From an uncultured Oceanisphaera sp. (lineage in GTDB: Bacteria > Pseudomonadota > Gammaproteobacteria > Enterobacterales > Aeromonadaceae): 64,000 nucleotides of DNA. The translations under genes were made by a program, and so were the position numbers. This document shows positions 1-64,000 of the stretch, piece after piece; the first letter of the stretch is position 1; the number at the start of each line of letters is the position of its first letter. The notes under the pieces were generated by a model. The model was given only the letters and a program-made list of their open reading frames with translations. It was not told where the DNA came from and ran no database searches. The stretch is taken from positions 1 to 64,000 of the forward strand of contig NZ_CANLZU010000003.1 of NCBI RefSeq assembly GCF_947495715.1, given 5' to 3'.

Positions 1-91
1 CAAGGGCTTTTTTGACAAAAACAGGCCTTTGGTGGCCAACAGCCTAAACACCCAGCAAAAACACAGCTTAACCACAGCTTTACCCACAATA
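1..91. other. Window edge downstream of nosL, no gene seen
   Basis: This short AT-rich stretch follows the nosL stop codon. It contains only small self-complementary pieces (a TTTTTG/CAAAAA pair near base 10 and a GGCC/GGCC pair near base 25). No strong terminator and no start of another nos gene such as nosX/apbE can be supported here. Confidence 0.4.
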
Positions 92-592
92 TTAGTGCGT
101 ACCGTGGTTATTTTGATTGAGTTTGCCCAGAGTCAGCTGATCAAAGGTCAGTACCTCGCCGCCATACTCACTGGCAAAAGCATCGGCCACCGCCTGGTCG
201 CTAAAAGTGGCGGCCGTTGGCCCCATGGCACCGGTCTGGCTCGAGCCCACGACATACCAGGCGGCTTCGGCATTGATAAAGTGTTCATCATCGGGTTTGT
301 CCCAGGGGACCTCGCTCATGTCATGCACCCACATTTCCTGACGGGCGTGACGGTTCTCGGGCTCCAACGCCCAGTTCAACAAATCCCGGGTGGAGCAAAA
401 CTTGCGAACCTCCTCGACGCCCTGCTCATAAGCTTCTCCCTTGGGGCCGGAAAAGCGGCTGATCACCATGCCGCACAGATGGCACTCGTTCCCCTGCTCA
501 ATAGCCACCGCCCGCCGGATCTGGGTTTGCACATCACTCTCTCCACAACCAGCCAGCAGCAAACCCAGCAACAAAAGCCCGTACATACGCAT
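92..592 (-). CDS. nosL: NosL, copper-binding outer-envelope lipoprotein
   Basis: This 166-residue protein is the copper chaperone that delivers Cu(I) toward the NosDFY/NosZ maturation system. It opens with a lipoprotein signal whose lipobox LLAGC puts the lipidated cysteine near residue 16. The NosL domain follows, with the conserved CHLCGM stretch near residues 37-42 holding the Cys and Met ligands of the family. The ATG at 592 has an AAGGA ribosome-binding site a few bases upstream. It lies 2 bases after nosY and is the last nos gene visible, so it very likely shares the nosR transcript. Confidence 0.95.
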   Translation of the reverse strand: MRMYGLLLLGLLLAGCGESDVQTQIRRAVAIEQGNECHLCGMVISRFSGPKGEAYEQGVEEVRKFCSTRDLLNWALEPENRHARQEMWVHDMSEVPWDKPDDEHFINAEAAWYVVGSSQTGAMGPTAATFSDQAVADAFASEYGGEVLTFDQLTLGKLNQNNHGTH

Positions 593-594
593 AC

Positions 595-1431
595 TTATAT
601 CCTTGTAAGTGAACGTTCAAACAGCAAGCGGGCCAGCCCCACCAGTACTGTCAGCCATACCAGTAGACAGGCCAGCAGCCCGGTCGAACTCAGAGCCAGC
701 TCGCCGCTCGCCACCATCACTCCGGTTTTAATGCCGCTATCCGACAACAGTTCCAGATTGAAAATACGGAAGACATCCGCCGGGTTCAGCAACATCAGAT
801 ATGGCAGCGAGGCGAAGTCGAGCTGCTCCGGCAATCCCACCAGCAAGCCCAACATCAACAGATCGAACACCACCACAAAAAAGAACCAGAGCAGCAGCGA
901 AGCACCTGCGGCCTTGCCCTTTTCACTGACCCAGGCGCTGAGGACATAGGCCATGGCCAGGAAAATCCAGCCCAGTAAAATGGCCGAAAGAATAAGGGCA
1001 CCGAACAAATGCGCCACCAGGGGTACATCGAGATCCGGGGTAAACAACAACAGAGTCAGGGCCGCGCTGCCAAACCCCAGGCCGGTGGCAACCGCCAGCA
1101 TCAGCGCCTGACCGGCAAACTTGCCGATCAGCAGTTGACCGGAACTGAGCGGATAGGTCATCAACAGCAACAGGGTGCCCCGCTCGACCTCGCCGATAAG
1201 GGCGTCGTGGCCCAGCATCAAGGCAATCAATGGCAGTATGACTACCGCCAGACTGGCAAGACTCGCCAAGGTGGACTCAATAGAGGTGAAGCCCACCAGG
1301 CCGGAGGTGACACCACCAAAATAGGCCAGCCCCACCGCCATGGCCCACAGCACTATGGTAATGGCCAGCACCCAACGGTTGCGAATGCCATCCAGCCATT
1401 CCTTACGGGCAATAATCAGCAGTGTTCGCAT
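595..1431 (-). CDS. nosY: NosY, membrane permease of the NosDFY ABC system
   Basis: This polytopic membrane protein (278 residues from the chosen start) is the permease half of the NosFY ABC transporter needed to mature the CuZ centre of nitrous oxide reductase. About six hydrophobic segments are visible, and the N-terminal RKEWLDGIRNRW region is typical of ABC-2/NosY permeases. An ATG also exists at 1443, but a GGAG sequence lies at proper distance before the ATG at 1431, so the shorter form is preferred. The start lies inside the end of nosF, which implies translational coupling. Confidence 0.93.
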   Translation of the reverse strand: MRTLLIIARKEWLDGIRNRWVLAITIVLWAMAVGLAYFGGVTSGLVGFTSIESTLASLASLAVVILPLIALMLGHDALIGEVERGTLLLLMTYPLSSGQLLIGKFAGQALMLAVATGLGFGSAALTLLLFTPDLDVPLVAHLFGALILSAILLGWIFLAMAYVLSAWVSEKGKAAGASLLLWFFFVVVFDLLMLGLLVGLPEQLDFASLPYLMLLNPADVFRIFNLELLSDSGIKTGVMVASGELALSSTGLLACLLVWLTVLVGLARLLFERSLTRI

Positions 1432-2329
1432 CGGCGGCTCCATAGCAAATATGTTGATACAATTCGGGCAGATTGGGCTGTTGCCACTGAAACTGCTCGA
1501 TATCAGGCAGGCTGCAGATCACTTCTGCCAGCACTCGTTGTCCGGCGACGTCCGCCTGCAGCACCAGCTGCTGCTCACTCGCCTCGGTCACCAATGGCCA
1601 AAACCGCTCCGGCAAAGACCGCTGCAGCTCCCTGCCCTGCAGCGTCAGGGTCACCGGCAGACGAGACTCGACGCGCAGGGCGTCCAGGTGGCCGACCGCC
1701 AGTAATTTTCCCTGCCCCATCACCGCGACCCGATCCAGATAGGGTTCCACCCCGGCCAGCACATGGGAGCACAGCACAATGGCGCAGCCCTGGCGGCGCA
1801 GCTCGTCGATTTGCTGATAAAAATGATGGGTAGCCACCGGATCCAGTCCCACCGTGGGTTCATCCAGCAACAATACTTTAGGTTGCCCCAGCAGCGCCTG
1901 GGCCAGGCCCAGTCGCTGACGCATGCCCTTGGAATAGGTCTTCACCCGGCGCCCTGAGGCCTCGGCCAGCCCTAGCCGCTCCAGCAATGCCATGCCCTGA
2001 GCCGGAAACACGCCCTTAAGCTTTGCCAGGTAGGTGATCACCTCGGCACCGCTGAGCTGATCGTAAAAACTGACGTTTTCCTGCAAAAAGCCCAGGTGCC
2101 GGCGCAGCTCGCGAAAATCACGGCCCGCCGGATCCTGCTCCATTACCCTGACCTCGCCGCCATCGGGCCTGAGCAGGCCGAGAATCAGCTTGATGGTGGT
2201 GGTCTTGCCGGCGCCATTATGACCCAGCAACCCCAGGACCTCACCGGGCTTTACCTCCAGCGAGATGTTATTCAGTACTTCCCGTTCGGCAAAATGCTTA
2301 ACGACCTGCCGCAAGCGAATAATGCTCAT
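1403..2329 (-). CDS. nosF: NosF, ATPase of the NosDFY ABC system
   Basis: This 308-residue ABC ATPase powers NosY in copper-site maturation of nitrous oxide reductase. The Walker A motif GHNGAGKTT is near residues 36-44, the signature YSKGMRQRLGLAQ near residue 133, and the Walker B region VLLLDEPTVGLDP follows it. The C-terminal ~90 residues are the usual variable extension. Its 5' end overlaps nosD by 32 bases and its 3' end overlaps nosY by 29 bases, a tight arrangement consistent with coupled translation of complex subunits. Confidence 0.95.
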   Translation of the reverse strand: MSIIRLRQVVKHFAEREVLNNISLEVKPGEVLGLLGHNGAGKTTTIKLILGLLRPDGGEVRVMEQDPAGRDFRELRRHLGFLQENVSFYDQLSGAEVITYLAKLKGVFPAQGMALLERLGLAEASGRRVKTYSKGMRQRLGLAQALLGQPKVLLLDEPTVGLDPVATHHFYQQIDELRRQGCAIVLCSHVLAGVEPYLDRVAVMGQGKLLAVGHLDALRVESRLPVTLTLQGRELQRSLPERFWPLVTEASEQQLVLQADVAGQRVLAEVICSLPDIEQFQWQQPNLPELYQHICYGAADANTADYCP

Positions 2330-3596
2330 CGCGCCTCTCCTCGGCCATGGTGTTCGGCAATGCCATCAGCGGGTAGGAGTCGGTCACTCCCGGCCCCCGA
2401 AACACCGGAAACTGCTGTTGTATCCAGCGCAACAAGCTGACGACAGGGGCGTTCAGCAGCCAACGCGCCGCCGGGTACTGCCACAAGACCCGATCCATAC
2501 CGTCGTTGGGCTCGTGGGGAATATCCCCCACCCCGTTCTGATCCAGATCCCAGCCCAGATAATCGCTCCAGTAGTTGCCCCGGCCATCCCTGGACCACTC
2601 CTGTGGGCGGTTCGATACGTAGCGCACCTGAGTGCGATTGCCCACCAGGGCATTGCCATAAATGTGATTCTGCTCCGAGCCCGCGGTCATGTGCAGGCCC
2701 AGATCGCTGTGAGCCAACCAATTGTCATTGATTTCATTCCCCACCGCCTGGTAGGCAAACATCGCCTTGCCCTCGGCGCCCCTGGGGTTGATCAGCCGAC
2801 TGTTGGCCCTGATTTCGCTCACCCGGTTACCCGCAATGCGAGAATAGGTGATGTAATTCATCAGGATGCCGTAGTTCTCATCCTGCTCCGAGGTATTATT
2901 CACCACCGTTAATTGCCGGGACTGCATCAGCGCATAGCCGGTGCGGGTATGCCGGGTGTGGTTGCCGGTGACGTCGTTGTTGTTGGAGTACATGTAGTGA
3001 ATGCCGTAGCGCAGCTCGCTCATGCGATTACCGATCAGACGGTTGTGGTGACTGTAATTGATATAAATGCCATCGCGCACCCGGCGAATTCGGTTACCGA
3101 CCACCAGGCTGTCGCCCACGTCGAAGAGGTGAATGCCGTTGCCCCTGTCCTGGGAGCGAAGCGAAGTGTCCCCCTCAATATCGTTGTGATGAATATTCAG
3201 CCGCTGGGCACTTTCGGCCCAGATGCCAAACCCCGGGCCCTGCAGTTGCACCCGAGCCACTTCGGCACCGCTGGCCCGGCCGCTAATGAAAATGCCTGCA
3301 TCCAGCGCTCCCAGATCCGCCCCCCAGTTACGAATAGCCAGATCAGACACATGAACATCGGGGGCAGCCAGATACAGGCCGTGCCCCTCGCCGCCGGCAT
3401 CGATCACGGCACCGGCTTCTCCCTTCAGTGTCAGTGTTTGAGTCACCTGTAAAGCCGGGTAAACACCCGGCTCAAGAATCACGGTTTCGCCGGCCGCAAC
3501 ACTCGCCAGCCCGGCCACGGAGGCCGGTGTCAGCCGTACCTCCGCCACCGCCGACCAGGTCAATAAAAGCAACGAGAGCAGCCATCCTTTGTTCAT
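2298..3596 (-). CDS. nosD: NosD, periplasmic copper-site maturation protein
   Basis: This 432-residue protein starts with a Sec signal peptide (about residues 1-18, ending SAVA). A right-handed parallel beta-helix of the pectate-lyase/carbohydrate-binding type follows, with the many Asn-rich NN.I.GN turns characteristic of NosD. The family works with NosFY in the periplasm to build the CuZ cluster of NosZ. It sits 8 bases after the nosZ stop and overlaps nosF. Length and order match other gammaproteobacterial nosRZDFYL operons. Confidence 0.95.
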   Translation of the reverse strand: MNKGWLLSLLLLTWSAVAEVRLTPASVAGLASVAAGETVILEPGVYPALQVTQTLTLKGEAGAVIDAGGEGHGLYLAAPDVHVSDLAIRNWGADLGALDAGIFISGRASGAEVARVQLQGPGFGIWAESAQRLNIHHNDIEGDTSLRSQDRGNGIHLFDVGDSLVVGNRIRRVRDGIYINYSHHNRLIGNRMSELRYGIHYMYSNNNDVTGNHTRHTRTGYALMQSRQLTVVNNTSEQDENYGILMNYITYSRIAGNRVSEIRANSRLINPRGAEGKAMFAYQAVGNEINDNWLAHSDLGLHMTAGSEQNHIYGNALVGNRTQVRYVSNRPQEWSRDGRGNYWSDYLGWDLDQNGVGDIPHEPNDGMDRVLWQYPAARWLLNAPVVSLLRWIQQQFPVFRGPGVTDSYPLMALPNTMAEERRDEHYSLAAGR

Positions 3597-3604
3597 GGCG
3601 CACC

Positions 3605-5485
3605 TTATGCCGGTTCGACCAGCATGCGCCCGACCATTTCCATGTGCAGGGCATGACAGAACCAGTTGCAGTAATACCAGTGTACCCCGGGCTTGTCGGC
3701 AACAAAGGTCACCGATGCCGTCTGCTGGGGGCTAATCTCCATGCTGACACCGTGGTTGACCATGCAGAAGCCGTGACTCACGTCCTCAATCATGTCCAGA
3801 TTGGTCACGGTGACCGTGACTTCATCTCCCTGCTTCACGGTGAACTCGGTCAGGCCGTAGGTGGGCGCCACCGAGGTCATGTAAACCCGCACCTTGTTAC
3901 CGTCGCGAATTACCTTGTTGTCTCGCTCCAGGGCCACACCGTCCTTTTCGGCCATGGCCACGGTTTCGGCAAAGAAGGGGTCGTTGCGATCCCAGATCTT
4001 CTTGGGATTGAGCACGTCGCGACGCAGCAGAATACAGTCGTGGGGCTCGGCATAGGTGGGGCCATCATGCACCAGCTTCATCTCTTCGCCTGAAATATCC
4101 ACCAGCTGATCGTTCTCCGCATGCAGCGGACCCACCGGCAGAAAACGGTCCTTGGAGAACTTGCACAGCACCACCAGCCATTTACCGTCCGCATCCCGGG
4201 CTTCGGTATGGGACGCATGGTTGTGGCCCGGCTGGTACTGCACATCCAGCTTCTGGCGAATGTAGTTCACGTCTTCGCCGTGATAGGCCTTGACCGCATC
4301 CGCCATGTTCCACTTCACCACCTGGCTGTCGATAAACAAAGTGGTATAGGCGTTGCCGCGACCGTCAAAGGTGGTATGCAACGGCCCCAAACCAAGCTCG
4401 GGTTCGGCGGCGATCACCGCACGGGGATCGTCGAATTTGTCGTTGAACAGATCGTCCAGCTTGTCGATTTCGATCATCGACACCGTGGGCGACAGCTTGC
4501 CGTTGGCCACAAAGTACTTGCCGTCGGGCGAGGTGTTGAGCCCATGGGGGTTCTTCGGCACCGGCACGTAGCGGGTTAGTTTGGAGCCTTTACGACCATC
4601 CAGCACCGGTACTTTGGCGTCTCCAAGGGTAGTGAAGTCGCCGGCCTTGATTGCCGCCTCGATGCGAGGAATATTGAACACCGTCACCCAGTCGCGCTCT
4701 TCACGCATCATACCGCCCAGCGTGGTGGCACCTTCCGAGTTATAGCAGGTAGAAGCCGCGTACTTACCGGTGTAGCAGGCATCGGTGTTGTCCAGGTTGC
4801 CGTCCACCATCACCTGGAACGCCACTTCCATGGTTTCCGCGTCCACCGCGTTAAACATGGTGTACTGCTCGGCCGCGTCCAGATTCTTCAGGTTACTGCC
4901 ATCGTTGGGGTGAGGAATGATGAACTCGGCGTTGCAGAATACGTACTTGGTATGGGGCACCTTTTGCAGCCGCAGGCCATGAATGGCCTGTACGTTGGGA
5001 ATGGTGACCATTTTGTCGCATTTCATGATATCGAGACGAATGCGTGCCACCCGAGTGTTGGCTTTATCGTTGATAAACAGATACTTGCCATCGTAGTGTC
5101 CGTCGGTCATGGAGATATGGGGGTGGTGGCAATCACCGTTCAGATACTTGTGACTATCACCCAGTACCCGCTTGCTTTCATTGGTTATGCCCCACCCGGT
5201 GGCCGAGTCCACGTTGAACACCGGAATACGCATCAACTCGCGCATCGAAGGCACACCCAGTACCCGCACCTCTCCCTGATGACCGCCACTCCAGAAACCG
5301 TAATATTCATCCAGCTCACCAGGCGCCACATTGACTCCCTCGGCCGCCAATGCCGGTGACGACGCCAGGCTCAGTCCGCCACCAGCGGCTGCCGTGGCAA
5401 GCAGGGCGGAAGATCCCCCCAGAAACAGGCGTCGGCTCAGCTTGACGTGCTCACTCGGCTCTTGATATTTATCATGCTTACTCAT
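3605..5485 (-). CDS. nosZ: Nitrous-oxide reductase, clade I (TAT-exported)
   Basis: NosZ reduces N2O to N2 in the periplasm, the last step of denitrification. The chosen ATG at 5485 has an AAGGAG site upstream and overlaps the nosR stop as ATGA; a longer open frame upstream lies inside nosR. The 626-residue product has a twin-arginine signal (Arg18-Arg19 in SRRLFLGG) with probable cleavage after ALA near residue 47, which marks the clade I type. The beta-propeller domain carries CuZ histidines such as those in DCHHPHIS. The C-terminal cupredoxin domain shows the full CuA set: His571, Cys606, Trp608, Cys610, His614, Met617. It appears intact. Confidence 0.98.
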
Positions 5486-7623
5486 TCGACACTCCTTGTG
5501 GTTTCCACATTGGTTATCTTGATACGGGCCGCTTCCCGCTCCAGCTCGCGACGACGGCGGTTTTTCGCCTTCATCACCAAAGGTGGGCACTTACGTTCGT
5601 TAAAGTAGGTGACTTGGCAGTCCAGACAGTAATGGCACTCGTTGGCGTTGATGCGACCGTCAGGGTGAATGGCCTGCACCTCGCATTCCTTGGCACAGAG
5701 CTGGCAGGGGTTGCCACATTCATGGCGTCGTTTGAGCCAGTCAAACAGTCGAAGCCGGGCAGGTATTGCCAGCGCCGCCCCGAGTGGGCACACATAGCGG
5801 CAATAGGCCTTGCGCAAAAATATCGAGATTACCACCCAGCTCAGGGCGTAGGCGACATAGCCCCACTCGCGCATGAAACGCAGGGTCATTGCGGTCTTGA
5901 ACGGTTCCACTTCCGCCGCCTGCTCGGCCAGGGCCAGCGACTGCAGCGAGAGGCCGAACAGCCCCAGCAGGATCAGATATTTGAGAGCCCACAAACGTTC
6001 ATGTATGGCAAAGGGCACGGTAAACTGCCTGATATTCAGCTTGCGTGCCATCTCGTTAACCAGCTCCTGCAGGGCGCCAAAGGGGCAGAGCCAACCACAA
6101 AAGATACCCCTGCCCCACAGCAGCAGGGTTAATGCCACAAAACTCCACAAAATAAACATCATGGGATCGAGCAAAAACGATGACCACTGAAAGTCACTGA
6201 ACAGGGCGTGCAAAAAGGTAAAGACGTTAACTACCGACAGCTGGGCCAGGCTATACCAGCCAATAAAGAATAGAGTGAAGCACAGATAGCCGACACGCAC
6301 CCGGTGCAACAGGGTCGGATGCCGTACCAACCAATCCTGCATAAACAGAATCACCATCAGCACCACCAGGCCGGTCAGCAGCACGGTGATCTGCACCTGC
6401 TTCATTTTCCACAAGCTGACCCACAGGGGGGACTCATCTTCCGGTAGCATGGTGGATGCCGGCACAATTGGTGCGGGCAGATCAAGATAGGTCTCAGGCA
6501 GCTCGTAGTCGGCATAGAAACTGGCGAACTCGCTGTCGAGCGCGCCCACCTGGCGGCGTACCATCAGCTCGAATTGCCACGGTTGAGTCAGATCCAGGGC
6601 GCCGTCACGGGCAATAAAGATGGCCAGCTCACCAAAGCGAGGAGCCCCGTCGGCCTTCAGGTCGGACCGGGCCAGGCGCTGATAATCCATATCACGAAAG
6701 GCGATTTCTTCGGGCCCCTGCCACAACCGAACCCGGTCAAAAATACCGCCACGCACAAAGCCGTTGCCGCGAAAACTATAGTCGCTGTTGGCCACCACCA
6801 GTATCGGCTGGTCATCGGGAGCCAGACTATCCATCAGCCGATCGTATTGCTGCTGGCCCAACAGATTGATACCCGCTTCGGCCACCCGCAGCGATGCAAA
6901 ATGCAAGGTCATAAAGGTTTCGGCGGGAGCGTCGATCGGCTTGCGCGAGGCGGCCTTGGTGCCGGCAAAGGCTTGCTCTACCTCGCCTTCCGTCAGTTTC
7001 AGCGTGCGCACCAACTGCCGTTCATCGAGCGCAGTCCAGCTTCGAGGCTGCCACGCCTGTACCAGAGTGGCAGCCTCAGGCGGCTGCTCGCCGGCGATAA
7101 CGGTTTCTCCTCCAGCCAGCGCCCGATGGGCCTCACGCAGGGCGCGCATCACGGTCTGGTTAATCACCATCACGGTCACGGTGGCACCGGTGATCCCGTC
7201 CACCGAATGAATATCATCCCGACGTGACAGGCCCACTTGGACACGCTCTGAGGCGGTGATGCCTTGATACTGATGCACAAAGGCAGTGAGTTTTTTTTCG
7301 GGAATACCGACCAGCAATATCGGCTCATGGTGTTCCATCACCAGGCTGTGATCCAGCCGGCCCTGTTCGTCCATGGCCAACAGCATCTCTACCGGCTTGC
7401 CTGAATAGGCGGGAATATTGGCAAACTGGCGGCTGAGAAAGGCATAGCGGGGCGCCTCTCCGGCATCCTCGATTCTCCAGCCGGCAAAGGGCTGCTCAAT
7501 GGCGTCGATGGTTGCACCTGGATACCAGTCCGACAGCCGTTGCTCGGCTATCGGGCGTTCGGCGGCCTGGATGATGCCGGCACCAAACCATAACAGGCAG
7601 ACAAGGATCCGCAACACAGACAT
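5482..7623 (-). CDS. nosR: NosR, membrane flavo-iron-sulfur protein for N2O reduction
   Basis: NosR (713 residues) supports nosZ expression and electron supply to NosZ. After a signal segment, a periplasmic FMN-binding domain carries the covalent-flavin motif TGATVT near residue 145. Several transmembrane helices follow, with two cytoplasmic CxxxCP motifs (CGWLCP and CRYVCP). The C-terminus is a ferredoxin-like region with two Cys clusters for 4Fe-4S centres. The gene is first in the nos operon and its stop overlaps the nosZ start by 4 bases. An FNR/DNR-type site lies about 65 bases before the start. Confidence 0.96.
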
Positions 7624-7654
7624 ATGGCCAACCTTAAAGTTGCATTTTATTTAC

Positions 7655-7701
7655 AAATTATGGTGATACAAAAAGAGCTGTTCCGGCTTGATCCAGATCA
7701 G
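7655..7701 (-). promoter_or_regulatory. FNR/DNR-type box and probable nosR promoter
   Basis: TTGAT-CCAG-ATCAG at 7688-7701 matches 9 of 10 fixed bases of the FNR/DNR/ANR consensus TTGAT-N4-ATCAA. A CATAAT hexamer on the minus strand at 7657-7662 lies about 35 bases further toward nosR, close to the spacing of a class II FNR-activated promoter. This suggests oxygen- or NO-responsive activation of the nos operon; which regulator binds cannot be told from sequence. Confidence 0.65.
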
Positions 7702-7703
7702 TA

Positions 7704-7820
7704 ATGAGGAAGGTATAGCAAAGAAAAAGGTGTCAGATGAGGATTATTAAAAGAAAAAGGATCAGATGAAGAAGGTATAGCAAAGAAGAAGGAGGCAGAT
7801 GAGGATTACTAAAAGAAAAA
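7704..7820 (+). repeat. 62-base tandem duplication, purine-rich
   Basis: Two adjacent units begin at 7704 and 7766, each starting ATGA(G/A)GAAGGTATAGCAA and ending near a TAAAAGAAAAAG run. Over about 55 comparable bases they differ at only about five positions. The plus strand is almost all purine. The duplication lies between the rplQ terminator and the nosR FNR box, so it belongs to no gene. Confidence 0.85.
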
Positions 7821-7840
7821 GCCGGGCGAACCCGGCTTTT
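7811..7840 (-). terminator. Rho-independent terminator after rplQ
   Basis: GCCGGG (7821-7826), a CGAA loop and CCCGGC (7831-7836) form a strong GC stem. On the minus strand the stem is followed by a T-rich tract (complement of 7811-7820). This closes the alpha operon 5 bases past the rplQ stop. The plus strand also has a short T-run after the stem. Confidence 0.85.
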
Positions 7841-7844
7841 GATT

Positions 7845-8237
7845 TTATTCTTCAGAAGCGGCTGCTTCTGTTGCTTCGATATCACGACCTACCAGCTCAA
7901 TATAAGCCATAGGTGCGTTATCGCCAGCACGGAAACCACACTTCAGGATGCGGGTGTAACCACCCGGACGCTCCTGGTAGCGAGGTCCCAGTTCGTTGAA
8001 CAAGATGCCAACTACTTCGCTGTCGCGAGTACGGGCAAATGCCAAACGACGGTTGGCGACGGTGTCGCTTTTAGCCAATGTGATCAGAGGCTCAACCACT
8101 CGACGCAGCTCTTTTGCCTTGGGCAGAGTCGTCTTGATAACTGCATGACGAACCAAGGAGCTAGCCATGTTGCGGAACATTGCCTGACGGTGGCTGCTGT
8201 TCCGGTTAAGTTGACGACCACTCTTACGATGGCGCAT
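7845..8237 (-). CDS. rplQ: 50S ribosomal protein L17
   Basis: This 130-residue protein has the L17 N-terminus [17 protein letters not shown] and the conserved [10 protein letters not shown] segment. L17 sits near the peptide exit tunnel of the large subunit. It is last in the alpha operon (rpsM-rpsK-rpsD-rpoA-rplQ) as in E. coli. The acidic tail is slightly longer than in E. coli L17, a normal variation. A strong terminator follows at once. Confidence 0.98.
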
Positions 8238-8281
8238 GACCTAATCCTTCCTAACTAAATCTGTAAAACCCGTGACCCGGT

Positions 8282-9271
8282 TTATTCATCAGCGATGCTG
8301 GCAGGCGGCCAGTTCTCAAGGCGCATGCCCAGAGACAAACCACGAGACGCCAACACGTCTTTAATCTCGGTAAGAGATTTTTTACCCAGGTTGGGAGTCT
8401 TCAACAACTCCACCTCGGTACGCTGTACCAGATCACCAATGTAGTGGATCGCTTCAGCCTTCAGACAGTTCGCAGAACGAACTGTCAGTTCCAGATCGTC
8501 GACAGGACGCAGCAGGATAGGATCGAACTCAGGCTTGTCTTCTTTCTCTTCCGGTTCGCTCACGTCACGCAGATCGACGAAGGCTTCCAGCTGTTCAGCC
8601 ATGATAGTGGCTGCACGGCGGATAGCTTCTTCGGGATCCAGAGTGCCGTTGGTTTCCATGTCGATAACCAGCTTATCCAAATCGGTACGCTGTTCAACAC
8701 GGGCCGCCTCAACATTGTAGGCGATACGAACCACGGGGCTGTAAGCCGCATCCAGCAACAAACGACCAATAGGACGCTCGTCGTCTTCGGTATGTGCACG
8801 GGTAGAGGCAGGAACATAGCCACGACCGCGCTGCACTTTCAGACGCATGCTGATTTCGGCATCATTCCCTGTCAGATGACAGATGATGTGCTCTGGGTTA
8901 ACGATCTCAACGTCATCACCATGGGTGATGTCGCCTGCCGTTACGGGACCTGCACCAGTTTTGGTCAGCGACAGGGTGACTTCGTCCTTGCCTTCCAGCT
9001 TGACAGCAATCTCTTTCAGATTAAGCAAGATTTCCAGGATATCCTCCTGAACACCTTCCTTGCTGCTGTATTCATGCAATACGCCGTCTAATTCGACTTC
9101 GGTGATTGCACAACCGGGCATGGAAGAAAGCAGAATACGACGTAGCGTATTACCCAATGTATGACCAAAGCCACGCTCCAGCGGCTCGAGAGTCACTTTG
9201 GCATGAGTCGGGCTGATCTGTTCGATATCAACCAGACGCGGCTTAAGAAAATCTGTTACAGAACCCTGCAT
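8282..9271 (-). CDS. rpoA: RNA polymerase alpha subunit
   Basis: This 329-residue protein matches the usual RpoA length. The N-terminal assembly domain (about residues 1-235) begins [14 protein letters not shown] and includes [15 protein letters not shown], the dimerisation helix region. An acidic linker ([13 protein letters not shown]) precedes the C-terminal DNA- and activator-binding domain, which shows [10 protein letters not shown] and TPNLGKKSL. It lies between rpsD and rplQ in the standard alpha operon order. Confidence 0.99.
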
Positions 9272-9296
9272 TGTGTCCTCTCTATAGAAGCCAGCT

Positions 9297-9917
9297 TTAC
9301 TTGGAGTAAAGCTCGACGATCAGCTGTTCGTTAATTTCGGCAGACAGGTCGCTACGCTCAGGCAGACGCTTGTAAACGCCTTGCATGTTGGTAGCGTCAA
9401 CTTCTACCCAAGTCGGCTTTTCACGTTGACCGGAAACCTCAAGAGCGGCTTTGATCCGGGCTTGCTTCTTGGCCTTCTCGCGAATGCTGATAACATCCTC
9501 GGGAGAAACTTGGAAGGAAGGAATGTTGACAACTTTACCGTTTACCAGGATAGCCTTGTGGCTAACCAGCTGACGAGACTCGGCGCGAGTGGCACCAAAA
9601 CCCATGCGGTAAATAACGTTGTCCAAACGACCTTCCAGCAGCTGCAACAGGTTCGCACCGGTATTGCCTTTCAGGCGAGCAGCTTCTTTATAGTAGTTGC
9701 GGAATTGCTTTTCCAGTACGCCATAGATACGACGAACTTTCTGCTTTTCACGCAGCTGTACACCGTAGTCGGACAGGCGGGCTTTACGAGCGCCGTGCTG
9801 ACCAGGTGCAGTATCAATTTTACATTTTGAATCTATCGCGCGAACGCCTGACTTCAGGAAGAGGTCAGTGCCCTCGCGACGGCTCAGTTTGAGCTTGGGA
9901 CCCAGATATCTTGCCAT
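9297..9917 (-). CDS. rpsD: 30S ribosomal protein S4
   Basis: S4 (206 residues) is a primary 16S rRNA binder and, in E. coli, the translational repressor of the alpha operon. The sequence begins [19 protein letters not shown] and contains the S4 RNA-binding domain [12 protein letters not shown]...[14 protein letters not shown]. It lacks the zinc-binding cysteines found in some S4 variants. A conserved alpha-operon leader before rpsM suggests the same autogenous control operates here. Confidence 0.98.
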
Positions 9918-9947
9918 GTTCTTTCTCCAACTATCCTACAAGAAGTG

Positions 9948-10340
9948 TTATACGCGACGCTTCTTCGGAGGACGACAACCGTTGTGCGGGATGGGAGTCA
10001 CATCGGTGATGTTGGTGATGCGGAAACCCGCAGCATTCAACGCCCGAATGGATGACTCACGGCCCGGACCCGGACCTTTCACCATTACTTCCAGGTTCTT
10101 AACGCCGTATTCTTTGGCAATCTCACCGGCACGTTCTGCAGCTACCTGAGCAGCAAACGGGGTGGATTTACGAGAACCACGGAAACCTGAACCACCAGCA
10201 GTTGCCCAGGAAAGAGCATTACCCTGACGGTCAGTAATAGTTACTATGGTGTTGTTGAAAGATGCATGAACGTGGGCAATGCCGTCGCTCACCTGCTTTT
10301 TAACGCGCTTACGCGCACTACGAGCCGGAGTTTTAGCCAT
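9948..10340 (-). CDS. rpsK: 30S ribosomal protein S11
   Basis: This 130-residue S11 is typical in length and has the hallmark segments [17 protein letters not shown] and the C-terminal [12 protein letters not shown]11 forms part of the small-subunit platform near the mRNA exit. It lies between rpsM (15 bases upstream) and rpsD in the alpha operon. Confidence 0.98.
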
Positions 10341-10354
10341 GATCTACCTTCCCG

Positions 10355-10711
10355 TTATCTCTTGATCGGTTTACGAGGACCCTTGCGCGTACGCGCATTG
10401 GTCTTGGTGCGCTGACCACGAAGGGGTAGGCTGCGACGATGACGCAGACCTCGGTAACAACCCAGGTCCATCAGACGCTTGATGTTCATGGAGATCTCGC
10501 GGCGCAGGTCACCTTCTACGGTGAATTTTGCCACTTGCTCACGCAGGGATTCTACCTGAGCTTCATCCAATTCTTTTATTTTCACATCCTCAGCGATACC
10601 GGCTGCAGCACAAATGGCTTTGGAGCGGGTACGGCCGACGCCATAAATCTCAGTTAACGCGATAACTGCATGTTTATGGTCAGGAATGTTAATGCCAGCG
10701 ATACGGGCCAC
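10355..10711 (-). CDS. rpsM: 30S ribosomal protein S13
   Basis: This 118-residue protein starts [20 protein letters not shown], the S13 signature, and ends in the basic GPRKPIKR tail. The start codon is GTG, preceded by GTAGGAGTGCATA, and the whole start region closely resembles the E. coli alpha operon start, which also uses GTG. S13 contacts tRNA and the subunit interface. It is first in the alpha operon, downstream of the S4-responsive leader. Confidence 0.98.
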
Positions 10712-10790
10712 TATGCACTCCTACAAATTAAAATATATAAAGCCATTACAAAGCCCGTCTAGGATACGTAATGACACAGACACCCAACAA
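10700..10790 (-). promoter_or_regulatory. Alpha-operon leader (S4-binding pseudoknot region)
   Basis: Reading on the minus strand, the leader holds a CATTAC/GTAATG stem (10744-10749 with 10768-10773) enclosing GTATCC and ACGGGCTTT elements. It ends in GTAGGAGTGCATA before the GTG start. This arrangement matches my recollection of the Alpha_RBS family, through which S4 traps ribosomes on rpsM mRNA. A further hairpin GCTGGCTA/TAGCCAGC lies just upstream at 10796-10814. Assignment is by eye; a covariance-model search would settle it. Confidence 0.75.
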
Positions 10791-10848
10791 AGGTGGCTGG
10801 CTACTTTAGCCAGCTCGCCTTTAATTTACAAGTCAAACCGTAACTTTT

Positions 10849-10962
10849 TTAGCCTTGGCGCTGTTTATGCTTAGGCTCAGAGCAAAGTACACGTACCACG
10901 CCGTGGCGCTTAACGATCTTGCAGTTACGGCAGATTGCCTTAACGGAAGCACGAACTTTCAT
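10849..10962 (-). CDS. rpmJ: 50S ribosomal protein L36
   Basis: Reading the minus strand from the ATG at 10962 gives 37 residues beginning [15 protein letters not shown] and ending EPKHKQRQG. The zinc ligands Cys11, Cys14, Cys27 and His32 are all present, so this is the zinc-binding (C+) form. It is the smallest ribosomal protein. It lies 26 bases after secY and before the alpha operon leader, the E. coli order. Confidence 0.97.
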
Positions 10963-10988
10963 TGCTTAACTCCGTAAATAACCGAACC

Positions 10989-12320
10989 TTAGCGGTTGTA
11001 GCCTTTCAGGTTCGCTTTTTTCAGGACATCGCCATACTGATGGGACATCATGTGGGTTTGCACCTGAGCCATGAAGTCCATGATGACGACCACAATAATC
11101 AACAGCGAGGTACCACCAAAGTAGAACTGGACGTTCCAGGCTGTCATCAAAAACTGTGGCACTAAACAGATAAAGGTAATATACAGGGCACCGACCAGAG
11201 TCAGGCGAGTCATCACTTTATCGATATAGCGCGCTGTCTGCTCGCCCGGACGTATGCCCGGAACAAAAGCACCACTCTTCTTCAGGTTATCTGCCGTCTC
11301 GCGCGGGTTGAACACCAACGCGGTATAGAAGAAACAAAAGAAGATAATGGCAGCGGCATACAGCATCACGTACAGTGGTTGACCAGGCTGCAGAGTCAGT
11401 GAGACCTCTTGCAGGATATTGGCAAACCACCCCTCCCCCTGGCCGAACCAAGAGGCTACGGTACCCGGGAACAGGATAATGCTGGATGCGAAAATTGCCG
11501 GAATAACCCCCGCCATGTTCACTTTCAAGGGCAGGTGTGTACTCTGTGCTGCGAATACCTGACGGCCTTGTTGACGCTTGGCGTAGTTCACCACAATGCG
11601 GCGCTGGCCACGCTCAACAAATACCACGAAATAGGTTACCGCAAACACAATCACGGCCAGCAGCAACAGCAACAATATGTGCAATTCCCCCTGACGCGCC
11701 TGCTCTGCCGTGGCACCAATGGCCGATGGCAGACCAGCAACAATACCCGTGAAGATAATCAACGAGATACCATTGCCAATGCCTCGTTCGGTTACCTGCT
11801 CACCCAACCACATCAAAAACATGGTACCGGTGACCAGACTCACCACTGCCGTGAAATAGAAACCAAGACCCACGTTAACCACGAGTCCTGGCATCATATT
11901 CGGTAAACCAGTGGCGATACCGATGGCCTGGATGGTGCCGAGAACCAGGGTGCCATACCGGGTGTACTGACTGATCTTTCGACGGCCAGATTCACCTTCC
12001 TTCTTGAGCTCAGCCAAGGTGGGGTGAACCACAGTCAGCAACTGGATGATAATGGACGCAGAAATATACGGCATTATCCCCAGCGCCAGTATGGACGCTC
12101 GTTCCAGAGCACCACCACTGAACATGTTGAACATTTCAATGATGGTGCCCTGCTGTTGCTGGAACAAGTCGGCAAGTACGGCGGCGTCAATTCCAGGAAT
12201 AGGCACATAGGAGCCGGCGCGAAATACAACGATCGCGATAAGAACGAAAAGTAAACGACTCTTCAGTTCACCCAGCCCACCCTGTGCGCTTTTAGCATCT
12301 AATCCTGGTTTCTTGGCCAT
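10989..12320 (-). CDS. secY: SecY, protein translocase channel subunit
   Basis: SecY (443 residues) forms the protein-conducting channel of the Sec translocon with SecE and SecG. Ten hydrophobic segments can be followed along the sequence. Conserved features include the N-terminal [13 protein letters not shown] helix and the plug region, plus cytoplasmic loop residues such as QQGRQVF and the [11 protein letters not shown] segment. It lies between rplO and rpmJ at the end of the spc operon, as in most proteobacteria. Confidence 0.98.
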
Positions 12321-12328
12321 AGTACTTA

Positions 12329-12763
12329 TTATTCCTCGATTTTACCGCCGGCTGCTTCGATGGCTGCACGTGCACCTTTGGTGACGCCCAGACCAACCAC
12401 AGTTACTTGACGGTCAATAGTGCCAGACAGAACCACTTTGGCAAACTGGATATTCTTGGTAACCAAGCCAGCCTGCTTCAGGGTGTTCAGATCCACCACA
12501 TTGCCTTCAACTTTAGCCAGTTCGCTCAGACGAATTTCGGTAGTAACACGACCCTTGCGGGAAGTGAAACCAAACTTCGGCAGACGCTGTTTCAGAGGCA
12601 TCTGACCGCCTTCAAAACCGTTGCGAACCTTTCCGCCGGAGCGGGATTTCTGACCTTTGTGGCCGCGGCCACCGGTTTTACCCAGGCCGGAACCGATACC
12701 ACGACCAACGCGCTTGGCGCTGGGCTTGGAGCCGGCGGCCGGAGACAGAGTATTCAAACGCAT
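12329..12763 (-). CDS. rplO: 50S ribosomal protein L15
   Basis: The product from the ATG at 12763 has 144 residues, the same as E. coli L15, and begins [20 protein letters not shown] ribosome-binding site precedes it; a TTG five codons upstream is not credible. The Gly/Lys-rich [14 protein letters not shown] segment is the L15 signature. Its start lies 4 bases after the rpmD stop. Confidence 0.98.
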
Positions 12764-12767
12764 GCGA

Positions 12768-12950
12768 TTACTCCCCAACCTTAACCATGTAGTAAACCTG
12801 GTTGATCATACCGCGTACACAAGCTGTATCTTCCAGCTCGACGGTGTGACCAATGCGACGCAGACCCAGGCCACGCAGCGTTGCCTTATGCTTAGGCAAA
12901 CGGCCGATGGAGCTGCGAGTCTGTGTTACTTTTACAGTCTTGTTAGCCAT
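12768..12950 (-). CDS. rpmD: 50S ribosomal protein L30
   Basis: The 60-residue L30 begins [21 protein letters not shown] and carries [15 protein letters not shown], both diagnostic. The start at 12950 is chosen over an in-frame codon 39 bases upstream because it matches the family length. It lies between rpsE and rplO in the spc operon. Confidence 0.97.
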
Positions 12951-12957
12951 TGGCGCA

Positions 12958-13458
12958 TTACCCCAGTATTTCGTCAACGCGCAGACCACGCTTGGCAGCG
13001 ACTTGCTCGGGCGACTTCATTTGAGCCAGAGCGTCGATGGTAGCGCGAACTACGTTGTTCGGGTTAGTGGAACCGTAAGTTTTGGCCAGTACGTTATGTA
13101 CACCGGCAACTTCCAGTACGGCGCGCATTGCACCACCGGCAATGATACCGGTACCGTCAGAAGCAGGCTTCATGAATACGTTTGAACCAGAGTGACGACC
13201 TTTTACCGGATGGAACAAGGTGCCGTTGTTCAGACCAACTGTACGCATGTTACGACGAGCCTGTTCCATCGCCTTTTGAATGGCGGCAGGAACTTCACGG
13301 GCTTTACCGTAACCGAAACCAATACGACCGTTACCGTCGCCTACTACCGTCAGAGCGGTGAAGGAGAAGATACGACCACCTTTTACAACTTTTGAAACAC
13401 GGTTGACTGCAATGAGCTTTTCTTGCAGTTCACCGGCTTGAGCTTCGATTTTTGCCAT
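12958..13458 (-). CDS. rpsE: 30S ribosomal protein S5
   Basis: From the ATG at 13458 (GGAG upstream) the product is 166 residues, beginning [14 protein letters not shown] as in other gammaproteobacteria. The double-stranded RNA-binding-like N-terminal domain ([16 protein letters not shown]) and the fidelity-related [16 protein letters not shown] loop are present. S5 is part of the decoding accuracy centre together with S4. Confidence 0.98.
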
Positions 13459-13472
13459 TTTCGACTCCACCC

Positions 13473-13826
13473 TTAGAACTGAAGACCAGCTTCACGTGCA
13501 GCTGCAGCCAGTGCGGCTACGCGACCGTGATATTGGAAACCGGAACGGTCAAAAGCGACAACTGTTACGCCTTTTTCAATAGCGCGCTCAGCGATGGCTT
13601 TACCTACTACCGTGGCGGCATCTACGTTACCGGTATACTTCACCTGCTCACGTACTGACTTTTCCACGGTAGACGCGGAAGCCAGAACAACTGTGCTGTT
13701 AGGTGCAATAACCTGTGCATAGATGTGGCGCGGAGTACGGTGAACCACCAGGCGAGTCGCACCCAGTTCCAGCATCTTTTTACGTGCTTTGGTAGCACGG
13801 CGGATACGAGCTGCTTTTTTGTCCAT
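13473..13826 (-). CDS. rplR: 50S ribosomal protein L18
   Basis: This 117-residue L18 begins [18 protein letters not shown] and ends with the conserved [16 protein letters not shown] segment. With L5 it binds 5S rRNA in the central protuberance. It lies between rplF (9 bases) and rpsE (14 bases) in the spc operon. Confidence 0.98.
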
Positions 13827-13835
13827 AGTGTTACC

Positions 13836-14369
13836 TTACTTCTTCTTAGCCTCTTTACTGCGCACCTGTTCGCCGAAATAGCGAACACCTTTGCCTTTGT
13901 AAGGCTCGGGCTTACGGTACGCACGAATATTGGCAGCGACCTGACCGATCTGCTGTTTGTCCGCGGACTTGAGAACAATCTCAGTCTGGGTCGGACATTC
14001 AGCTGACACGCCTTCAGGAAGCGCATGCTCAACCGGGTGAGAGAAACCCAGAGACAGTGCAATTGCATTGCCTTTAATCTGGGCACGATAGCCAACACCA
14101 ACCAGCTGCAGCTTGCGTTCGAAGCCTTCGGTAACACCGATAACCATGTTGTTGACCAGGGAACGGGCGGTGCCGGCCTGGGCAGTTGCGTTTGCTGCGT
14201 TTTCACGCGGGGCAAACGTCAGCACGTTATCATTCTGGCTGATTTCAACGGCAGCATTGATAGTACGGTTTAAGGTACCCTTGCCACCCTTGACGGTGAT
14301 TTCCTGACCGTTCAACGTCACTTCTACGCCGGCAGGAATTTCGATAGGTGCCTTAGCAATGCGAGACAT
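13836..14369 (-). CDS. rplF: 50S ribosomal protein L6
   Basis: This 177-residue L6 begins [20 protein letters not shown] and ends with the family motif [23 protein letters not shown]. It has the two repeated L6 folds and lies at the base of the large-subunit stalk. Length is the same as E. coli L6. Confidence 0.98.
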
Positions 14370-14378
14370 ATCTACTCC

Positions 14379-14771
14379 TTATGCAACGTAGCAGATGATC
14401 TCACCGCCCATACCCGCTTTACGCGCGGCACGGTCGGTCATCACACCTTGGGACGTGGAAACGATAGCTACACCCATACCTGCCATTACTTTCGGCAGTT
14501 CGTCGCGCTTCTTATAGATGCGCAGACCTGGGCGGCTGACGCGTTGGATCAGTTCGACCACAGCTTCGCCTTCGAAGTACTTTAAAGTCACTTCCAGTTC
14601 GGCCTTGGTCTCACCAACGACGTTAAAGTCAGCAATATAACCTTCTTCTTTCAGTACCTGGGCGATAGCCACTTTTACTTTGGAAGAAGGCATGGTGACA
14701 GCAACTTTGTTGGCTGCCTGACCGTTGCGGATGCGGGTCAGCATATCCGCGATCGGATCTTGCATGCTCAT
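14379..14771 (-). CDS. rpsH: 30S ribosomal protein S8
   Basis: This 130-residue S8 begins [18 protein letters not shown] and ends [28 protein letters not shown]-type, with the RNA-binding STSQG loop intact. In E. coli S8 binds 16S rRNA and a related structure at the start of rplE mRNA to repress the spc operon. Such control is plausible here, but I did not resolve the S8 target hairpin. Confidence 0.98.
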
Positions 14772-14793
14772 TGTGTATTACTCCCGTGTTCGC

Positions 14794-15099
14794 TTACCAA
14801 GAAGCCTTCTTCAGGCCTGGAATTTCACCCTTCATCATCAGTTCGCGCACCTTGATGCGGCTCAAACCGAACTTCCGCAGGAAACCGTGCGGACGACCGG
14901 TGATGTTGCAGCGGTTACGCTGACGAGAGGGACTTGCGTCACGGGGCAATTGCTGCAGTTTCAGCACTGCATCCCAACGTGCTTCGTCGGAAGTGTTCAC
15001 GTTAGAGATGATGTCTTTCAGTGCTTGACGCTTGGCCGAGAATTTATCAGCCAGCTTTGCGCGCTTGACTTCGCGAGCTTTCATTGATTGTTTTGCCAT
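14794..15099 (-). CDS. rpsN: 30S ribosomal protein S14 (zinc-free type)
   Basis: This 101-residue S14 begins [19 protein letters not shown] and ends [11 protein letters not shown]. It has the long zinc-independent form: only one Cys is present in the [12 protein letters not shown] region, so the C4 zinc ribbon of the short form is absent. It lies between rplE and rpsH. Confidence 0.98.
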
Positions 15100-15110
15100 A
15101 ACCCTACACC

Positions 15111-15650
15111 TTACTTACGGAATGGGAAGTTAAAGGCAGCCAGCAGAGCACGACCTTCTTCGTCAGACTGGGCAGTGGTGGTAATGGTAATATCCATACC
15201 ACGCACACGATCTACCTTGTCATAATCGATTTCAGGAAAAATGATTTGCTCACGCACGCCCATGGAGTAGTTACCACGACCATCGAACGACTTGGCGTTC
15301 AGGCCACGGAAGTCACGAATCCGGGGAATAGAGATACAAATCAAACGCTCCAGAAACTCCCACATACGCTCGCCGCGCAGAGTTACTTTACAACCAATGG
15401 GGTAGCCTTCACGGATTTTGAAGCCAGCAACGGATTTACGAGCTTTGGTGATCAATGGCTTTTGACCGGAAATGGCAGCCATGTCGGCAGCGGCATTATC
15501 CAGGATCTTTTTATCAGCCAGAGCTTCACCCACACCCATGTTCAGGGTGATTTTCTCAATCCGAGGGACTTGCATGATAGACTTATACCCGAACTGACTA
15601 GACAGTTCCTTTACTACAGTTTCATTGTAGTAACCATGCAGTTTCGCCAT
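15111..15650 (-). CDS. rplE: 50S ribosomal protein L5
   Basis: This 179-residue L5 begins [20 protein letters not shown] and contains [11 protein letters not shown] and the conserved [17 protein letters not shown] segment. L5 binds 5S rRNA and contacts the P-site tRNA. Position after rplX and before rpsN is the standard spc order. Confidence 0.98.
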
Positions 15651-15664
15651 CGTATAAACTCCAA

Positions 15665-15982
15665 TTACTTCACAAGTTCGCCGGTGGACTTGAAGAAACG
15701 AACTTTTTTGCCGTCTTCAAACCGGAAACCAACGCGATCAGCCTTGCCAGAGGCAGAGTTGAACAGCGCTACGTTAGATACATCGAGAGGCGCTTCCTGT
15801 TCAATAATACCGCCAGCCTGACCCAGTTGGGGTACCGGCTTCTGGTGTTTCTTGTTCAGGTTGAGACCTGCAACGATTACTTTACCTTCATTGACCAGAA
15901 CTTTGGTGACGGTGCCACGCTTGCCCTTGTCTTTGCCGGTAAGAATGATGACTTCGTCATCGCGACGGATTTTAGCTGCCAT
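15665..15982 (-). CDS. rplX: 50S ribosomal protein L24
   Basis: This 105-residue protein has the L24 KOW motif ([18 protein letters not shown]) at its N-terminus and the conserved [11 protein letters not shown] loop. L24 is an assembly initiator of the large subunit. It lies 11 bases after rplN. Confidence 0.98.
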
Positions 15983-15993
15983 CGTTTGACTCC

Positions 15994-16362
15994 TTACAGT
16001 ACTTCAGGTGCCAGTGAAACAATCTTCATGAACTTCTCATTACGAAGTTCACGCGTCACAGGACCAAAAATACGAGTTCCGATCGGCTGTTGATTGCTAT
16101 TCAAAATCACGGCCGCATTGCGGTCGAAACGGATGACAGAGCCGTCCGGACGACGAACGCCTTTCCGAGTGCGAACGACCACCGCGTTCATTACATCACC
16201 TTTCTTAACCTTACCGCGCGGAATTGCTTCCTTGACAGTAACCTTGATGATGTCGCCGATGCCGGCGTAGCGGCGGTGCGAACCACCCAGGACCTTAATA
16301 CACATTACGCTACGCGCACCGGAATTGTCGGCCACGTCCAGCATACTTTGCATTTGGATCAT
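15994..16362 (-). CDS. rplN: 50S ribosomal protein L14
   Basis: This 122-residue L14 begins [17 protein letters not shown], with the family signature region [21 protein letters not shown]. It sits at the subunit interface. It is the first gene of the spc operon, with an extended -10 promoter about 70 bases upstream. Confidence 0.98.
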
Positions 16363-16430
16363 GTTAGTGCTCCGCTAAAGTGACTACTTTAAAACCCTTT
16401 CGGGATATTGGCTGCCTTTGAAGGCGCGGC

Positions 16431-16460
16431 ATTATAGCACTGCCAAAGCGAAAGAGTACA
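16431..16460 (-). promoter_or_regulatory. spc operon promoter (extended -10)
   Basis: On the minus strand TATAAT (complement of 16431-16436) is preceded by TG one base before it, giving a TGnTATAAT extended -10. No good -35 hexamer is at 17 bases (GTACTC/TACTCT), which fits an extended -10 promoter. It lies between the S10-operon terminator and rplN, the location of Pspc in E. coli. Confidence 0.7.
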
Positions 16461-16494
16461 ATAAAAAAACAAACGGCCCCGTGCAGGGCCGTTT
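16460..16494 (-). terminator. S10 operon terminator after rpsQ
   Basis: AAACGGCCC (16471-16479) and GGGCCGTTT (16486-16494) form a 9-base-pair stem. On the minus strand it is followed by GTTTTTTTATT. It lies 26 bases past the rpsQ stop and closes the S10 operon before the spc promoter. Confidence 0.88.
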
Positions 16495-16519
16495 GACCAG
16501 GTAAGTATATCAGAGAACG

Positions 16520-16780
16520 TTAGGCTTGAACCGGACGCTCGATGATTTTTACCAGAGTCCAGGACTTGGTCTTGGACAGCGGACGACATTCGCGAATAGT
16601 CACGACGTCACCGGTTTTGCATTCATTATTTTCGTCGTGCACGTGCAGCTTGGTAGTGCGCTTCATGTACTTCCCGTAGATCGGGTGCTTCACGAAACGG
16701 CTGATAGCTACGGTGATGGACTTGTCCATCTTGTCGCTTACTACACTGCCCTGCAGAGTACGAACGTTAGTTTCGCTCAT
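16520..16780 (-). CDS. rpsQ: 30S ribosomal protein S17
   Basis: The 86-residue S17 from the ATG at 16780 begins [21 protein letters not shown]. The OB-fold signature [12 protein letters not shown] is at the C-terminal end. Its start lies just after the rpmC stop. It is the last gene of the S10 operon. Confidence 0.97.
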
Positions 16781-16781
16781 C

Positions 16782-16973
16782 TTACGCACCTGCCTTTTGA
16801 TTCAAAACAGTCTTAACACGCGCGATGTCGCGACGTACATTTTTGATGTTGTGAGTCTGTTCCAGTTGACCGGTGCTTGCCTGGATGCGCATGTTAAATT
16901 GCTCACGCAGCAGGCCCAGCAGTTCCTGGTTCAGTTCTTCAACACTTTTTTCACGCAGATCTTGTGCTTTCAT
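16782..16973 (-). CDS. rpmC: 50S ribosomal protein L29
   Basis: L29 has 63 residues from the ATG at 16973, equal to E. coli, beginning [15 protein letters not shown] and ending in a helical [14 protein letters not shown] stretch. It is largely two helices. The start overlaps the rplP stop by one base (TGATG), implying coupled translation. It sits at the tunnel exit next to L23. Confidence 0.98.
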
Positions 16974-17386
16974 CACATCACCGTCCGAGTTATGAAAGTG
17001 GTCCTAACCGGCAGCTTGGCAGCGGCCAGTGCAAAGGCTTCACGAGCCAGAGCCTCAGGTACACCGTCCATCTCGTACAGGACACGGCCCGGCTGAATCT
17101 GGGCAACCCAGTATTCCACGTTACCTTTACCTTTACCCATACGAACTTCGAGGGGCTTTTCGGTAATCGGCTTGTCCGGGAAAATACGGATCCAGATTTT
17201 ACCTTGACGCTTGACGTGACGGGTCATGGCACGACGTGCTGCTTCGATCTGGCGAGCAGTAATACGTCCACGAGTCGTCGCCTTCAGACCAAAGGTACCG
17301 AAAGAAACCAGGTTACCTGAGGTCGCCACACCGCGATTGCGGCCTTTGTGGACTTTACGGAATTTCGTACGTTTTGGTTGCAACAT
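16973..17386 (-). CDS. rplP: 50S ribosomal protein L16
   Basis: This 137-residue L16 begins [19 protein letters not shown] and includes the conserved RKPLE-like region ([12 protein letters not shown]). L16 helps form the tRNA-binding A site of the large subunit. It lies 12 bases after rpsC. Confidence 0.98.
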
Positions 17387-17398
17387 ATCCGAGTCTCC

Positions 17399-18091
17399 TT
17401 ACTTACCGCGGCCTTTGCGCTTGGGCTTGGACGGAGCTGGCTCTTGAGCTACGGCTTGCAGGCCGCCCAGAACTTCACCCTTGAATATCCAAACCTTTAC
17501 GCCGATGATGCCGTAAGTGGTAGATGCTTCAGAAGTTGCATAATCGATATCGGCACGCAGGGTGTGCAGAGGCACACGACCTTCGCGGTACCATTCGGTA
17601 CGCGCGATTTCAGCGCCGCCAAGACGACCGCTCACTTCCACCTTGATGCCTTTGGAACCGATACGCATCGCGTTCTGTACCGCACGCTTCATAGCGCGAC
17701 GGAACATGACACGGCGCTCCAGCTGGGAGGCGATAGAATCGGCCACCAGCTGTCCGTCCAGCTCAGGTTTACGCACTTCGGAAATGTTGATCTGTGCAGG
17801 AACGCCAGCCAGTTTGGCTACGTGCTTGCGCAGTTTTTCCACGTCTTCACCTTTCTTACCGATAACCACGCCCGGACGAGCAGTGTGAATAGTCACACGG
17901 ATGCTCTTGGCCGGACGCTCGATCACGATACGTGAAAGGGAAGCGTTTTTCAGTTCCTGCTTCAGGTACTGACGCACTTGGAAGTCGCTGTGCAAGTTAT
18001 CAGCGAAGTCCTTGGTATTCGCAAACCAGGTCGAATTAAAAGGCTTGGTGATACCTAAGCGAATACCATTCGGGTGTACTTTCTGGCCCAT
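17399..18091 (-). CDS. rpsC: 30S ribosomal protein S3
   Basis: This 230-residue S3 begins [20 protein letters not shown]. The KH RNA-binding domain carries the [13 protein letters not shown] loop near residue 76. The C-terminal half has the S3 signature, and the basic tail is KPKRKGRGK. It forms part of the mRNA entry channel. Confidence 0.98.
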
Positions 18092-18109
18092 TGCTTATCT
18101 CCTAGCCTC

Positions 18110-18442
18110 TTAGCGGTCGGACACAACCACAGTAATGTGGCTGGTACGCTTCATGATACGGTCCGCGCGGCCCTTGGCACGAGGACGAATACGCTTCATG
18201 GTGGGACCTTCGTCAACGAAGATCTTTGCCACTGTCAGCTCATCGATATCCGCACCTTCATTGTGCTCGGCATTGGCAATGGCAGATTCAAGTACTTTCT
18301 TAACCAGAACGGCAGCTTTTTTAGGGCTGAAAGTCAGGACGTTAAGTGCCTTGTCTACGGTCAGACCACGGACTTGATCGGCTACCAGGCGCGCCTTCTG
18401 GGCAGAAGTACGAGCAAAGCGGTGTTTAGCTATAGCTTCCAT
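18110..18442 (-). CDS. rplV: 50S ribosomal protein L22
   Basis: This 110-residue L22 begins [22 protein letters not shown] and ends with the [23 protein letters not shown] hairpin region that lines the exit tunnel. Length equals E. coli L22. It lies between rpsS and rpsC. Confidence 0.97.
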
Positions 18443-18452
18443 CTTTTACCCC

Positions 18453-18731
18453 TTAACGCTTCTTGGCCTTCTTATCAGCGACATGGCCGCGATAAGTACG
18501 AGTCGGTGAAAATTCGCCCAGCTTGTGGCCGATCATTTCCTCGGAAACGAAAACAGGCACGTGCTGACGACCATTATGGACAGCGATGGTCAAACCGATC
18601 ATGTTCGGAATGATCATTGAACGACGGGACCAAGTCTTAATTGGTTTCTTTTCCCCGCTTTCCACCGCTTTCTCTACCTTCTTCAGCAAGTGCAGGTCGA
18701 TAAACGGACCTTTCTTGAGAGAACGTGGCAT
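18453..18731 (-). CDS. rpsS: 30S ribosomal protein S19
   Basis: This 92-residue S19 begins [20 protein letters not shown] and has the conserved [15 protein letters not shown] segment. It binds 16S rRNA with S13 at the head of the small subunit. It lies between rplB and rplV. Confidence 0.98.
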
Positions 18732-18752
18732 GGTGATACCTCTAAAAAACTA

Positions 18753-19577
18753 TTACTTGTTACGATGACGTACCACGAACTGGTCGGTACGCTTGTTTTT
18801 ACGGGTTTTGGCACCCTTGGTCGGCTTGCCCCAAGGAGTAACCGGGTGACGGCCACCAGAGGTACGACCTTCACCACCACCGTGCGGGTGGTCTACCGGG
18901 TTCATCGCCACACCGCGAACGGTAGGACGAACACCACGCCAGCGCGTAGCACCGGCTTTACCCAGCTGACGCAGCATGTGCTCGGAGTTACCCACTTCAC
19001 CCAGGGTTGCGCGACACTCGGCCAGTACTTTACGTACTTCGCCGGAACGCAGACGCAGGGTGACGTAGCTACCATCACGCGCCAGAATCTGGGCGTAGGT
19101 ACCGGCGGAGCGAGCAATCTGCGCGCCCTTGCCAGGCTTCATCTCGATGGCGTGCACAGTGCTACCCACGGGGATGTTGCGCATCGGCAGGCAGTTACCG
19201 GCCTTGATCGGGGCAGCATCGCCAGACAGCAGTTGATCGCCGGCATGAACACCTTTCGGTGCCAGGATGTAGCGACGCTCACCATCTGCGTACAGCACCA
19301 GAGCAATGTTGGCGGAGCGGTTAGGATCATATTCCAGACGCTCAACTTTAGCCGGGATACCGTCTTTGTTGCGCTTGAAGTCAACCAGACGATAGTGCTG
19401 CTTGTGACCACCACCGATATGGCGAGTGGTAATACGACCAGCATTGTTACGACCACCTGACTTGGACTTTTTCTCCAGCAGGGCGGCGAACGGCTTGCCT
19501 GTGTACAGTTCCGGGTTGCTGACCTTGACTACATGACGGCGACCCGGAGAAGTAGGCTTACATTTTACGATTGCCAT
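18753..19577 (-). CDS. rplB: 50S ribosomal protein L2
   Basis: This 274-residue L2 begins [19 protein letters not shown]. The C-terminal [18 protein letters not shown] segment includes the histidine important at the peptidyl-transferase centre. L2 is one of the most conserved rRNA binders. It lies 17 bases after rplW. Confidence 0.99.
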
Positions 19578-19594
19578 TTTAACTTACTCCTTTC

Positions 19595-19897
19595 TTACTC
19601 GGCGCCGCCGATGAAGTCGATGTCCTGACCTTCTTTCAGGGTCACGTAGGCTTTTTTCCAATCGGAACGCTGGCCCATGCGGTTACCGGTGCGCTTGGTT
19701 TTACCCTTCACCAGCAACGTGCGAACATCTTTGACTTCAACTTCGAACAGCTTCTCGACCGCAGCTTTAACTTCAGCTTTGGTAGCATCCTTGGCAACCT
19801 TGAACACGATAGTGTTGGTCTTTTCGGCAACCATGGTGCTTTTTTCAGAGATATGCGGCGCCTTCAGAACTTTCAGAATACGCTCTTCACGGATCAT
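19595..19897 (-). CDS. rplW: 50S ribosomal protein L23
   Basis: This 100-residue L23 begins [20 protein letters not shown] and includes the RNA-binding [23 protein letters not shown] region. It surrounds the tunnel exit and is the docking site for trigger factor and SRP. Its start overlaps the rplD stop by 4 bases. Confidence 0.98.
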
Positions 19898-20499
19898 GCC
19901 AGCATCTCCTCGATTTGCTTAACTGCGTCGGCAGTTACCAATACCTTGTCGAACGCGATCAAAGAAACCGGGTCGATACCAGCCACGTCACGCACGTCAA
20001 CCTTGTACAGGTTACGTGAGGCGAGGAACAGGTTCTCGTCCACTTCGGCAGTGACGATCAGAACATCGGTCAGATCCCATTGCTTCAGTTTGGCCAGCAG
20101 TTCTTTAGTCTTCGGTGCTTCCACACCAAATTTCTCAACCACGATCAAACGCTCTTGACGTACCAGCTCAGAGAGGATGCTTTTGATGGCACCACGGTAC
20201 ATCTTCTTATTGACCTTCTGGCTGTGATCTTGCGGCTTAGCAGCAAAAGTCACACCACCCCCACGCCAAATCGGGGAGCGGATGGTACCGGCACGGGCCC
20301 GGCCAGTGCCCTTTTGACGCCACGGCTTCTTGCCGCCGCCAGACACTTCGGAACGGGTCTTCTGAGCACGAGTACCTTGACGAGCACCGGCGGCATAGGC
20401 TACTACAACCTGATGCACCAGCGCTTCGTTGAACTCACGCCCGAAGGTAGTTTCGGAAACTTCAAGAGCGCCTTGCGCGTCTTTCATTACCAATTCCAT
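19894..20499 (-). CDS. rplD: 50S ribosomal protein L4
   Basis: This 201-residue L4 begins [16 protein letters not shown]. The tunnel-lining loop ([19 protein letters not shown]) is intact. In E. coli L4 also represses its own operon through the S10 leader; the structured leader before rpsJ here makes the same control likely. Confidence 0.98.
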
Positions 20500-20516
20500 T
20501 ACTATCTCCTCAGACG

Positions 20517-21155
20517 TTACGCTTTAACGGCAGGTTTAACGATGACGTTGCCGTTAGTCGCACCCGGGACTGCACCTTTAATGAGCAGCAGGTTACGAGC
20601 AACATCAACGCGGACCACTTCCAGGTTTTGCGTAGTTACACGCTCAGCACCCATGTGACCGGCCATTTTCTTGCCTTTGAACACCTTACCAGGGGATTGG
20701 TTTTGACCAATTGAACCCGGAGCGCGGTGTGACAAGGAGTTACCATGGGTCATATCCTGGGTACGGAAGTTCCAACGCTTAACAGCGCCAGCGAAACCCT
20801 TACCTTTAGAAGTACCGGTAACGTCTACTTTCTTGACATCGGTGAAAATGTCTACTTTCAGCTCGGAACCGACTTCGATACCTTCGCCTTCGCCTGAACC
20901 CAGGCGGAATTCCCACAGACCGCGACCCGCTTCAACGCCAGCTTTAGCGAACAGACCCGCTTCAGGCTTGGTGATACGATTCGCTTTCTTGATGCCAGTG
21001 GTCACCTGAACAGCTTGGTAGCCATCCAGTTCCAGAGTTTTAACCTGGGTAACACGGTTGGCATCTACTTCGATAACGGTGACCGGGGTGGACACGCCGT
21101 CTTCGGTGAAGACACGGGTCATACCCAGCTTACGACCTACTAGACCGATTGCCAT
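20517..21155 (-). CDS. rplC: 50S ribosomal protein L3
   Basis: From the ATG at 21155 the product is 212 residues, beginning [20 protein letters not shown]. An upstream in-frame extension of 16 codons is rejected on family length. The conserved loop near the peptidyl-transferase centre ([17 protein letters not shown]) is present. It follows rpsJ in the S10 operon. Confidence 0.98.
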
Positions 21156-21174
21156 TGATAAAACCTCTCCGTTA

Positions 21175-21684
<510 letters not shown>

Positions 21685-21704
21685 CCGGTCGTATTATTTT
21701 TTAA

Positions 21705-21726
21705 GCAGGTTAATCGAGTAACCTGC
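21705..21726. other. Hairpin downstream of argH(A), no T-tract
   Basis: GCAGGTTA and TAACCTGC form an 8-base-pair stem just past the argH(A) stop. On the minus strand it is followed by TTAAAAAAT rather than a T-run, so it is a poor intrinsic terminator. It may still pause or stabilise the argH(A) mRNA end. Confidence 0.45.
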
Positions 21727-21754
21727 TGCTGCTGACAAACGACCGGTGCTGGTT

Positions 21755-23635
21755 TCAGGCAACTGCGCTTTGGCCGAGCAGGCCGGCCTTGCCCTTCAGC
21801 ACCACTTCCAGCGCCACCTCGTCACAGGCATGCTGACGCGGGCACAGATCGCAGTCTTTCATCACTTTTTCGGGCAGCATCGCCTTGCTGGTGGCGCTGA
21901 AGCCCAGCTTCATGAAGAACTCCGGTACCCGGGTCAGCACTATGACCCGGTCAATGGCCATGTCTTCGGCTTTCTTGAGCACTTTTTCAACCAGCGCCCG
22001 GCCCTGGCCCTGGTTCTGGAAGCCCGGCTCTACACCAAGGGAGCGAATTTCCGCCAGCCCGGTGTCATACACATACAGGGAGGCACAACCGCTGATCTGC
22101 CCCTGGGTCTCGGTGACCGCAAATTCGCCCACCGCCTGGATCAACTCCTTGCGGGTGCGAGGCAGGTTTTCACCGATATTGGCCCAGTAATTCACCATCC
22201 GCTCGATGGCATCCAGATCGGTCAGCCGCGCACTGCGTACATGAATACCCGAGGTATCACGCTGCGTGAGCCGGCGCTCGGCGCTGGTAAGGGCAAACTC
22301 GACCTGATCCGGCGCCACCCCCCCCAGAGCACAGCGGCTGGCCAGGCTGGACTCCAGCGACAGCTTGCCGTAGACGTCGTCTTCGATCAGCGGACTGAAT
22401 TCCTTGAAATCTTCCATCGGCAGCTCTTCCATCGGCAGCTTCTTGCTGATGGCGTGTACCACTATGGCACCCACGATATGGTGCGCTTCCCGGAACGGAA
22501 TGCCCTTGGACACCAGGTAGTCGGCCATTTCGGTGGCGTTGGAATAGCCGCCCTGCGCCGCTTCCCGGGTTTTCTCTTCGTTGAGCTTGATGTCGTGCAA
22601 CACCATTTCGGCCATTTCCAGGCAGTCGTACCAGGTGTCGAGCGCGTCGAACAGGCCTTCCTTGTCTTCCTGCATGTCCTTGTTGTAGGCCAGCGGCAGC
22701 GCCTTCAGGGTCATCATCATGCCCGCATAGGCACCGAATACCCGACCGGTCTTGCCGCGGATCAGCTCCAGCGCATCCGGATTTTTCTTCTGCGGCATCA
22801 GGGACGAGCCGGAGGTGACCCGATCGGACAATTCGAGGAAGCCGGATTCGCCGGAGTTGTAGAAAATCAAGTCTTCGGCGAAGCGCGACAGATGCATCAT
22901 GGAATTGACGGCGCAGTTCATCAGCTCCAGCACATGGTCACGATCGGACACCGAGTCCAGGCTGTTGCGGGTCGGCGACGAAAAGCCCAGTGAATGGGCC
23001 AGCTCATGACGGTCGATAGGAAAACCGGTGCCGGCCAGGGCACCGGAGCCCAGCGGGCAGGTATCCATGCGCTTCTGGGCGTCCTGCAGCCGGGTAAAAT
23101 CCCGCTCCAGCATTTCGACATAAGCCAGGCACCAGTGCGCGAAGGTCACCGGCTGGGCACGCTGCAGGTGGGTATAACCGGGCAGCACGGTCGCCTGCTG
23201 TTCGCGGGCCACGCTCACCAGCTTCTTCTGCAGTTCATCCAGCCGGGCCAGCAGCGGCGGCACCTGCTGCTTGCACCACAGCTTGAGATCGGTCGCCACC
23301 TGATCGTTACGGCTGCGCCCGGTATGCAGTTTCTTGCCCAGATCGCCGACTGCCGCAATCAGGTGGCCTTCCACCCAGGAGTGAATATCTTCCGCATCGG
23401 ACTGCAGGATCTGGCTCGGATCTTCCATGACCTTGAGTTTCAGGTCATTGAGTGCCAGCTCGATCTTCTGCTGCTCTTCTGCCGTCAGCACCCCGCCCTT
23501 GGCCAGTGCCCGGGACCAGGCAATGGAGCCGACGATATCCTGCTCCGCCAGACGATAATCGAAACGCAAAGAATCGTTGAACTGCTTGAACTTGGCATCT
23601 GCCGCCTGACTGAAACGTCCACCCCAAAGTGCCAT
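21755..23635 (-). CDS. argH(A): ArgH(A): argininosuccinate lyase fused to N-acetylglutamate synthase domain
   Basis: The 626-residue product joins two arginine enzymes. Residues 1 to about 460 are argininosuccinate lyase, which splits argininosuccinate to arginine and fumarate, with the signature [12 protein letters not shown] near residue 280. From about residue 470 a GNAT acetyltransferase domain follows, with the acetyl-CoA loop QNQGQGRAL and a [12 protein letters not shown] segment like the ArgA C-terminus. Such argH(A) fusions are known from Moritella, Vibrio and relatives, so one protein supplies first and last steps. The ATG at 23635 has AAGGAG upstream; the 8-codon longer frame is rejected. 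A 360-base gap separates it from argG. Confidence 0.95.
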
Positions 23636-23995
23636 AACCGCTGTACTCCTTAACGACATTGCTAAAATTAATGCTTAGCCAAACCTGTGAACGGTCTGCC
23701 TGATTGTTGCGCGATATTATACTTAAAACACGGCTGTAAGCCGTAAGCTTTAAGCTGTCAGCTAAAGAAAACATCCAAACCAATCGATCCCTTTGAGGCC
23801 GCGTTACGGTTTTTGGTCCAATGAATTGGACCCTACAAAAAGACTCGAACCAATCGTAGGGTCGAATTCATTCGACCGATTTTGTAGGGTTTATGTTTTA
23901 TCTTTAACTTACAGCTTACGGCTTCTAGCTTTTGGCTTAAACAACACAGGGGGCATAAAGCCCCCTGAAATCACGATGTCACCTTGCGGTAACGC
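23636..23995. other. argG-argH(A) spacer with nested inverted repeats
   Basis: This 360-base spacer holds no gene. An outer pair of related sequences (AGCCGTAAGCTTTAAG at about 23741 and its near reverse complement at about 23908) flanks an inner module. The module contains GGTCCAAT/ATTGGACC (23815-23832), GGTCGAAT/ATTCGACC (23860-23877) and a longer stem CCCTACAAAA (23831-23840) with TTTTGTAGGG (23880-23889). The argG terminator hairpin is at the right end. The argH(A) promoter must lie in the left part but was not located. Confidence 0.75.
23930..23967 (-). terminator. Probable terminator after argG
   Basis: CAGGGGGC (23947-23954), an ATAAA loop and GCCCCCTG (23960-23967) form a strong stem 29 bases past the argG stop. 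On the minus strand it is followed by TGTTGTTTAAG, a modest T-tract. It separates argCBFG from argH(A), although read-through is possible. Confidence 0.65.
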
Positions 23996-25207
23996 TTACT
24001 TCTTCAGGCTGTTCAGCGCCTTGATGCGGCTGGCCAGCGAGTACAGGCGGATAAAGCCTTCGGCGTGGCTCTGGTCGTACACTTCGTCTTCGCCGAAAGT
24101 GGCGAATTCTTCCGAGTACAGGCTGTTGGGTGAAGACTTCTGAATAGCGGTAACCTGCCCCTTGTACATCTTCAGCACCACTTCACCGGATACGTCCTCG
24201 GCAATGGCGCTGGCCGAAGCCAGCAGTGCCTTGCACAGCGGAGTGAACCAGCGACCGTCGTAGACCAGGTGGGAGAATTCGGCACCCACCCGCTCACGCC
24301 AGGCGCGAGTCGGCTTGTCCAGCACCAGCTCTTCTACCGCGCGCAGCGCCGCCATCATGACGGTGCCACCGGGAGTTTCGTAGCAGCCGCGAGACTTCAT
24401 GCCCACCAGACGGTTCTCGACGATGTCGACCCGGCCTACGCCGTGCTTGGCAGCACGCTCGTTCAGGTTGACCAGCACCTGATACGGGCTCATCTGCTTG
24501 CCGTCAACGGCCACGATGCGGCCCTGCTCAACGGTCAGAGACAGGGTCTCGGCCTTGTCGGGGGCCTGCTCGGGAGACACGGTCCAGGTCCAGGCATGCT
24601 CGGACGGCTCGTTCCAGGTGCTTTCCAGCTCGCCACCTTCGGTGGAAATGTGCCAGGCGTTGGCATCACGAGAATAGATTTTGGTGGCACTGGCGGTGGT
24701 CTTGATGTTGCGCTCGGCCAGGTAGTTCAGCAGGTCTTCACGGCTGCGCATATCCCAGATCCGCCAGGGAGCGATAATCGCCAGCTGCGGAGCCAGTGCC
24801 GCCACGGCACCTTCAAAGCGTACCTGGTCGTTACCCTTGCCGGTACAACCGTGAGCAATGGCTTCGGCGCCTTCGGCCAGGGCCGCTTCGGCCATGGCCT
24901 TGGCGATGACCGGGCGAGCCATGGAGGTACCCAGCAGGTAGGTACCTTCGTAGATGGCGCCGGTGGTCAGGGTCGGATAGACGTAGTCGTTAACGAACTC
25001 GTCTTTCAGATCGGCCACGATGCACTTGACCGCACCGGAGGCGAGGGCTTTGGCTTCGATGCCTTCCAGCTCTTCTGCGCCCTGACCTACATCGCCGACG
25101 AAGGCGATGATTTCACAACCTTCGTAGTTCTCTTTCAGCCACGGAATGATGGCAGACGTGTCCAGACCGCCAGAGTAGGCCAGCAGAATTTTTTTGAATT
25201 GGCTCAT
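23996..25207 (-). CDS. argG: Argininosuccinate synthase
   Basis: This 403-residue enzyme joins citrulline and aspartate using ATP to make argininosuccinate. It has the N-type ATP pyrophosphatase P-loop [11 protein letters not shown] near residues 10-20 and the conserved [14 protein letters not shown] segment near residue 117. This is the shorter type of ArgG found in Vibrio and many other bacteria. The start overlaps the argF stop by one base (TAATG), which implies coupled translation in argCBFG. Confidence 0.97.
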
Positions 25208-26124
25208 TAATGAATATCCCTGTTAATCAATGTCAGCAGCACGGCATTCTGGACGTGCATGCGATTTTCAGCTTGGTCGAGGATAAAGGAGGACGGGCCG
25301 TCCATCACCTCGGAAGTTATTTCCCACTCCCTGTGGGCAGGCTGGCAATGCAGAACCTGTTTGGCTCCAGTTTTGTCGAGCAGGTCCTGATTGATCTGAT
25401 ACGGCATGAAGATTTCCCTTACCTGCTCCAACGGCGTTTCGTCGCCCATGGAGACCCAGGTATCCGTATAGATCACATCGACCGGTTCCAGATCATCGAA
25501 GCTGTCGGTCACCCGCACCTTGGCGCCGCTCACGGCGGCCAGGGCTTCGGCTTCCTTCAGGATCTGTGCATCCACGTTATGACCACGAGGGCATATCGCG
25601 GTGACAGTCGAGCCCAGAATGGCACCGGCCAGCAACAACGAGTTGGTCACGTTGTTACCATCGCCCACATAGGCCAGGTGCACCTTGCTCAGATCCTCAT
25701 GATGCTCGGCAATGGTCATGAAGTCTGCCAGTGCCTGACACGGATGATACAGGTTACACAGCGAATTGATCACCGGTACCTGTGCATATTTCGTCATTTC
25801 CACCAGAGTCTGGTGATCATATACCCGCGCCACTATGGCATCGGACCAGCGCGACAGGTTGCCGGCAAAGTCCTGTACCGTTTCCCGGCTGCCCATGGCG
25901 CCGTTCTGGCTGTCCAGATACACCGCATGACCACCGAGCTTGTTGATACCGATGTCGAAGGTTACCCGAGTACGGAGCGAGGGCTTCTCGAACAGGGTCA
26001 CCACGCTCTTGCCCTTGAGGGCGTCGGCATACTTGGCCGGGTTGGCCTTGAGATCCCTGGCCAGGCGCAGGATCTGCTCTATTTGCTGTTTGCTGTAATC
26101 TTTCAGGCTCAGTAAATGCTGCAT
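25207..26124 (-). CDS. argF: Ornithine carbamoyltransferase
   Basis: This 305-residue transcarbamylase makes citrulline from ornithine and carbamoyl phosphate. The carbamoyl phosphate motif reads SLRTR near residue 50 and HPCQALAD follows near residue 132. The ornithine loop VSMGDE is present. The C-terminal motif reads HCQPAHR rather than the usual HCLPA; the Leu to Gln change is next to the catalytic Cys and may affect binding, so acetylornithine use is not ruled out by sequence alone. TAAGGAGG precedes the start, 9 bases after argB. Confidence 0.95.
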
Positions 26125-26133
26125 AACGCCTCC

Positions 26134-26931
26134 TTAATGGGAAATCCGAGTGCCGTGCTCGGACTCGCCGGCCAGCAGCGACAACAACTGTTCCGGGTAG
26201 CGCCAGCTGCCCACGGCCACCGGCTTGCCCAGGGTCTTGGTGGCCTTGAGCGCCGCCTTGACCTTGACCGCCATGCCGTCCTTGATGATGTTCTGTTGCA
26301 TCAGCTCGATGGCGTCCGCTTCGCTCAGCTCGGCAATCCGCTGGCCCTTGCCGTCGAGAATACCGCTCACGTCCGACAGCATCACCAGATCCGCATCCAG
26401 AATTTCGGCGATGGCGGTGGCCGCCTGATCCGCATTCACGTTCATCAGCTGGCCATCGAAGGTAATGCCGATGGAGCTGACCACCGGCAGAAAGCCGCCG
26501 TTGAGCAGGGTGCTGACCAGAGTCGCGTCGCCGCCCTCTATCTGACCGACCGCCCCCAACTCGGGATCCAGCTGGCTGACCCGGCACAGGCCGCCGTCGG
26601 CCAGGCACAGGCCAACCGAATTGATGCCATGGGCAATGGCCTGAGCCAGCAGCAGCTTGTTGGCGGTGCCGGCCAGGGCGCCGGCAATCACCGGAATCTG
26701 GTCGAACGGGGTCACCCGCAGACCGTCTTTCTTGGTCGAGGTCAGGCCCATGGCCTTGAGCTGGTTGTCTACCAGCACACCACCGCCATGCACCAGCAGC
26801 AGCGGACGGCCCGAGTCGTCGAAAAAGGCCTTGAGGGTGGTGAACAGGGCCGCCAGGGCCTTGTCGCTTTCCAGCAGGGTGCCACCCAGTTTAATGACCA
26901 GCGGCGACTGCGATGATGATTGCGTTGTCAT
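26134..26931 (-). CDS. argB: Acetylglutamate kinase
   Basis: This 265-residue amino-acid kinase phosphorylates N-acetylglutamate, the second step of arginine synthesis. It shows the N-terminal [11 protein letters not shown] phosphate loop, the VHGGG motif near residue 48, and the C-terminal nucleotide-binding [10 protein letters not shown] segment. The length fits the short E. coli-like ArgB, which lacks the N-terminal helix linked with arginine inhibition in longer forms. It lies 6 bases after argC. Confidence 0.96.
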
Positions 26932-26937
26932 CCTTGA

Positions 26938-27951
26938 TTACTCCTGAACCAGGCCCGCCAGCGGCGAGAATCCCTGATTAATATTGATACACTGAATGGC
27001 CTGACTGGCCGCGCCTTTCAACAAATTATCGATTGCCGACACCACGATCAGCTGGTTGCCGTCCCGCGCCCAGTGCAGGTCACAGAAAGGCGTACCCGCC
27101 ACGTCGTTGATTTGCGGCCACTGACCGGTGAGACGCACGATTTTCTGGCCATCGTAAGCCTGGTGATAGGCGGCGGCAATCTGTTCGTCGCTGACGTCGT
27201 CGTTCAGCTGCACATAAATGGTGGCGAGAATACCGCGAATAAAGTTGCCCAGATGCGGCTGAAACACCACCTGGTTGCTCAGATGATGGCTGATTTCCGG
27301 CTGATGGCGGTGATTGAGCACGCCATAAGGCTTGAAGCTGACTTCGCAGAAACTGTTGGCCATGCTTGCCTTGCGACCGGCACCGCTGACGCCGGATACG
27401 GCACTGATAATGGGCTTGCTGCCGGCGGCAATCAGGCCGGCGGACTGCAGCGGCTTGAGCGCGCTGAGCGAGGCGGTGGGGTAACAACCGGGCACGGCAA
27501 TCAGCTGGGCCGATTGAATGGCATCCTGATTCCACTCGGCCAGGCCATAGACCGCCTGGCTCAACCAGTCGCCATGCTGGTGCTGAAAACCGTAAAACTG
27601 CTCGTAGAAGCCTTCGCCCTGCACCCGGAAGGCACCGGACAAATCGAATACCGGCAACCCCTTGGCCAGAAAACCCGGTGCCAGATCGTGGCTCACTTCA
27701 TGGGCGGTGGCCAGCAGCACCAGATCCGCTTCGGTATGAATGCGGCTCAGCGCGTCGGCATCCAGCGGCAACAGCGGCTGGTCAATCACCCCGCGCCAGC
27801 GCGGGTGCAGGCTCGCGAACGGCTTATGCGCATCCTGACTGCCATCAGACACATAGAGGCCGGCCAGAGAAAGATTCGGGTGGCTCTGGATTAAACCGGC
27901 CAGTTCGGCCCCGGTGTAACCACTGGCACCAATAATTGCAGCTTTTAACAT
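26938..27951 (-). CDS. argC: N-acetyl-gamma-glutamyl-phosphate reductase
   Basis: This 337-residue NADPH-dependent reductase carries out the third arginine step. The N-terminal Rossmann motif [13 protein letters not shown] and the catalytic cysteine in VPGCYPTAS (near residue 155) are clear. It is the first gene of argCBFG on minus and faces argE across a 250-base region with ARG-box-like sites, so it is probably repressed by ArgR when arginine is present. Confidence 0.97.
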
Positions 27952-28141
27952 GGGCGTATCCGTCAGTTTGAATTCGGCTTGGTTGAGATGCAGGCGTCAG
28001 CCTAGCGTGTTTTCAGGGCTTGTGTCACCCTAGAGAAATGGCTCAGGCGAGCTGTCGTCGTCGCGGTGACAAGGGGAGGAAAGACATGGCCATCTGTTAC
28101 GCTAGTTACCCGGATAAGAACGAAATCGCAGCCTAGCAATA

Positions 28142-28180
28142 AAAACATACTTATGCAATTGTGGTGAATTTAAATTAGAT
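28142..28180. promoter_or_regulatory. Two ARG-box-like sites between argC and argE
   Basis: GGTGAATTTAAATTAGAT at 28163-28180 matches the ARG-box consensus WNTGAATWWWWATTCANW in the TGAAT half and in ATT of the other half. A weaker site, with ATGCA in the right half, is at 28142-28159. The 3-base gap between the 18-base boxes is the spacing used by ArgR hexamers. The position suits control of argE and argC. Confidence 0.6.
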
Positions 28181-28201
28181 ATTTTTTCAGACGGAGATCC
28201 T

Positions 28202-29353
28202 ATGACATCGCTCAACTTGCTGGACATGTACCGCAGCATCATCGCCCTCCCCTCCATCAGCAGCACAGAGAGCAGCTGGGATCAGAGTAACGAGCAGGTC
28301 ATTCGCCTGCTGGCAGACTGGTTCAGCCAGCTTGGCTTTGCCGTCGAGGTCACCGAGCTGCCCGACCTGCCCGGCAAGTTCAACCTGCTGGCCACCAGGG
28401 GCGAAGGCGACGGCGGCCTGCTGCTGGCCGGCCATACCGATACCGTGCCCTTCGATCCGGGCCGCTGGACCAAGGACCCGTTCAAGCTGACCGAAGAAGG
28501 CAACCGGCTTTACGGCCTGGGTACCATCGACATGAAAGGCTTCTTCGCCTTTATCGTGGAAGCGCTGAAAGACCTGGATCTGAGCAAGCTCACCAAACCG
28601 ATTCGCATTCTGGCCACCGCCGACGAAGAAACCACCATGGCCGGTGCCCGTGCCATTGCCAGCGCCATGGCCATCAAGCCCGATTACGCGGTGATCGGCG
28701 AGCCCACCGGCCTGGTACCGGTGATGATGCACAAGGGCCACATGTCGGAAGCCATTCGCATCACCGGCAAAAGCGGCCACAGCTCGGACCCGGCCAACGG
28801 CGTCAACGCGCTGGAGATCATGCATCAGGTCATGGGCCGGCTGCTGGACCTGCAGCGCCAGCTGAAGGAAAACTACGGCAACCATCACTTCAAGGTACCC
28901 CAGCCGACCCTCAACCTGGGTCATATCAATGGCGGCGACAGCCCCAACCGCATCTGCGCCTGTTGCGAGCTGCACTTCGACATGCGCCCCATTCCCGGTG
29001 TGGGCCCCGACGAACTGCTGGGCCTGCTGCACCACGCGCTGGAGCCGATCAAGGAGCAGTATCCCAAGGCGCTGGAACTGACCCATCTGCACGAGCCGAT
29101 TCCGCCCTATGGTACCGATCCGGACGGCGAGCTGGTCCGGGCGGCAGAAAGCATCTCCGGCAACAAGGCCGAAGCGGTCAACTACTGCACCGAAGCGCCC
29201 TTTATCAACCAGCTGGGCTGCCAGACCATAGTGCTGGGCCCGGGCCACATCGCCCAGGCGCACCAGCCCGACGAATATCTGGACCTGTCGTTTGTCAAAC
29301 CGACCGTCGACGTGCTGCAACAGCTGGTCAGCCGTTTCTGCCTGACAAAGTAA
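28202..29353 (+). CDS. argE: Acetylornithine deacetylase
   Basis: This 383-residue M20-family metallohydrolase removes the acetyl group from N-acetylornithine. Metal ligands and catalytic residues are visible in GHTDTVP near residue 79, GTIDMKG near residue 111, ADEETTMAG near residue 140, GEPT near residue 168, and a C-terminal [12 protein letters not shown]. Its presence shows the linear acetyl cycle, consistent with the ArgA-type domain on ArgH(A). A GGAG site precedes the ATG. It is transcribed away from argC. Confidence 0.97.
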
Positions 29354-29711
29354 TGATCTGCTTCGCTCGGAAAAGAGGCAACAAGATTGCCTCTTCTTTT
29401 ATACCGAGTTGCCTGCTGGCAGTAATAACAGGCAATGCCGGAGCATCAAGGAGGACAAAGGGATCTGCTACGCCGACCTTCTGTTTCAGGGATGAAACAG
29501 AGAGCCTACAAGGAGGTATTCATGGCGTGTCGGCGGAGCGGGCCCTTTGTCCTCCAGTCCCAACGTCATTCCTCCCCTCACCTGACATTTAGCGAAACAG
29601 ATCCCAAAAATGCCGGTCCGTCTTCGGCGAGATTGACCGGTATAAGGAAAGGTGGCTAGATAACGCTCAGCGGAAACAACAAGCTATAACAACTATACAG
29701 ATGAGGCAGAT
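29354..29711. other. argE-ppc spacer
   Basis: This 358-base spacer has no convincing gene. Its middle is repeat copy 1 (29450-29555). Short open frames crossing it follow the repeat, not a protein family. The last ~70 bases before ppc are AT-rich and should hold the ppc promoter, but no clear -35/-10 pair was found. Confidence 0.6.
29450..29555 (+). repeat. Two-hairpin intergenic element, copy 1
   Basis: The outer stem GGAGGACAAAGGG (29450-29462) pairs perfectly with CCCTTTGTCCTCC (29543-29555). GCCGAC and GTCGGC then pair inside it. Hairpin 1 is CTGTTTC, loop AGGGAT (29488-29493), GAAACAG. Hairpin 2 is GCC-TAC, loop AAGGAG (29510-29515), GTA, a five-base bulge TTCAT, then GGC. Orientation follows argE and ppc. 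Confidence 0.9.
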
Positions 29712-32348
29712 ATGGATAATCATGCGGCACTCAGGGCCAACGTCGGCCTGCTGGGACAACTGTTGGGCGATACCATCAAGGATCACCACGGCCAGGCCTT
29801 TCTCGACAAAATCGAAACCATTCGCCAGCTGGCCAAGTCGGCGCGCCAGGGTAACGACGAGGATCAGCAGCAGTTGCTGGATACCCTCAAGAACCTGAGC
29901 GACCACGAGCTGTTACCGGTGGCCCGCGCCTTCAGCCAGTTTCTCAACCTGGCCAACGTCGCCGAACAGTTTCACACCATCTCCCGGGAATATCAGCATA
30001 ACGCCGGTCCCAGCCCGCTCAGTCAGGTATTCGAACGACTGAAAACGGCCGAGGTGAACGAGGCCAGCATCAGGGAAGCCGTTGCCAGCCTGGATATCGA
30101 ACTGGTGCTGACTGCCCACCCCACCGAAGTGACCCGTCGAACCTTTATTCACAAGCACGTGCAGCTCAACGACTGCCTGGCGGCGCTGGAGCTGGATCTG
30201 CCCGAGCAGGAAAAAACCGAGCTACTGGCCCGGGTCGAGCAACTGATCACCCAGGCCTGGCACAGCAACGAAATCCGCGCCCAGCGGCCGACCCCGGTCG
30301 ACGAAGCCAAATGGGGCTTTGCGGTGATCGAAAACAGCCTCTGGCCCGCCCTGCCCAAATTCATGCGCCAGCTCGACGACCAGTTGCATGAGCAGCTGGG
30401 CGCGCGACTGCCGCTGGATGCCTCTCCGGTGCGCTTCGCCTCCTGGATGGGCGGCGATCGGGACGGCAACCCCTTCGTCACCGCCAAGGTGACCCGCGAG
30501 GTGTTACTGCTCGGCCGCTGGATGGCCAGCTCGCTGTTTCTCAACGACATTCAGGAACTGGTATCCGAGCTGTCGATGTCTCAGGCCAACGATGAACTCT
30601 ATCGTGCCGCCGATCAGAGCGACGAGCCCTACCGGGCCATACTGCGTACCCTGCGTGAAGATCTGCGCGAAACCCTGATGCACCTCAACGCCCGGGTACA
30701 GGGCCAGAGCACCGACGCCCGGGATCTGATCACCACCACAGAGCAACTGCGCCAGCCGCTGGAGCTGTGCTATCGCTCGCTGCAGGAATGCGGCCTCGGC
30801 AAAATCGCCGACGGCCTGTTGCTGGACGTGATCCGCAAGGTCGCCTGCTTCGGCATTCACCTGCTCAAGCTGGATGTGCGCCAGGACGGCGAACGCCACA
30901 CCCAGGCCCTGGCCGAAATCACCCGTTACCTCGGCCTCGGCGATTACGCCGACTGGAGCGAGGCCGACAAGCAGGCGTTTCTGCTCAACGAACTCAACTC
31001 CCGTCGCCCCCTATTGCCGCGACAAGGGCTGCCGGGCCAATGGCAGCCCAGTGCCGACACCAAGGAAGTACTGGATACCTGCAAGGTCATCGCCGACCAC
31101 CCGCAGGACGCCTTCGGCATTTACATCATCTCCATGGCCGGCGCGCCGTCCGATGTGCTGGCGGTACAACTGCTGCTGAAGGAATGCGGCGTCGACTTTC
31201 CGCTGCCGGTGGCACCGCTGTTTGAAACCCTGGACGATCTCAACAACGGCGCCGAAGTGATCGAGCAGCTGTATCATCTGCCCTGGTATCGCGGCTATCT
31301 GCAGGGTCGCCAGTTCGTGATGATTGGCTATTCCGACTCGGCCAAGGACGCGGGCATGATGGCCGCAGGCTGGGCCCAGTACAGCGCCATGGAAAAACTG
31401 GTCGGTATCAGCGCGCAGGAACAGATCAAGCTGACCCTGTTCCATGGCCGGGGCGGCAGCCTGGGTCGTGGCGGCGGCCCGGCCCGTCAGGCCATTCTGG
31501 CGCAGCCCCCGGGCTCGACCCTTGGCGGCCTGCGCGTTACCGAGCAGGGCGAAATGATTCGCTTCAAGTTCGGTCTGCCCAAGGTGGCCATCGACAGCCT
31601 GGCGCTCTATGCCAGCGCCGTGCTGGAGGCCAACCTGCTGCCGCCGCCCGAGCCCGAGCCCCGGTGGCGCGAGCTGATGGACACCATGGCCGAGGTCTCC
31701 TGTGCCCACTATCGGCGACTCATCCGTGACGAGCCGGATTTCGTGCCTTACTTCCGTGCCGCCACCCCCGAGCAGGAGCTGGGCAAGCTGCCGCTGGGCT
31801 CGCGCCCGGCCAAACGCAAACCCAATGGCGGGGTAGAAAGCCTGCGCGCCATTCCCTGGATTTTTGCCTGGACCCAGAACCGGCTGATGCTGCCCGCCTG
31901 GCTGGGCGCTCACAAGGGGCTGGAACAGGTGATTGCCAACGGCCAGGAAGACACCCTGATAGCGATGAACAAGCGCTGGCCCTTCTTCCGTGCGCGGCTG
32001 GACATGCTGGAAATGGTGTTTCTCAAAACCGATCCCAATCTGGCCGCCTACTACGACAGCGTACTGGTACCGGAAGCACTCAAACCGTTGGGCCGGCAAC
32101 TGCGCGACGAGCTGAAAGCCAGCATGGCGCTGATCCTGCAACTCAAGGAAGAAGCCGAGCTGCTGTCGGACCAACCCTGGATCAAGGAGTCCATCACCTT
32201 GCGCAACCCCTACACGGATCCGCTCAACGTGTTGCAGGCCGAGTTGCTCAAACGCTCGCGCCAGCAGGGAGAAATTCATCCGGTGCTGGATCAGGCTCTG
32301 ATGGTCACCATCGCCGGCATCGCCGCCGGCATGCGAAATACGGGATAA
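29712..32348 (+). CDS. ppc: Phosphoenolpyruvate carboxylase
   Basis: This 878-residue enzyme adds bicarbonate to PEP to make oxaloacetate, refilling the TCA cycle. The catalytic His lies in [12 protein letters not shown] near residue 138. The conserved [16 protein letters not shown] and the glycine-rich [14 protein letters not shown] loop are intact. The C-terminus ends RNTG, as required in the family for the active and aspartate-binding sites. It is single, with repeat elements on both sides. pckA, which runs the opposite conversion, lies 18 kb away. Confidence 0.98.
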
Positions 32349-32381
32349 ATCAGCTGTAAGAAGAGACATTCTGCACAGTCG

Positions 32382-32481
32382 AGTAAAGGGGTCACAACGC
32401 CGACACGCCACAAGCACCTCCATGTGGGCTCGAACATGCCATCCCTGGCATGTCACAGTCGGCTCTGTGATCCCCTTTACT
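32382..32481 (-). repeat. Two-hairpin intergenic element, copy 2 (reverse)
   Basis: The outer stem AGTAAAGGGG and CCCCTTTACT, continued by TCACA/TGTGA, closes the element at 32382-32481. Read on the minus strand, hairpin 1 is CATGCC, loop AGGGAT (32441-32446), GGCATG. Hairpin 2 is GCC-CAC, loop ATGGAG (32418-32423), GTG, five-base bulge CTTGT, GGC. It is inverted relative to ppc and ybaK. Confidence 0.88.
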
Positions 32482-32523
32482 TTCCTTCAGTTGCCCAGGC
32501 TGGGATGAATATCCCCAGCCCTC

Positions 32524-32550
32524 AATCCCCAATCCCCAATCCCCAATCCC
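32524..32550 (+). repeat. Tandem heptamer AATCCCC
   Basis: Nearly four copies of the 7-base unit AATCCCC lie 76 bases before ybaK. The count could vary by slippage. They are not in a coding sequence. Confidence 0.9.
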
Positions 32551-32625
32551 ATTTTCTTCCGGCTTATAGCTTACAGCTGTATTTATCTGCATAATTTTTC
32601 CTTCACTTATTCACCGGATTTCACC

Positions 32626-33087
32626 ATGACCCCTGCCATCCTGTTTCTGGAAAAACAAAAAGCCACCTTTACCCAACATCAATATGAATGCACGACCCTG
32701 GATGACTTTGGCGCCCATGCGGCCGAACAATTACAGGTGCCGCCGGAGCAGGTGTTCAAGACGCTGCTCACCGAAGGCGAACAGGGGCCGGTCGTGGCGC
32801 TGGTGCCCTCTTCCGGCAAGGTCAATCTCAAACGCCTGGCCAAGGCCGCCGGGGTGAAAAAGCTCGACATGATGCCGCCCGCCAAGGCGGAACGACTGAC
32901 CGGCTACAAGGTGGGTGGCATCAGCCCCTTCGCCCAGAAGAAACGGTTGCCAACAGTTCTGGACGCCTCGGCCAATAACTACCCTCAAATACTGGTGTCC
33001 GGCGGCAAGCGCGGGCTGTCGGTGGGCGTTGCCGCCGAGGTGGTGCAAAACCTGCTCGGCGCCGTGGTGGCCGACATCGCCGAGTGA
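32626..33087 (+). CDS. ybaK: Cys-tRNA(Pro) deacylase YbaK
   Basis: This 153-residue protein belongs to the YbaK/EbsC family, which clears cysteine misattached to tRNA-Pro. The conserved lysine lies in VFKTLL near residue 46, and the family segments TGYKVGGISPFAQKKRLP and SGGKRGLSVGV are present. The stop codon TGA is also the first three bases of a TGAGGCG tandem repeat. A second heptamer repeat lies upstream. Confidence 0.95.
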   Translation: MTPAILFLEKQKATFTQHQYECTTLDDFGAHAAEQLQVPPEQVFKTLLTEGEQGPVVALVPSSGKVNLKRLAKAAGVKKLDMMPPAKAERLTGYKVGGISPFAQKKRLPTVLDASANNYPQILVSGGKRGLSVGVAAEVVQNLLGAVVADIAE

Positions 33088-33133
33088 GGCGTGAGGCGTG
33101 AGGCGTGAGGCGTGAGGCGTGAGGCGTGAGGCG
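33085..33133 (+). repeat. Tandem heptamer TGAGGCG, seven copies
   Basis: Seven exact copies of TGAGGCG begin at the ybaK stop codon and end at 33133. Since the first copy supplies the stop, changes in copy number would not alter YbaK. It is too short and lacks spacers, so it is not a CRISPR. Confidence 0.95.
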
Positions 33134-33221
33134 TGAAGAATGATCGCCTTCCGTAGGAAGTCAGACATTTTTTCTGCTAGTTCTTGCGGCTAGTTGCCGA
33201 AAAACGCTACCATTCGCATCC

Positions 33222-33240
33222 GATAATACAAACGATTCTC
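33222..33240 (+). promoter_or_regulatory. Fur-box-like site before the imelysin cluster
   Basis: GATAATACAAACGATTCTC matches about 13 of 19 bases of the Fur consensus (GATAAT repeats). It lies 27 bases before the imelysin start. Fur control is known for imelysin/irpA-type clusters in other bacteria, so iron-responsive repression is a reasonable inference. Confidence 0.5.
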
Positions 33241-33266
33241 AAACGCATAGTCATAAGGATATCCGG

Positions 33267-34529
33267 ATGCCTTACCCCAAACTCGTGCTCGCCGCCACCA
33301 TCGGTGCCCTGCTGAGCGGTTGCGCCCAGACCAGTACCCCCGCGGTCAGCCAGAAACAAGTGGTCGAACACTATACCGACATCGCCCATGCGGTTTACGC
33401 CGACTCCCTGACGGCCGCCGAGAAGCTGGATGTGGCCATTCAGCAACTGCTGGCCAGCCCAGGCGAGCAAACCCTGGCTCAGGCGCGTACCGCCTGGAAA
33501 GCCGCCCGGGTGCCTTATCAGCAGTCCGAGGTGTTTCGTTTCGGCAACCCGGTGGTCGACGAGTGGGAAGGCCAGCTCAACGCCTGGCCGCTGGATGAAG
33601 GGCTGATCGACTATGTGGCCGCCGGCTATCAGCACGAGCTGGGCAACGACGGCGCCGCCGCCAATATCGTTGCCAACACGGCACTGCAGGTTGGTGGTGA
33701 GCAGCTGGATGTCGGCAACATCACCCCCGAGCTGCTGGCCGGCCTCAACGAACTGGCCGGCTCCGAAGCCAACGTGGCCTCCGGTTATCACGCCATCGAG
33801 TTTCTGCTCTGGGGCCAGGATCTGCACGGCACGAACGCCGGTGCCGGCGAGCGCCCCTACACCGACTATGCGTTGGGCGAAGACTGCACCAACGGCAACT
33901 GCGACCGCCGCCGGGATTACCTGCAGGCCGCCAGTCAGCTGCTGGTCAGTGATCTCGGCTGGATGAGCAGCCAGTGGCAAGCCGGCCAGAACGGCAACTA
34001 TCGCGCCGAACTGACCGCCCTGCCCGCCGAAGAAGGCCTGCGCCGCATGCTGTTCGGCATGGGCTCCCTGTCACTGGGCGAGCTGGCCGGTGAACGGATG
34101 AAGGTGGCACTGGTGGCCAACTCGGTGGAAGACGAGCACGACTGCTTCTCCGACAACACCCACCACTCTCATTATTACAACGAAAAAGGCATCGTTAATC
34201 TGATGTTCGGCGAGTACCAGCGCATCGACGGCAGCATACTGCAGGGCCCTTCGCTGCTGCAGCTGGTGGCACAGCAAGACAGCGATGCCGCCAAACAGAT
34301 TGGCGTTCAGATGCGCGAGAGCGAACAGGGGGTATACCAGCTGGTCGCATCTGCCGAACTCAATAATGTGCATTTTGATCAGCTGATTGCCGCCGACAAC
34401 CCGGCCGGTAACCAGCTGGTGCTGGATGCCATCGACGGCCTGGTCGAGCAGACCCGCGCTATCGAGCTGGCCGCCAACACCATCGGCATCAGCAACCTGA
34501 ATCCGGACACCGCCGATCACGAGTTCTGA
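33267..34529 (+). CDS. Imelysin (peptidase M75) family lipoprotein
   Basis: This 420-residue protein has a lipoprotein signal with the lipobox LLSGC near residues 14-18. The imelysin domain carries the family motif GYHAIEFLLWG (GxHxxE) near residue 174. Imelysin proteins (IrpA, IcmP) are envelope proteins linked to iron uptake; peptidase activity is uncertain for many members. It starts a plus-strand cluster of imelysin, DUF1111, imelysin and DUF1513 like PA4370-PA4373 of Pseudomonas, behind a Fur-box-like site. A 330-base gap with a repeat element separates it from the next gene. Confidence 0.85.
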   Translation: MPYPKLVLAATIGALLSGCAQTSTPAVSQKQVVEHYTDIAHAVYADSLTAAEKLDVAIQQLLASPGEQTLAQARTAWKAARVPYQQSEVFRFGNPVVDEWEGQLNAWPLDEGLIDYVAAGYQHELGNDGAAANIVANTALQVGGEQLDVGNITPELLAGLNELAGSEANVASGYHAIEFLLWGQDLHGTNAGAGERPYTDYALGEDCTNGNCDRRRDYLQAASQLLVSDLGWMSSQWQAGQNGNYRAELTALPAEEGLRRMLFGMGSLSLGELAGERMKVALVANSVEDEHDCFSDNTHHSHYYNEKGIVNLMFGEYQRIDGSILQGPSLLQLVAQQDSDAAKQIGVQMRESEQGVYQLVASAELNNVHFDQLIAADNPAGNQLVLDAIDGLVEQTRAIELAANTIGISNLNPDTADHEF

Positions 34530-34859
34530 GTTCACACACGAACGTCAATAACCCGTATCAATAACAATACAGCGGAAGGGCGGAGTCTCGGCACCGACAC
34601 CTTCCCGCCACGGCACACCTTGAGCATCAGACTGCAAACAGATCTTCAGGCAACGAATAACAGACGGCACCAGTGCCAGTAAAAGGCCAAAGGGATCTGC
34701 TCCGCCGACCTTCCGTTTCAGGGATGAAACGGAGAGCGTACACGGATGTATTCATCGCGTGTCGGCGGTGCTGACCTTTTGGCCGAGTGTTCGACATCCG
34801 CAAGACGACTCGTTCAATACTCTGAAGCCACAGATGTCCCCTTTTACTCTGGAGTCTCT
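34530..34859. other. Spacer inside the imelysin cluster
   Basis: This 330-base spacer interrupts an otherwise compact cluster. It contains repeat copy 3 (34685-34784) and no supported gene. An in-frame extension upstream of the next gene, starting inside the repeat, is rejected since the signal peptide begins at 34860. Confidence 0.65.
34685..34784 (+). repeat. Two-hairpin intergenic element, copy 3
   Basis: The outer stem GGCCAAAGG/CCTTTTGGCC (one mismatch or bulge) encloses GCCGAC/GTCGGC. Hairpin 1 is CCGTTTC, loop AGGGAT (34720-34725), GAAACGG. Hairpin 2 is GCG-TAC, loop ACGGAT (34742-34747), GTA, bulge TTCAT, CGC. Compared with copy 1 both stems change on both sides and keep pairing. GTACACGGATGT (34738-34749) matches 11 of 12 positions of the CsrA SELEX consensus RUACARGGAUGU. 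Confidence 0.9.
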
Positions 34860-36245
34860 ATGCTTTTTCGACTCGGCAGCTTGCTACTCGGCGCCACCCT
34901 GGCCCTGAATGCACAGGCCAACCCGGCCAAGCCCGGTGGCGACACCACCACCGACAAAACCGGTGCCAACGCCTATTCCATGCCCGCCGCCAACCTCAGC
35001 TTTCAAAAGCGACTGGATTTCTCGGTCGGCAACAGCTTCTTTCGCAACCCCTGGGTCACCGCGCCCGCCACCACCGATGCCCGTGATGGCCTGGGTCCAC
35101 TGTTCAATACCAACGCCTGTCAGAGCTGTCACGTCAAGGATGGCCGCGGCCACCCGCCGCAGTTTGCCGGTGACAACGCGGTCAGCATGCTGGTACGGCT
35201 GTCGATTCCGAGCGACGGCAGCCCCGAACAGCAGGCATGGTTGCGGGTGCATGGCGTAATCAACGAGCCCACCTATGGCGGCCAGCTGCAGGACATGGCC
35301 ATTCCCGGTGCTCACCCGGAGGGCAGGGTACAGATCGACTATCAGACCCATATCGTGAGCATGAAAGACGGCACCGAGGTGGAACTGCGTCAGCCACAAC
35401 TGACGGTGGCCGAGCCCGGCTACGGTACATTGCACCCGGATACCCTGTTCTCGTCCCGCATCGCCCCGCCCATGATTGGCCTGGGCCTGCTGGAAGCCAT
35501 CGATGAAACCGACCTGCTGGTGCGCGAAGATCCACAAGACAGCAACGGAGATGGCATCAGCGGCCGCGCCAACCGGGTGTGGGACATTGCCGCAGAGCAA
35601 ACTGTCATCGGTCGCTTCGGCTGGAAGGCGGGCCAGCCCAACCTGCGCCAGCAGGATGCCGGTGCCTTCGCCGGTGACATGGGGCTGAGCTCGTCGCTGT
35701 TTCCCGCCGACGATTGCGCTCCGGCGCAGGGCTGCGACCGGTATCCCGATGGTGGCCAAATTGAAGTCAGCGACGACATCATGGACTCGGTCACCTTCTA
35801 CAGCCAGCACCTGGCGGTGCCCGCCCGCCGTAATCTGGACCACCCCGACGTGGCCGCCGGCGAACAGCTGTTTCTGGCGCTGGGCTGCAGCGGTTGCCAT
35901 ACCCCTTCTTACACCACAGGCGAACATGACAGTGCCGCTCTGAGCCACCAGAAAATCTATCCCTATACCGATCTGCTGCTGCACGACATGGGCGAAGGCC
36001 TGGCCGACAACCGACCCGAGTTTCAGGCTAACGGTCAGGAATGGCGCACGCCGCCACTCTGGGGGCTGGGCTATGCCGGCGAAGTGGCCGGCAGCGATGC
36101 CTATTACCTGCACGATGGCCGTGCCCGTAGCCTGCTGGAGGCCATTCTCTGGCACGGTGGCGAAGCCGAGGCCGCCAAACAAAGCGTCATCGCCATGAGC
36201 AGTGAAGAACGCGCTCAGCTCATCGCCTTTCTGGAGTCCCTATGA
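34860..36245 (+). CDS. Di-heme oxidoreductase family protein (DUF1111)
   Basis: This 461-residue periplasmic cytochrome-like protein has a Sec signal (about residues 1-20) and two c-type heme sites, CQSCH near residue 84 and CSGCH near residue 344. The family is annotated as putative thiol oxidoreductase or di-heme oxidoreductase, with the exact reaction unknown. The ATG at 34860 has GGAG upstream and starts the signal peptide. The stop overlaps the next imelysin gene by 4 bases (ATGA), so it probably works with the two imelysins and the DUF1513 protein at the envelope, perhaps in redox handling of iron. Confidence 0.88.
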   Translation: MLFRLGSLLLGATLALNAQANPAKPGGDTTTDKTGANAYSMPAANLSFQKRLDFSVGNSFFRNPWVTAPATTDARDGLGPLFNTNACQSCHVKDGRGHPPQFAGDNAVSMLVRLSIPSDGSPEQQAWLRVHGVINEPTYGGQLQDMAIPGAHPEGRVQIDYQTHIVSMKDGTEVELRQPQLTVAEPGYGTLHPDTLFSSRIAPPMIGLGLLEAIDETDLLVREDPQDSNGDGISGRANRVWDIAAEQTVIGRFGWKAGQPNLRQQDAGAFAGDMGLSSSLFPADDCAPAQGCDRYPDGGQIEVSDDIMDSVTFYSQHLAVPARRNLDHPDVAAGEQLFLALGCSGCHTPSYTTGEHDSAALSHQKIYPYTDLLLHDMGEGLADNRPEFQANGQEWRTPPLWGLGYAGEVAGSDAYYLHDGRARSLLEAILWHGGEAEAAKQSVIAMSSEERAQLIAFLESL

Positions 36246-37288
36246 AAAAAACACTGTTGCTGCTCGCCACCCTTGGCACCCTGACCGCCTGTCAGAGTCA
36301 GCCACCGCTTGATCCGGCCCTGCAGACCCTGAGCGATCATCATCTGACCTTCATGCGCGCACAGGCCGACCGGCTGGCCGGCGAACTGCAGCAATTGCAA
36401 CAGGCCGGCAGCGATTATTGCCGGGCGTCATCGTCTGCCACCCAGAAAGATGCGCTGGCCGATCTCAAACAGCATTGGCGCCGCAGCTTTGCCACCTGGA
36501 GCGCCCATCAGGGTCAGAGCGGTGGTCCGCTGGATGCCGAAGGCCTGAGCTTTGCCTTTCAGTTCTGGCCCGACAAGAAAGACACCACCGGCAAGCAACT
36601 GCAACGCCAGCTGACCGCCGTCGAGCAGGGGCAGCCCGTGCGGCAACAAGGTGTCACCACCACCCTGGGCGCCATGGAATATCTGCTCGAAAACGACCTC
36701 ACGGCCCGGCAGCGCTGCCTGCTGCTACCCGGCATCGGTGCCGAGCTGGCGGCCAATGGCCAACGGCTGAGCACCGCCTGGCATGATGCCGACGGTTACC
36801 AGCAACAGCTGAACCGAATGCAGCAACAGGGTGGCAGTACCGCCCTGCTGACCCAGATACTGGGCCAGCTGTCTCATCGTTACGAGCGTATAGAAAAGAA
36901 GCTGGTGCTGCCGCTGAACACCGTCGAACACCCGCGGCCGCTGTTTGCCGAGGCCTGGCGCAGCGGTCAGTCGCTGCACTTTCTGCGCGCCAGCCTGCTG
37001 TCGCTGGAGCAGGAATACCGCCATGGCGGCATCCGCGCCTATCTGCAAGGTTCACAACAACCAGACTCGAGTCATGCCGCCGTTATCGCGGCGCTGGATC
37101 ATGCCTTTGCCGACACCCTCAAGCATCTGCCCGCAGGCGACAGCCTGGGCTACTGGCTGGAAGGGGATCGCTACGCCGCCCTGCTGCGCTTCAAGCTGTC
37201 GTTCGATCAACTGGGTTACCAGCTGAAACAGCGCCTGCCCGAAGAGCTGGGCCTGAACCTCGGCTTCAACGCCACGGACGGTGACTGA
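36242..37288 (+). CDS. Second imelysin-family lipoprotein, motif altered
   Basis: This 348-residue lipoprotein has the lipobox LTAC near residue 17 and overall imelysin-like helical sequence with the conserved W/F core. Where the first imelysin has GxHxxE, this protein reads TLGAMEYLL, keeping Glu but not His. If that motif binds metal in the family, this copy may have a structural role. It overlaps the DUF1111 gene and the DUF1513 gene (one base), so the three are translated together. Confidence 0.8.
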   Translation: MKKTLLLLATLGTLTACQSQPPLDPALQTLSDHHLTFMRAQADRLAGELQQLQQAGSDYCRASSSATQKDALADLKQHWRRSFATWSAHQGQSGGPLDAEGLSFAFQFWPDKKDTTGKQLQRQLTAVEQGQPVRQQGVTTTLGAMEYLLENDLTARQRCLLLPGIGAELAANGQRLSTAWHDADGYQQQLNRMQQQGGSTALLTQILGQLSHRYERIEKKLVLPLNTVEHPRPLFAEAWRSGQSLHFLRASLLSLEQEYRHGGIRAYLQGSQQPDSSHAAVIAALDHAFADTLKHLPAGDSLGYWLEGDRYAALLRFKLSFDQLGYQLKQRLPEELGLNLGFNATDGD

Positions 37289-38364
37289 TGCAACGGCGCC
37301 AGTTTCTGAAAGGCCTGTCTGCCGCCGGCGTCCTGTGCAGCCTCGGACTGGCCGGTTGCGCCCTGCCCCGCAGCCCGCAAAGTTACCTGATCGGCGGCGG
37401 ACGTAGAGCGCAGGATCGCTATGTGGTGCAGGCGCTCAATCTGGATGGCAGCCTGCGCTATGAGCTGCCACTGCCCGACCGGGGCCATGGCATGGCGGTG
37501 CATCCTCATATGCCGCTGGCGGTCTGTCATGCCCGCCGCCCGGGCGGCTTTCTCAGTCTGTTCGACCATGCCGAAGGACGCCTGTTGCAGGTGCGCAAAG
37601 CCGACCCCCGGCGGCATTATTACGGTCACGGTGTGTTCAGCGCCGATGGCAACAGGCTGTTTACCACCGAGGGCGTCGGCGACAGCAGCGAAGGCATCAT
37701 CGGCGTCTACGCGCTGGCGGCGGACAGGCTGGAAAAAGTGGCGGAATATCGCGGCTTCGGTATAGGCCCGCACGAAATCCGCCTGCTGCCCAACGGCAAC
37801 CTGGTAGTGGGCGTGGGCGGCGTGCACACTCAAGGGCGGGAACCACTCAACCTGAATACCATGGCACCCAGCCTGAGCTATCTCGACGCCACTACCGGCG
37901 CACTGCTGGAGCAGGCCACCCTGGCAGACAAACACCTGTCGATTCGCCATCTGGCGGTCACCCATGACGGCGAGGTGTTCACCGGTCAGCAGTACAGAGG
38001 CGAGCCGGACGACTATCCGCCGCTGATCGTGCGCCACCGGCCCGGCCAGCCATTGCAACCGCTGGGCGGCACCACGCTCGACTGGGCCCGCTTCAATCAC
38101 TACATCGCCAGCATCGCCGTCACCGATACCCTGATTGCCGCCACCTCGCCGCCCGGCAACTGTTATGGCCTCTGGCATCGTCACAGTGGCGAGCTTATCC
38201 GCATCGCCCCCCTGCCCGACGCCTCCGGCGCCTCGGCCAAAGGTGAGAACATCTGGCTGGGCAGCGGCCAGGGCGGCATCAGCCGGCTCGACAACGGCGG
38301 TCGCGAGCAACGCTTCTATTCGGCCTACCAATGGGATAATCACTGGGCTTTGATTGACGCCTGA
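37288..38364 (+). CDS. DUF1513 beta-propeller-like protein
   Basis: This 358-residue protein begins MQRRQFLKGLSAAGVL, a possible twin-arginine-like or lipoprotein signal ending in LAGC near residue 26. The rest is DUF1513, predicted from its short repeating strands to be a beta-propeller (blocks such as RGHGMAVHP, RHYYGHGVFS, GIGPHEIRLLPNG). Function is unknown. It is consistently found with imelysin and DUF1111 genes, here overlapping the imelysin stop by one base. Confidence 0.85.
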   Translation: MQRRQFLKGLSAAGVLCSLGLAGCALPRSPQSYLIGGGRRAQDRYVVQALNLDGSLRYELPLPDRGHGMAVHPHMPLAVCHARRPGGFLSLFDHAEGRLLQVRKADPRRHYYGHGVFSADGNRLFTTEGVGDSSEGIIGVYALAADRLEKVAEYRGFGIGPHEIRLLPNGNLVVGVGGVHTQGREPLNLNTMAPSLSYLDATTGALLEQATLADKHLSIRHLAVTHDGEVFTGQQYRGEPDDYPPLIVRHRPGQPLQPLGGTTLDWARFNHYIASIAVTDTLIAATSPPGNCYGLWHRHSGELIRIAPLPDASGASAKGENIWLGSGQGGISRLDNGGREQRFYSAYQWDNHWALIDA

Positions 38365-38439
38365 CTATCATTAGGCTCTAGGGTCTTCGTTTGTCGGGGA
38401 CCCATGTTCACTCCTCATCATCGGCACAAGGAACATCAC

Positions 38440-38688
38440 ATGGGTATTTTAAGCTGGATTGTGTTTGGGTTACTGGCCGGCATGCTGGCCAAGTGGCTGA
38501 TGCCGGGCCGGGACGGCGGCGGTATCATCATGACCATGCTGCTGGGTATTGCCGGTGCCTTCGTCGGCGGCTGGATCGGCACCCGCCTCGGCTTCGGCTC
38601 GGTGACCGGCTTCAACCTCGGCAGCTTTTTCACCGCCATCATCGGCGCCCTGGCCCTGCTGTTCGTTTACCGACTGCTGAAAAAATAA
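38440..38688 (+). CDS. GlsB/YeaQ/YmgE family small membrane protein
   Basis: This 82-residue protein is nearly all hydrophobic, with three transmembrane segments and the family pattern MGILSWIVFGLLAGMLAKWLMPG. The family includes stress-induced proteins (YeaQ, YmgE, transglycosylase-associated GlsB) with unknown function. AAGGA precedes the ATG at 38440; a longer reading frame upstream is rejected. It stands alone, 75 bases after the DUF1513 gene. Confidence 0.88.
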   Translation: MGILSWIVFGLLAGMLAKWLMPGRDGGGIIMTMLLGIAGAFVGGWIGTRLGFGSVTGFNLGSFFTAIIGALALLFVYRLLKK

Positions 38689-38703
38689 CGATGGTTCGAG
38701 AAG

Positions 38704-38799
38704 TAACAGGGTTATCTCCACCGACCTTCTGTTTCAGGGATGAAACAGAGAGCATACAGGGAGTATCTACCGCGAGTCGGTGGGGCTGAACCCTTTGTC
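38704..38799 (+). repeat. Two-hairpin intergenic element, copy 4
   Basis: The outer stem is weaker here (ACAGGGTT with AACCC/TTTGT). CACCGAC pairs with GTCGGTG. Hairpin 1 is CTGTTTC, loop AGGGAT (38736-38741), GAAACAG. Hairpin 2 is GC-ATAC, loop AGGGA (38758-38762), GTAT, bulge CTACC, GC. The second hairpin again resembles the CsrA site consensus. Confidence 0.87.
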
Positions 38800-38898
38800 C
38801 GATATTCCGCATCAGACTAAAACACGGTTTATCGACCCAATGCACCCAAGTCTCATCCGGGTTATGGTGATGCCTGATTCTTGTCATCAGGAGCACGA

Positions 38899-39342
38899 AT
38901 GGAGCCTTCAACACACAAATCGCCGTCAGTACATATCAAACCCTCACCCAAGGTCGGCGTGATTGCCGTCGTCTGGCACCGGCAGCAGGTGCTGCTGGTC
39001 AAGCGCAAGCATGCCCCCCACGCCGGTCACTGGGGCTTTCCGGGCGGCAAGCTGGAATGGAGCGAAACCATGGCCGAAGGCGCGGCCCGGGAACTGCGGG
39101 AGGAAACCGGGGTTCACGCCGAGATGACGGCGCCCTTCGCCTGTTATGACGTGCTGGCCAACGGTGACGACGGCGAGCTGGCCCACCACTATGTGATGGT
39201 GGCAGTCGGCGGCCAGTATCGCAGCGGAACCCCGCAGGCAGCCGACGATGCCGAGGCGGTGGCCTGGTTCAGCCCCGAGGCCCTGCCCTCGCCGCTGTGC
39301 CCGGACTTGCAGGAAATCATCGAGCGATCCCGGCCAGAGTAA
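38899..39342 (+). CDS. Nudix hydrolase
   Basis: This 147-residue protein holds a complete Nudix box GGKLEWSETMAEGAARELREETG, with G-x5-E-x7-RE-x2-EE spacing, at about residues 50-72. The segment GHWGFPGGKLEW before it is typical of the MutT/NudJ-like group with a wide substrate range. GGAG precedes the ATG at 38899. The substrate cannot be told from sequence. Confidence 0.92.
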   Translation: MEPSTHKSPSVHIKPSPKVGVIAVVWHRQQVLLVKRKHAPHAGHWGFPGGKLEWSETMAEGAARELREETGVHAEMTAPFACYDVLANGDDGELAHHYVMVAVGGQYRSGTPQAADDAEAVAWFSPEALPSPLCPDLQEIIERSRPE

Positions 39343-39581
39343 CCCCTGCCTGCGCCAGCCATGCGCATATATCATCACGTAAAAGTATCGTTCTGTAATG
39401 TTTTTCTCTCATCAAAGGCTTCCTGCAAAGCCTTTGATATTCCCCTGTCGTCCCTGCATCTCTATGATTTGGTCGTTTATATGGCTAAAAACTGACATAA
39501 AAGGGACTTGTGCTGCCAGCCCATCTTAAGGCATAGTAAGATCATATACTTAGAAAGCTAAACAATTTAACCCTCAACAAA

Positions 39582-40793
39582 ATGGCAAAGGATATGCAGC
39601 CCAAACTTTCTGTCGCCAACCTGTACAAGGTGTTCGGCGACCAGCCCGAGCGGGCCTTTCCTCTGCTGGAGCAGGGGCTGGGCAAAGACGACATTTTCCA
39701 GCAGACCTCCCTGACCACGGCGGTAAAAGACGCCAGTTTCGATATTTACCCCGGCGAAATCTTCGTGATCATGGGGCTGTCCGGCTCGGGAAAATCCACT
39801 CTGGTACGCCTGCTCAACCGTCTGATTGAGCCCACCCGCGGTCACGTATACCTGGACGGTGAAGACATCGCCTCCATGAACGCCCACGCCCTGCGTCAGG
39901 CCCGGCGCAAAAAGATCAGCATGGTGTTCCAGTCCTTCGCGCTCATGCCCCACCTCAACATTCAGGACAACGTCGCCTTCGGTCTTGAGCTGGACGGCGT
40001 GGCCAAGGGTGAGCGTCATCAAACTGCCCGGGAAGCACTGGAGCGAGTCGGACTGGCGGCCCACCTGCATTCCTACCCGGACCAGCTCTCCGGCGGCATG
40101 CAACAGCGGGTGGGACTGGCCCGGGCGCTGGCGGTGGATCCCGACGTACTGCTGATGGACGAAGCCTTTTCCGCGCTCGACCCACTGATCCGGACCGAAA
40201 TGCAGGACGAGCTCATTCAACTGCAGGCCCGCGACCAACGCACCATAGTGTTCATCTCCCACGATCTGGACGAAGCCATGCGCATCGGCGATCGCATCGC
40301 CATCATGGAAGGAGGCGAAGTGGTGCAGGTGGGTACCCCTGACGACATTCTCAACAACCCGGCCAACGACTATGTGAAAAGCTTCTTTCGCGGCGTGGAT
40401 GTCAGCCAGGTATTCAGCGCCAAAGACGTGGCCAGCGACCAGCAGCCCACTCTGGAGTCCGAAGGTGAAGGCGGTGTCAGCCAGGCCCTGCGCCAGCTGC
40501 GCGAGTCAGGACGGCAGCATGGCTGCGTACTGAACCGGGAGCAACACTACCTGGGCACGGTATCGGTTGAATCACTCATACAGGCAGAAAAATCCGGCAG
40601 CGAGTTGCAGGCCGCCATGCTGAGCGAGCTCGAGCCGGTATCCGCCGACACGCCGCTGGGCAAGGTGCTGGGCCAGGCGGCCCAGGCACCCTGCGCACTG
40701 CCCGTGATCGACGAACAGGAGCGCTACCTGGGCGTGATCACCAAGTCCGCCCTGCTGGAAATACTGGATCGCCAAGGAGAAACCCCCTCATGA
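39582..40793 (+). CDS. proV: ProV, glycine betaine/proline ABC transporter ATPase
   Basis: This 403-residue ATPase drives osmoprotectant import. The Walker A motif GLSGSGKST is near residue 66, the signature [15 protein letters not shown] near residue 167, and the Walker B with DEAFSALDP follows. The C-terminal ~120 residues form a CBS-type regulatory region that in the family senses osmotic or ionic strength. The ATG at 39582 is used; a second ATG at 39594 with AAAGGA close before it is an alternative. Its stop overlaps proW by 4 bases. Confidence 0.96.
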
Positions 40794-41992
40794 GCAAGGA
40801 ACAAAACCCGGATCCCTGGGCGGCGGCGACCGATGCCGGCACCGAGGACCAGACTTCTCCTGCCGAAGCAGCTGCCGCCGACCCCTGGGGCAACACCGCC
40901 GATGCCGGCACCGAGGACCAATCTTCTTCTGCCGAAGCAGCTGCCGCCGACCCCTGGGGCAGCACCGCCGATGCCCCCGCCGACAGCAACCCCTGGGAGT
41001 CGGACGCGCCGGCCGATACCGGGGGCAGCTGGCTCGATGCCGCTCCCGAAGCACCGGCAGAACAAGCCGGTATCGACTGGCTGAACCCCTTTCAGGATGC
41101 GCTGATTCCCCTCGACCGCTGGGTAGAACATGGGCTGGACTGGGTGGTCGTTCACTTTCGCAGCGGTTTTCAGGCAGTACGCGCCCCCATAGACACTATT
41201 CTCTCCGGTGTGGAGCAAGGCCTGCTGGCCATTCCCTCTCCCGTACTGATCCTGCTGGTGGCCCTGCTGGCCTGGCAGGTATCCGGATGGCGGCTGGGCC
41301 TGGGCAGTTTGCTGTCACTGGTATTGATCGGCGCCATCGGCGCCTGGAACGAGGCCATGATCACCCTGTCGCTGGTGCTTACTTCCGTGGTGTTCTGCGT
41401 GCTTATCGGGCTGCCGCTGGGGATCTGGCTGGGCTACAGCAACCGGGCCCAGACCACCCTGCGCCCGGTGCTCGACGCCATGCAGACCACCCCGGCCTTC
41501 GTGTATCTGGTGCCCATCGTCATGCTGTTCGGCATCGGTAACGTACCCGGCGTGGTCGTGACCATCATCTTCGCTCTGCCGCCGTTGATCCGCCTCACCA
41601 GCCTGGGCATTCGCCAGGTACCGGAAGATCTGGTGGAGGCCTCCCGCTCCTTTGGCGCCAGCCCGTCACAGCTGCTGTTCAAAGTGCAACTGCCTCTGGC
41701 CATGCCCACCATCATGGCCGGTATCAACCAGACCCTGATGCTGGCCCTGTCGATGGTGGTCATCGCGTCCATGATCGCCGTCGGTGGCCTGGGTCAGATG
41801 GTGTTGCGGGGTATCGGCCGGCTCGACATGGGCCTGGCCACCGTGGGCGGCCTGGGCATTGTATTAATGGCCATTATTCTGGACCGGCTGACCCAGTCCA
41901 TGGGTCAGAACAAGCGTAGCCGGGGTATACATCACTGGTATCAAACCGGCCCTGCGGGTCTGTTGTATCGCCTGCTGGGCAACAAGGAATAA
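40790..41992 (+). CDS. proW: ProW, glycine betaine/proline permease with acidic N-terminal repeats
   Basis: This 400-residue permease has the usual C-terminal channel with six or more membrane segments and the EAA loop ([20 protein letters not shown]). The N-terminal ~95 residues are acidic, Ala/Pro/Asp-rich and hydrophilic. They hold two 23-residue tandem repeats ending DPWG and a third partial one. E. coli ProW also has a long N-terminal tail, but this repeated acidic form is unusual. It is cotranslated with proV and is 17 bases before proX. Confidence 0.94.
40832..40969 (+). repeat. 69-base tandem repeat within proW
   Basis: Two in-frame 69-base units (40832-40900 and 40901-40969) encode 23-residue repeats starting DAGTEDQ and ending with ADPWG plus a short N/S-T-A linker. 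A third, partial unit follows. They differ by only a few bases, so the duplication is recent or kept alike by recombination. Confidence 0.9.
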
Positions 41993-42009
41993 ACGACAAG
42001 GAGAGAAAA

Positions 42010-43005
42010 ATGAAACTGATAAGCGCTATTTCCGGCGGCCTGCTGGCCTCCACCTTCAGCCTGAGCGCCCTCGCGGCCCTGCCCGGCGACGGCATCTCGG
42101 TACAGCCCCTGAAAAGCTCCATTGCCGAGGAAACCTTTCAGACCCTGCTGGTCATGAAGGGGCTGGAAAAACTGGGCTACACCGTGAAGGACATTCAGGA
42201 AATCGAATACGCCGCCGGCCACATCGCCCTGGCCAACGGCGACGCCACCTTTATGGCCGACCACTGGGACCCGCTGCATATCGACTTTTATAAAGCCGCC
42301 GGTGGTGACGAAAAACTCTACCGGGAAGGGGTCTATTCCACCGGTGCCCTGCAGGGCTACCTGATCGACAAGCGCACCGCCGAACAACACGGCATCACCA
42401 ATATCGGCCAACTCAAGGAGCCGGACATTGCCGCCCTGTTCGATGTAAACGACGACGGCAAGGCCGATCTGACCGGCTGCACCCCGGGCTGGGGCTGCGA
42501 AAAAGTGATTGAACACCATCTGGATGCCTACGGCCTGCGCGACACCATTACCCATAATCAGGGCGCCTATTCGGCCATTATGGCCGACACCATTTCCCGC
42601 TACCGGGCCGATGAACCCATTTTTTACTACACCTGGACCCCCTACTGGATCAGCGGCGAGCTGGTGCCCGGCAAGGACGTCATCTGGCTGGAAGTTCCCT
42701 TTTCCTCCCTGCCCGGCGAACGCAAGGACGTAGATACTTCACTGCCCAACGGCAAGGACTACGGGTTTCAGGCCAACACCCAGCACATAGTGGCCAACCG
42801 GGAGTTTGCCGAAGCCAACCCGGCGGCCGCCAAACTGTTTGAAGTGATGCAGATCTCCGCCAACGACATCAGCGCCCAGAACCTGCGCATGAAACAGGGC
42901 GAAGACACCCCCGCCGCCATAGAACGCCATACCGACGGCTGGATAAAGGCCCACCAGGCCAAGTTCGATGGCTGGGTAGACGCCGCTCTCGAGGCCGCGA
43001 AGTAA
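42010..43005 (+). CDS. proX: ProX, glycine betaine-binding periplasmic protein
   Basis: This 331-residue binding protein has a Sec signal ending in ALA near residue 21. It is the high-affinity glycine betaine/proline betaine receptor for ProVW. Tryptophans that form the betaine cage are seen in HWDPLH and in [15 protein letters not shown] precedes the ATG. It ends the proVWX operon, followed by a strong terminator shared with convergent metL. Confidence 0.96.
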
Positions 43006-43055
43006 GCATCAAAAAAGACCCTGCCCGCCTTCGGAAAGGACAACTCAATGTAATG

Positions 43056-43082
43056 AAAAAAGGCTCCTGCGGGAGCCTTTTT
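43056..43082. terminator. Bidirectional terminator between proX and metL
   Basis: GGCTCC (43062-43067), loop TGCG and GGAGCC (43072-43077) are flanked by an A-run on the left and a T-run on the right. The same hairpin therefore ends proX on plus and metL on minus, the metL stop being 3 bases away. Confidence 0.92.
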
Positions 43083-43084
43083 CG

Positions 43085-45520
43085 TTACAGACCGGCCAGC
43101 AGATTCCACAAGTCGGCCTGCATGGCGCCGGCGGTCACTTCCCGGCCGGCCCCCGGCCCCTGGATCACCAGCGGGTTCTGCCGATAGTGCCGGGTTTCGA
43201 TAGCATAGACATTGTCGCCGGGTCGCAGGTGGGCGAAAGCGTGATCTGCGGCCACGACTTCCAGCCCCACGCTGGCTTCGCCGCTGGTCGCATCGAAACG
43301 GGCGACATGGCGCAACAGGCCGCCTTGTTCGCGCGCGCTGGCCAGCGCCTCGGCCAGCGGCTGGTCCAGTTCGGCCAACCGGTCGAAGAACACCTCTTTC
43401 TCCAGCGCGGCGAGTGAGCCGGGTACCAGATCGCTGACCTTGACCTGTTCGGGATCCAGATCGAAACCCGCCTCTCGCGCCAGAATGACCAGCTTGCGCT
43501 TCACATCCTGCCCGCTCAGATCCTGGCGCGGATCCGGCTCGGTCAACCCCTGCTGCCAGGCCTGCAACAACAGTTCGGAAAACGGCTGGCTGCCATCAAA
43601 GCGCTGAAACAGCCAGCTCAGGGTGCCGGAAAAGATGCCGCTGATACCACGGAGTTGCTCGCCCGATTGTTGCAGCTGGCGCAGGCTGCTCTGCACCGGC
43701 AACCCGGCGCCGACGGTGGCGTTGCTGAGAAACTGTACCCGATGCTCGGCCAGAGTCTGCTTCAATCGCAGATAAAAACCCTGCTCAGCCGCGCCCGCCA
43801 GCTTGTTGGCGGCAATCAGATGAATATGCTGCTGCACCAGATTCGGATAGTACTGCACCAGGGTGTCGGACGCGGTGAAGTCGAGTCCCACCAGCTGGTC
43901 GAAACCGTGTTCTTCCAGGTTTTCCAGCCAGTCGGGCCAGACCATGGACTCGGGCTGGAAGTTGTTGAGCACCTGCTCCACGGCCAGCCCCTGGCTGGCG
44001 AGCATGGCACCTTTGGAGTCGAACACGCCGTACAGGGTCAGCTGCACGTTCAGGGTCTGCTCCAGCCGCGCCTTCTCTTGCCGATACAGCTTGAGCCAGG
44101 CCTGGCCGATGTTGCCCCGGCCAAACAGGATCAGACCGATACGCCGAGGCCGGCTGAACAGGCTCTGGTGCAACCGCAGCAGCAAGGGCTCCAGCATGAC
44201 TTTACGTACCACCCCCACCAGGCTGAGGCCGTTTTTGGCGGGCTGGATAAACTCCAGCGGCTGCTCGTTCAGCGCATGGTAGAAATGCAGGCACTGCTCG
44301 GCTTGGGCGGTCACGCCCTTGCCCACCAGCGCCACCAGTGAAAAACCTTCCCGCTGCTGCAGGTCTTCAAAGCCGCCACCGGGCTGGTGATCGCGCAGCA
44401 ACGAGAAGGCCTGTTCGGCCTGTTCGCGGGTATAGGCAATCTGCCACAGCTTGCGTTCGGGACGCCGCTTGCAGGCCAGGGGGGCCAGCTCGCGCCGGGT
44501 CAGCCACTCGGTCAGGGCGTTCACTCTGTCCTGATAACGGTCGGGAATGGTCATTTCCACCAGTACCGCATCGTCTACCGAGGTCACGATACGGGCGCCC
44601 GACTCTCGCCGGGGCAGGCGTTCAATGCGGGTGTGACCGTCATTGGGGTGGTAACTGCAGCGCAGTATCAGCTGTTGCCGGCTGGCCGACACCGGCCCCA
44701 GGGTGCGGCTGTGCAGTATGGGCGAGCCCAGTCGGGCCAGCTCGGCGGCTTCCGACAACGACAGCCGGGTCAGCAACAGGGCTTCGGTGACCCGCCGGGG
44801 ATCGGCACTGAACACCCCCGGCACATCGCTCCAGATGGTGCTGTGTGAACTGTCGGCCAGGGCGGCCAGCAGGGTGGCGCTGAAGTCGGAGCCGTTGCGC
44901 CCGAGCAAGCGGGTACGGCCTTCGGCATCGGCGGCAATAAAGCCGGTCACCACCAGTGTCTGATCCGGATACTCGGCCAGAATGCCCTGTAATTGCTCGC
45001 GCGAGAGCGCCTCGTCCACCTGCACCGGTGAGCCGGATACCCGCAAAAAACGACGTGCGTCCAGCGAGGCGGCCGGCACACCCTGACTGTTCAGCAGGCT
45101 GGCCAGCAGGCGGGAAGACCACAGCTCGCCGAACGACTGGATAAAACTGCGCTGATAGTCGTCCAGACGGTGATTTTCCAGTACCCCGGCAATGGTATTG
45201 ATGTCTTCATCCAGCGCCGCCAGCAGGGGCGCCGCTTCCGTTTCATCCAGGGTATTTTCGATTAAACCGCGCTGAAAGCTGTACAGTCCTTCCAGGGTCG
45301 CCGCGGCGGCATTGTCACCACTGGTAAACAGATTGAGCAATTCAATCAACCGGTTGGTGGTTTTACCCGACGCCGACACCACAATCAGGGCGTCGGGCTG
45401 ACGCTGGCTGTTGATGATGTCGGCCACGCGATGAAAACAGGCGGCATCGGCCAGGCTGCTGCCGCCAAATTTGTGCACCGGACGCCGATGGCGGTCGGTG
45501 TCGTTCTGCTGCTGGGTCAT
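43085..45520 (-). CDS. metL: Bifunctional aspartokinase II/homoserine dehydrogenase II
   Basis: This 811-residue fusion enzyme catalyses the first and third steps from aspartate to homoserine. The N-terminal aspartokinase opens HKFGGSSLADAAC. The C-terminal dehydrogenase (from about residue 460) has the Rossmann motif LFGRGNIGQAW. Pairing with metB and MetJ control identify it as the methionine-branch MetL rather than ThrA. Its start meets the metB stop, so metBL form one operon. Confidence 0.95.
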   Translation of the reverse strand: MTQQQNDTDRHRRPVHKFGGSSLADAACFHRVADIINSQRQPDALIVVSASGKTTNRLIELLNLFTSGDNAAAATLEGLYSFQRGLIENTLDETEAAPLLAALDEDINTIAGVLENHRLDDYQRSFIQSFGELWSSRLLASLLNSQGVPAASLDARRFLRVSGSPVQVDEALSREQLQGILAEYPDQTLVVTGFIAADAEGRTRLLGRNGSDFSATLLAALADSSHSTIWSDVPGVFSADPRRVTEALLLTRLSLSEAAELARLGSPILHSRTLGPVSASRQQLILRCSYHPNDGHTRIERLPRRESGARIVTSVDDAVLVEMTIPDRYQDRVNALTEWLTRRELAPLACKRRPERKLWQIAYTREQAEQAFSLLRDHQPGGGFEDLQQREGFSLVALVGKGVTAQAEQCLHFYHALNEQPLEFIQPAKNGLSLVGVVRKVMLEPLLLRLHQSLFSRPRRIGLILFGRGNIGQAWLKLYRQEKARLEQTLNVQLTLYGVFDSKGAMLASQGLAVEQVLNNFQPESMVWPDWLENLEEHGFDQLVGLDFTASDTLVQYYPNLVQQHIHLIAANKLAGAAEQGFYLRLKQTLAEHRVQFLSNATVGAGLPVQSSLRQLQQSGEQLRGISGIFSGTLSWLFQRFDGSQPFSELLLQAWQQGLTEPDPRQDLSGQDVKRKLVILAREAGFDLDPEQVKVSDLVPGSLAALEKEVFFDRLAELDQPLAEALASAREQGGLLRHVARFDATSGEASVGLEVVAADHAFAHLRPGDNVYAIETRHYRQNPLVIQGPGAGREVTAGAMQADLWNLLAGL

Positions 45521-46680
45521 TACTTGCTTAACACCTTGAATGCATTGTCGAAATCTTCGATCAGGTCGCGAACATCCTCGATACCCACCGACACCCGCAA
45601 CAACTGGTTGCTGATACCGGCAACGAGACGGGCTTCTTCGGTCATGGCCGCATGGGTCATGGTGGCCGGATGGGCAATCAGGCTTTCCACCCCACCCAGC
45701 GACTCGGCCAGGCAGAACAGCTTCAACTGCTTCAAAAACGCCTTCATGCCCGCTTCGTCCACATTCAGCTCGAAGCTGAGCATGGCACCAAAGCCCAGCT
45801 GCTGGCGCGCCGCCACCTCGTGGCCGGGGTTGCCGGGCAGGCTGGGATGATAGATGGTGTTGACTTCCGGCCGGCCCTGCAGATAGGTGACCAGCGCCTC
45901 GGCGTTTTCGCAGTGCTGACGCATGCGCACGCCCAGGGTACGCAGGCCGCGCAGGGTGAGGTAGTTGTCAAAGGCAGAGCCGGTCAGGCCAAGGCAGTTG
46001 GCCCACCAGCGCAGCTCCTCGGCCCGTTCTTCACTGGCCGCCACCACGGCTCCGCCCAGCGCATCGGAATGGCCGTTGATGTATTTGGTGGTGGAGTGCA
46101 CCACCAGATCGGCACCCAGGGTCAGCGGCTGTTGCAGGGCCGGCGACAGAAAGGTGTTGTCGACCACACTCAGGGCGCCCACGGCCTTGGCCGCCGCGCA
46201 CAGTGCCGCTATATCCACCACTCGCAGCAGCGGGTTGGACGGCGTTTCAATCCACAGTATTTTGGGCTTTTTGGCCAGGGCCGCCGCCAGCGCCGCCTCG
46301 TCGGTCTGATCAACGTACTCGACCTTGAAATTGCCTTTCTGGGCCAGGGAGTTGAACAGCCGGTGGCTGCCGCCGTAGCAGTCATGAGGAGCCAGCAGCA
46401 GATCGCCGGCCTGCAGCTGGGAGGTAATGATCAGATTGATGGCACCCATGCCGCTGGCGGTCACGGCGGCGCCGGCGCCCTTTTCCAGCCGGGCCAGCGC
46501 ATCGATCAGCGTCTGGCGGGTCGGGTTGCCGGAGCGGGCATAATCGAAGCGGCGCTGCTCATTGAAATCGGCGAAAGAATAGGTGCTGCTGAGGTAGATA
46601 GGCGGCACTACAGCCCCATGCTGAGTATCGGTATCGATGCCGGTACGAACGGCATGAGTCTGGGTCTGGTAATCTGGCAT
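45520..46680 (-). CDS. metB: Cystathionine gamma-synthase
   Basis: This 386-residue PLP enzyme condenses O-succinylhomoserine with cysteine. The PLP lysine is in HSTTKYINGHSD near residue 197, and the family segments YARSGNPTR and ETPSNP are present. It is first in metBL, divergent from metJ, with a promoter (TTGACG-17-TACTGT) just downstream of met boxes. MetJ with S-adenosylmethionine is expected to repress it. Confidence 0.95.
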   Translation of the reverse strand: MPDYQTQTHAVRTGIDTDTQHGAVVPPIYLSSTYSFADFNEQRRFDYARSGNPTRQTLIDALARLEKGAGAAVTASGMGAINLIITSQLQAGDLLLAPHDCYGGSHRLFNSLAQKGNFKVEYVDQTDEAALAAALAKKPKILWIETPSNPLLRVVDIAALCAAAKAVGALSVVDNTFLSPALQQPLTLGADLVVHSTTKYINGHSDALGGAVVAASEERAEELRWWANCLGLTGSAFDNYLTLRGLRTLGVRMRQHCENAEALVTYLQGRPEVNTIYHPSLPGNPGHEVAARQQLGFGAMLSFELNVDEAGMKAFLKQLKLFCLAESLGGVESLIAHPATMTHAAMTEEARLVAGISNQLLRVSVGIEDVRDLIEDFDNAFKVLSK

Positions 46681-46750
46681 ATCCTCTCCTTTGCACTACG
46701 GCAGCTTAGGCAGCCTGGCTAGCTACTAATACGGAACTTCCAAGTCGCGC

Positions 46751-46842
46751 ACAGTAACCCAGCCGGAATGGGCCGTCAAGCCTTCCGGACGTCTGAAAGT
46801 CTTTGCTGTTGGATTGCCAATAAAAAATGTAAGGGTTACAAT
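46751..46842. promoter_or_regulatory. metB and metJ promoters with met boxes
   Basis: Adjacent 8-base met-box-like units lie at 46779-46802: AGCCTTCC, GGACGTCT and GAAAGTCT, the middle one 7 of 8 to AGACGTCT. For metB on minus, TTGACG (complement of 46774-46779) and TACTGT (complement of 46751-46756) are 17 bases apart. For metJ on plus, TTGCCA (46814-46819) and TACAAT (46837-46842) are 17 apart. One MetJ array thus sits between two divergent promoters. Confidence 0.78.
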
Positions 46843-46877
46843 TCGGCTCGGATTTTTAACCTTGATGCGGGTGAACA

Positions 46878-47210
46878 ATGAAAACTGAATGGAACGGCGA
46901 TTATATTAGCCCTTACGCCGAACACGGCAAGAAAAATGAACAGGTCAAAAAGATCACCGTGTCCATACCGCTCAAGGTGTTGAAGATACTGACCGACGAG
47001 CGTACCCGTCGCCAGGTCAACAACCTGCGTCATGCCACCAACAGCGAACTGCTGTGCGAGGCCTTTCTGCACGCCTATACCGGCCAGCCGCTGCCCCAGG
47101 ATGAAGATCTGCGCAAAGACGTACCCGACCAGATACCCGCACACGCCCGGGCCATCATGGCCGAGCTGGGTATCGAAATAGAAGATTACGCCATCAGCGA
47201 CGAAGAATAA
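46878..47210 (+). CDS. metJ: MetJ, methionine repressor
   Basis: This 110-residue ribbon-helix-helix repressor uses S-adenosylmethionine as corepressor. The DNA-contacting strand [15 protein letters not shown] and the [23 protein letters not shown] helices match E. coli MetJ. The size is close to the family's usual 105. It faces metBL across the shared met-box region, and its own promoter lies next to the boxes, suggesting autoregulation. Confidence 0.97.
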
Positions 47211-47288
47211 GGCGCTGGCCATCGCGGTGTGGGTTGCAAGGCGGAAAGCGAGTCCAGGCCCATCCGCTGCCGCCTTTGCATGCTTTCG

Positions 47289-47359
47289 TTGCCTGTCGCC
47301 GCTATCCCCGGCTGCCCTTTAGCGCCTTTCAATAAATGCTGCTAAAGGGCAGCAGGCAA
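47289..47359. repeat. Long inverted repeat between metJ and cysQ
   Basis: GCTGCCCTTTAGC (47311-47323) pairs perfectly with GCTAAAGGGCAGC (47341-47353). TTGCCTG (47289-47295) and CAGGCAA (47353-47359) extend the symmetry outward. It lies between convergent genes metJ and cysQ. No T-tract adjoins it, so it may be a structured mRNA end or another palindromic repeat rather than a standard terminator. Confidence 0.75.
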
Positions 47360-47395
47360 GCCGCATCGCTCCGTGTCTTCGGTTGCCACTTTCTT

Positions 47396-48214
47396 TCAAG
47401 ACTCGACACCGACCAGAATCTGCGACCAGGGCAGCCCTGCATCGCCCAGGGTAATGAAATTGGGATTGACCATGCTGTCGCGCCGATTGTAGCTGAGCGG
47501 ATTCAGGTTCAGATCCAGCAAGCGCCCCCCCGCCTCCTCGACGATGCACTGGGTAGCCCCCGTGTCCCATTCGCCGGTGGGGCCGATGCGCATATACAGG
47601 TCGGCCGCGCCTTCTGCCACCAGGCAGGATTTGAGCGAGCTGGAGCCCAGCGGCACCAGCTGATAGTCCAGTGTGGGCGTCAGGCGCGCGCGAACCCAGT
47701 CCACGTTTTGCCGACGGCTGATGGTGATGCGCAGCCCGGTCAGCTTGTCGGCCGCATCATGATGCCGCGCCTCGATGCGCCGAGTCTCGCCGTCCGTCTC
47801 CTTGAAGGCGCCGTGGCCGCGTACCGCGTAATACATCAGATCGTTCACCGGCCCGTACACCACGCCCAGCACCGGCTTGCCGTGTTCTATCAGCGCGATC
47901 ATGGTAGAAAAATCACCGCTGCCGGCGATGAATTCCTGGGTACCGTCCAATGGGTCCACCAGCCAGTATCGGGGCCAGCTGCTGCGTTCGGCCAGCGATA
48001 CCTCGGTGCCTTCTTCCGACAGCACCGGAATATCGGCCAGCTCGCGCAGCGCCTGTTTAAGATAAACGTGGGCGGCCAGATCGGCGCTGGTGACCGGGCT
48101 GTCGTCATCTTTATTCTCGGCCTGATACTGGCCACTGTTATACATCGACAGTATCAGGCTGCCGGATTCACGGGCGGCCGCCTTCACGCCCGGCAACAAG
48201 GCTTGGATATCCAT
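47396..48214 (-). CDS. cysQ: CysQ, 3'(2'),5'-bisphosphate nucleotidase
   Basis: This 272-residue enzyme hydrolyses PAP to AMP, clearing a sulfate-assimilation by-product that inhibits other enzymes. Inositol-monophosphatase superfamily motifs are present: SEEGTEV, the metal site DPLDGTQEF near residue 92 and the C-terminal EWDTGATQCIVEEAGG. It is 2 bases after nudE, so the two are probably cotranscribed; both act on nucleotide waste products. Confidence 0.95.
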   Translation of the reverse strand: MDIQALLPGVKAAARESGSLILSMYNSGQYQAENKDDDSPVTSADLAAHVYLKQALRELADIPVLSEEGTEVSLAERSSWPRYWLVDPLDGTQEFIAGSGDFSTMIALIEHGKPVLGVVYGPVNDLMYYAVRGHGAFKETDGETRRIEARHHDAADKLTGLRITISRRQNVDWVRARLTPTLDYQLVPLGSSSLKSCLVAEGAADLYMRIGPTGEWDTGATQCIVEEAGGRLLDLNLNPLSYNRRDSMVNPNFITLGDAGLPWSQILVGVES

Positions 48215-48216
48215 GC

Positions 48217-48774
48217 TTACTCCTTTCTATTGAGCCAGTCCTGCAGCATAAACAGGCCACAGATGCTGCGTGCTTCACTGAAGTCGGGCCGGGCCATCAG
48301 CTGGTCCAGCTTGTCCAGAGGCCAGGGCACCACATCAAGCGGCTCGGGTTCATCCCCTTCACGCTGTTCAGGATACAGATCTCGCGCCAACAAGATGTCC
48401 ATACGACTACCAAAATAACCGGGGGCCAGCGTCACCTGTTTCAGCGGCGTCAGCTCCCGTGCCCCATAGCCGATTTCTTCCATCAGCTCCCGATTGCCCG
48501 CTTCCATGGCATTTTCGCCCGGATCGATCAGCCCCTTGGGAAAGCCCAGCTCATAGCTGTGGGTTCCGGCGGAGTATTCACGGATCAGCAAGATGGTCTT
48601 TTCATCCAGCAGCGGCACCAGCATCACGGCGCCGCGGCCGCTGTTGCGCATACGCTCGTACACCCGCTCCACACCGTTGCTGAACTTGAGATGAACCGAC
48701 TCCACCTTGAAAAGACGACTCTGTGCCACCAATTCTGTATGTAATATCTCAGGTTTTTGTTTCTTGTCCGCCAT
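48217..48774 (-). CDS. nudE: NudE, ADP-sugar/nucleotide hydrolase
   Basis: This 185-residue Nudix enzyme resembles E. coli NudE, which cleaves Ap3A, ADP-ribose and NADH. The Nudix box GLIDPGENAMEAGNRELMEEIGYG (about residues 80-103, key G, E, RE, EE, G residues) is complete. FSNGVERVYERM and DLYPEQREGDEPEPL are NudE-specific. The ATG at 48774 fits the family; a GTG 24 bases upstream is possible. It is divergent from hslR. Confidence 0.93.
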   Translation of the reverse strand: MADKKQKPEILHTELVAQSRLFKVESVHLKFSNGVERVYERMRNSGRGAVMLVPLLDEKTILLIREYSAGTHSYELGFPKGLIDPGENAMEAGNRELMEEIGYGARELTPLKQVTLAPGYFGSRMDILLARDLYPEQREGDEPEPLDVVPWPLDKLDQLMARPDFSEARSICGLFMLQDWLNRKE

Positions 48775-48897
48775 GGCCGTTTCCGCCTTTTCGCTCACCC
48801 TGTGCAGAGATTATCGTAACTATCGGTAAACGTCTGCCCACAAGTGACAACAAGCCGGCTTTTGCCGGCGCCGATATACGCTCCGGGCCGGGGCATC

Positions 48898-48906
48898 TGG
48901 TATAAT
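48898..48906 (+). promoter_or_regulatory. hslR extended -10 promoter
   Basis: TGGTATAAT matches the TGnTATAAT extended -10 form and lies 30 bases before the hslR start. No good -35 is visible. No heat-shock sigma motif was recognised. Confidence 0.55.
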
Positions 48907-48936
48907 TCAGGCTCGGTTTTAACGAGAGCGAGCGCA

Positions 48937-49329
48937 ATGAACGGAGAAAATTCATCCATCCGCCTGGACAAATGGCTGTGGGCCGCCCGCTTCTACAAGA
49001 CTCGCAGCCTGGCCCGCACCATGATTGACGGCGGCAAGGTGCACTACAACGGACAACGCAGCAAACCCAGCAAGCAGGTAGAGGTCGGTGCCCTGATCCG
49101 CCTGCGTCAGGGTAACGATGAAAAGGAAGTCGTGGTGCTGGAATTGTCGGAACACAGGGGCAAGGCCGAGCAGGCCCAGCGTTTGTTTCGGGAAACCGAA
49201 GACAGCATCAAGAAGCGCGAGCAAAACGCCGAGGCCCGCAAGTTCAACAGCCAGTTTGCGCCCAGCCCCGAACGTCGGCCGGATAAAAAGGAACGGCGTA
49301 CCCTGCTTAAAATCAAGCAGGGTAACTGA
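48937..49329 (+). CDS. hslR: HslR (Hsp15), ribosome-associated heat shock protein
   Basis: This 130-residue protein binds free large subunits that still carry a nascent chain, helping rescue stalled ribosomes after heat stress. It starts with an S4-type RNA-binding domain (IRLDKWLWAARFYKTRSLA, residues 8-26) and has a basic C-terminal tail. The start at 48937 is chosen because the family begins just before IRLDKWLW. hslO follows 126 bases later, as in E. coli. Confidence 0.95.
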   Translation: MNGENSSIRLDKWLWAARFYKTRSLARTMIDGGKVHYNGQRSKPSKQVEVGALIRLRQGNDEKEVVVLELSEHRGKAEQAQRLFRETEDSIKKREQNAEARKFNSQFAPSPERRPDKKERRTLLKIKQGN

Positions 49330-49455
49330 GGCGACCGCGGGACAACGGCTTCCCGCCCCGCAGCTCGAACGGCCATGGCCTGGCTCCCGCCAGAGACAAA
49401 CGACTTACACTATATATACAGACGATAACGGCATTCAGCCCATACAGGATTTTTT

Positions 49456-50316
49456 ATGACTCACATCGACCAACTTCATCGTTATCTGTTCGACAACTAC
49501 CAGGTTCGGGGCGAGCTGGTACAGCTGCAGCAGAGCTTTCATCAGGTGCTGGCATCCCAGGCCTATCCGGCACCGGTACAACGGCTGCTGGGCGAGCTGC
49601 TGACCGCTACCAGCCTGCTGACCGCCACCCTCAAGTTTGAAGGCCACATCACGGTACAGCTGCAGGGCGACGGCCCCGTTTCTCTGGCCGTGATTAACGG
49701 CGACCACCAGCAGCAGCTACGCGGTGTGGCCCGCTGGGAAGGCGAGGTGCCCGACAGCGACAAACTGGCCGAACTCGTCGGCAAGGGCTACCTGGCCATT
49801 ACCATTACCCCCAATGACGGCGAGCGTTATCAGGGTATTGTCGATCTCGGCGAACATTCGCTGAGTGCCAGCCTGGAAAACTACTTCGCCCAGTCCGAGC
49901 AGCTGAACACCCGCATCTGGCTGTTTACCGACGTGCAGCACGAGCAGCCGCGCTGTGCCGGCATGCTGTTGCAGGAACTGCCCGGTGATCAGGCCGGTGA
50001 CTTTACCCATCTTGAAGCCCTGACCCACACCATCAAGGCCGACGAGCTGTTGAATCTGGACGCGCACGAGATTCTGTATCGCCTCTATCATCAGGAAGCG
50101 GTGCGGGTGTTCGATCCGCAGCCGGTCACCTTTCAATGCACCTGCTCGCGGGAAAAATGCGAACAGGCGCTGTTGCAGGTCGGTCAGCAAGAGGCCGGCG
50201 ACATTGTGAAGGAAGAGGGTAAAATCGAAATGCACTGTGACTATTGTGGCCGGCACTATCACTTCGATGAAGCGGATCTGCAAAACCTCTTTAATGATGC
50301 CCCGACACTGCATTAA
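49456..50316 (+). CDS. hslO: HslO (Hsp33), redox-activated chaperone
   Basis: This 286-residue holdase turns on under oxidative stress. Its C-terminal zinc redox switch shows CTC near residues 230-232 and CDYC near residues 263-266, the four cysteines whose oxidation releases zinc and activates the protein. The N-terminal part has the usual [12 protein letters not shown] and [15 protein letters not shown] segments. It is paired with hslR and followed by a terminator. Confidence 0.96.
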
Positions 50317-50332
50317 CATTTAATACAAAAAA

Positions 50333-50355
50333 ATGGGGCATTGTGCCCCTTTTTA
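50333..50355 (+). terminator. Terminator after hslO
   Basis: GGGGCA (50335-50340), loop TTG and TGCCCC (50344-50349) form a stem followed by TTTTTA. An A-run precedes it, so it could work in both directions, but only hslO needs it. Confidence 0.85.
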
Positions 50356-50485
50356 GTTAATTTTCCGCTCAAAACTCTAAATTTTGACACTGATCCCCTA
50401 AATACCGCGCAATTCCTGCTAGTCTGCCGCGATTAATTATTCCAATAATCATGCTTACTCAACCCCTTCGTACCAGGAGATAACA

Positions 50486-52099
50486 ATGACGTCGCAGGCG
50501 CAGCAATTAGGCCTCTCTCAATACGGTATCAACGATGTTACCGAGATCCTTCATAATCCCTCTTACGAACAATTGTTCGCAGAAGAAACCCGTGCGGATC
50601 TGGAAGGCTACGAAAAGGGCGTGGAAACCAGCCTGGGCGCCGTTGCCGTCGACACCGGTATCTTTACCGGCCGCTCTCCGAAAGATAAATACATAGTGCG
50701 TGACGACGTCACCCGCGACACCGTCTGGTGGGCCGATCAGGGCAAGAACGACAACAAGCCGATGAGCCAGGAAACCTGGACCGAGCTGAAAACCCTGGTC
50801 ACCAAGCAGCTGTCCGGCAAGCGCCTGTTCGTGGTCGACACCTACTGCGGTGCCAACCCGGATACCCGCCTGGCCGTGCGCTTCGTGACCGAAGTTGCTT
50901 GGCAGGCGCACTTCGTGAAAAACATGTTCATTCGCCCGAGCGAAGCCGAACTGGAAGGCTTTGTGCCCGACTTCGTGGTGATGAACGGCGCCAAGTGCAC
51001 CAACCCCAATTGGAAAGAGCAGGGCCTGAACAGCGAAAACTTCGTCGCCTTCAATCTGACCGAGCGGGTACAACTGATCGGCGGTACCTGGTACGGCGGC
51101 GAAATGAAGAAAGGCATGTTCTCGATGATGAACTACCTGCTGCCGCTGAAGGGCATTGCCTCCATGCACTGCTCCGCCAACGTGGGCAAAGACGGCGACG
51201 TGGCCGTGTTCTTCGGCCTTTCCGGTACCGGCAAGACCACCCTGTCCACCGATCCCCAGCGTGAGCTGATTGGCGACGACGAGCACGGCTGGGACGACGA
51301 TGGCGTGTTCAACTTCGAAGGTGGCTGCTACGCCAAAACCATCAAGCTGAGCCAGGAAAACGAGCCGGAAATCTATGCCGCCATCCGCCGCGATGCGCTG
51401 CTGGAAAACGTGACCGTGCTGTCAGACGGCACCATCGACTTCGATGATGGCTCCAAGACCGAGAACACCCGTGTCTCCTACCCCATCTATCACATCGACA
51501 ACATCGTCAAGCCGGTATCAAAAGCCGGTCACGCCAAGAAGGTTATCTTCCTGACTGCCGATGCCTTCGGTGTGCTGCCGCCGGTGGCCAAACTGACCCG
51601 CGAACAGGCCCAGTACCACTTCCTGTCCGGCTTTACCGCCAAACTGGCCGGTACCGAGCGTGGCATTACCGAGCCGACTCCCACCTTCTCCAGCTGTTTT
51701 GGTGCGGCTTTCCTGAGCCTGCACCCGACCCAGTACGCCGATGTACTGGCCAAGCGCATGGACGCAGTAGGCGCCGAAGCCTACCTGGTGAACACCGGCT
51801 GGAACGGCACCGGCAAGCGGATTTCCATCAAGGCGACCCGTGCCATCATCAACGCCATTCTCGACGGCTCCATCGAAGATGCCGAGTTTGTTGAAATGCC
51901 CTACTTCAATGTGGCCATTCCCACCAGCCTGCAAGGCGTTGAAGACGGCTCCATCCTGGATCCGCGTAACACCTACGCCGACCCGGCCGAGTGGGACGTC
52001 AAGGCACAGGATCTGGCCAAACGCTTCGTCGACAACTTCGACAAGTTCACCGATACCCCCGAGGGCAAGGCCCTGGTAGCAGCTGGCCCGCAACTGTAA
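50486..52099 (+). CDS. pckA: Phosphoenolpyruvate carboxykinase (ATP)
   Basis: This 537-residue enzyme converts oxaloacetate to PEP with ATP, the first dedicated step of gluconeogenesis. It has the P-loop [11 protein letters not shown] near residue 247, the metal-binding [23 protein letters not shown] region and [11 protein letters not shown] near the N-terminus. Length is close to E. coli PckA (540). AGGAG precedes the ATG, and a strong terminator follows. Confidence 0.98.
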
Positions 52100-52129
52100 T
52101 TACAGTGCGCGACAACAGGCAATAGCAGA

Positions 52130-52159
52130 GACCCCGGTTCAGGCCGGGGTCTTTTTTTT
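52130..52159 (+). terminator. Terminator after pckA
   Basis: GACCCCGG (52130-52137), loop TTCAGG and CCGGGGTC (52144-52151) form a perfect 8-base-pair stem followed by eight T bases. It is a textbook intrinsic terminator 31 bases past the pckA stop. Confidence 0.95.
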
Positions 52160-52240
52160 ACGTGCTTTTGCCATTCTGTGCGGTTTTATACCAATCTGGA
52201 AAACCAACTGATCTACTTGGCTTCACGGTAAAGGTCGAAC

Positions 52241-52384
52241 GAAGGGTCCATTCCACCGACACGCTGAACCGCATCCCTGCGACGCTCAGCACATGACGTC
52301 CGGCCGCCAAGGATGGCGGGAGTGTCAGCATTGCAGGAGCCTTTGTTGACCTGTCATGTGATGGTCGCTGGAGTAGAACCCTTC
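52241..52384 (-). repeat. Two-hairpin element, copy 5 (divergent, larger)
   Basis: The outer stem is GAAGGGT (52241-52247) with ACCCTTC (52378-52384); an inner CACATGAC (52290-52297) pairs with GTCATGTG (52353-52360). On the minus strand an arm reads CGC, loop AGGGAT, GCG and ends in GTGTCGGTGG, as in other copies. The second arm is CCGCC, AAGGAT, GGCGG read on plus. It is a rearranged or composite member. Confidence 0.65.
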
Positions 52385-52443
52385 ATCCTCCCTAATGCTG
52401 CAGAGTCGCCTGTGGAACGGCCTGCAGATAACTCGGTGCCAAA

Positions 52444-52553
52444 GAGAGGCAACAGAGAGCGGCTCCCGCGACCGTGAAATGCCAGGGATGGCATTTCCGA
52501 GCCCCCATGGATGGGTTTATGGCGTGTCATGGGAGGTGACTCTGTTTCCTCTC
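52444..52553 (+). repeat. Two-hairpin intergenic element, copy 6
   Basis: The outer stem GAGAGGCAACAGAG (52444-52457) pairs with CTCTGTTTCCTCTC (52540-52553) at 13 of 14 positions. Hairpin 1 is GAAATGCC, loop AGGGAT (52484-52489), GGCATTTC. Hairpin 2 is GCC-CCC, loop ATGGAT (52507-52512), GGG, bulge TTTAT, GGC. The architecture equals copies 1 to 3 although nearly all stem bases differ. Confidence 0.88.
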
Positions 52554-52596
52554 GTCTCCGGCTTTAAAACAGATCATATTTTTATTTAGATCGTTA

Positions 52597-55140
52597 TCAA
52601 TGCGCCAACAGCTGGTCGTTCCAGGCCAGCAGCCAGTCTTCGATCTGCTCGGCCGGCATCGGCAGAGAGATGCCATAACCCTGCACATACTGACACCCCA
52701 ACTGTTGCAAGCGCTCACCCTGAGCCGATACTTCCATGCCGTCCGCAATCACGCTCATTCTCAGCACCGCCGCCAGCTGAATCACGCTTTCCACCATGCC
52801 CGCATCATGCCCTTGCGACAGCAGGTCGCCGACAAAGCTGCGATCGATTTTCAGGGTGTCCACCGGCAACCGATTGAGGTGAGCAAGAGAAGAATACCCG
52901 GTGCCAAAGTTATCAAACAAAATGCTCAACCCCAGCAAACGACAACGTTCCAATACCGGAATCAAGCCATCTATGTCGGCCAGTACCGCCGCCTCCTGAA
53001 ACTCCAGCTCCAGCAACGAGGGCGACACCTGGGGGTAGCGGGCCAGCAGGCGGCCCAGTGCATCGATAAAGTCCGCATGCATCAACTGGCCGGTACTCAC
53101 ATTGAAACTGACTCTGAACTCCAGCCCCTGCGCCACCCAGGCGGTCATTTGCGCCAATACCCGCTCAATCACCCACAGCCCCACCTCGAATTCCAGCTCG
53201 CTGCCGATAATCAATGGCAGAAAGTCGGCGGGCGCCACTATGCCACGTTGCGGGTGACGCCAGCGTAGCAACGCCTCTACACCAATCATGCACTTGCTGA
53301 GCAGCTCGACCCGTGGTTGGTAATAAAGCAAAAACTCGTTCCGTTTGAAGGCGGCCGACAACAGGGCAAACTGCTGCTGCCGGTGATATTCCTGCTGATG
53401 CAGTTCGGCATCGAAGAACACATAGGTGTTCTTGCCCTGCTTTTTAGCCTGATACATGGCCTGATCCGCATAGCGCAGCAGAAGCTCCGCATCATCCGCA
53501 TCCTGAGGAGACAGCGCCACACCGATGCTGGCCGACACCCGCACCTGCTGACCATCCAGCTCCATCGGCTCATGGATCACCGCCAGTACCCGATCGAGAA
53601 TTTCATCACACTCCAGATCGTTGTGCAGTCCGGTAAACAACAGGGCAAACTCGTCCCCTCCCAGTCGGGCCAGGGCATCACAGCTACGGGTGATCTGACC
53701 CAGCCGCCGGCTGATTTCGATGAGCAGCCGATCACCGGCCGCGTGTCCCAGACTGTCATTGACCTGCTTGAAACCATCCAGATCCAGATAGCACACCGCC
53801 AGCCTGCCCTCGTTACGCCTGGCGCCGGCAATAGAGCGTTCCAGCAATTCGCCAAACAGCAGCCGGTTGGGGATCCTGGTCAGAGCATCGTGACAGGCCT
53901 GGTGCTTGAGCTCGGCTTCATGCTGCTTCAGATGGGTAATATCGGAAAAAATAATCACATGGTGCAACACCCGATCCGCATCGTCGCAGACCACCGACAC
54001 CGCCAGCAGCAGTGGATAGGACTCACCATTCTTGCGCCGGCTCCACAGTTCACCCTGCCAGTGTTCGCGGGCGTCGAGATGGCGGCACAGTTCGGCATAA
54101 AAATCGTCGTCATGATCCTGGGCTTGCAATAACTCCGGCGAGCCACCGATCACATCCTCGGGCAAATATCCGGTAATGCGGGTAAAGGCCGGATTGACAT
54201 GGGTAATACGGTTGTCGGCATCGGTCACCATGATGCCCTCATAGCTCGACTCGAACACACTGGTTGCCAGCCGCTGCTGGGCTTCAATGTCTTTCTGTGC
54301 GCTGATGTCCTGCCCCACGCAGAGCATGTGACCATTGGGCAGCATGATATTGGCCCACAGCATGGTCAGCACGTCTCCCTTTCGGTTCAAGGGCCGCCAT
54401 TCACGGAATACCGAGCTGTTGAGAGAGGTAAAAGTGGCGATCACCTGACGTCGCTGTTCGGGATCGGGATAAAAAAGATGCAGTGGCGCCGCGTGTTGTT
54501 TCAGCTCGTCAAAACTCCAGCCAAATATCCGCTCGCACTCATGATTCCATAGAATGCAGCGCCCTGCCGAGTCGAACCCGTTAATGGGGATGGGAACATG
54601 ATCAAACATGCCTTTTAGCCGGCTCAGAAAACGCCGGGACGAGCCTTCCCGCTTTCTCTGATGTGTATGTTGTTCCTGCTCGCGCCATAACATGGCGCCG
54701 TGGGTTGTCAGTATATCGAGGGTCTGACGTTGGGTTGGCGCAAGCCGAGGGGCTCTTGTCCGGTATTCGAGTAGCAGCAATCCTTCGAGTGACCCGCGCG
54801 ACGCGGGCACCGCCATGTAGCGCTCCGCGCCCGGGTCGGCCGCCGGAGGCACGGCGCAATAAAACCGCGCTTGCTGCCGGATAGCCAGATAATCCGCCGC
54901 CGCCCACTGCGATAATGGCGGCCATTGGCGACCCACTGCGAGTGAGGGCGAGCCATCGGCATTGAAGAATACAAACCAGGCGCGTTCGGCATCGGCACAC
55001 CTGGCTGCCAGGGCACACAACTCCGACCAATCGTCGCGCTTTTCGGTCTTGGCCCCCTCGGTCACTCCATCATCCTGACTGCCATAGCTTCGCATATCCA
55101 TGCTCATATTGATTACCGCTTTATCGAGCCAACAGACCAT
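52597..55140 (-). CDS. PAS-GGDEF-EAL cyclic-di-GMP signalling protein
   Basis: This 847-residue cytoplasmic protein has a GAF-like N-terminus, two PAS domains (about residues 170-270 and 285-400), a GGDEF domain (about 410-575) with intact GGDEF, and an EAL domain (about 585-840). The EAL motif itself (EALLRW) is present, but two conserved active-site segments are changed. DDFGTG reads DNFGTG (Asn744) and AEGVE reads ADGME (Asp800). Diguanylate cyclase activity is likely; phosphodiesterase activity may be weak or lost. No membrane segments were seen. The ATG at 55140 has AAAGGG upstream; ATG at 55107 is an alternative. Confidence 0.9.
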   Translation of the reverse strand: MVCWLDKAVINMSMDMRSYGSQDDGVTEGAKTEKRDDWSELCALAARCADAERAWFVFFNADGSPSLAVGRQWPPLSQWAAADYLAIRQQARFYCAVPPAADPGAERYMAVPASRGSLEGLLLLEYRTRAPRLAPTQRQTLDILTTHGAMLWREQEQHTHQRKREGSSRRFLSRLKGMFDHVPIPINGFDSAGRCILWNHECERIFGWSFDELKQHAAPLHLFYPDPEQRRQVIATFTSLNSSVFREWRPLNRKGDVLTMLWANIMLPNGHMLCVGQDISAQKDIEAQQRLATSVFESSYEGIMVTDADNRITHVNPAFTRITGYLPEDVIGGSPELLQAQDHDDDFYAELCRHLDAREHWQGELWSRRKNGESYPLLLAVSVVCDDADRVLHHVIIFSDITHLKQHEAELKHQACHDALTRIPNRLLFGELLERSIAGARRNEGRLAVCYLDLDGFKQVNDSLGHAAGDRLLIEISRRLGQITRSCDALARLGGDEFALLFTGLHNDLECDEILDRVLAVIHEPMELDGQQVRVSASIGVALSPQDADDAELLLRYADQAMYQAKKQGKNTYVFFDAELHQQEYHRQQQFALLSAAFKRNEFLLYYQPRVELLSKCMIGVEALLRWRHPQRGIVAPADFLPLIIGSELEFEVGLWVIERVLAQMTAWVAQGLEFRVSFNVSTGQLMHADFIDALGRLLARYPQVSPSLLELEFQEAAVLADIDGLIPVLERCRLLGLSILFDNFGTGYSSLAHLNRLPVDTLKIDRSFVGDLLSQGHDAGMVESVIQLAAVLRMSVIADGMEVSAQGERLQQLGCQYVQGYGISLPMPAEQIEDWLLAWNDQLLAH

Positions 55141-55220
55141 CAAACCCTTTCAATTAACCGTTCCCGGTGAATATCCGTCTATCGGCGATGATGAGACTAC
55201 TAATCATAGAACATCGCCAC

Positions 55221-56123
55221 TTATACCGCGGCCTGTGCAAGGGGATGCCACAACTCCTTTGCCACCTCGAAAAAACCCCTGGCCAATGGGCTGGCCTGAT
55301 CGTCGTTGCGCATCACCAGGGCTCCGATGCGGGCCATGGCGGGTAATACCAGCGGCCGACACTCTACCCCCGGCAACTCGGAAAAAAGCACGCTACCGGC
55401 CGGAATCAAGGCACAGCCCAGGCCGGCATGCACCGCCCGCATCAGCCGGTAAACCGAGTCGGACTCCAGCATCGGCTGCAGCCTGACGCCTTGCCGGGCA
55501 AATACCGTTTCCAGATAGCCGCGAAAATACATGCCCGCCTTGGGCAGGCACAGCGGCAAGGCCGCCAATTCCTGCAGTGTGGGCGCCGTCGACAGCCGCT
55601 CTCGCCATTCAGGCCCGCACGCCAGCACCACCCCCTGCTCCGGCAACGCCAGACTGTTCAGTTGCGCCAGGACCTCGGGTTCAAAAAAACCACCGCCAAT
55701 ATCCAGACGGTTCTTTTCCAGCCCCTGCACTATGGCATCGGCGGTCATGTCGTCAATCTCGAACCCCAGGCCGGGGTAGCGCTGCCGCAACCGCGCCAGC
55801 ACCGGACTCAGATCCATGCAACTCAGTGGCACCAGCCCCAGTCTTACCGTGCCGGTGAGACGCCCCTTCATCGCCTCCACCTCCAGTTTGAGGTTGTCAT
55901 AGTGGCTCAGCAGAGTGCGGGCCCGCTCCAGTACCCGTTCGCCTTCGGGCGTAAAACCCTCGAACTGCTTGCCCCGGCGCACCAGGGGCATCCCCAGCTC
56001 GCTTTCCAGCTGCTTGATGCGCATCGACAGCGTCGGCTGGGTAATGCAGCAGGCCCGGGCCGCCCGGCCGAAGTGCCGTTCCCGCTCCAGGGCACAGAGG
56101 TAGTAAAGCTGCTTGATGTCCAT
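55221..56123 (-). CDS. LysR-family regulator next to fdhD
   Basis: This 300-residue regulator has the N-terminal winged helix-turn-helix MDIKQLYYLCALERERHFGRAAR...TQPTLSMRIKQLESELG, and a periplasmic-binding-like effector domain from about residue 90. The start at 56123 is chosen by family length; an 11-codon longer frame exists. It is divergent from fdhD, with a T-N11-A palindrome between, so it probably controls fdhD and the YdeP-type gene. The effector is unknown. Confidence 0.9.
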   Translation of the reverse strand: MDIKQLYYLCALERERHFGRAARACCITQPTLSMRIKQLESELGMPLVRRGKQFEGFTPEGERVLERARTLLSHYDNLKLEVEAMKGRLTGTVRLGLVPLSCMDLSPVLARLRQRYPGLGFEIDDMTADAIVQGLEKNRLDIGGGFFEPEVLAQLNSLALPEQGVVLACGPEWRERLSTAPTLQELAALPLCLPKAGMYFRGYLETVFARQGVRLQPMLESDSVYRLMRAVHAGLGCALIPAGSVLFSELPGVECRPLVLPAMARIGALVMRNDDQASPLARGFFEVAKELWHPLAQAAV

Positions 56124-56194
56124 GATTAACCTGTCTGTTTTATTATTAAAAAACATGAATGAAGCAATAATTGATAGATTACCTATATCACAAT

Positions 56195-56209
56195 ATCGAA
56201 TCTTTCGAT
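56195..56209. promoter_or_regulatory. LysR operator candidate before fdhD
   Basis: ATCGAATCTTTCGAT is a perfect 6-base inverted repeat with a 3-base centre and fits the T-N11-A form of LysR-type operators. It lies 72 bases from the regulator start and 62 from fdhD, in the right place to control both. Confidence 0.5.
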
Positions 56210-56270
56210 TAGATCACGCTCCGGCCGCTCACTACACTGGCGTTAACTGCCTTTAACGAGTTCTGTGACC

Positions 56271-57074
56271 ATGTCCTTTTGCCAGCCCGATGCCCTGCCA
56301 GGTTATCAGTATGTGGCCACCACCGACGGTGAATCCCATGCCCTGGCCAGCGAGGTGCCGTTGGCTATTCTGCTCAACGGCATCAGCCACGCGGTGATGA
56401 TGGTCACCCCCTGCCAACTGGATGAATTCATCACCGGTTTTCTGGTCAGCGAAGGCGTCATCAAGCACTCACGAGAAATCCACGATCTGGAATTCCACCG
56501 GCAAGATCAGGCACTTGAAGCCCGCGTCACCCTGGGTAATGGCGCCCATTACCGCTGGAAAGAGCACCGCCGCAGCCTGGCCGGCCGTACCGGCTGTGGC
56601 CTGTGCGGCATCGAATCGCTGGCTCAGGCGCTGCCCGAGTTACCCCGTCTGCCTGCCGCACCGCTGCCGCCAGCATCCGCCCTCTTGCAACTCGGCCGGC
56701 AGTTGCCGGACTGGCAGCCACTGGGTCGGGAGTGTGGTGCCCTGCATGGGGCTTTTTTTGCCAGCCTGGACGGCCAGATTCTGCATGGCTGCGAAGACGT
56801 GGGCCGGCATAACGCCCTCGACAAACTCATTGGCACCCTGTTGCATCAGAAACCACCGCTCGCCGCCGGCATGGTGCTGATGACCAGCCGCTGCAGCATA
56901 GAGCTGGTGCAGAAAATGGCCCGCGCCGGGCTGTCTACTCTGGTCACCCTGGCCGCCCCCACCGAACTGGCGGTGCGCCAGGCCCGGCGAGCCGGCCTCA
57001 ACCTGCTGCATCTGTCGCGCCAACAGGGCCCGCGAGTTTATTCCACTTCAGAAACCGAGCCTCATCATGACTAG
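56271..57074 (+). CDS. fdhD: FdhD, sulfurtransferase for formate dehydrogenase
   Basis: This 267-residue protein passes sulfur from IscS to the molybdenum cofactor so that formate-dehydrogenase-type enzymes become active. The catalytic cysteine pair is seen in GRTGCGLCGIESL near residue 110, and the C-terminal core has GCEDVGRHNALDKLIG. The ATG at 56271 is preferred over a GTG 6 bases upstream. It overlaps the YdeP-type gene by 8 bases, so that enzyme is its probable client. Confidence 0.94.
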   Translation: MSFCQPDALPGYQYVATTDGESHALASEVPLAILLNGISHAVMMVTPCQLDEFITGFLVSEGVIKHSREIHDLEFHRQDQALEARVTLGNGAHYRWKEHRRSLAGRTGCGLCGIESLAQALPELPRLPAAPLPPASALLQLGRQLPDWQPLGRECGALHGAFFASLDGQILHGCEDVGRHNALDKLIGTLLHQKPPLAAGMVLMTSRCSIELVQKMARAGLSTLVTLAAPTELAVRQARRAGLNLLHLSRQQGPRVYSTSETEPHHD

Positions 57075-59367
57075 AAAAATCAAACCCTATCAGGGCCCGG
57101 CCGGCGGCTGGGGCGCCCTGTCTGCCACCACCCGTTTCGTGTTCGGCAGCAAGCAACCGGCAGCCAACATCCGCAATCTGCTCAGGGCCAATCAGGTCAA
57201 GGGCTTCGACTGCCCCGGCTGTGCCTGGGGCGACGAGCAGGGCAAGCATTTCTCCTTCTGCGAAAACGGCGCCAAGGCCATCAGCTGGGAAGCCACCACC
57301 AAACAGGTGACACCCGCCTTCTTTCGCGCCCACAGCGTCGGCAAGCTGCAGCGCCAGAGCGACTATTTTCTCGAGTATCAGGGCCGACTCGAACAGCCGA
57401 TGTACCTGAACCGGGAACGTGGTCACTATGAGCCCATCTCCTGGGAGAATGCCTTCGCGCTGATCGCCCGCCACCTCAACGGGCTGGATCACCCGGATCA
57501 GCTGGAGCTGTATACCTCGGGGCGGGCCAGCAACGAGGCCGCCTATCTGTATCAGTTGTTCGGTCGTTCCTTTGGCACCAACAATTTTCCCGACTGCTCC
57601 AACCTCTGCCACGAGGCCAGCGGCGTCGCCCTGACCCAGGCGATCGGGGTGGGCAAGGGCACAGTGACCCTGAGTGATTTTGAACGGGCCGACGCCATCC
57701 TGGTGTTCGGCCAGAACCCGGGCACCAATCATCCGCGCATGCTGCACAGCCTGCGCAATGCCGCCCGCAACGGCACCGCCATCGTCAGCTTCAACAACCT
57801 CAAGGAACGCGGGCTGGAGCGCTTTGCCGATCCGCAAAGCCCGCTGGAAATGCTGACCCCGAAAGACTCGCGTATCTCCAGCCACTATTTATGCCCGCGA
57901 CTGGGTGGCGACATGGCGGCGGTGCGCGGCATGGCCAAACTGGTGCTGGAATGGGACGCCGAGGCGCTGAGGCGAGGCAAGCCGGGGCTGCTTGACCGGG
58001 ACTTTATCGCGCAACACACTCACGGGCTGGAAGACTACATGGCGACGGTGGCCGACACCTCCTGGCAACAGATAGAAGCGCAATCGGGTCTTAGCCGGGC
58101 CGAACTGCGCCAGGCGGCCGAAGTTTACGCCGGTGCCGAGCGGGTGATCTGCACCTGGGCCATGGGCATTACCCAGCACAAGCATTCGGTGGCCACCATT
58201 CGGGAGATCACCAATCTGCAGCTGCTGCGCGGCCAGCTGGGCCGACCCGGTGCCGGTTTGTGCCCGGTGCGAGGCCACAGCAACGTGCAGGGCAACCGCA
58301 CCGTGGGGATAAATGAACAGCCCGACGCCGCCTTTCTCGACCGGCTGCAACAACACTTCCAACAGCCCATGCCTCGCCGGCCGGGTCATAATGCGGTCGC
58401 GGCCATTCAGGCCATGCTGGATGGCAAAGCCAGGGTATTTATTGCGCTGGGCGGCAACATCGCCGCCGCCGCCCCCGACACGCCCGCCACCGCCCGGGCA
58501 TTGGCCAATTGCACGCTGACGGTACAGATCAGCACCAAGCTCAACCGCAGCCATGTCATGGCCGGTAAAGAGGCGCTGATTTTGCCCTGCCTGGGCCGCA
58601 CCGAAGAAGATGTGCAGGCCAGTGGCCCCCAGTTCATTACGGTGGAAGACTCCTTCAGCATGGTGCACGCTTCTCAGGGCGTGGCCAACCCCAAGAGCCC
58701 GCACCAGCGCTCGGAAACCGCCATCATCGCCGGCATGGCTCAGGCAGTGCTGGGCAATAAACCGGTCGACTGGCAGGCGTTGGCCAACAATTACGATCTT
58801 ATCCGGGATCATATCGCCGCCACCCTGCCCGGCTTCGAGCAGTTCAATGAACGGCTGCAGCAACCCGGTGGCTTCTATCTGGGTAACAGCGCCGCCCGTT
58901 ATCAATGGCAAACCGGCAACGGCAAGGCCAACTTCGGTTCCGACCCGCTGCCTGCCAGCCTGATCCCGGAGGCCGTGACCGCCAAGGCCCAGGGCATGCT
59001 CTCAACCCTGCAGACCCTGCGTTCGCACGATCAGTACAACACCACCATCTACGGCATGGACGACCGTTACCGAGGCGTGTACGGCCAGCGCATGGTGCTC
59101 TTCATGCACCCGGACGAGATCAAGCGCCGCGGCCTGCAGGAGGGAGACTGGGTCGAGCTGATCGGCGTGTGGCTGGACGATGTCGAGCGCAAGGTCGGTG
59201 GCTTCAAGGTGGTGGCCTACGATATTCCGCCCGGCGACGTGGCGGCCTATTATCCGGAAACCAACCCCCTGGTGCCGCTACACAGCGTGGGCGACGGCAG
59301 TGATACACCCACTTCCAAGTCGATTCCGATACTGATCCGCAAGCAGGACGCACCGCGGATTATTTGA
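57067..59367 (+). CDS. FdhF/YdeP-family molybdopterin oxidoreductase
   Basis: This 766-residue enzyme belongs to the YdeP branch of molybdopterin oxidoreductases. An N-terminal Cys motif FDCPGCAWGD (near residue 48) with a further Cys after it may bind an Fe-S cluster. The usual Mo-ligand position carries Cys in NLCHEASGVAL near residue 185, not selenocysteine. The C-terminal domain is a molydopterin dinucleotide-binding fold. E. coli YdeP is linked to acid resistance, but the substrate of the family is unsettled. Overlap with fdhD implies a functional unit. Confidence 0.9.
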   Translation: MTRKIKPYQGPAGGWGALSATTRFVFGSKQPAANIRNLLRANQVKGFDCPGCAWGDEQGKHFSFCENGAKAISWEATTKQVTPAFFRAHSVGKLQRQSDYFLEYQGRLEQPMYLNRERGHYEPISWENAFALIARHLNGLDHPDQLELYTSGRASNEAAYLYQLFGRSFGTNNFPDCSNLCHEASGVALTQAIGVGKGTVTLSDFERADAILVFGQNPGTNHPRMLHSLRNAARNGTAIVSFNNLKERGLERFADPQSPLEMLTPKDSRISSHYLCPRLGGDMAAVRGMAKLVLEWDAEALRRGKPGLLDRDFIAQHTHGLEDYMATVADTSWQQIEAQSGLSRAELRQAAEVYAGAERVICTWAMGITQHKHSVATIREITNLQLLRGQLGRPGAGLCPVRGHSNVQGNRTVGINEQPDAAFLDRLQQHFQQPMPRRPGHNAVAAIQAMLDGKARVFIALGGNIAAAAPDTPATARALANCTLTVQISTKLNRSHVMAGKEALILPCLGRTEEDVQASGPQFITVEDSFSMVHASQGVANPKSPHQRSETAIIAGMAQAVLGNKPVDWQALANNYDLIRDHIAATLPGFEQFNERLQQPGGFYLGNSAARYQWQTGNGKANFGSDPLPASLIPEAVTAKAQGMLSTLQTLRSHDQYNTTIYGMDDRYRGVYGQRMVLFMHPDEIKRRGLQEGDWVELIGVWLDDVERKVGGFKVVAYDIPPGDVAAYYPETNPLVPLHSVGDGSDTPTSKSIPILIRKQDAPRII

Positions 59368-59405
59368 ACTACCATCCCGGTGCTTTCAGTCTTTGACTCA
59401 TCGGC

Positions 59406-59500
59406 CAAAGGGCCCGTTTCACCGACTCGCCGTAACCCCATCCCTGGGGGCTCCGCCGCGCCCTCCCTGGCGCGGAGGGTCGGCGAAGCAGATCCCTTTG
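59406..59500 (-). repeat. Two-hairpin intergenic element, copy 7 (reverse)
   Basis: The outer stem CAAAGGG (59406-59412) pairs with CCCTTTG (59494-59500). Read on minus, hairpin 1 is GCGCC, loop AGGGAG (59463-59468), GGCGC. Hairpin 2 is GCC-CCC, loop AGGGAT (59440-59445), GGG, bulge GTTAC, GGC. The order and five-base bulge match copies 1, 2, 3 and 6. It is inverted relative to the flanking genes. Confidence 0.87.
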
Positions 59501-59559
59501 TCCTCCTGCTACCTCGGTGCCACTAGTTGGCGCCACCTACCGGCAACTCGGCATTCAAA

Positions 59560-59670
59560 AAGAGGTAACAGAGACAGGCTCCCACGACCGTGAAATACCA
59601 AGGCCGGAAAATGCTCCTGCCGTTCCGGCATTCCCTCCCTCCCTGGCGGTCAGATGGCATTTCCGATCCC
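59560..59670 (+). repeat. Two-hairpin element, copy 8 (degenerate)
   Basis: The left half, AGAGGTAACAGAGACAGGCT then CCGTGAAAT, resembles copy 6 closely. The right half ends in ATGGCATTTCCG, also as in copy 6, but the centre is replaced by an unrelated GC-rich stretch. The inner hairpins are lost, so this looks like a decayed or invaded copy. Confidence 0.55.
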
Positions 59671-59686
59671 GAATCCCAGAAACACC

Positions 59687-59720
59687 AAAGCCAGCCCTGG
59701 CGGCTGGCTTTCTGTGTCCT
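59687..59720 (+). terminator. Probable terminator of the fdhD-YdeP transcript
   Basis: AAAGCCAGCC (59687-59696) and GGCTGGCTTT (59702-59711) form a 10-base-pair stem with a five-base loop. It is followed by CTGTGTCCT, which has few T bases, so efficiency is uncertain. It lies about 320 bases after the stop codon. Confidence 0.6.
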
Positions 59721-59972
59721 GCTTGGGCTTGTGGCCCTGGCTCCCGGCCTTTCACTCGCATCGAGTGTGGCCTTTGTGGTGCTTACCGGTGTGGTATCCC
59801 GGTTTGCGACAGGGGCCGAGGGTATCGGTCTGTCTGTTTCCAGAAGGTGAAACCATCTTATCGCCTAATCCGGGGCGAGTGGTTGCGAATGAAAGGTCAA
59901 ATTCAATTCTTTAAGCAATAACTCACCCCGTGTACTCTATATGGAGAGCAGTTATTTCATCAGGTGAACATT

Positions 59973-60458
59973 TTGAGCAACCCACTACAACTGGATCGTA
60001 CCGACAGACGGATTCTGGAACTGATGCAGCGCCACGGCCGTATCAGCAACCTGGAGCTGGCCGAGCGTATCGGGCTGTCGCCCTCGCCCTGCTCGCGCCG
60101 GGTCAAGGCACTGGAAGAAGCCGGCCTTATCGCCGATCACGTCACCCTGCTTAACGCCAACAAGCTGGGCCTGAGCCTGCTGGCCTACATTCATATCTCG
60201 CTGGACCGGCACACCCCGGAACGATTCGAAAGCTTCGATGCGGCCATCAACGGCTTTTCCGAGGTGCTGGAATGCGATCTGATCACCGGCACCGAGGCCG
60301 ATTATCAACTCAAGGTGATAGTGCGCGACATGGAACACTACCAGCAGTTTCTGCTGGGCAAACTGACCCGGCTGGATGGCGTGACCGGGGTACGATCCAG
60401 CTTCGTACTGCGCCGAATCAAGCACGAAACCGCCCTGCCGCTGGAGCATCTGGGGTAA
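59973..60458 (+). CDS. Lrp/AsnC-family regulator
   Basis: This 161-residue regulator has the N-terminal helix-turn-helix LDRTDRRILELMQRHGRISNLELAERIGLSPSPCSRRVKALE and a C-terminal RAM domain for ligand binding and assembly. The start is probably TTG at 59973, since AGGTGA lies at the right distance before it; the in-frame GTG at 59964 overlaps that ribosome-binding site. It stands alone between the YdeP gene and a convergent LysR gene. The target genes and amino-acid ligand are unknown. Confidence 0.9.
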   Translation: MSNPLQLDRTDRRILELMQRHGRISNLELAERIGLSPSPCSRRVKALEEAGLIADHVTLLNANKLGLSLLAYIHISLDRHTPERFESFDAAINGFSEVLECDLITGTEADYQLKVIVRDMEHYQQFLLGKLTRLDGVTGVRSSFVLRRIKHETALPLEHLG

Positions 60459-60494
60459 ATAAGAGCGGTCTGAAATCTGCCCCAAGCCGAATAG

Positions 60495-61436
60495 TCAGCT
60501 CGCCGATACATTCTTCAGCCGCAGCAGGCCATCGGCACGTTCCACCAGCAACGCCAGTTCCTGCTTCAGCAGCTGGCTGAATTCCTCGGTCGCCCGGGAG
60601 CGCGCCCGGTGGGCCGGATACAACAGATGATAGGAAAACGACACCCAGGGCTCGAAGGGGCGAAATACCAAGTTGGCAGACGAAAAATGCAGCGCGGTAA
60701 TCGGGTCGACCAGCGCCACTCCCGAGCCGGCATCAACAAAGGAGCAGGCCACGTGCGACAGCTGGGTATCGAACACCAGCTGTCGGCTGACCCTGGCCTG
60801 TTCAAACGCTTCGTCCACCTTGTAACGCACGCTCTGCTCCGGCCCCAGTGAAATAAACGGCTGATCCCGCAAATCTTCCGGCACTATGACCTGCTTTTCT
60901 GCCAGCGGGTGACTCGCCGGCAAGGCACAGACCAGGGCCGCCTCCCCCAATACCTCCACCGCCAGCGCCGGATCGGCCACATTGATGGCGCCGATACCGA
61001 CATCAAAATGCTGGGTCGCAATCCAGTCGGCCACCTGCTGGGAGCTGCGCACCTGCAGCGTCAGATTCACCCCCTGGTGACGCTGGCTGAACTGCTGCAT
61101 GACCCGGGGCAGAAAACCCAGCGCAATGGCCGGCATGGCCGCCACCTTGAGGCTGCCACGCTGAAAGTCGCGCAGCTCTTCCGCCATGTTCGCCAGCCGG
61201 TCGATACCGATGAAAGAGCGTTCCACCTCTTCAAACAGCAACAAGGCTTCGGGCGTCGGCGCCAGCCGTTTGTGATGACGCTCGAACAGCTTGATCTTTA
61301 CCGCCGCCTCGAAGTCGTTGAGCAGCCGGCTCACCGCCGGCTGCGAAATATAGAGCAGCTCCGCCGCTCCCGTGGTGGTGCCGGCGATCATTACCGCCCG
61401 AAAGGCTTCTACCTGTCGATAACTTAACTTGGCCAT
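60495..61436 (-). CDS. LysR-family regulator of the TRAP operon
   Basis: This 313-residue regulator has the N-terminal helix-turn-helix (SYRQVEAFRAVMIAGTTTGAAELL, SQPAVSRLLNDFE) and an effector domain from about residue 92. Segments resemble the OccR/NocR-like group. It is divergent from the TRAP transporter, with a perfect T-N11-A palindrome in between, so it probably controls that uptake system in response to its substrate. Confidence 0.9.
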   Translation of the reverse strand: MAKLSYRQVEAFRAVMIAGTTTGAAELLYISQPAVSRLLNDFEAAVKIKLFERHHKRLAPTPEALLLFEEVERSFIGIDRLANMAEELRDFQRGSLKVAAMPAIALGFLPRVMQQFSQRHQGVNLTLQVRSSQQVADWIATQHFDVGIGAINVADPALAVEVLGEAALVCALPASHPLAEKQVIVPEDLRDQPFISLGPEQSVRYKVDEAFEQARVSRQLVFDTQLSHVACSFVDAGSGVALVDPITALHFSSANLVFRPFEPWVSFSYHLLYPAHRARSRATEEFSQLLKQELALLVERADGLLRLKNVSAS

Positions 61437-61469
61437 GGTCTGTTCCCTGAATACTGCCCTGCCAACAAG

Positions 61470-61484
61470 ATAACATTATGTTAT
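61470..61484. promoter_or_regulatory. LysR operator candidate before the TRAP operon
   Basis: ATAACATTATGTTAT is a perfect 7-base inverted repeat around one centre base and contains T-N11-A. It lies 34 bases before the LysR start and 115 bases before the TRAP small permease, a standard arrangement for LysR control and self-repression. Confidence 0.55.
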
Positions 61485-61598
61485 ACAAAGGCCACTTAAA
61501 ACGATTTGTTGTTATCATTTTGTGAATGCAAAATGAACAACAGGTAGACAAGGTGGCAAGCACCGATTTCTGCAGGTGAACCGCACAAGGACAAGAAT

Positions 61599-62156
61599 AT
61601 GGAAACGGTATTCAAGTACACACTGACGCTGCTGATCACCACGGTGGCCGGTTTTCAGGCCGTACAGGTGATTTCGCGCTACGTGTTTGAAACACCCATG
61701 ATGGGGCTGGAAGAAATGGCGCTGATCCCCACCATGTGGCTCTACATACTGGGGGCGGTCAACGCTTCTCGCGAAGACACCCAGATTCGCGCCAATGTGC
61801 TGGACGTCTTTCTCAAGACCGACAGAGCCCGTCACTGGCTGGCGGTGTTCTCCGAAACCATCAGCCTTGCCATCTCTGGCTGGCTGACCTGGTGGGCCTG
61901 GGACTACTTCAAGTATGCCAATCGGGTCTGGAAAGAAAGCCCGACCCTCTACATTCCCACCATCATCTACGAAGCCGCGCTGTTTCTGGGCCTGATGGTG
62001 ATGACCCTCTATGTAGGCTGGCACCTGCTGAAACACCTGCGCACCCTGCTGGCGGGCGGTGAGGCCCACCGGGTCGACACCATTCCCGAACCGGCCGAGG
62101 TGACCGAGTTCAAGCTGCTCACGGAAGAACAGAAAGGAGAGAAGTTCCATGGTTGA
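61599..62156 (+). CDS. TRAP transporter small permease (DctQ type)
   Basis: This 185-residue protein has four hydrophobic segments typical of DctQ, the small membrane subunit of a TRAP transporter, with the conserved ETPMMGLEEMALIPTMW region near residue 28. It pairs with DctM for Na+-driven uptake of organic acids. Its end overlaps dctM by 8 bases. The substrate is not clear from sequence. Confidence 0.92.
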   Translation: METVFKYTLTLLITTVAGFQAVQVISRYVFETPMMGLEEMALIPTMWLYILGAVNASREDTQIRANVLDVFLKTDRARHWLAVFSETISLAISGWLTWWAWDYFKYANRVWKESPTLYIPTIIYEAALFLGLMVMTLYVGWHLLKHLRTLLAGGEAHRVDTIPEPAEVTEFKLLTEEQKGEKFHG

Positions 62157-63447
62157 AATTGCGATTCTGGCCTTTGCCGTGCTGGTGATTTTGCTCACCA
62201 TCGGCGTGCCGCTGCCCTATTGCTTCGGCGCAGGTCTGATGGTGATGAGCCTGGTGGGAGACGCCACCATGAAAGGCACCATGCTGTGGGGCTTTAACCA
62301 ACTGGCCACCCCGGTGCTGCTGGCGGTCCCCCTGTTCGTGTTTGCCGGTACCCTGATGAGTGTCAGCGGCATCGCCGGCAGTCTGCTCAAGTTCGTCAAC
62401 CTGTTCGTCGGCCGCATTCGTGGCGGTCTGGGCGTGGTGGCGTCGGTCAGTTGCGCCATTATCGGCGCCATTTCCGGCAGTGGCCTCACCGGCATCGCCG
62501 CCATCGGACCGCTGCTGATCCCGGAGATGGAGCGTCAGGGCTATCCCCGCGCCTACGCCACCGCACTGATTGCCAACTCGTCCATTCTGGGCCTGCTTAT
62601 CCCGCCCAGCGTCACCATGATCGTCTACGGCTGGGTTACCGAAACCTCGATTCTGGCCAGCTTTCTCGCCACCCTGGGGCCGGGCCTGCTGATCATGTTC
62701 AACTTCGCCCTGGTCAACCTGTTCATGGCGCGCAAGTTCCCGCTGGTACTGGACGATCCCAAGCCGTTCAACGAAGCCATTCGCGAAGGCGCCGCCCGCA
62801 CCGTACACGCCCTGCCGGCGCTGCTGATGCCGGTAATCATACTGGGCGGTATCTACGGCGGCATCATGACCCCCACCGAGGCGGCGGCCATCGCCGTTAT
62901 CTATGCCATTCCGGTCGGCTTCATGATCTACAAGGGGCTGACCTGGCGCAGCTTTATCGAGTCCGGCAAGGAGTCCGCCACCGCGGTTGGCGCCATCCTG
63001 ATCATGGTGCTGTTCAGCCTGATGCTCAGCCAGATCTACGTGATGGAAGACATTCCCCAGGCGCTGGTAGATGCCATCTTCGACATCACCACCGACAAGG
63101 TGCTGCTGCTGATCATGGTCAACCTGTTCCTGTTCCTGATTGGCATGGTGGTCAACGACGTCACCGCCATCATACTCACGGCGCCCCTGCTGCTGCCGCT
63201 GATGTCTGCTCTGGGTGTCACCCCCATCCAGTTTGCCGCCATCATGGGCGTCAACACCGCCATGGGGGGCGTGACCCCGCCCTATGCCAGCATCCTTTAC
63301 ATGGGTGCGCGCATTGGCAAGGTGCCCTTCACCCAATTGATCAAGCCCGCCATGATACTGCTGCTGTTCGGCTACCTGCCGGTAGTGGTGCTGGTCTCGG
63401 TATGGCCGGATCTGTCTGAATATATACCAGCCCTGTTTGGCTACTGA
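62149..63447 (+). CDS. TRAP transporter large permease (DctM type)
   Basis: This 432-residue protein forms the transport channel, with about 12 hydrophobic segments. DctM family segments are visible, such as the GSGLTGIAAIGPLLIPEM loop, the LLIPPSVTMIVYG region and the NTAMGGVTPPYAS hairpin near the C-terminus. It is cotranslated with the small permease and is followed 17 bases later by the binding-protein gene. Confidence 0.95.
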   Translation: MVEIAILAFAVLVILLTIGVPLPYCFGAGLMVMSLVGDATMKGTMLWGFNQLATPVLLAVPLFVFAGTLMSVSGIAGSLLKFVNLFVGRIRGGLGVVASVSCAIIGAISGSGLTGIAAIGPLLIPEMERQGYPRAYATALIANSSILGLLIPPSVTMIVYGWVTETSILASFLATLGPGLLIMFNFALVNLFMARKFPLVLDDPKPFNEAIREGAARTVHALPALLMPVIILGGIYGGIMTPTEAAAIAVIYAIPVGFMIYKGLTWRSFIESGKESATAVGAILIMVLFSLMLSQIYVMEDIPQALVDAIFDITTDKVLLLIMVNLFLFLIGMVVNDVTAIILTAPLLLPLMSALGVTPIQFAAIMGVNTAMGGVTPPYASILYMGARIGKVPFTQLIKPAMILLLFGYLPVVVLVSVWPDLSEYIPALFGY

Positions 63448-63464
63448 TCCTCAAGGAGAACACC

Positions 63465-64000
63465 ATGAAAAAACGGATTGAATACACCACCCTGGCCAAG
63501 AGCCTGCTGTTGTCGCTGACCCTGGCCGGCACCGTCGCCGAGGCGGCCACCCTGAAAATTTCCCACGTGCGGCCCCAGGGTACCGCCATCGACCAGGACG
63601 TGCGTCAGCTGTCCGACGAGCTGAAGGCCGCCACCGATGGCGATCTCAAGCTCAAGGTCTATCCGGCCAACGCCCTCGGCGACTATACGGTGGTACAGGA
63701 GCGGGTCAGTCTGGGCGCCATCGATATGGCGGTGCAGCCGCCTTCTGCCGGCGCCGACAAGCGCTTTCAGGTCATCTACATGCCTTACATGGTGAAAAAC
63801 TGGACCGATGCCCGCGAGGCCTACACTCCGGGTTCACCGCTGCGCAACACCATCAACGAGCTGTATCAGGCGCAGGACATCAAGGTACTGGCCGCCTGGC
63901 CGGTGTACTTCGGCGGCATCGCCCTCAACCGGGACGTGGAACAGGTCGCCGATCCGAGCCATGACAAGGGCGTGAAGCTGCGGGTGCCGCCGATGAAGTC
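63465..64000 (+). CDS. TRAP transporter binding protein (DctP type), partial
   Basis: The gene begins at the ATG at 63465 (AAGGAG upstream) and runs off the window after about 178 codons. The product starts MKKRIEYTTLAKSLLLS with a signal peptide ending near AEA (residue 27). The DctP N-terminal lobe follows, with LKISHVRPQGTAIDQD and the SLGAIDMAVQ segment. It is the periplasmic receptor for the DctQM pair. The Arg that contacts the substrate carboxylate lies at or just past the window edge, in KLRVPPMK. Confidence 0.93.
   Translation, partial: MKKRIEYTTLAKSLLLSLTLAGTVAEAATLKISHVRPQGTAIDQDVRQLSDELKAATDGDLKLKVYPANALGDYTVVQERVSLGAIDMAVQPPSAGADKRFQVIYMPYMVKNWTDAREAYTPGSPLRNTINELYQAQDIKVLAAWPVYFGGIALNRDVEQVADPSHDKGVKLRVPPMK

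Follow-up and report, generated by a model that had tools for sequence, protein, structure and literature searches.

A dispersed family of two-hairpin repeats with putative CsrA-binding loops in Oceanisphaera, often carried in an ERIC-like mobile element

The sequence analysed here, called the window, is the 64 kb stretch at positions 1-64,000 of contig NZ_CANLZU010000003.1 from an uncultured Oceanisphaera sp. (Aeromonadaceae; GCF_947495715.1). The original prediction placed six copies of a ~100-base two-hairpin element in it, and all six are present, with ends within 0-5 bases of the predicted ones and with the claimed two-hairpin anatomy. We searched the window with the covariance model R1, whose seed set held four of the six copies (those at 29454 and 34686 were outside it), and it turned out that the window contains seven modules, namely the six copies (65.7-96.8 bits; E 1e-17 to 3e-27) and a partner at 52238-52387. 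Four extra weak matches (E 0.0017-0.12) fall on these same modules, read from the opposite strand. R1 gave no module upstream of 29454 in the window, which bears out the predicted absence of copies from the nos and ribosomal operons.

Each module consists of an outer stem, a junction and two hairpins. The first one (29454-29551, plus strand, 96.1 bits) has the loop AGGGAT (29488-29493) in hairpin 1 and AAGGAG (29510-29515) in hairpin 2. Its element also contains, at 29375-29441, a remnant partner reduced to a bare outer stem (29375-29393) and, next to it, the spacer hairpin (29404-29441), as revealed by alignment with locus L145 of genome G009, where the full module pair is retained. The module at 32382-32481 (minus strand, 95.2 bits; AGGGAT and ATGGAG) is followed by two solo modules on the plus strand, one at 34686-34783 (96.8 bits; AGGGAT and ACGGAT) and the other at 38702-38798 (65.7 bits), with AGGGAT in hairpin 1 and one base missing from the loop of hairpin 2. 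A near-complete inverted-pair element occupies 52187-52599, in which the left terminal repeat, beginning with TATACCAATCTGG (52187-52213), is followed by module B (52238-52387, minus strand, 63.4 bits), with ~50 extra bases in the loop of hairpin 1 and an intact AGGGAT in hairpin 2, then by a spacer hairpin (52403-52434), module A (52449-52548, plus strand, 96.5 bits; AGGGAT and ATGGAT) and a right tail with a degenerate end (52569-52599). The last module (59404-59502, minus strand, 91.3 bits; AGGGAG and AGGGAT) lies beside a stretch at 59515-59666 that contains a spacer hairpin (59515-59551) and a truncated partner with an insertion in the hairpin-1 loop (59562-59666).

The loops AGGGAT and AGGGAG that were initially described are real, but this description is too narrow, as the rule C-ANGGAN-G covers 12 of 14 hairpin loops across the seven window modules. 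In 26 diverse copies the columns C-A-N-G-G-A-N-G are invariant in both hairpins, giving a six-base loop ANGGAN with a C-G closing pair and both N positions free, whereas such a loop occurs in just 2 of the 708 comparable hairpins in the rest of the window. Among the 87 modules of the source genome, the exact loop is intact in 78 (hairpin 1) and 79 (hairpin 2), which amounts to 78 of 79 and 79 of 79 six-base loops; the 9 and 8 misses are insertions, short indels and one base change. Column diversity in these copies is 0 to 0.024 at C, A, G, G, A and G, while it reaches 0.62/0.66 at N2 and 0.36/0.56 at N6. The rule holds in 44 of 45 six-base loops of both hairpins among 47 distinct same-genus rows, and in 29 of 30 and 30 of 30 among 31 distinct modules of other genera and families, where loop intactness is somewhat favoured because R1 includes loop information and these loci were chosen among its listed matches. 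The junction strings GACC, GAGC and GCGnGTC are nearly invariant in the source genome, as conserved as the loops; CsrA alone does not account for this conservation.

The consensus reported for CsrA is RUACARGGAUGU, with GGA in hairpin loops (PMC4347634), and hairpin 2 of locus L017, GTACAGGGATGT, matches it in full. The modules show the loop features of a CsrA/RsmA-binding RNA, that is, ANGGA, GGA in a hairpin loop and C-G closure. The twin loops match the CsrA/RsmA binding site at all its conserved and all its free positions, in other genera and families too, while the outer stem is free in sequence. Loop starts are 22-25 bases apart among the two-loop modules listed, which fits the paired-site spacing for a CsrA dimer.

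The original prediction also claimed selection for a folded single strand, and several measures agree with it. Pairs are formed in 90.8% of cells in the 26 diverse copies, compared with 36-46% when partners are slid and 75% in shuffles. Covariation is 0.42 in these copies (0.15 shuffled), 0.433 in copies of the source genome (0.153 shuffled) and 0.80 in other genera and families (against 0.20). To nearest-neighbour contrasts, which use disjoint pairs so that most of the phylogeny is removed and from which pairs closer than 2% were dropped, three sets contributed 53, 35 and 89 compensatory changes, against 4.8, 2.5 and 9.1 with permuted partners (53 against 4.8 being the copies of the source genome). 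One-sided changes that break a pair number 66, 34 and 34 in the three sets, below the 106.9, 60.3 and 85.4 with permuted partners, so stem decay is reduced, not absent. The counts include one match on the opposite strand in alignment A4 (L181, minus) and a weak one in alignment A2 (L228, 822-933, E 0.007). G-U outnumbers A-C by 85:21 in the copies of the source genome and by 32:11 and 46:12 in two further sets, as expected if the strand carrying ANGGA is the folding one. An excess of G-U is also compatible with single-stranded DNA.

The repeat family is larger in scope than first noted, and most copies are part of a bigger inverted-pair element with its own terminal repeats. There are 87 distinct modules in the window and 46 stretches of the source genome, with a median pairwise identity of 66% and only 0.7% of pairs above 95%; the family is therefore not a recent segmental duplication, and the foreseen tens of covarying genome matches do exist. 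At the density of the window (7 per 64 kb), a genome would contain about 400. In the clade (Aeromonadaceae, near Zobellella and Oceanimonas), modules often stand head to head, one per strand, in elements of ~360-550 bp with TACCAA inverted repeats at the ends and TNA target duplications. We collected 26 complete elements (16 from the source genome, 10 from relatives; 360-545 bp), of which 23 have an identical TNA; the count retains the three without it and excludes clusters lacking both recognised ends. The search pattern already fixes the inner A (left) and T (right) of each trinucleotide, so the test rests on the other letters: all 26 elements have the outer T and the outer A, and in 23 of them the middle base is identical on both sides. 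The tail pattern of the element occurs 65 times in the genome, and its reversed control does not occur.

Differences in presence and absence are seen between orthologous spacers, in spacers too diverged for exact junctions to be aligned. For instance, the 29454 insertion in the spacer upstream of ppc is missing from 12 of 14 aligned spacers and 2 are filled, and a module is present in 2 of 26 ppc loci, one of them the window's own. In the spacer of the 34686 module, the flanking matches stand 305 bp apart here, compared with 36 bp in two Oceanimonas. Because of the TACCAA terminal inverted repeats, the TNA duplications and these differences, the repeat unit moves or has moved. Hairpin loss and hairpin-1 loop insertions occur among copies, and elements with TACCAA-type ends exist without modules. 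Conversely, none of 20 module loci in other genera and families has both TACCAA-type ends around the modules, and the arrangement there varies (tail to tail in L222; in tandem in L213, L226 and L232).

The element has the features of a MITE, namely terminal inverted repeats, a target-site duplication and a length too short for a transposase gene; a search for a parental autonomous transposon gave no end pair 1-3 kb apart among the matches listed. Its ends resemble the consensus of ERIC, whose ends start with TATACC, and to our knowledge no CsrA-type loops are known in ERIC. Judging by its architecture, the inverted-pair element can be classed as an ERIC-like MITE. ERIC/IRU, a MITE of enterobacteria, is described in PMC10969869 and PMC2229807 as having inverted terminal repeats that end in TA and a duplicated target, with copies that lie mostly between genes, number up to hundreds and give structured transcripts. 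The difference is that ERIC is a single palindrome of 127 bp, whereas the elements here measure ~360-550 bp, contain two structured modules and duplicate a TNA of 3 bp.

To place the elements relative to genes, we used gene calls of a hexamer script, disregarding ORFs that fall largely within an element and tolerating overlaps of 60 bases or fewer (the 34686 module overlaps the start of one called gene by 37 bases). All 56 elements from the source genome, which were picked by similarity and not by random draw, lie between genes: 23 convergent, 31 co-directional, none divergent and two undetermined, so that none of the 54 with both neighbours called lies between divergent genes. The 58 gene spacers of the window serve as background (4 convergent, 49 co-directional, 5 divergent). 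Single modules are 19 sense and 14 antisense on 3' sides and 10 sense and 6 antisense on 5' sides, with no clear sense bias in this test. In a head-to-head pair, the antisense module comes first for read-through transcription.

R1 matches are found in 36 of 61 genomes, and copy numbers are lower bounds, as 11-150 candidates were scored per genome. Two same-genus genomes (G012 and G018) have few matches, at least 2 and at least 3. There was no R1 match in five genomes of the same family (g4), though csrA is present there, nor in 80 named stretches around ppc (1.59 Mb), of which four come from Zobellella and Oceanimonas; hosts thus manage without the repeat family. Plasmid carriers outside the clade are Shewanella aestuarii and Enterobacter chuandaensis, and on the plasmid of the latter the modules again form a head-to-head pair, which had no match in E. 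coli genomes. The full element had no match in plasmids and phages, the 29450 copy had none in plasmids, and a same-family module matched one plasmid and no phage. Other distant modules matched the Shewanella plasmid and, weakly or over short stretches, plasmids of Pantoea, Vibrio, Citrobacter, Klebsiella, Escherichia and Shigella. Viral contigs contain three pattern matches (R1 55.7, 21.8 and 17.2 bits).

In the source genome csrA is a single copy; 60 of the 61 genomes have the gene, among them every one of the 36 that carry modules. Two csrB-like genes are above the cut-off in the source genome, at loci separate from modules. For known RNA families, the whole window gave only the alpha-operon leader at the Rfam gathering score, and RF00018, RF01731 and RF01690 had no match there, nor in ten loci at E up to 10. 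Ysr224 on modules at four places of the ten loci (E 0.4-2.1, below the gathering score) and mir-1910 on the spacer of L048 (E 0.0084; 30.4 bits, where the gathering score is 70) were taken as chance. The ten-locus scan also recovered true 5S and tRNA, and other matches off the elements, below the gathering score, were taken as chance. CsrB/CsrC and RsmX/Y/Z (RF00018 and relatives) likewise use repeated GGA hairpin loops to titrate CsrA, but they are dedicated genes with many sites per RNA, whereas each module has two sites and a conserved junction, and its many copies are dispersed. TwoAYGGAY (RF01731) and reverse-strand Bacillaceae-1 (RF01690), proposed as CsrA-binding RNAs, have two CsrA-motif matches each like the modules, and unlike them are not described as mobile or inverted-pair repeats in the available part of PMC4333381. 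Among open-licence PMC literature, judged by title and the start of the abstract, we found no system of CsrA sites in mobile repeats.

Taken together, each ~100-base module probably acts as a folded RNA in which one common junction bears two hairpins that bind CsrA/RsmA, and the mobile dispersed family would serve as distributed CsrA decoys or local regulators of mRNA ends, with binding and transcription being predicted. The structured RNA and its ANGGAN loops might instead serve another purpose, for example processing by RNase III or RNase E, protection of mRNA ends or contact with another RNA-binding protein. This reading would fit the position of elements at 3' ends and between genes and the junction strings conserved beyond known CsrA needs, and ERIC and Correia MITEs, reported to alter mRNA decay, offer a precedent (PMC10969869, PMC2229807). 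We regard such a purpose as unlikely, since the twin C-ANGGAN-G loops agree with CsrA at all conserved and free positions and processing sites have no need of them. Besides, we know of no other protein with this loop rule.

It is also rather improbable that a transposase recognises the hairpins as single-stranded DNA, as RAYT does with REP, and that mobility and not RNA function has conserved the loops. REP/BIME repeats are palindromic, intergenic and often in inverted pairs, as the modules are, and consist of 20-40 base hairpins linked to RAYT transposases; RAYT was not found beside modules. The mobile-like unit, the palindromic arms in inverted pairs similar to REP pairs and a Y1-type transposase gene in the genome speak for this origin, but that gene is part of an IS605-type TnpA/TnpB pair with no module adjoining, and the combination of terminal repeats and TNA duplications is what a DDE-type cut would leave, unlike the processing of REP hairpins. 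Moreover, the ends occur without modules and flank the modules on both sides in none of the 20 distant loci, and the free N2 and N6 agree with a CsrA site. A RAYT/REP origin was rejected, the strong Y1 match being IS605-type without modules and a second Y1 match being weak. Neutral MITEs whose palindromes are kept perfect by arm-to-arm copying in replication, without RNA selection, are already disfavoured and very improbable: quasi-palindrome correction, known in principle, would yield paired changes, and hairpin loss and loop insertions are seen, yet invariant loops with two free positions, the asymmetry of G-U over A-C and the recurrence of these loops in other families, where the stems have been replaced, are not predicted by it.

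If the modules are dual CsrA sites, they would be transcribed within mRNA ends and intergenic RNA, and one CsrA dimer would clamp both loops of a module. As a pair carries one module per strand, read-through from either side would expose one dual site. With less certainty, bound CsrA may have a local effect, changing how stable the host transcript is or how it terminates, and many copies may jointly titrate CsrA as a distributed counterpart of CsrB. A SINE-like history is possible, in which an ERIC-like element captured a dual-CsrA-site fold widespread in Gammaproteobacteria and multiplied it until there were some hundreds of copies, often with one dual site per strand; transposition might then rewire the Csr network copy by copy, and transcribed copies might form a genome-wide CsrA sponge beside CsrB.

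In conclusion, mobile DNA may spread sites that bind the central regulator CsrA. In the common view, a small number of dedicated RNAs largely determine how active this global regulator is. If the reading of the modules as CsrA sites is true, a mobile repeat adds many such sites inside ordinary transcripts, so that transposition could tune the free CsrA pool and many genes, and the role of bacterial MITE RNAs would gain a testable answer with a named protein partner, CsrA.

All six copies listed in the original prediction (29450, 32382, 34685, 38704, 52444 and 59406) are present at those sites, with ends off by 0-5 bases. When the 29450 copy was used as the blastn query, at least 42 matches were obtained at E <= 0.001 (40 of 190 candidates scored). 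The sample comprised 46 stretches of the source genome, a draft of 3.65 Mb, and stretches of its relatives. MAFFT was used, without structure, to align 26 diverse modules of about 100 bases, of which the window contributed four (alignment A1), and a covariance model (R1) was built from A1 with the structure set by hand. R1 found seven modules in the window, and the proposed check by covariance model gave 87 distinct modules (E <= 1e-6) from the window and the 46 own loci together, with covariation above that of the controls. The source genome as a whole contains at least 67 R1 matches (67 of 67 candidates scored matched), and 36 of 61 genomes have matches: the source genome, all 22 of the same genus, 8 of 14 of the same family and 5 of 24 of the same order.

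The predicted fold of the module is established by comparison. Standard pairs occupy 90.8% of the cells in A1, compared with 36-46% in slid controls and a mean of 75.1% after shuffling, and 22 of 34 pairs show changes on both sides. The covariation score is 0.420 in A1 (0.150 shuffled), 0.433 among own-genome copies (0.153) and 0.800 among 31 distinct modules of other genera or families (0.196), while pair counts from the later alignments A2-A4 are biased towards R1 because these were fitted to it. Shuffles lose relatedness, and therefore disjoint nearest-neighbour contrasts were added. It turned out that compensatory changes numbered 53 in 43 contrasts for own copies, 35 in 23 for the genus and 89 in 15 for distant modules, against 4.8, 2.5 and 9.1 with permuted partners, and one-sided pair-breaking changes numbered 66, 34 and 34 against 106.9, 60.3 and 85.4. 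Besides, wobble asymmetry (G-U:A-C) is 85:21, 32:11 and 46:12 respectively.

In both hairpins, the invariant columns of A1 read C-A-n-G-G-A-n-G. Among own copies, column diversity is 0 to 0.024 at all six named bases, and for the two hairpins it reaches 0.62 and 0.66 at N2 and 0.36 and 0.56 at N6. Among loops of six bases in hairpins 1 and 2, C-ANGGAN-G is found in 78 of 79 and 79 of 79 from the 87 own modules, in 44 of 45 and 44 of 45 from 47 distinct rows of the genus, and in 29 of 30 and 30 of 30 from the 31 distant modules. As background, the window without its elements has 708 hairpins with a six-base loop closed by C-G on a stem of 4 or more pairs, and 2 of these loops are ANGGAN. Loops of other length in own modules include eight in hairpin 1 (five with 54-56 bases, three with five) and eight in hairpin 2 (three with 81-90 bases, five with three to seven). 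Large hairpin-loop insertions are frequent in module B (window 52238-52387 and 59562-59666; also loci L025, L033 and L034), and the opposite strand of its hairpin-1 insertion is able to form its own C-ANGGAN-G hairpin.

Structural work has shown that sites of the regulator CsrA/RsmE are ANGGAN hexaloops with a C-G closing pair. The CsrA consensus is described in PMC4347634 as RUACARGGAUGU, with GGA within hairpin loops. By sequence comparison, the CsrA-type loops of the modules are established, and CsrA is likely to recognize them; we infer that the modules would be transcribed, bound by CsrA and have an effect. The junction strings GACC, GAGC and GCGnGTC are almost invariant among own copies, and CsrA alone is insufficient to account for them. 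The copies may also act together as a global sponge for CsrA.

For the Csr genes, csrA is single-copy in the source genome and was found in 60 of 61 genomes (58 above cut-off). Two csrB-like genes of the source genome score above the cut-off set by Rfam, and a further match stays below it. One of the two genes (L157 1389-1679, minus strand) has an element at 1001-1364 on its 3' side, about 25 bases off, and the other (L018 2020-2327) has one on its 3' side a few hundred bases off, whose module ends at 1602. The position of elements 3' of both genes is suggestive, as a post hoc observation with six element sites per 64 kb in the window. Overlap with called genes does not exceed 60 bases for any of the 56 own elements. 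Their flanking genes are convergent in 23 cases, co-directional in 31 and divergent in none (2 undetermined), and the 58 neighbouring gene pairs of the window include 4 convergent, 49 co-directional and 5 divergent. The orientation of single modules is not clearly biased towards sense (sense:antisense 19:14 on 3' sides, 10:6 on 5' sides). Other features are an alpha-operon ribosomal protein leader (window 10679-10786, minus strand, 83 bits) and, elsewhere in the genome, an IS605-type TnpA/TnpB pair unlinked to the repeats (L037 238-1881).

Most modules belong to larger elements. Among the 56 own elements, 30 have a module pair on opposite strands, always with facing 5' ends (30 of 30), 25 have a single module and one has a tandem pair; in several single-module elements the partner is present and masked by loop insertions. 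The spacer between paired modules bears a separate hairpin. The tails, outside the modules, terminate in ATTGGTAT; the tail pattern has 65 occurrences in the source genome and the reversed pattern none. Mobility of the element is established by target duplications and presence/absence differences. All 26 complete elements have a TNA trinucleotide at either end, with an identical middle base in 23. Of 14 genomes aligned at the spacer upstream of ppc (PEP carboxylase), two have the element there, namely G009 and the source genome itself, and in a seed-profile scan of 26 ppc loci these were again the only ones with modules. At two further sites of the window, flanking matches are 305 and 270 bp apart, against a much shorter 36 and 101 bp in Oceanimonas, and the relative G001 has an element at a site that is empty in the window. 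Flanks of L165 and L167 resemble the end and spacer of another element copy. Next to the 32382 module, a CCCCAAT-like unit is repeated in a short tandem array (about 32500-32590), and Oceanimonas smirnovii has a similar array.

Within the order, the end pattern TNATACCAATCNNANTAANNNNNTGATC is present in 56 of 295 genomes, which belong to 10 of 99 genera including that of the window (control 0). Two members of other families with TNA-TACCAAT ends, L177 1501-1663 (163 bp) and L178 1363-1528 (166 bp), contain no modules, and the same-genus loci L173-L175 with such ends give no R1 match; the order has a broader group of ERIC-like MITEs which shares these ends without modules. Conversely, both ends surround modules at none of 20 module loci from other genera or families, where isolated seven-base end matches lie 10 bases (L216) and about 100 bases (L222) from a module. 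Loops are intact in a single module on a Shewanella aestuarii plasmid and in a head-to-head pair on an Enterobacter chuandaensis plasmid. Head-to-head order is shared by four of the pairs at distant loci (L214, L220, L221, L223), L222 is tail to tail, and L213, L226 and L232 have tandem modules. A pattern search also found a module in an IMG/VR viral contig (L241 6210-6299, minus strand, 55.7 bits).

The PEP carboxylase of the window is 90% identical to that of Zobellella iuensis and 89% to that of Z. taiwanensis (best segment), followed by Oceanimonas (85%) and Aeromonas (71-73%), and this ranking places the host in Aeromonadaceae near Zobellella and Oceanimonas. Since ends occur without modules and modules without ends, it appears that in this clade a widespread RNA module with two loops was joined to an ERIC-like carrier.
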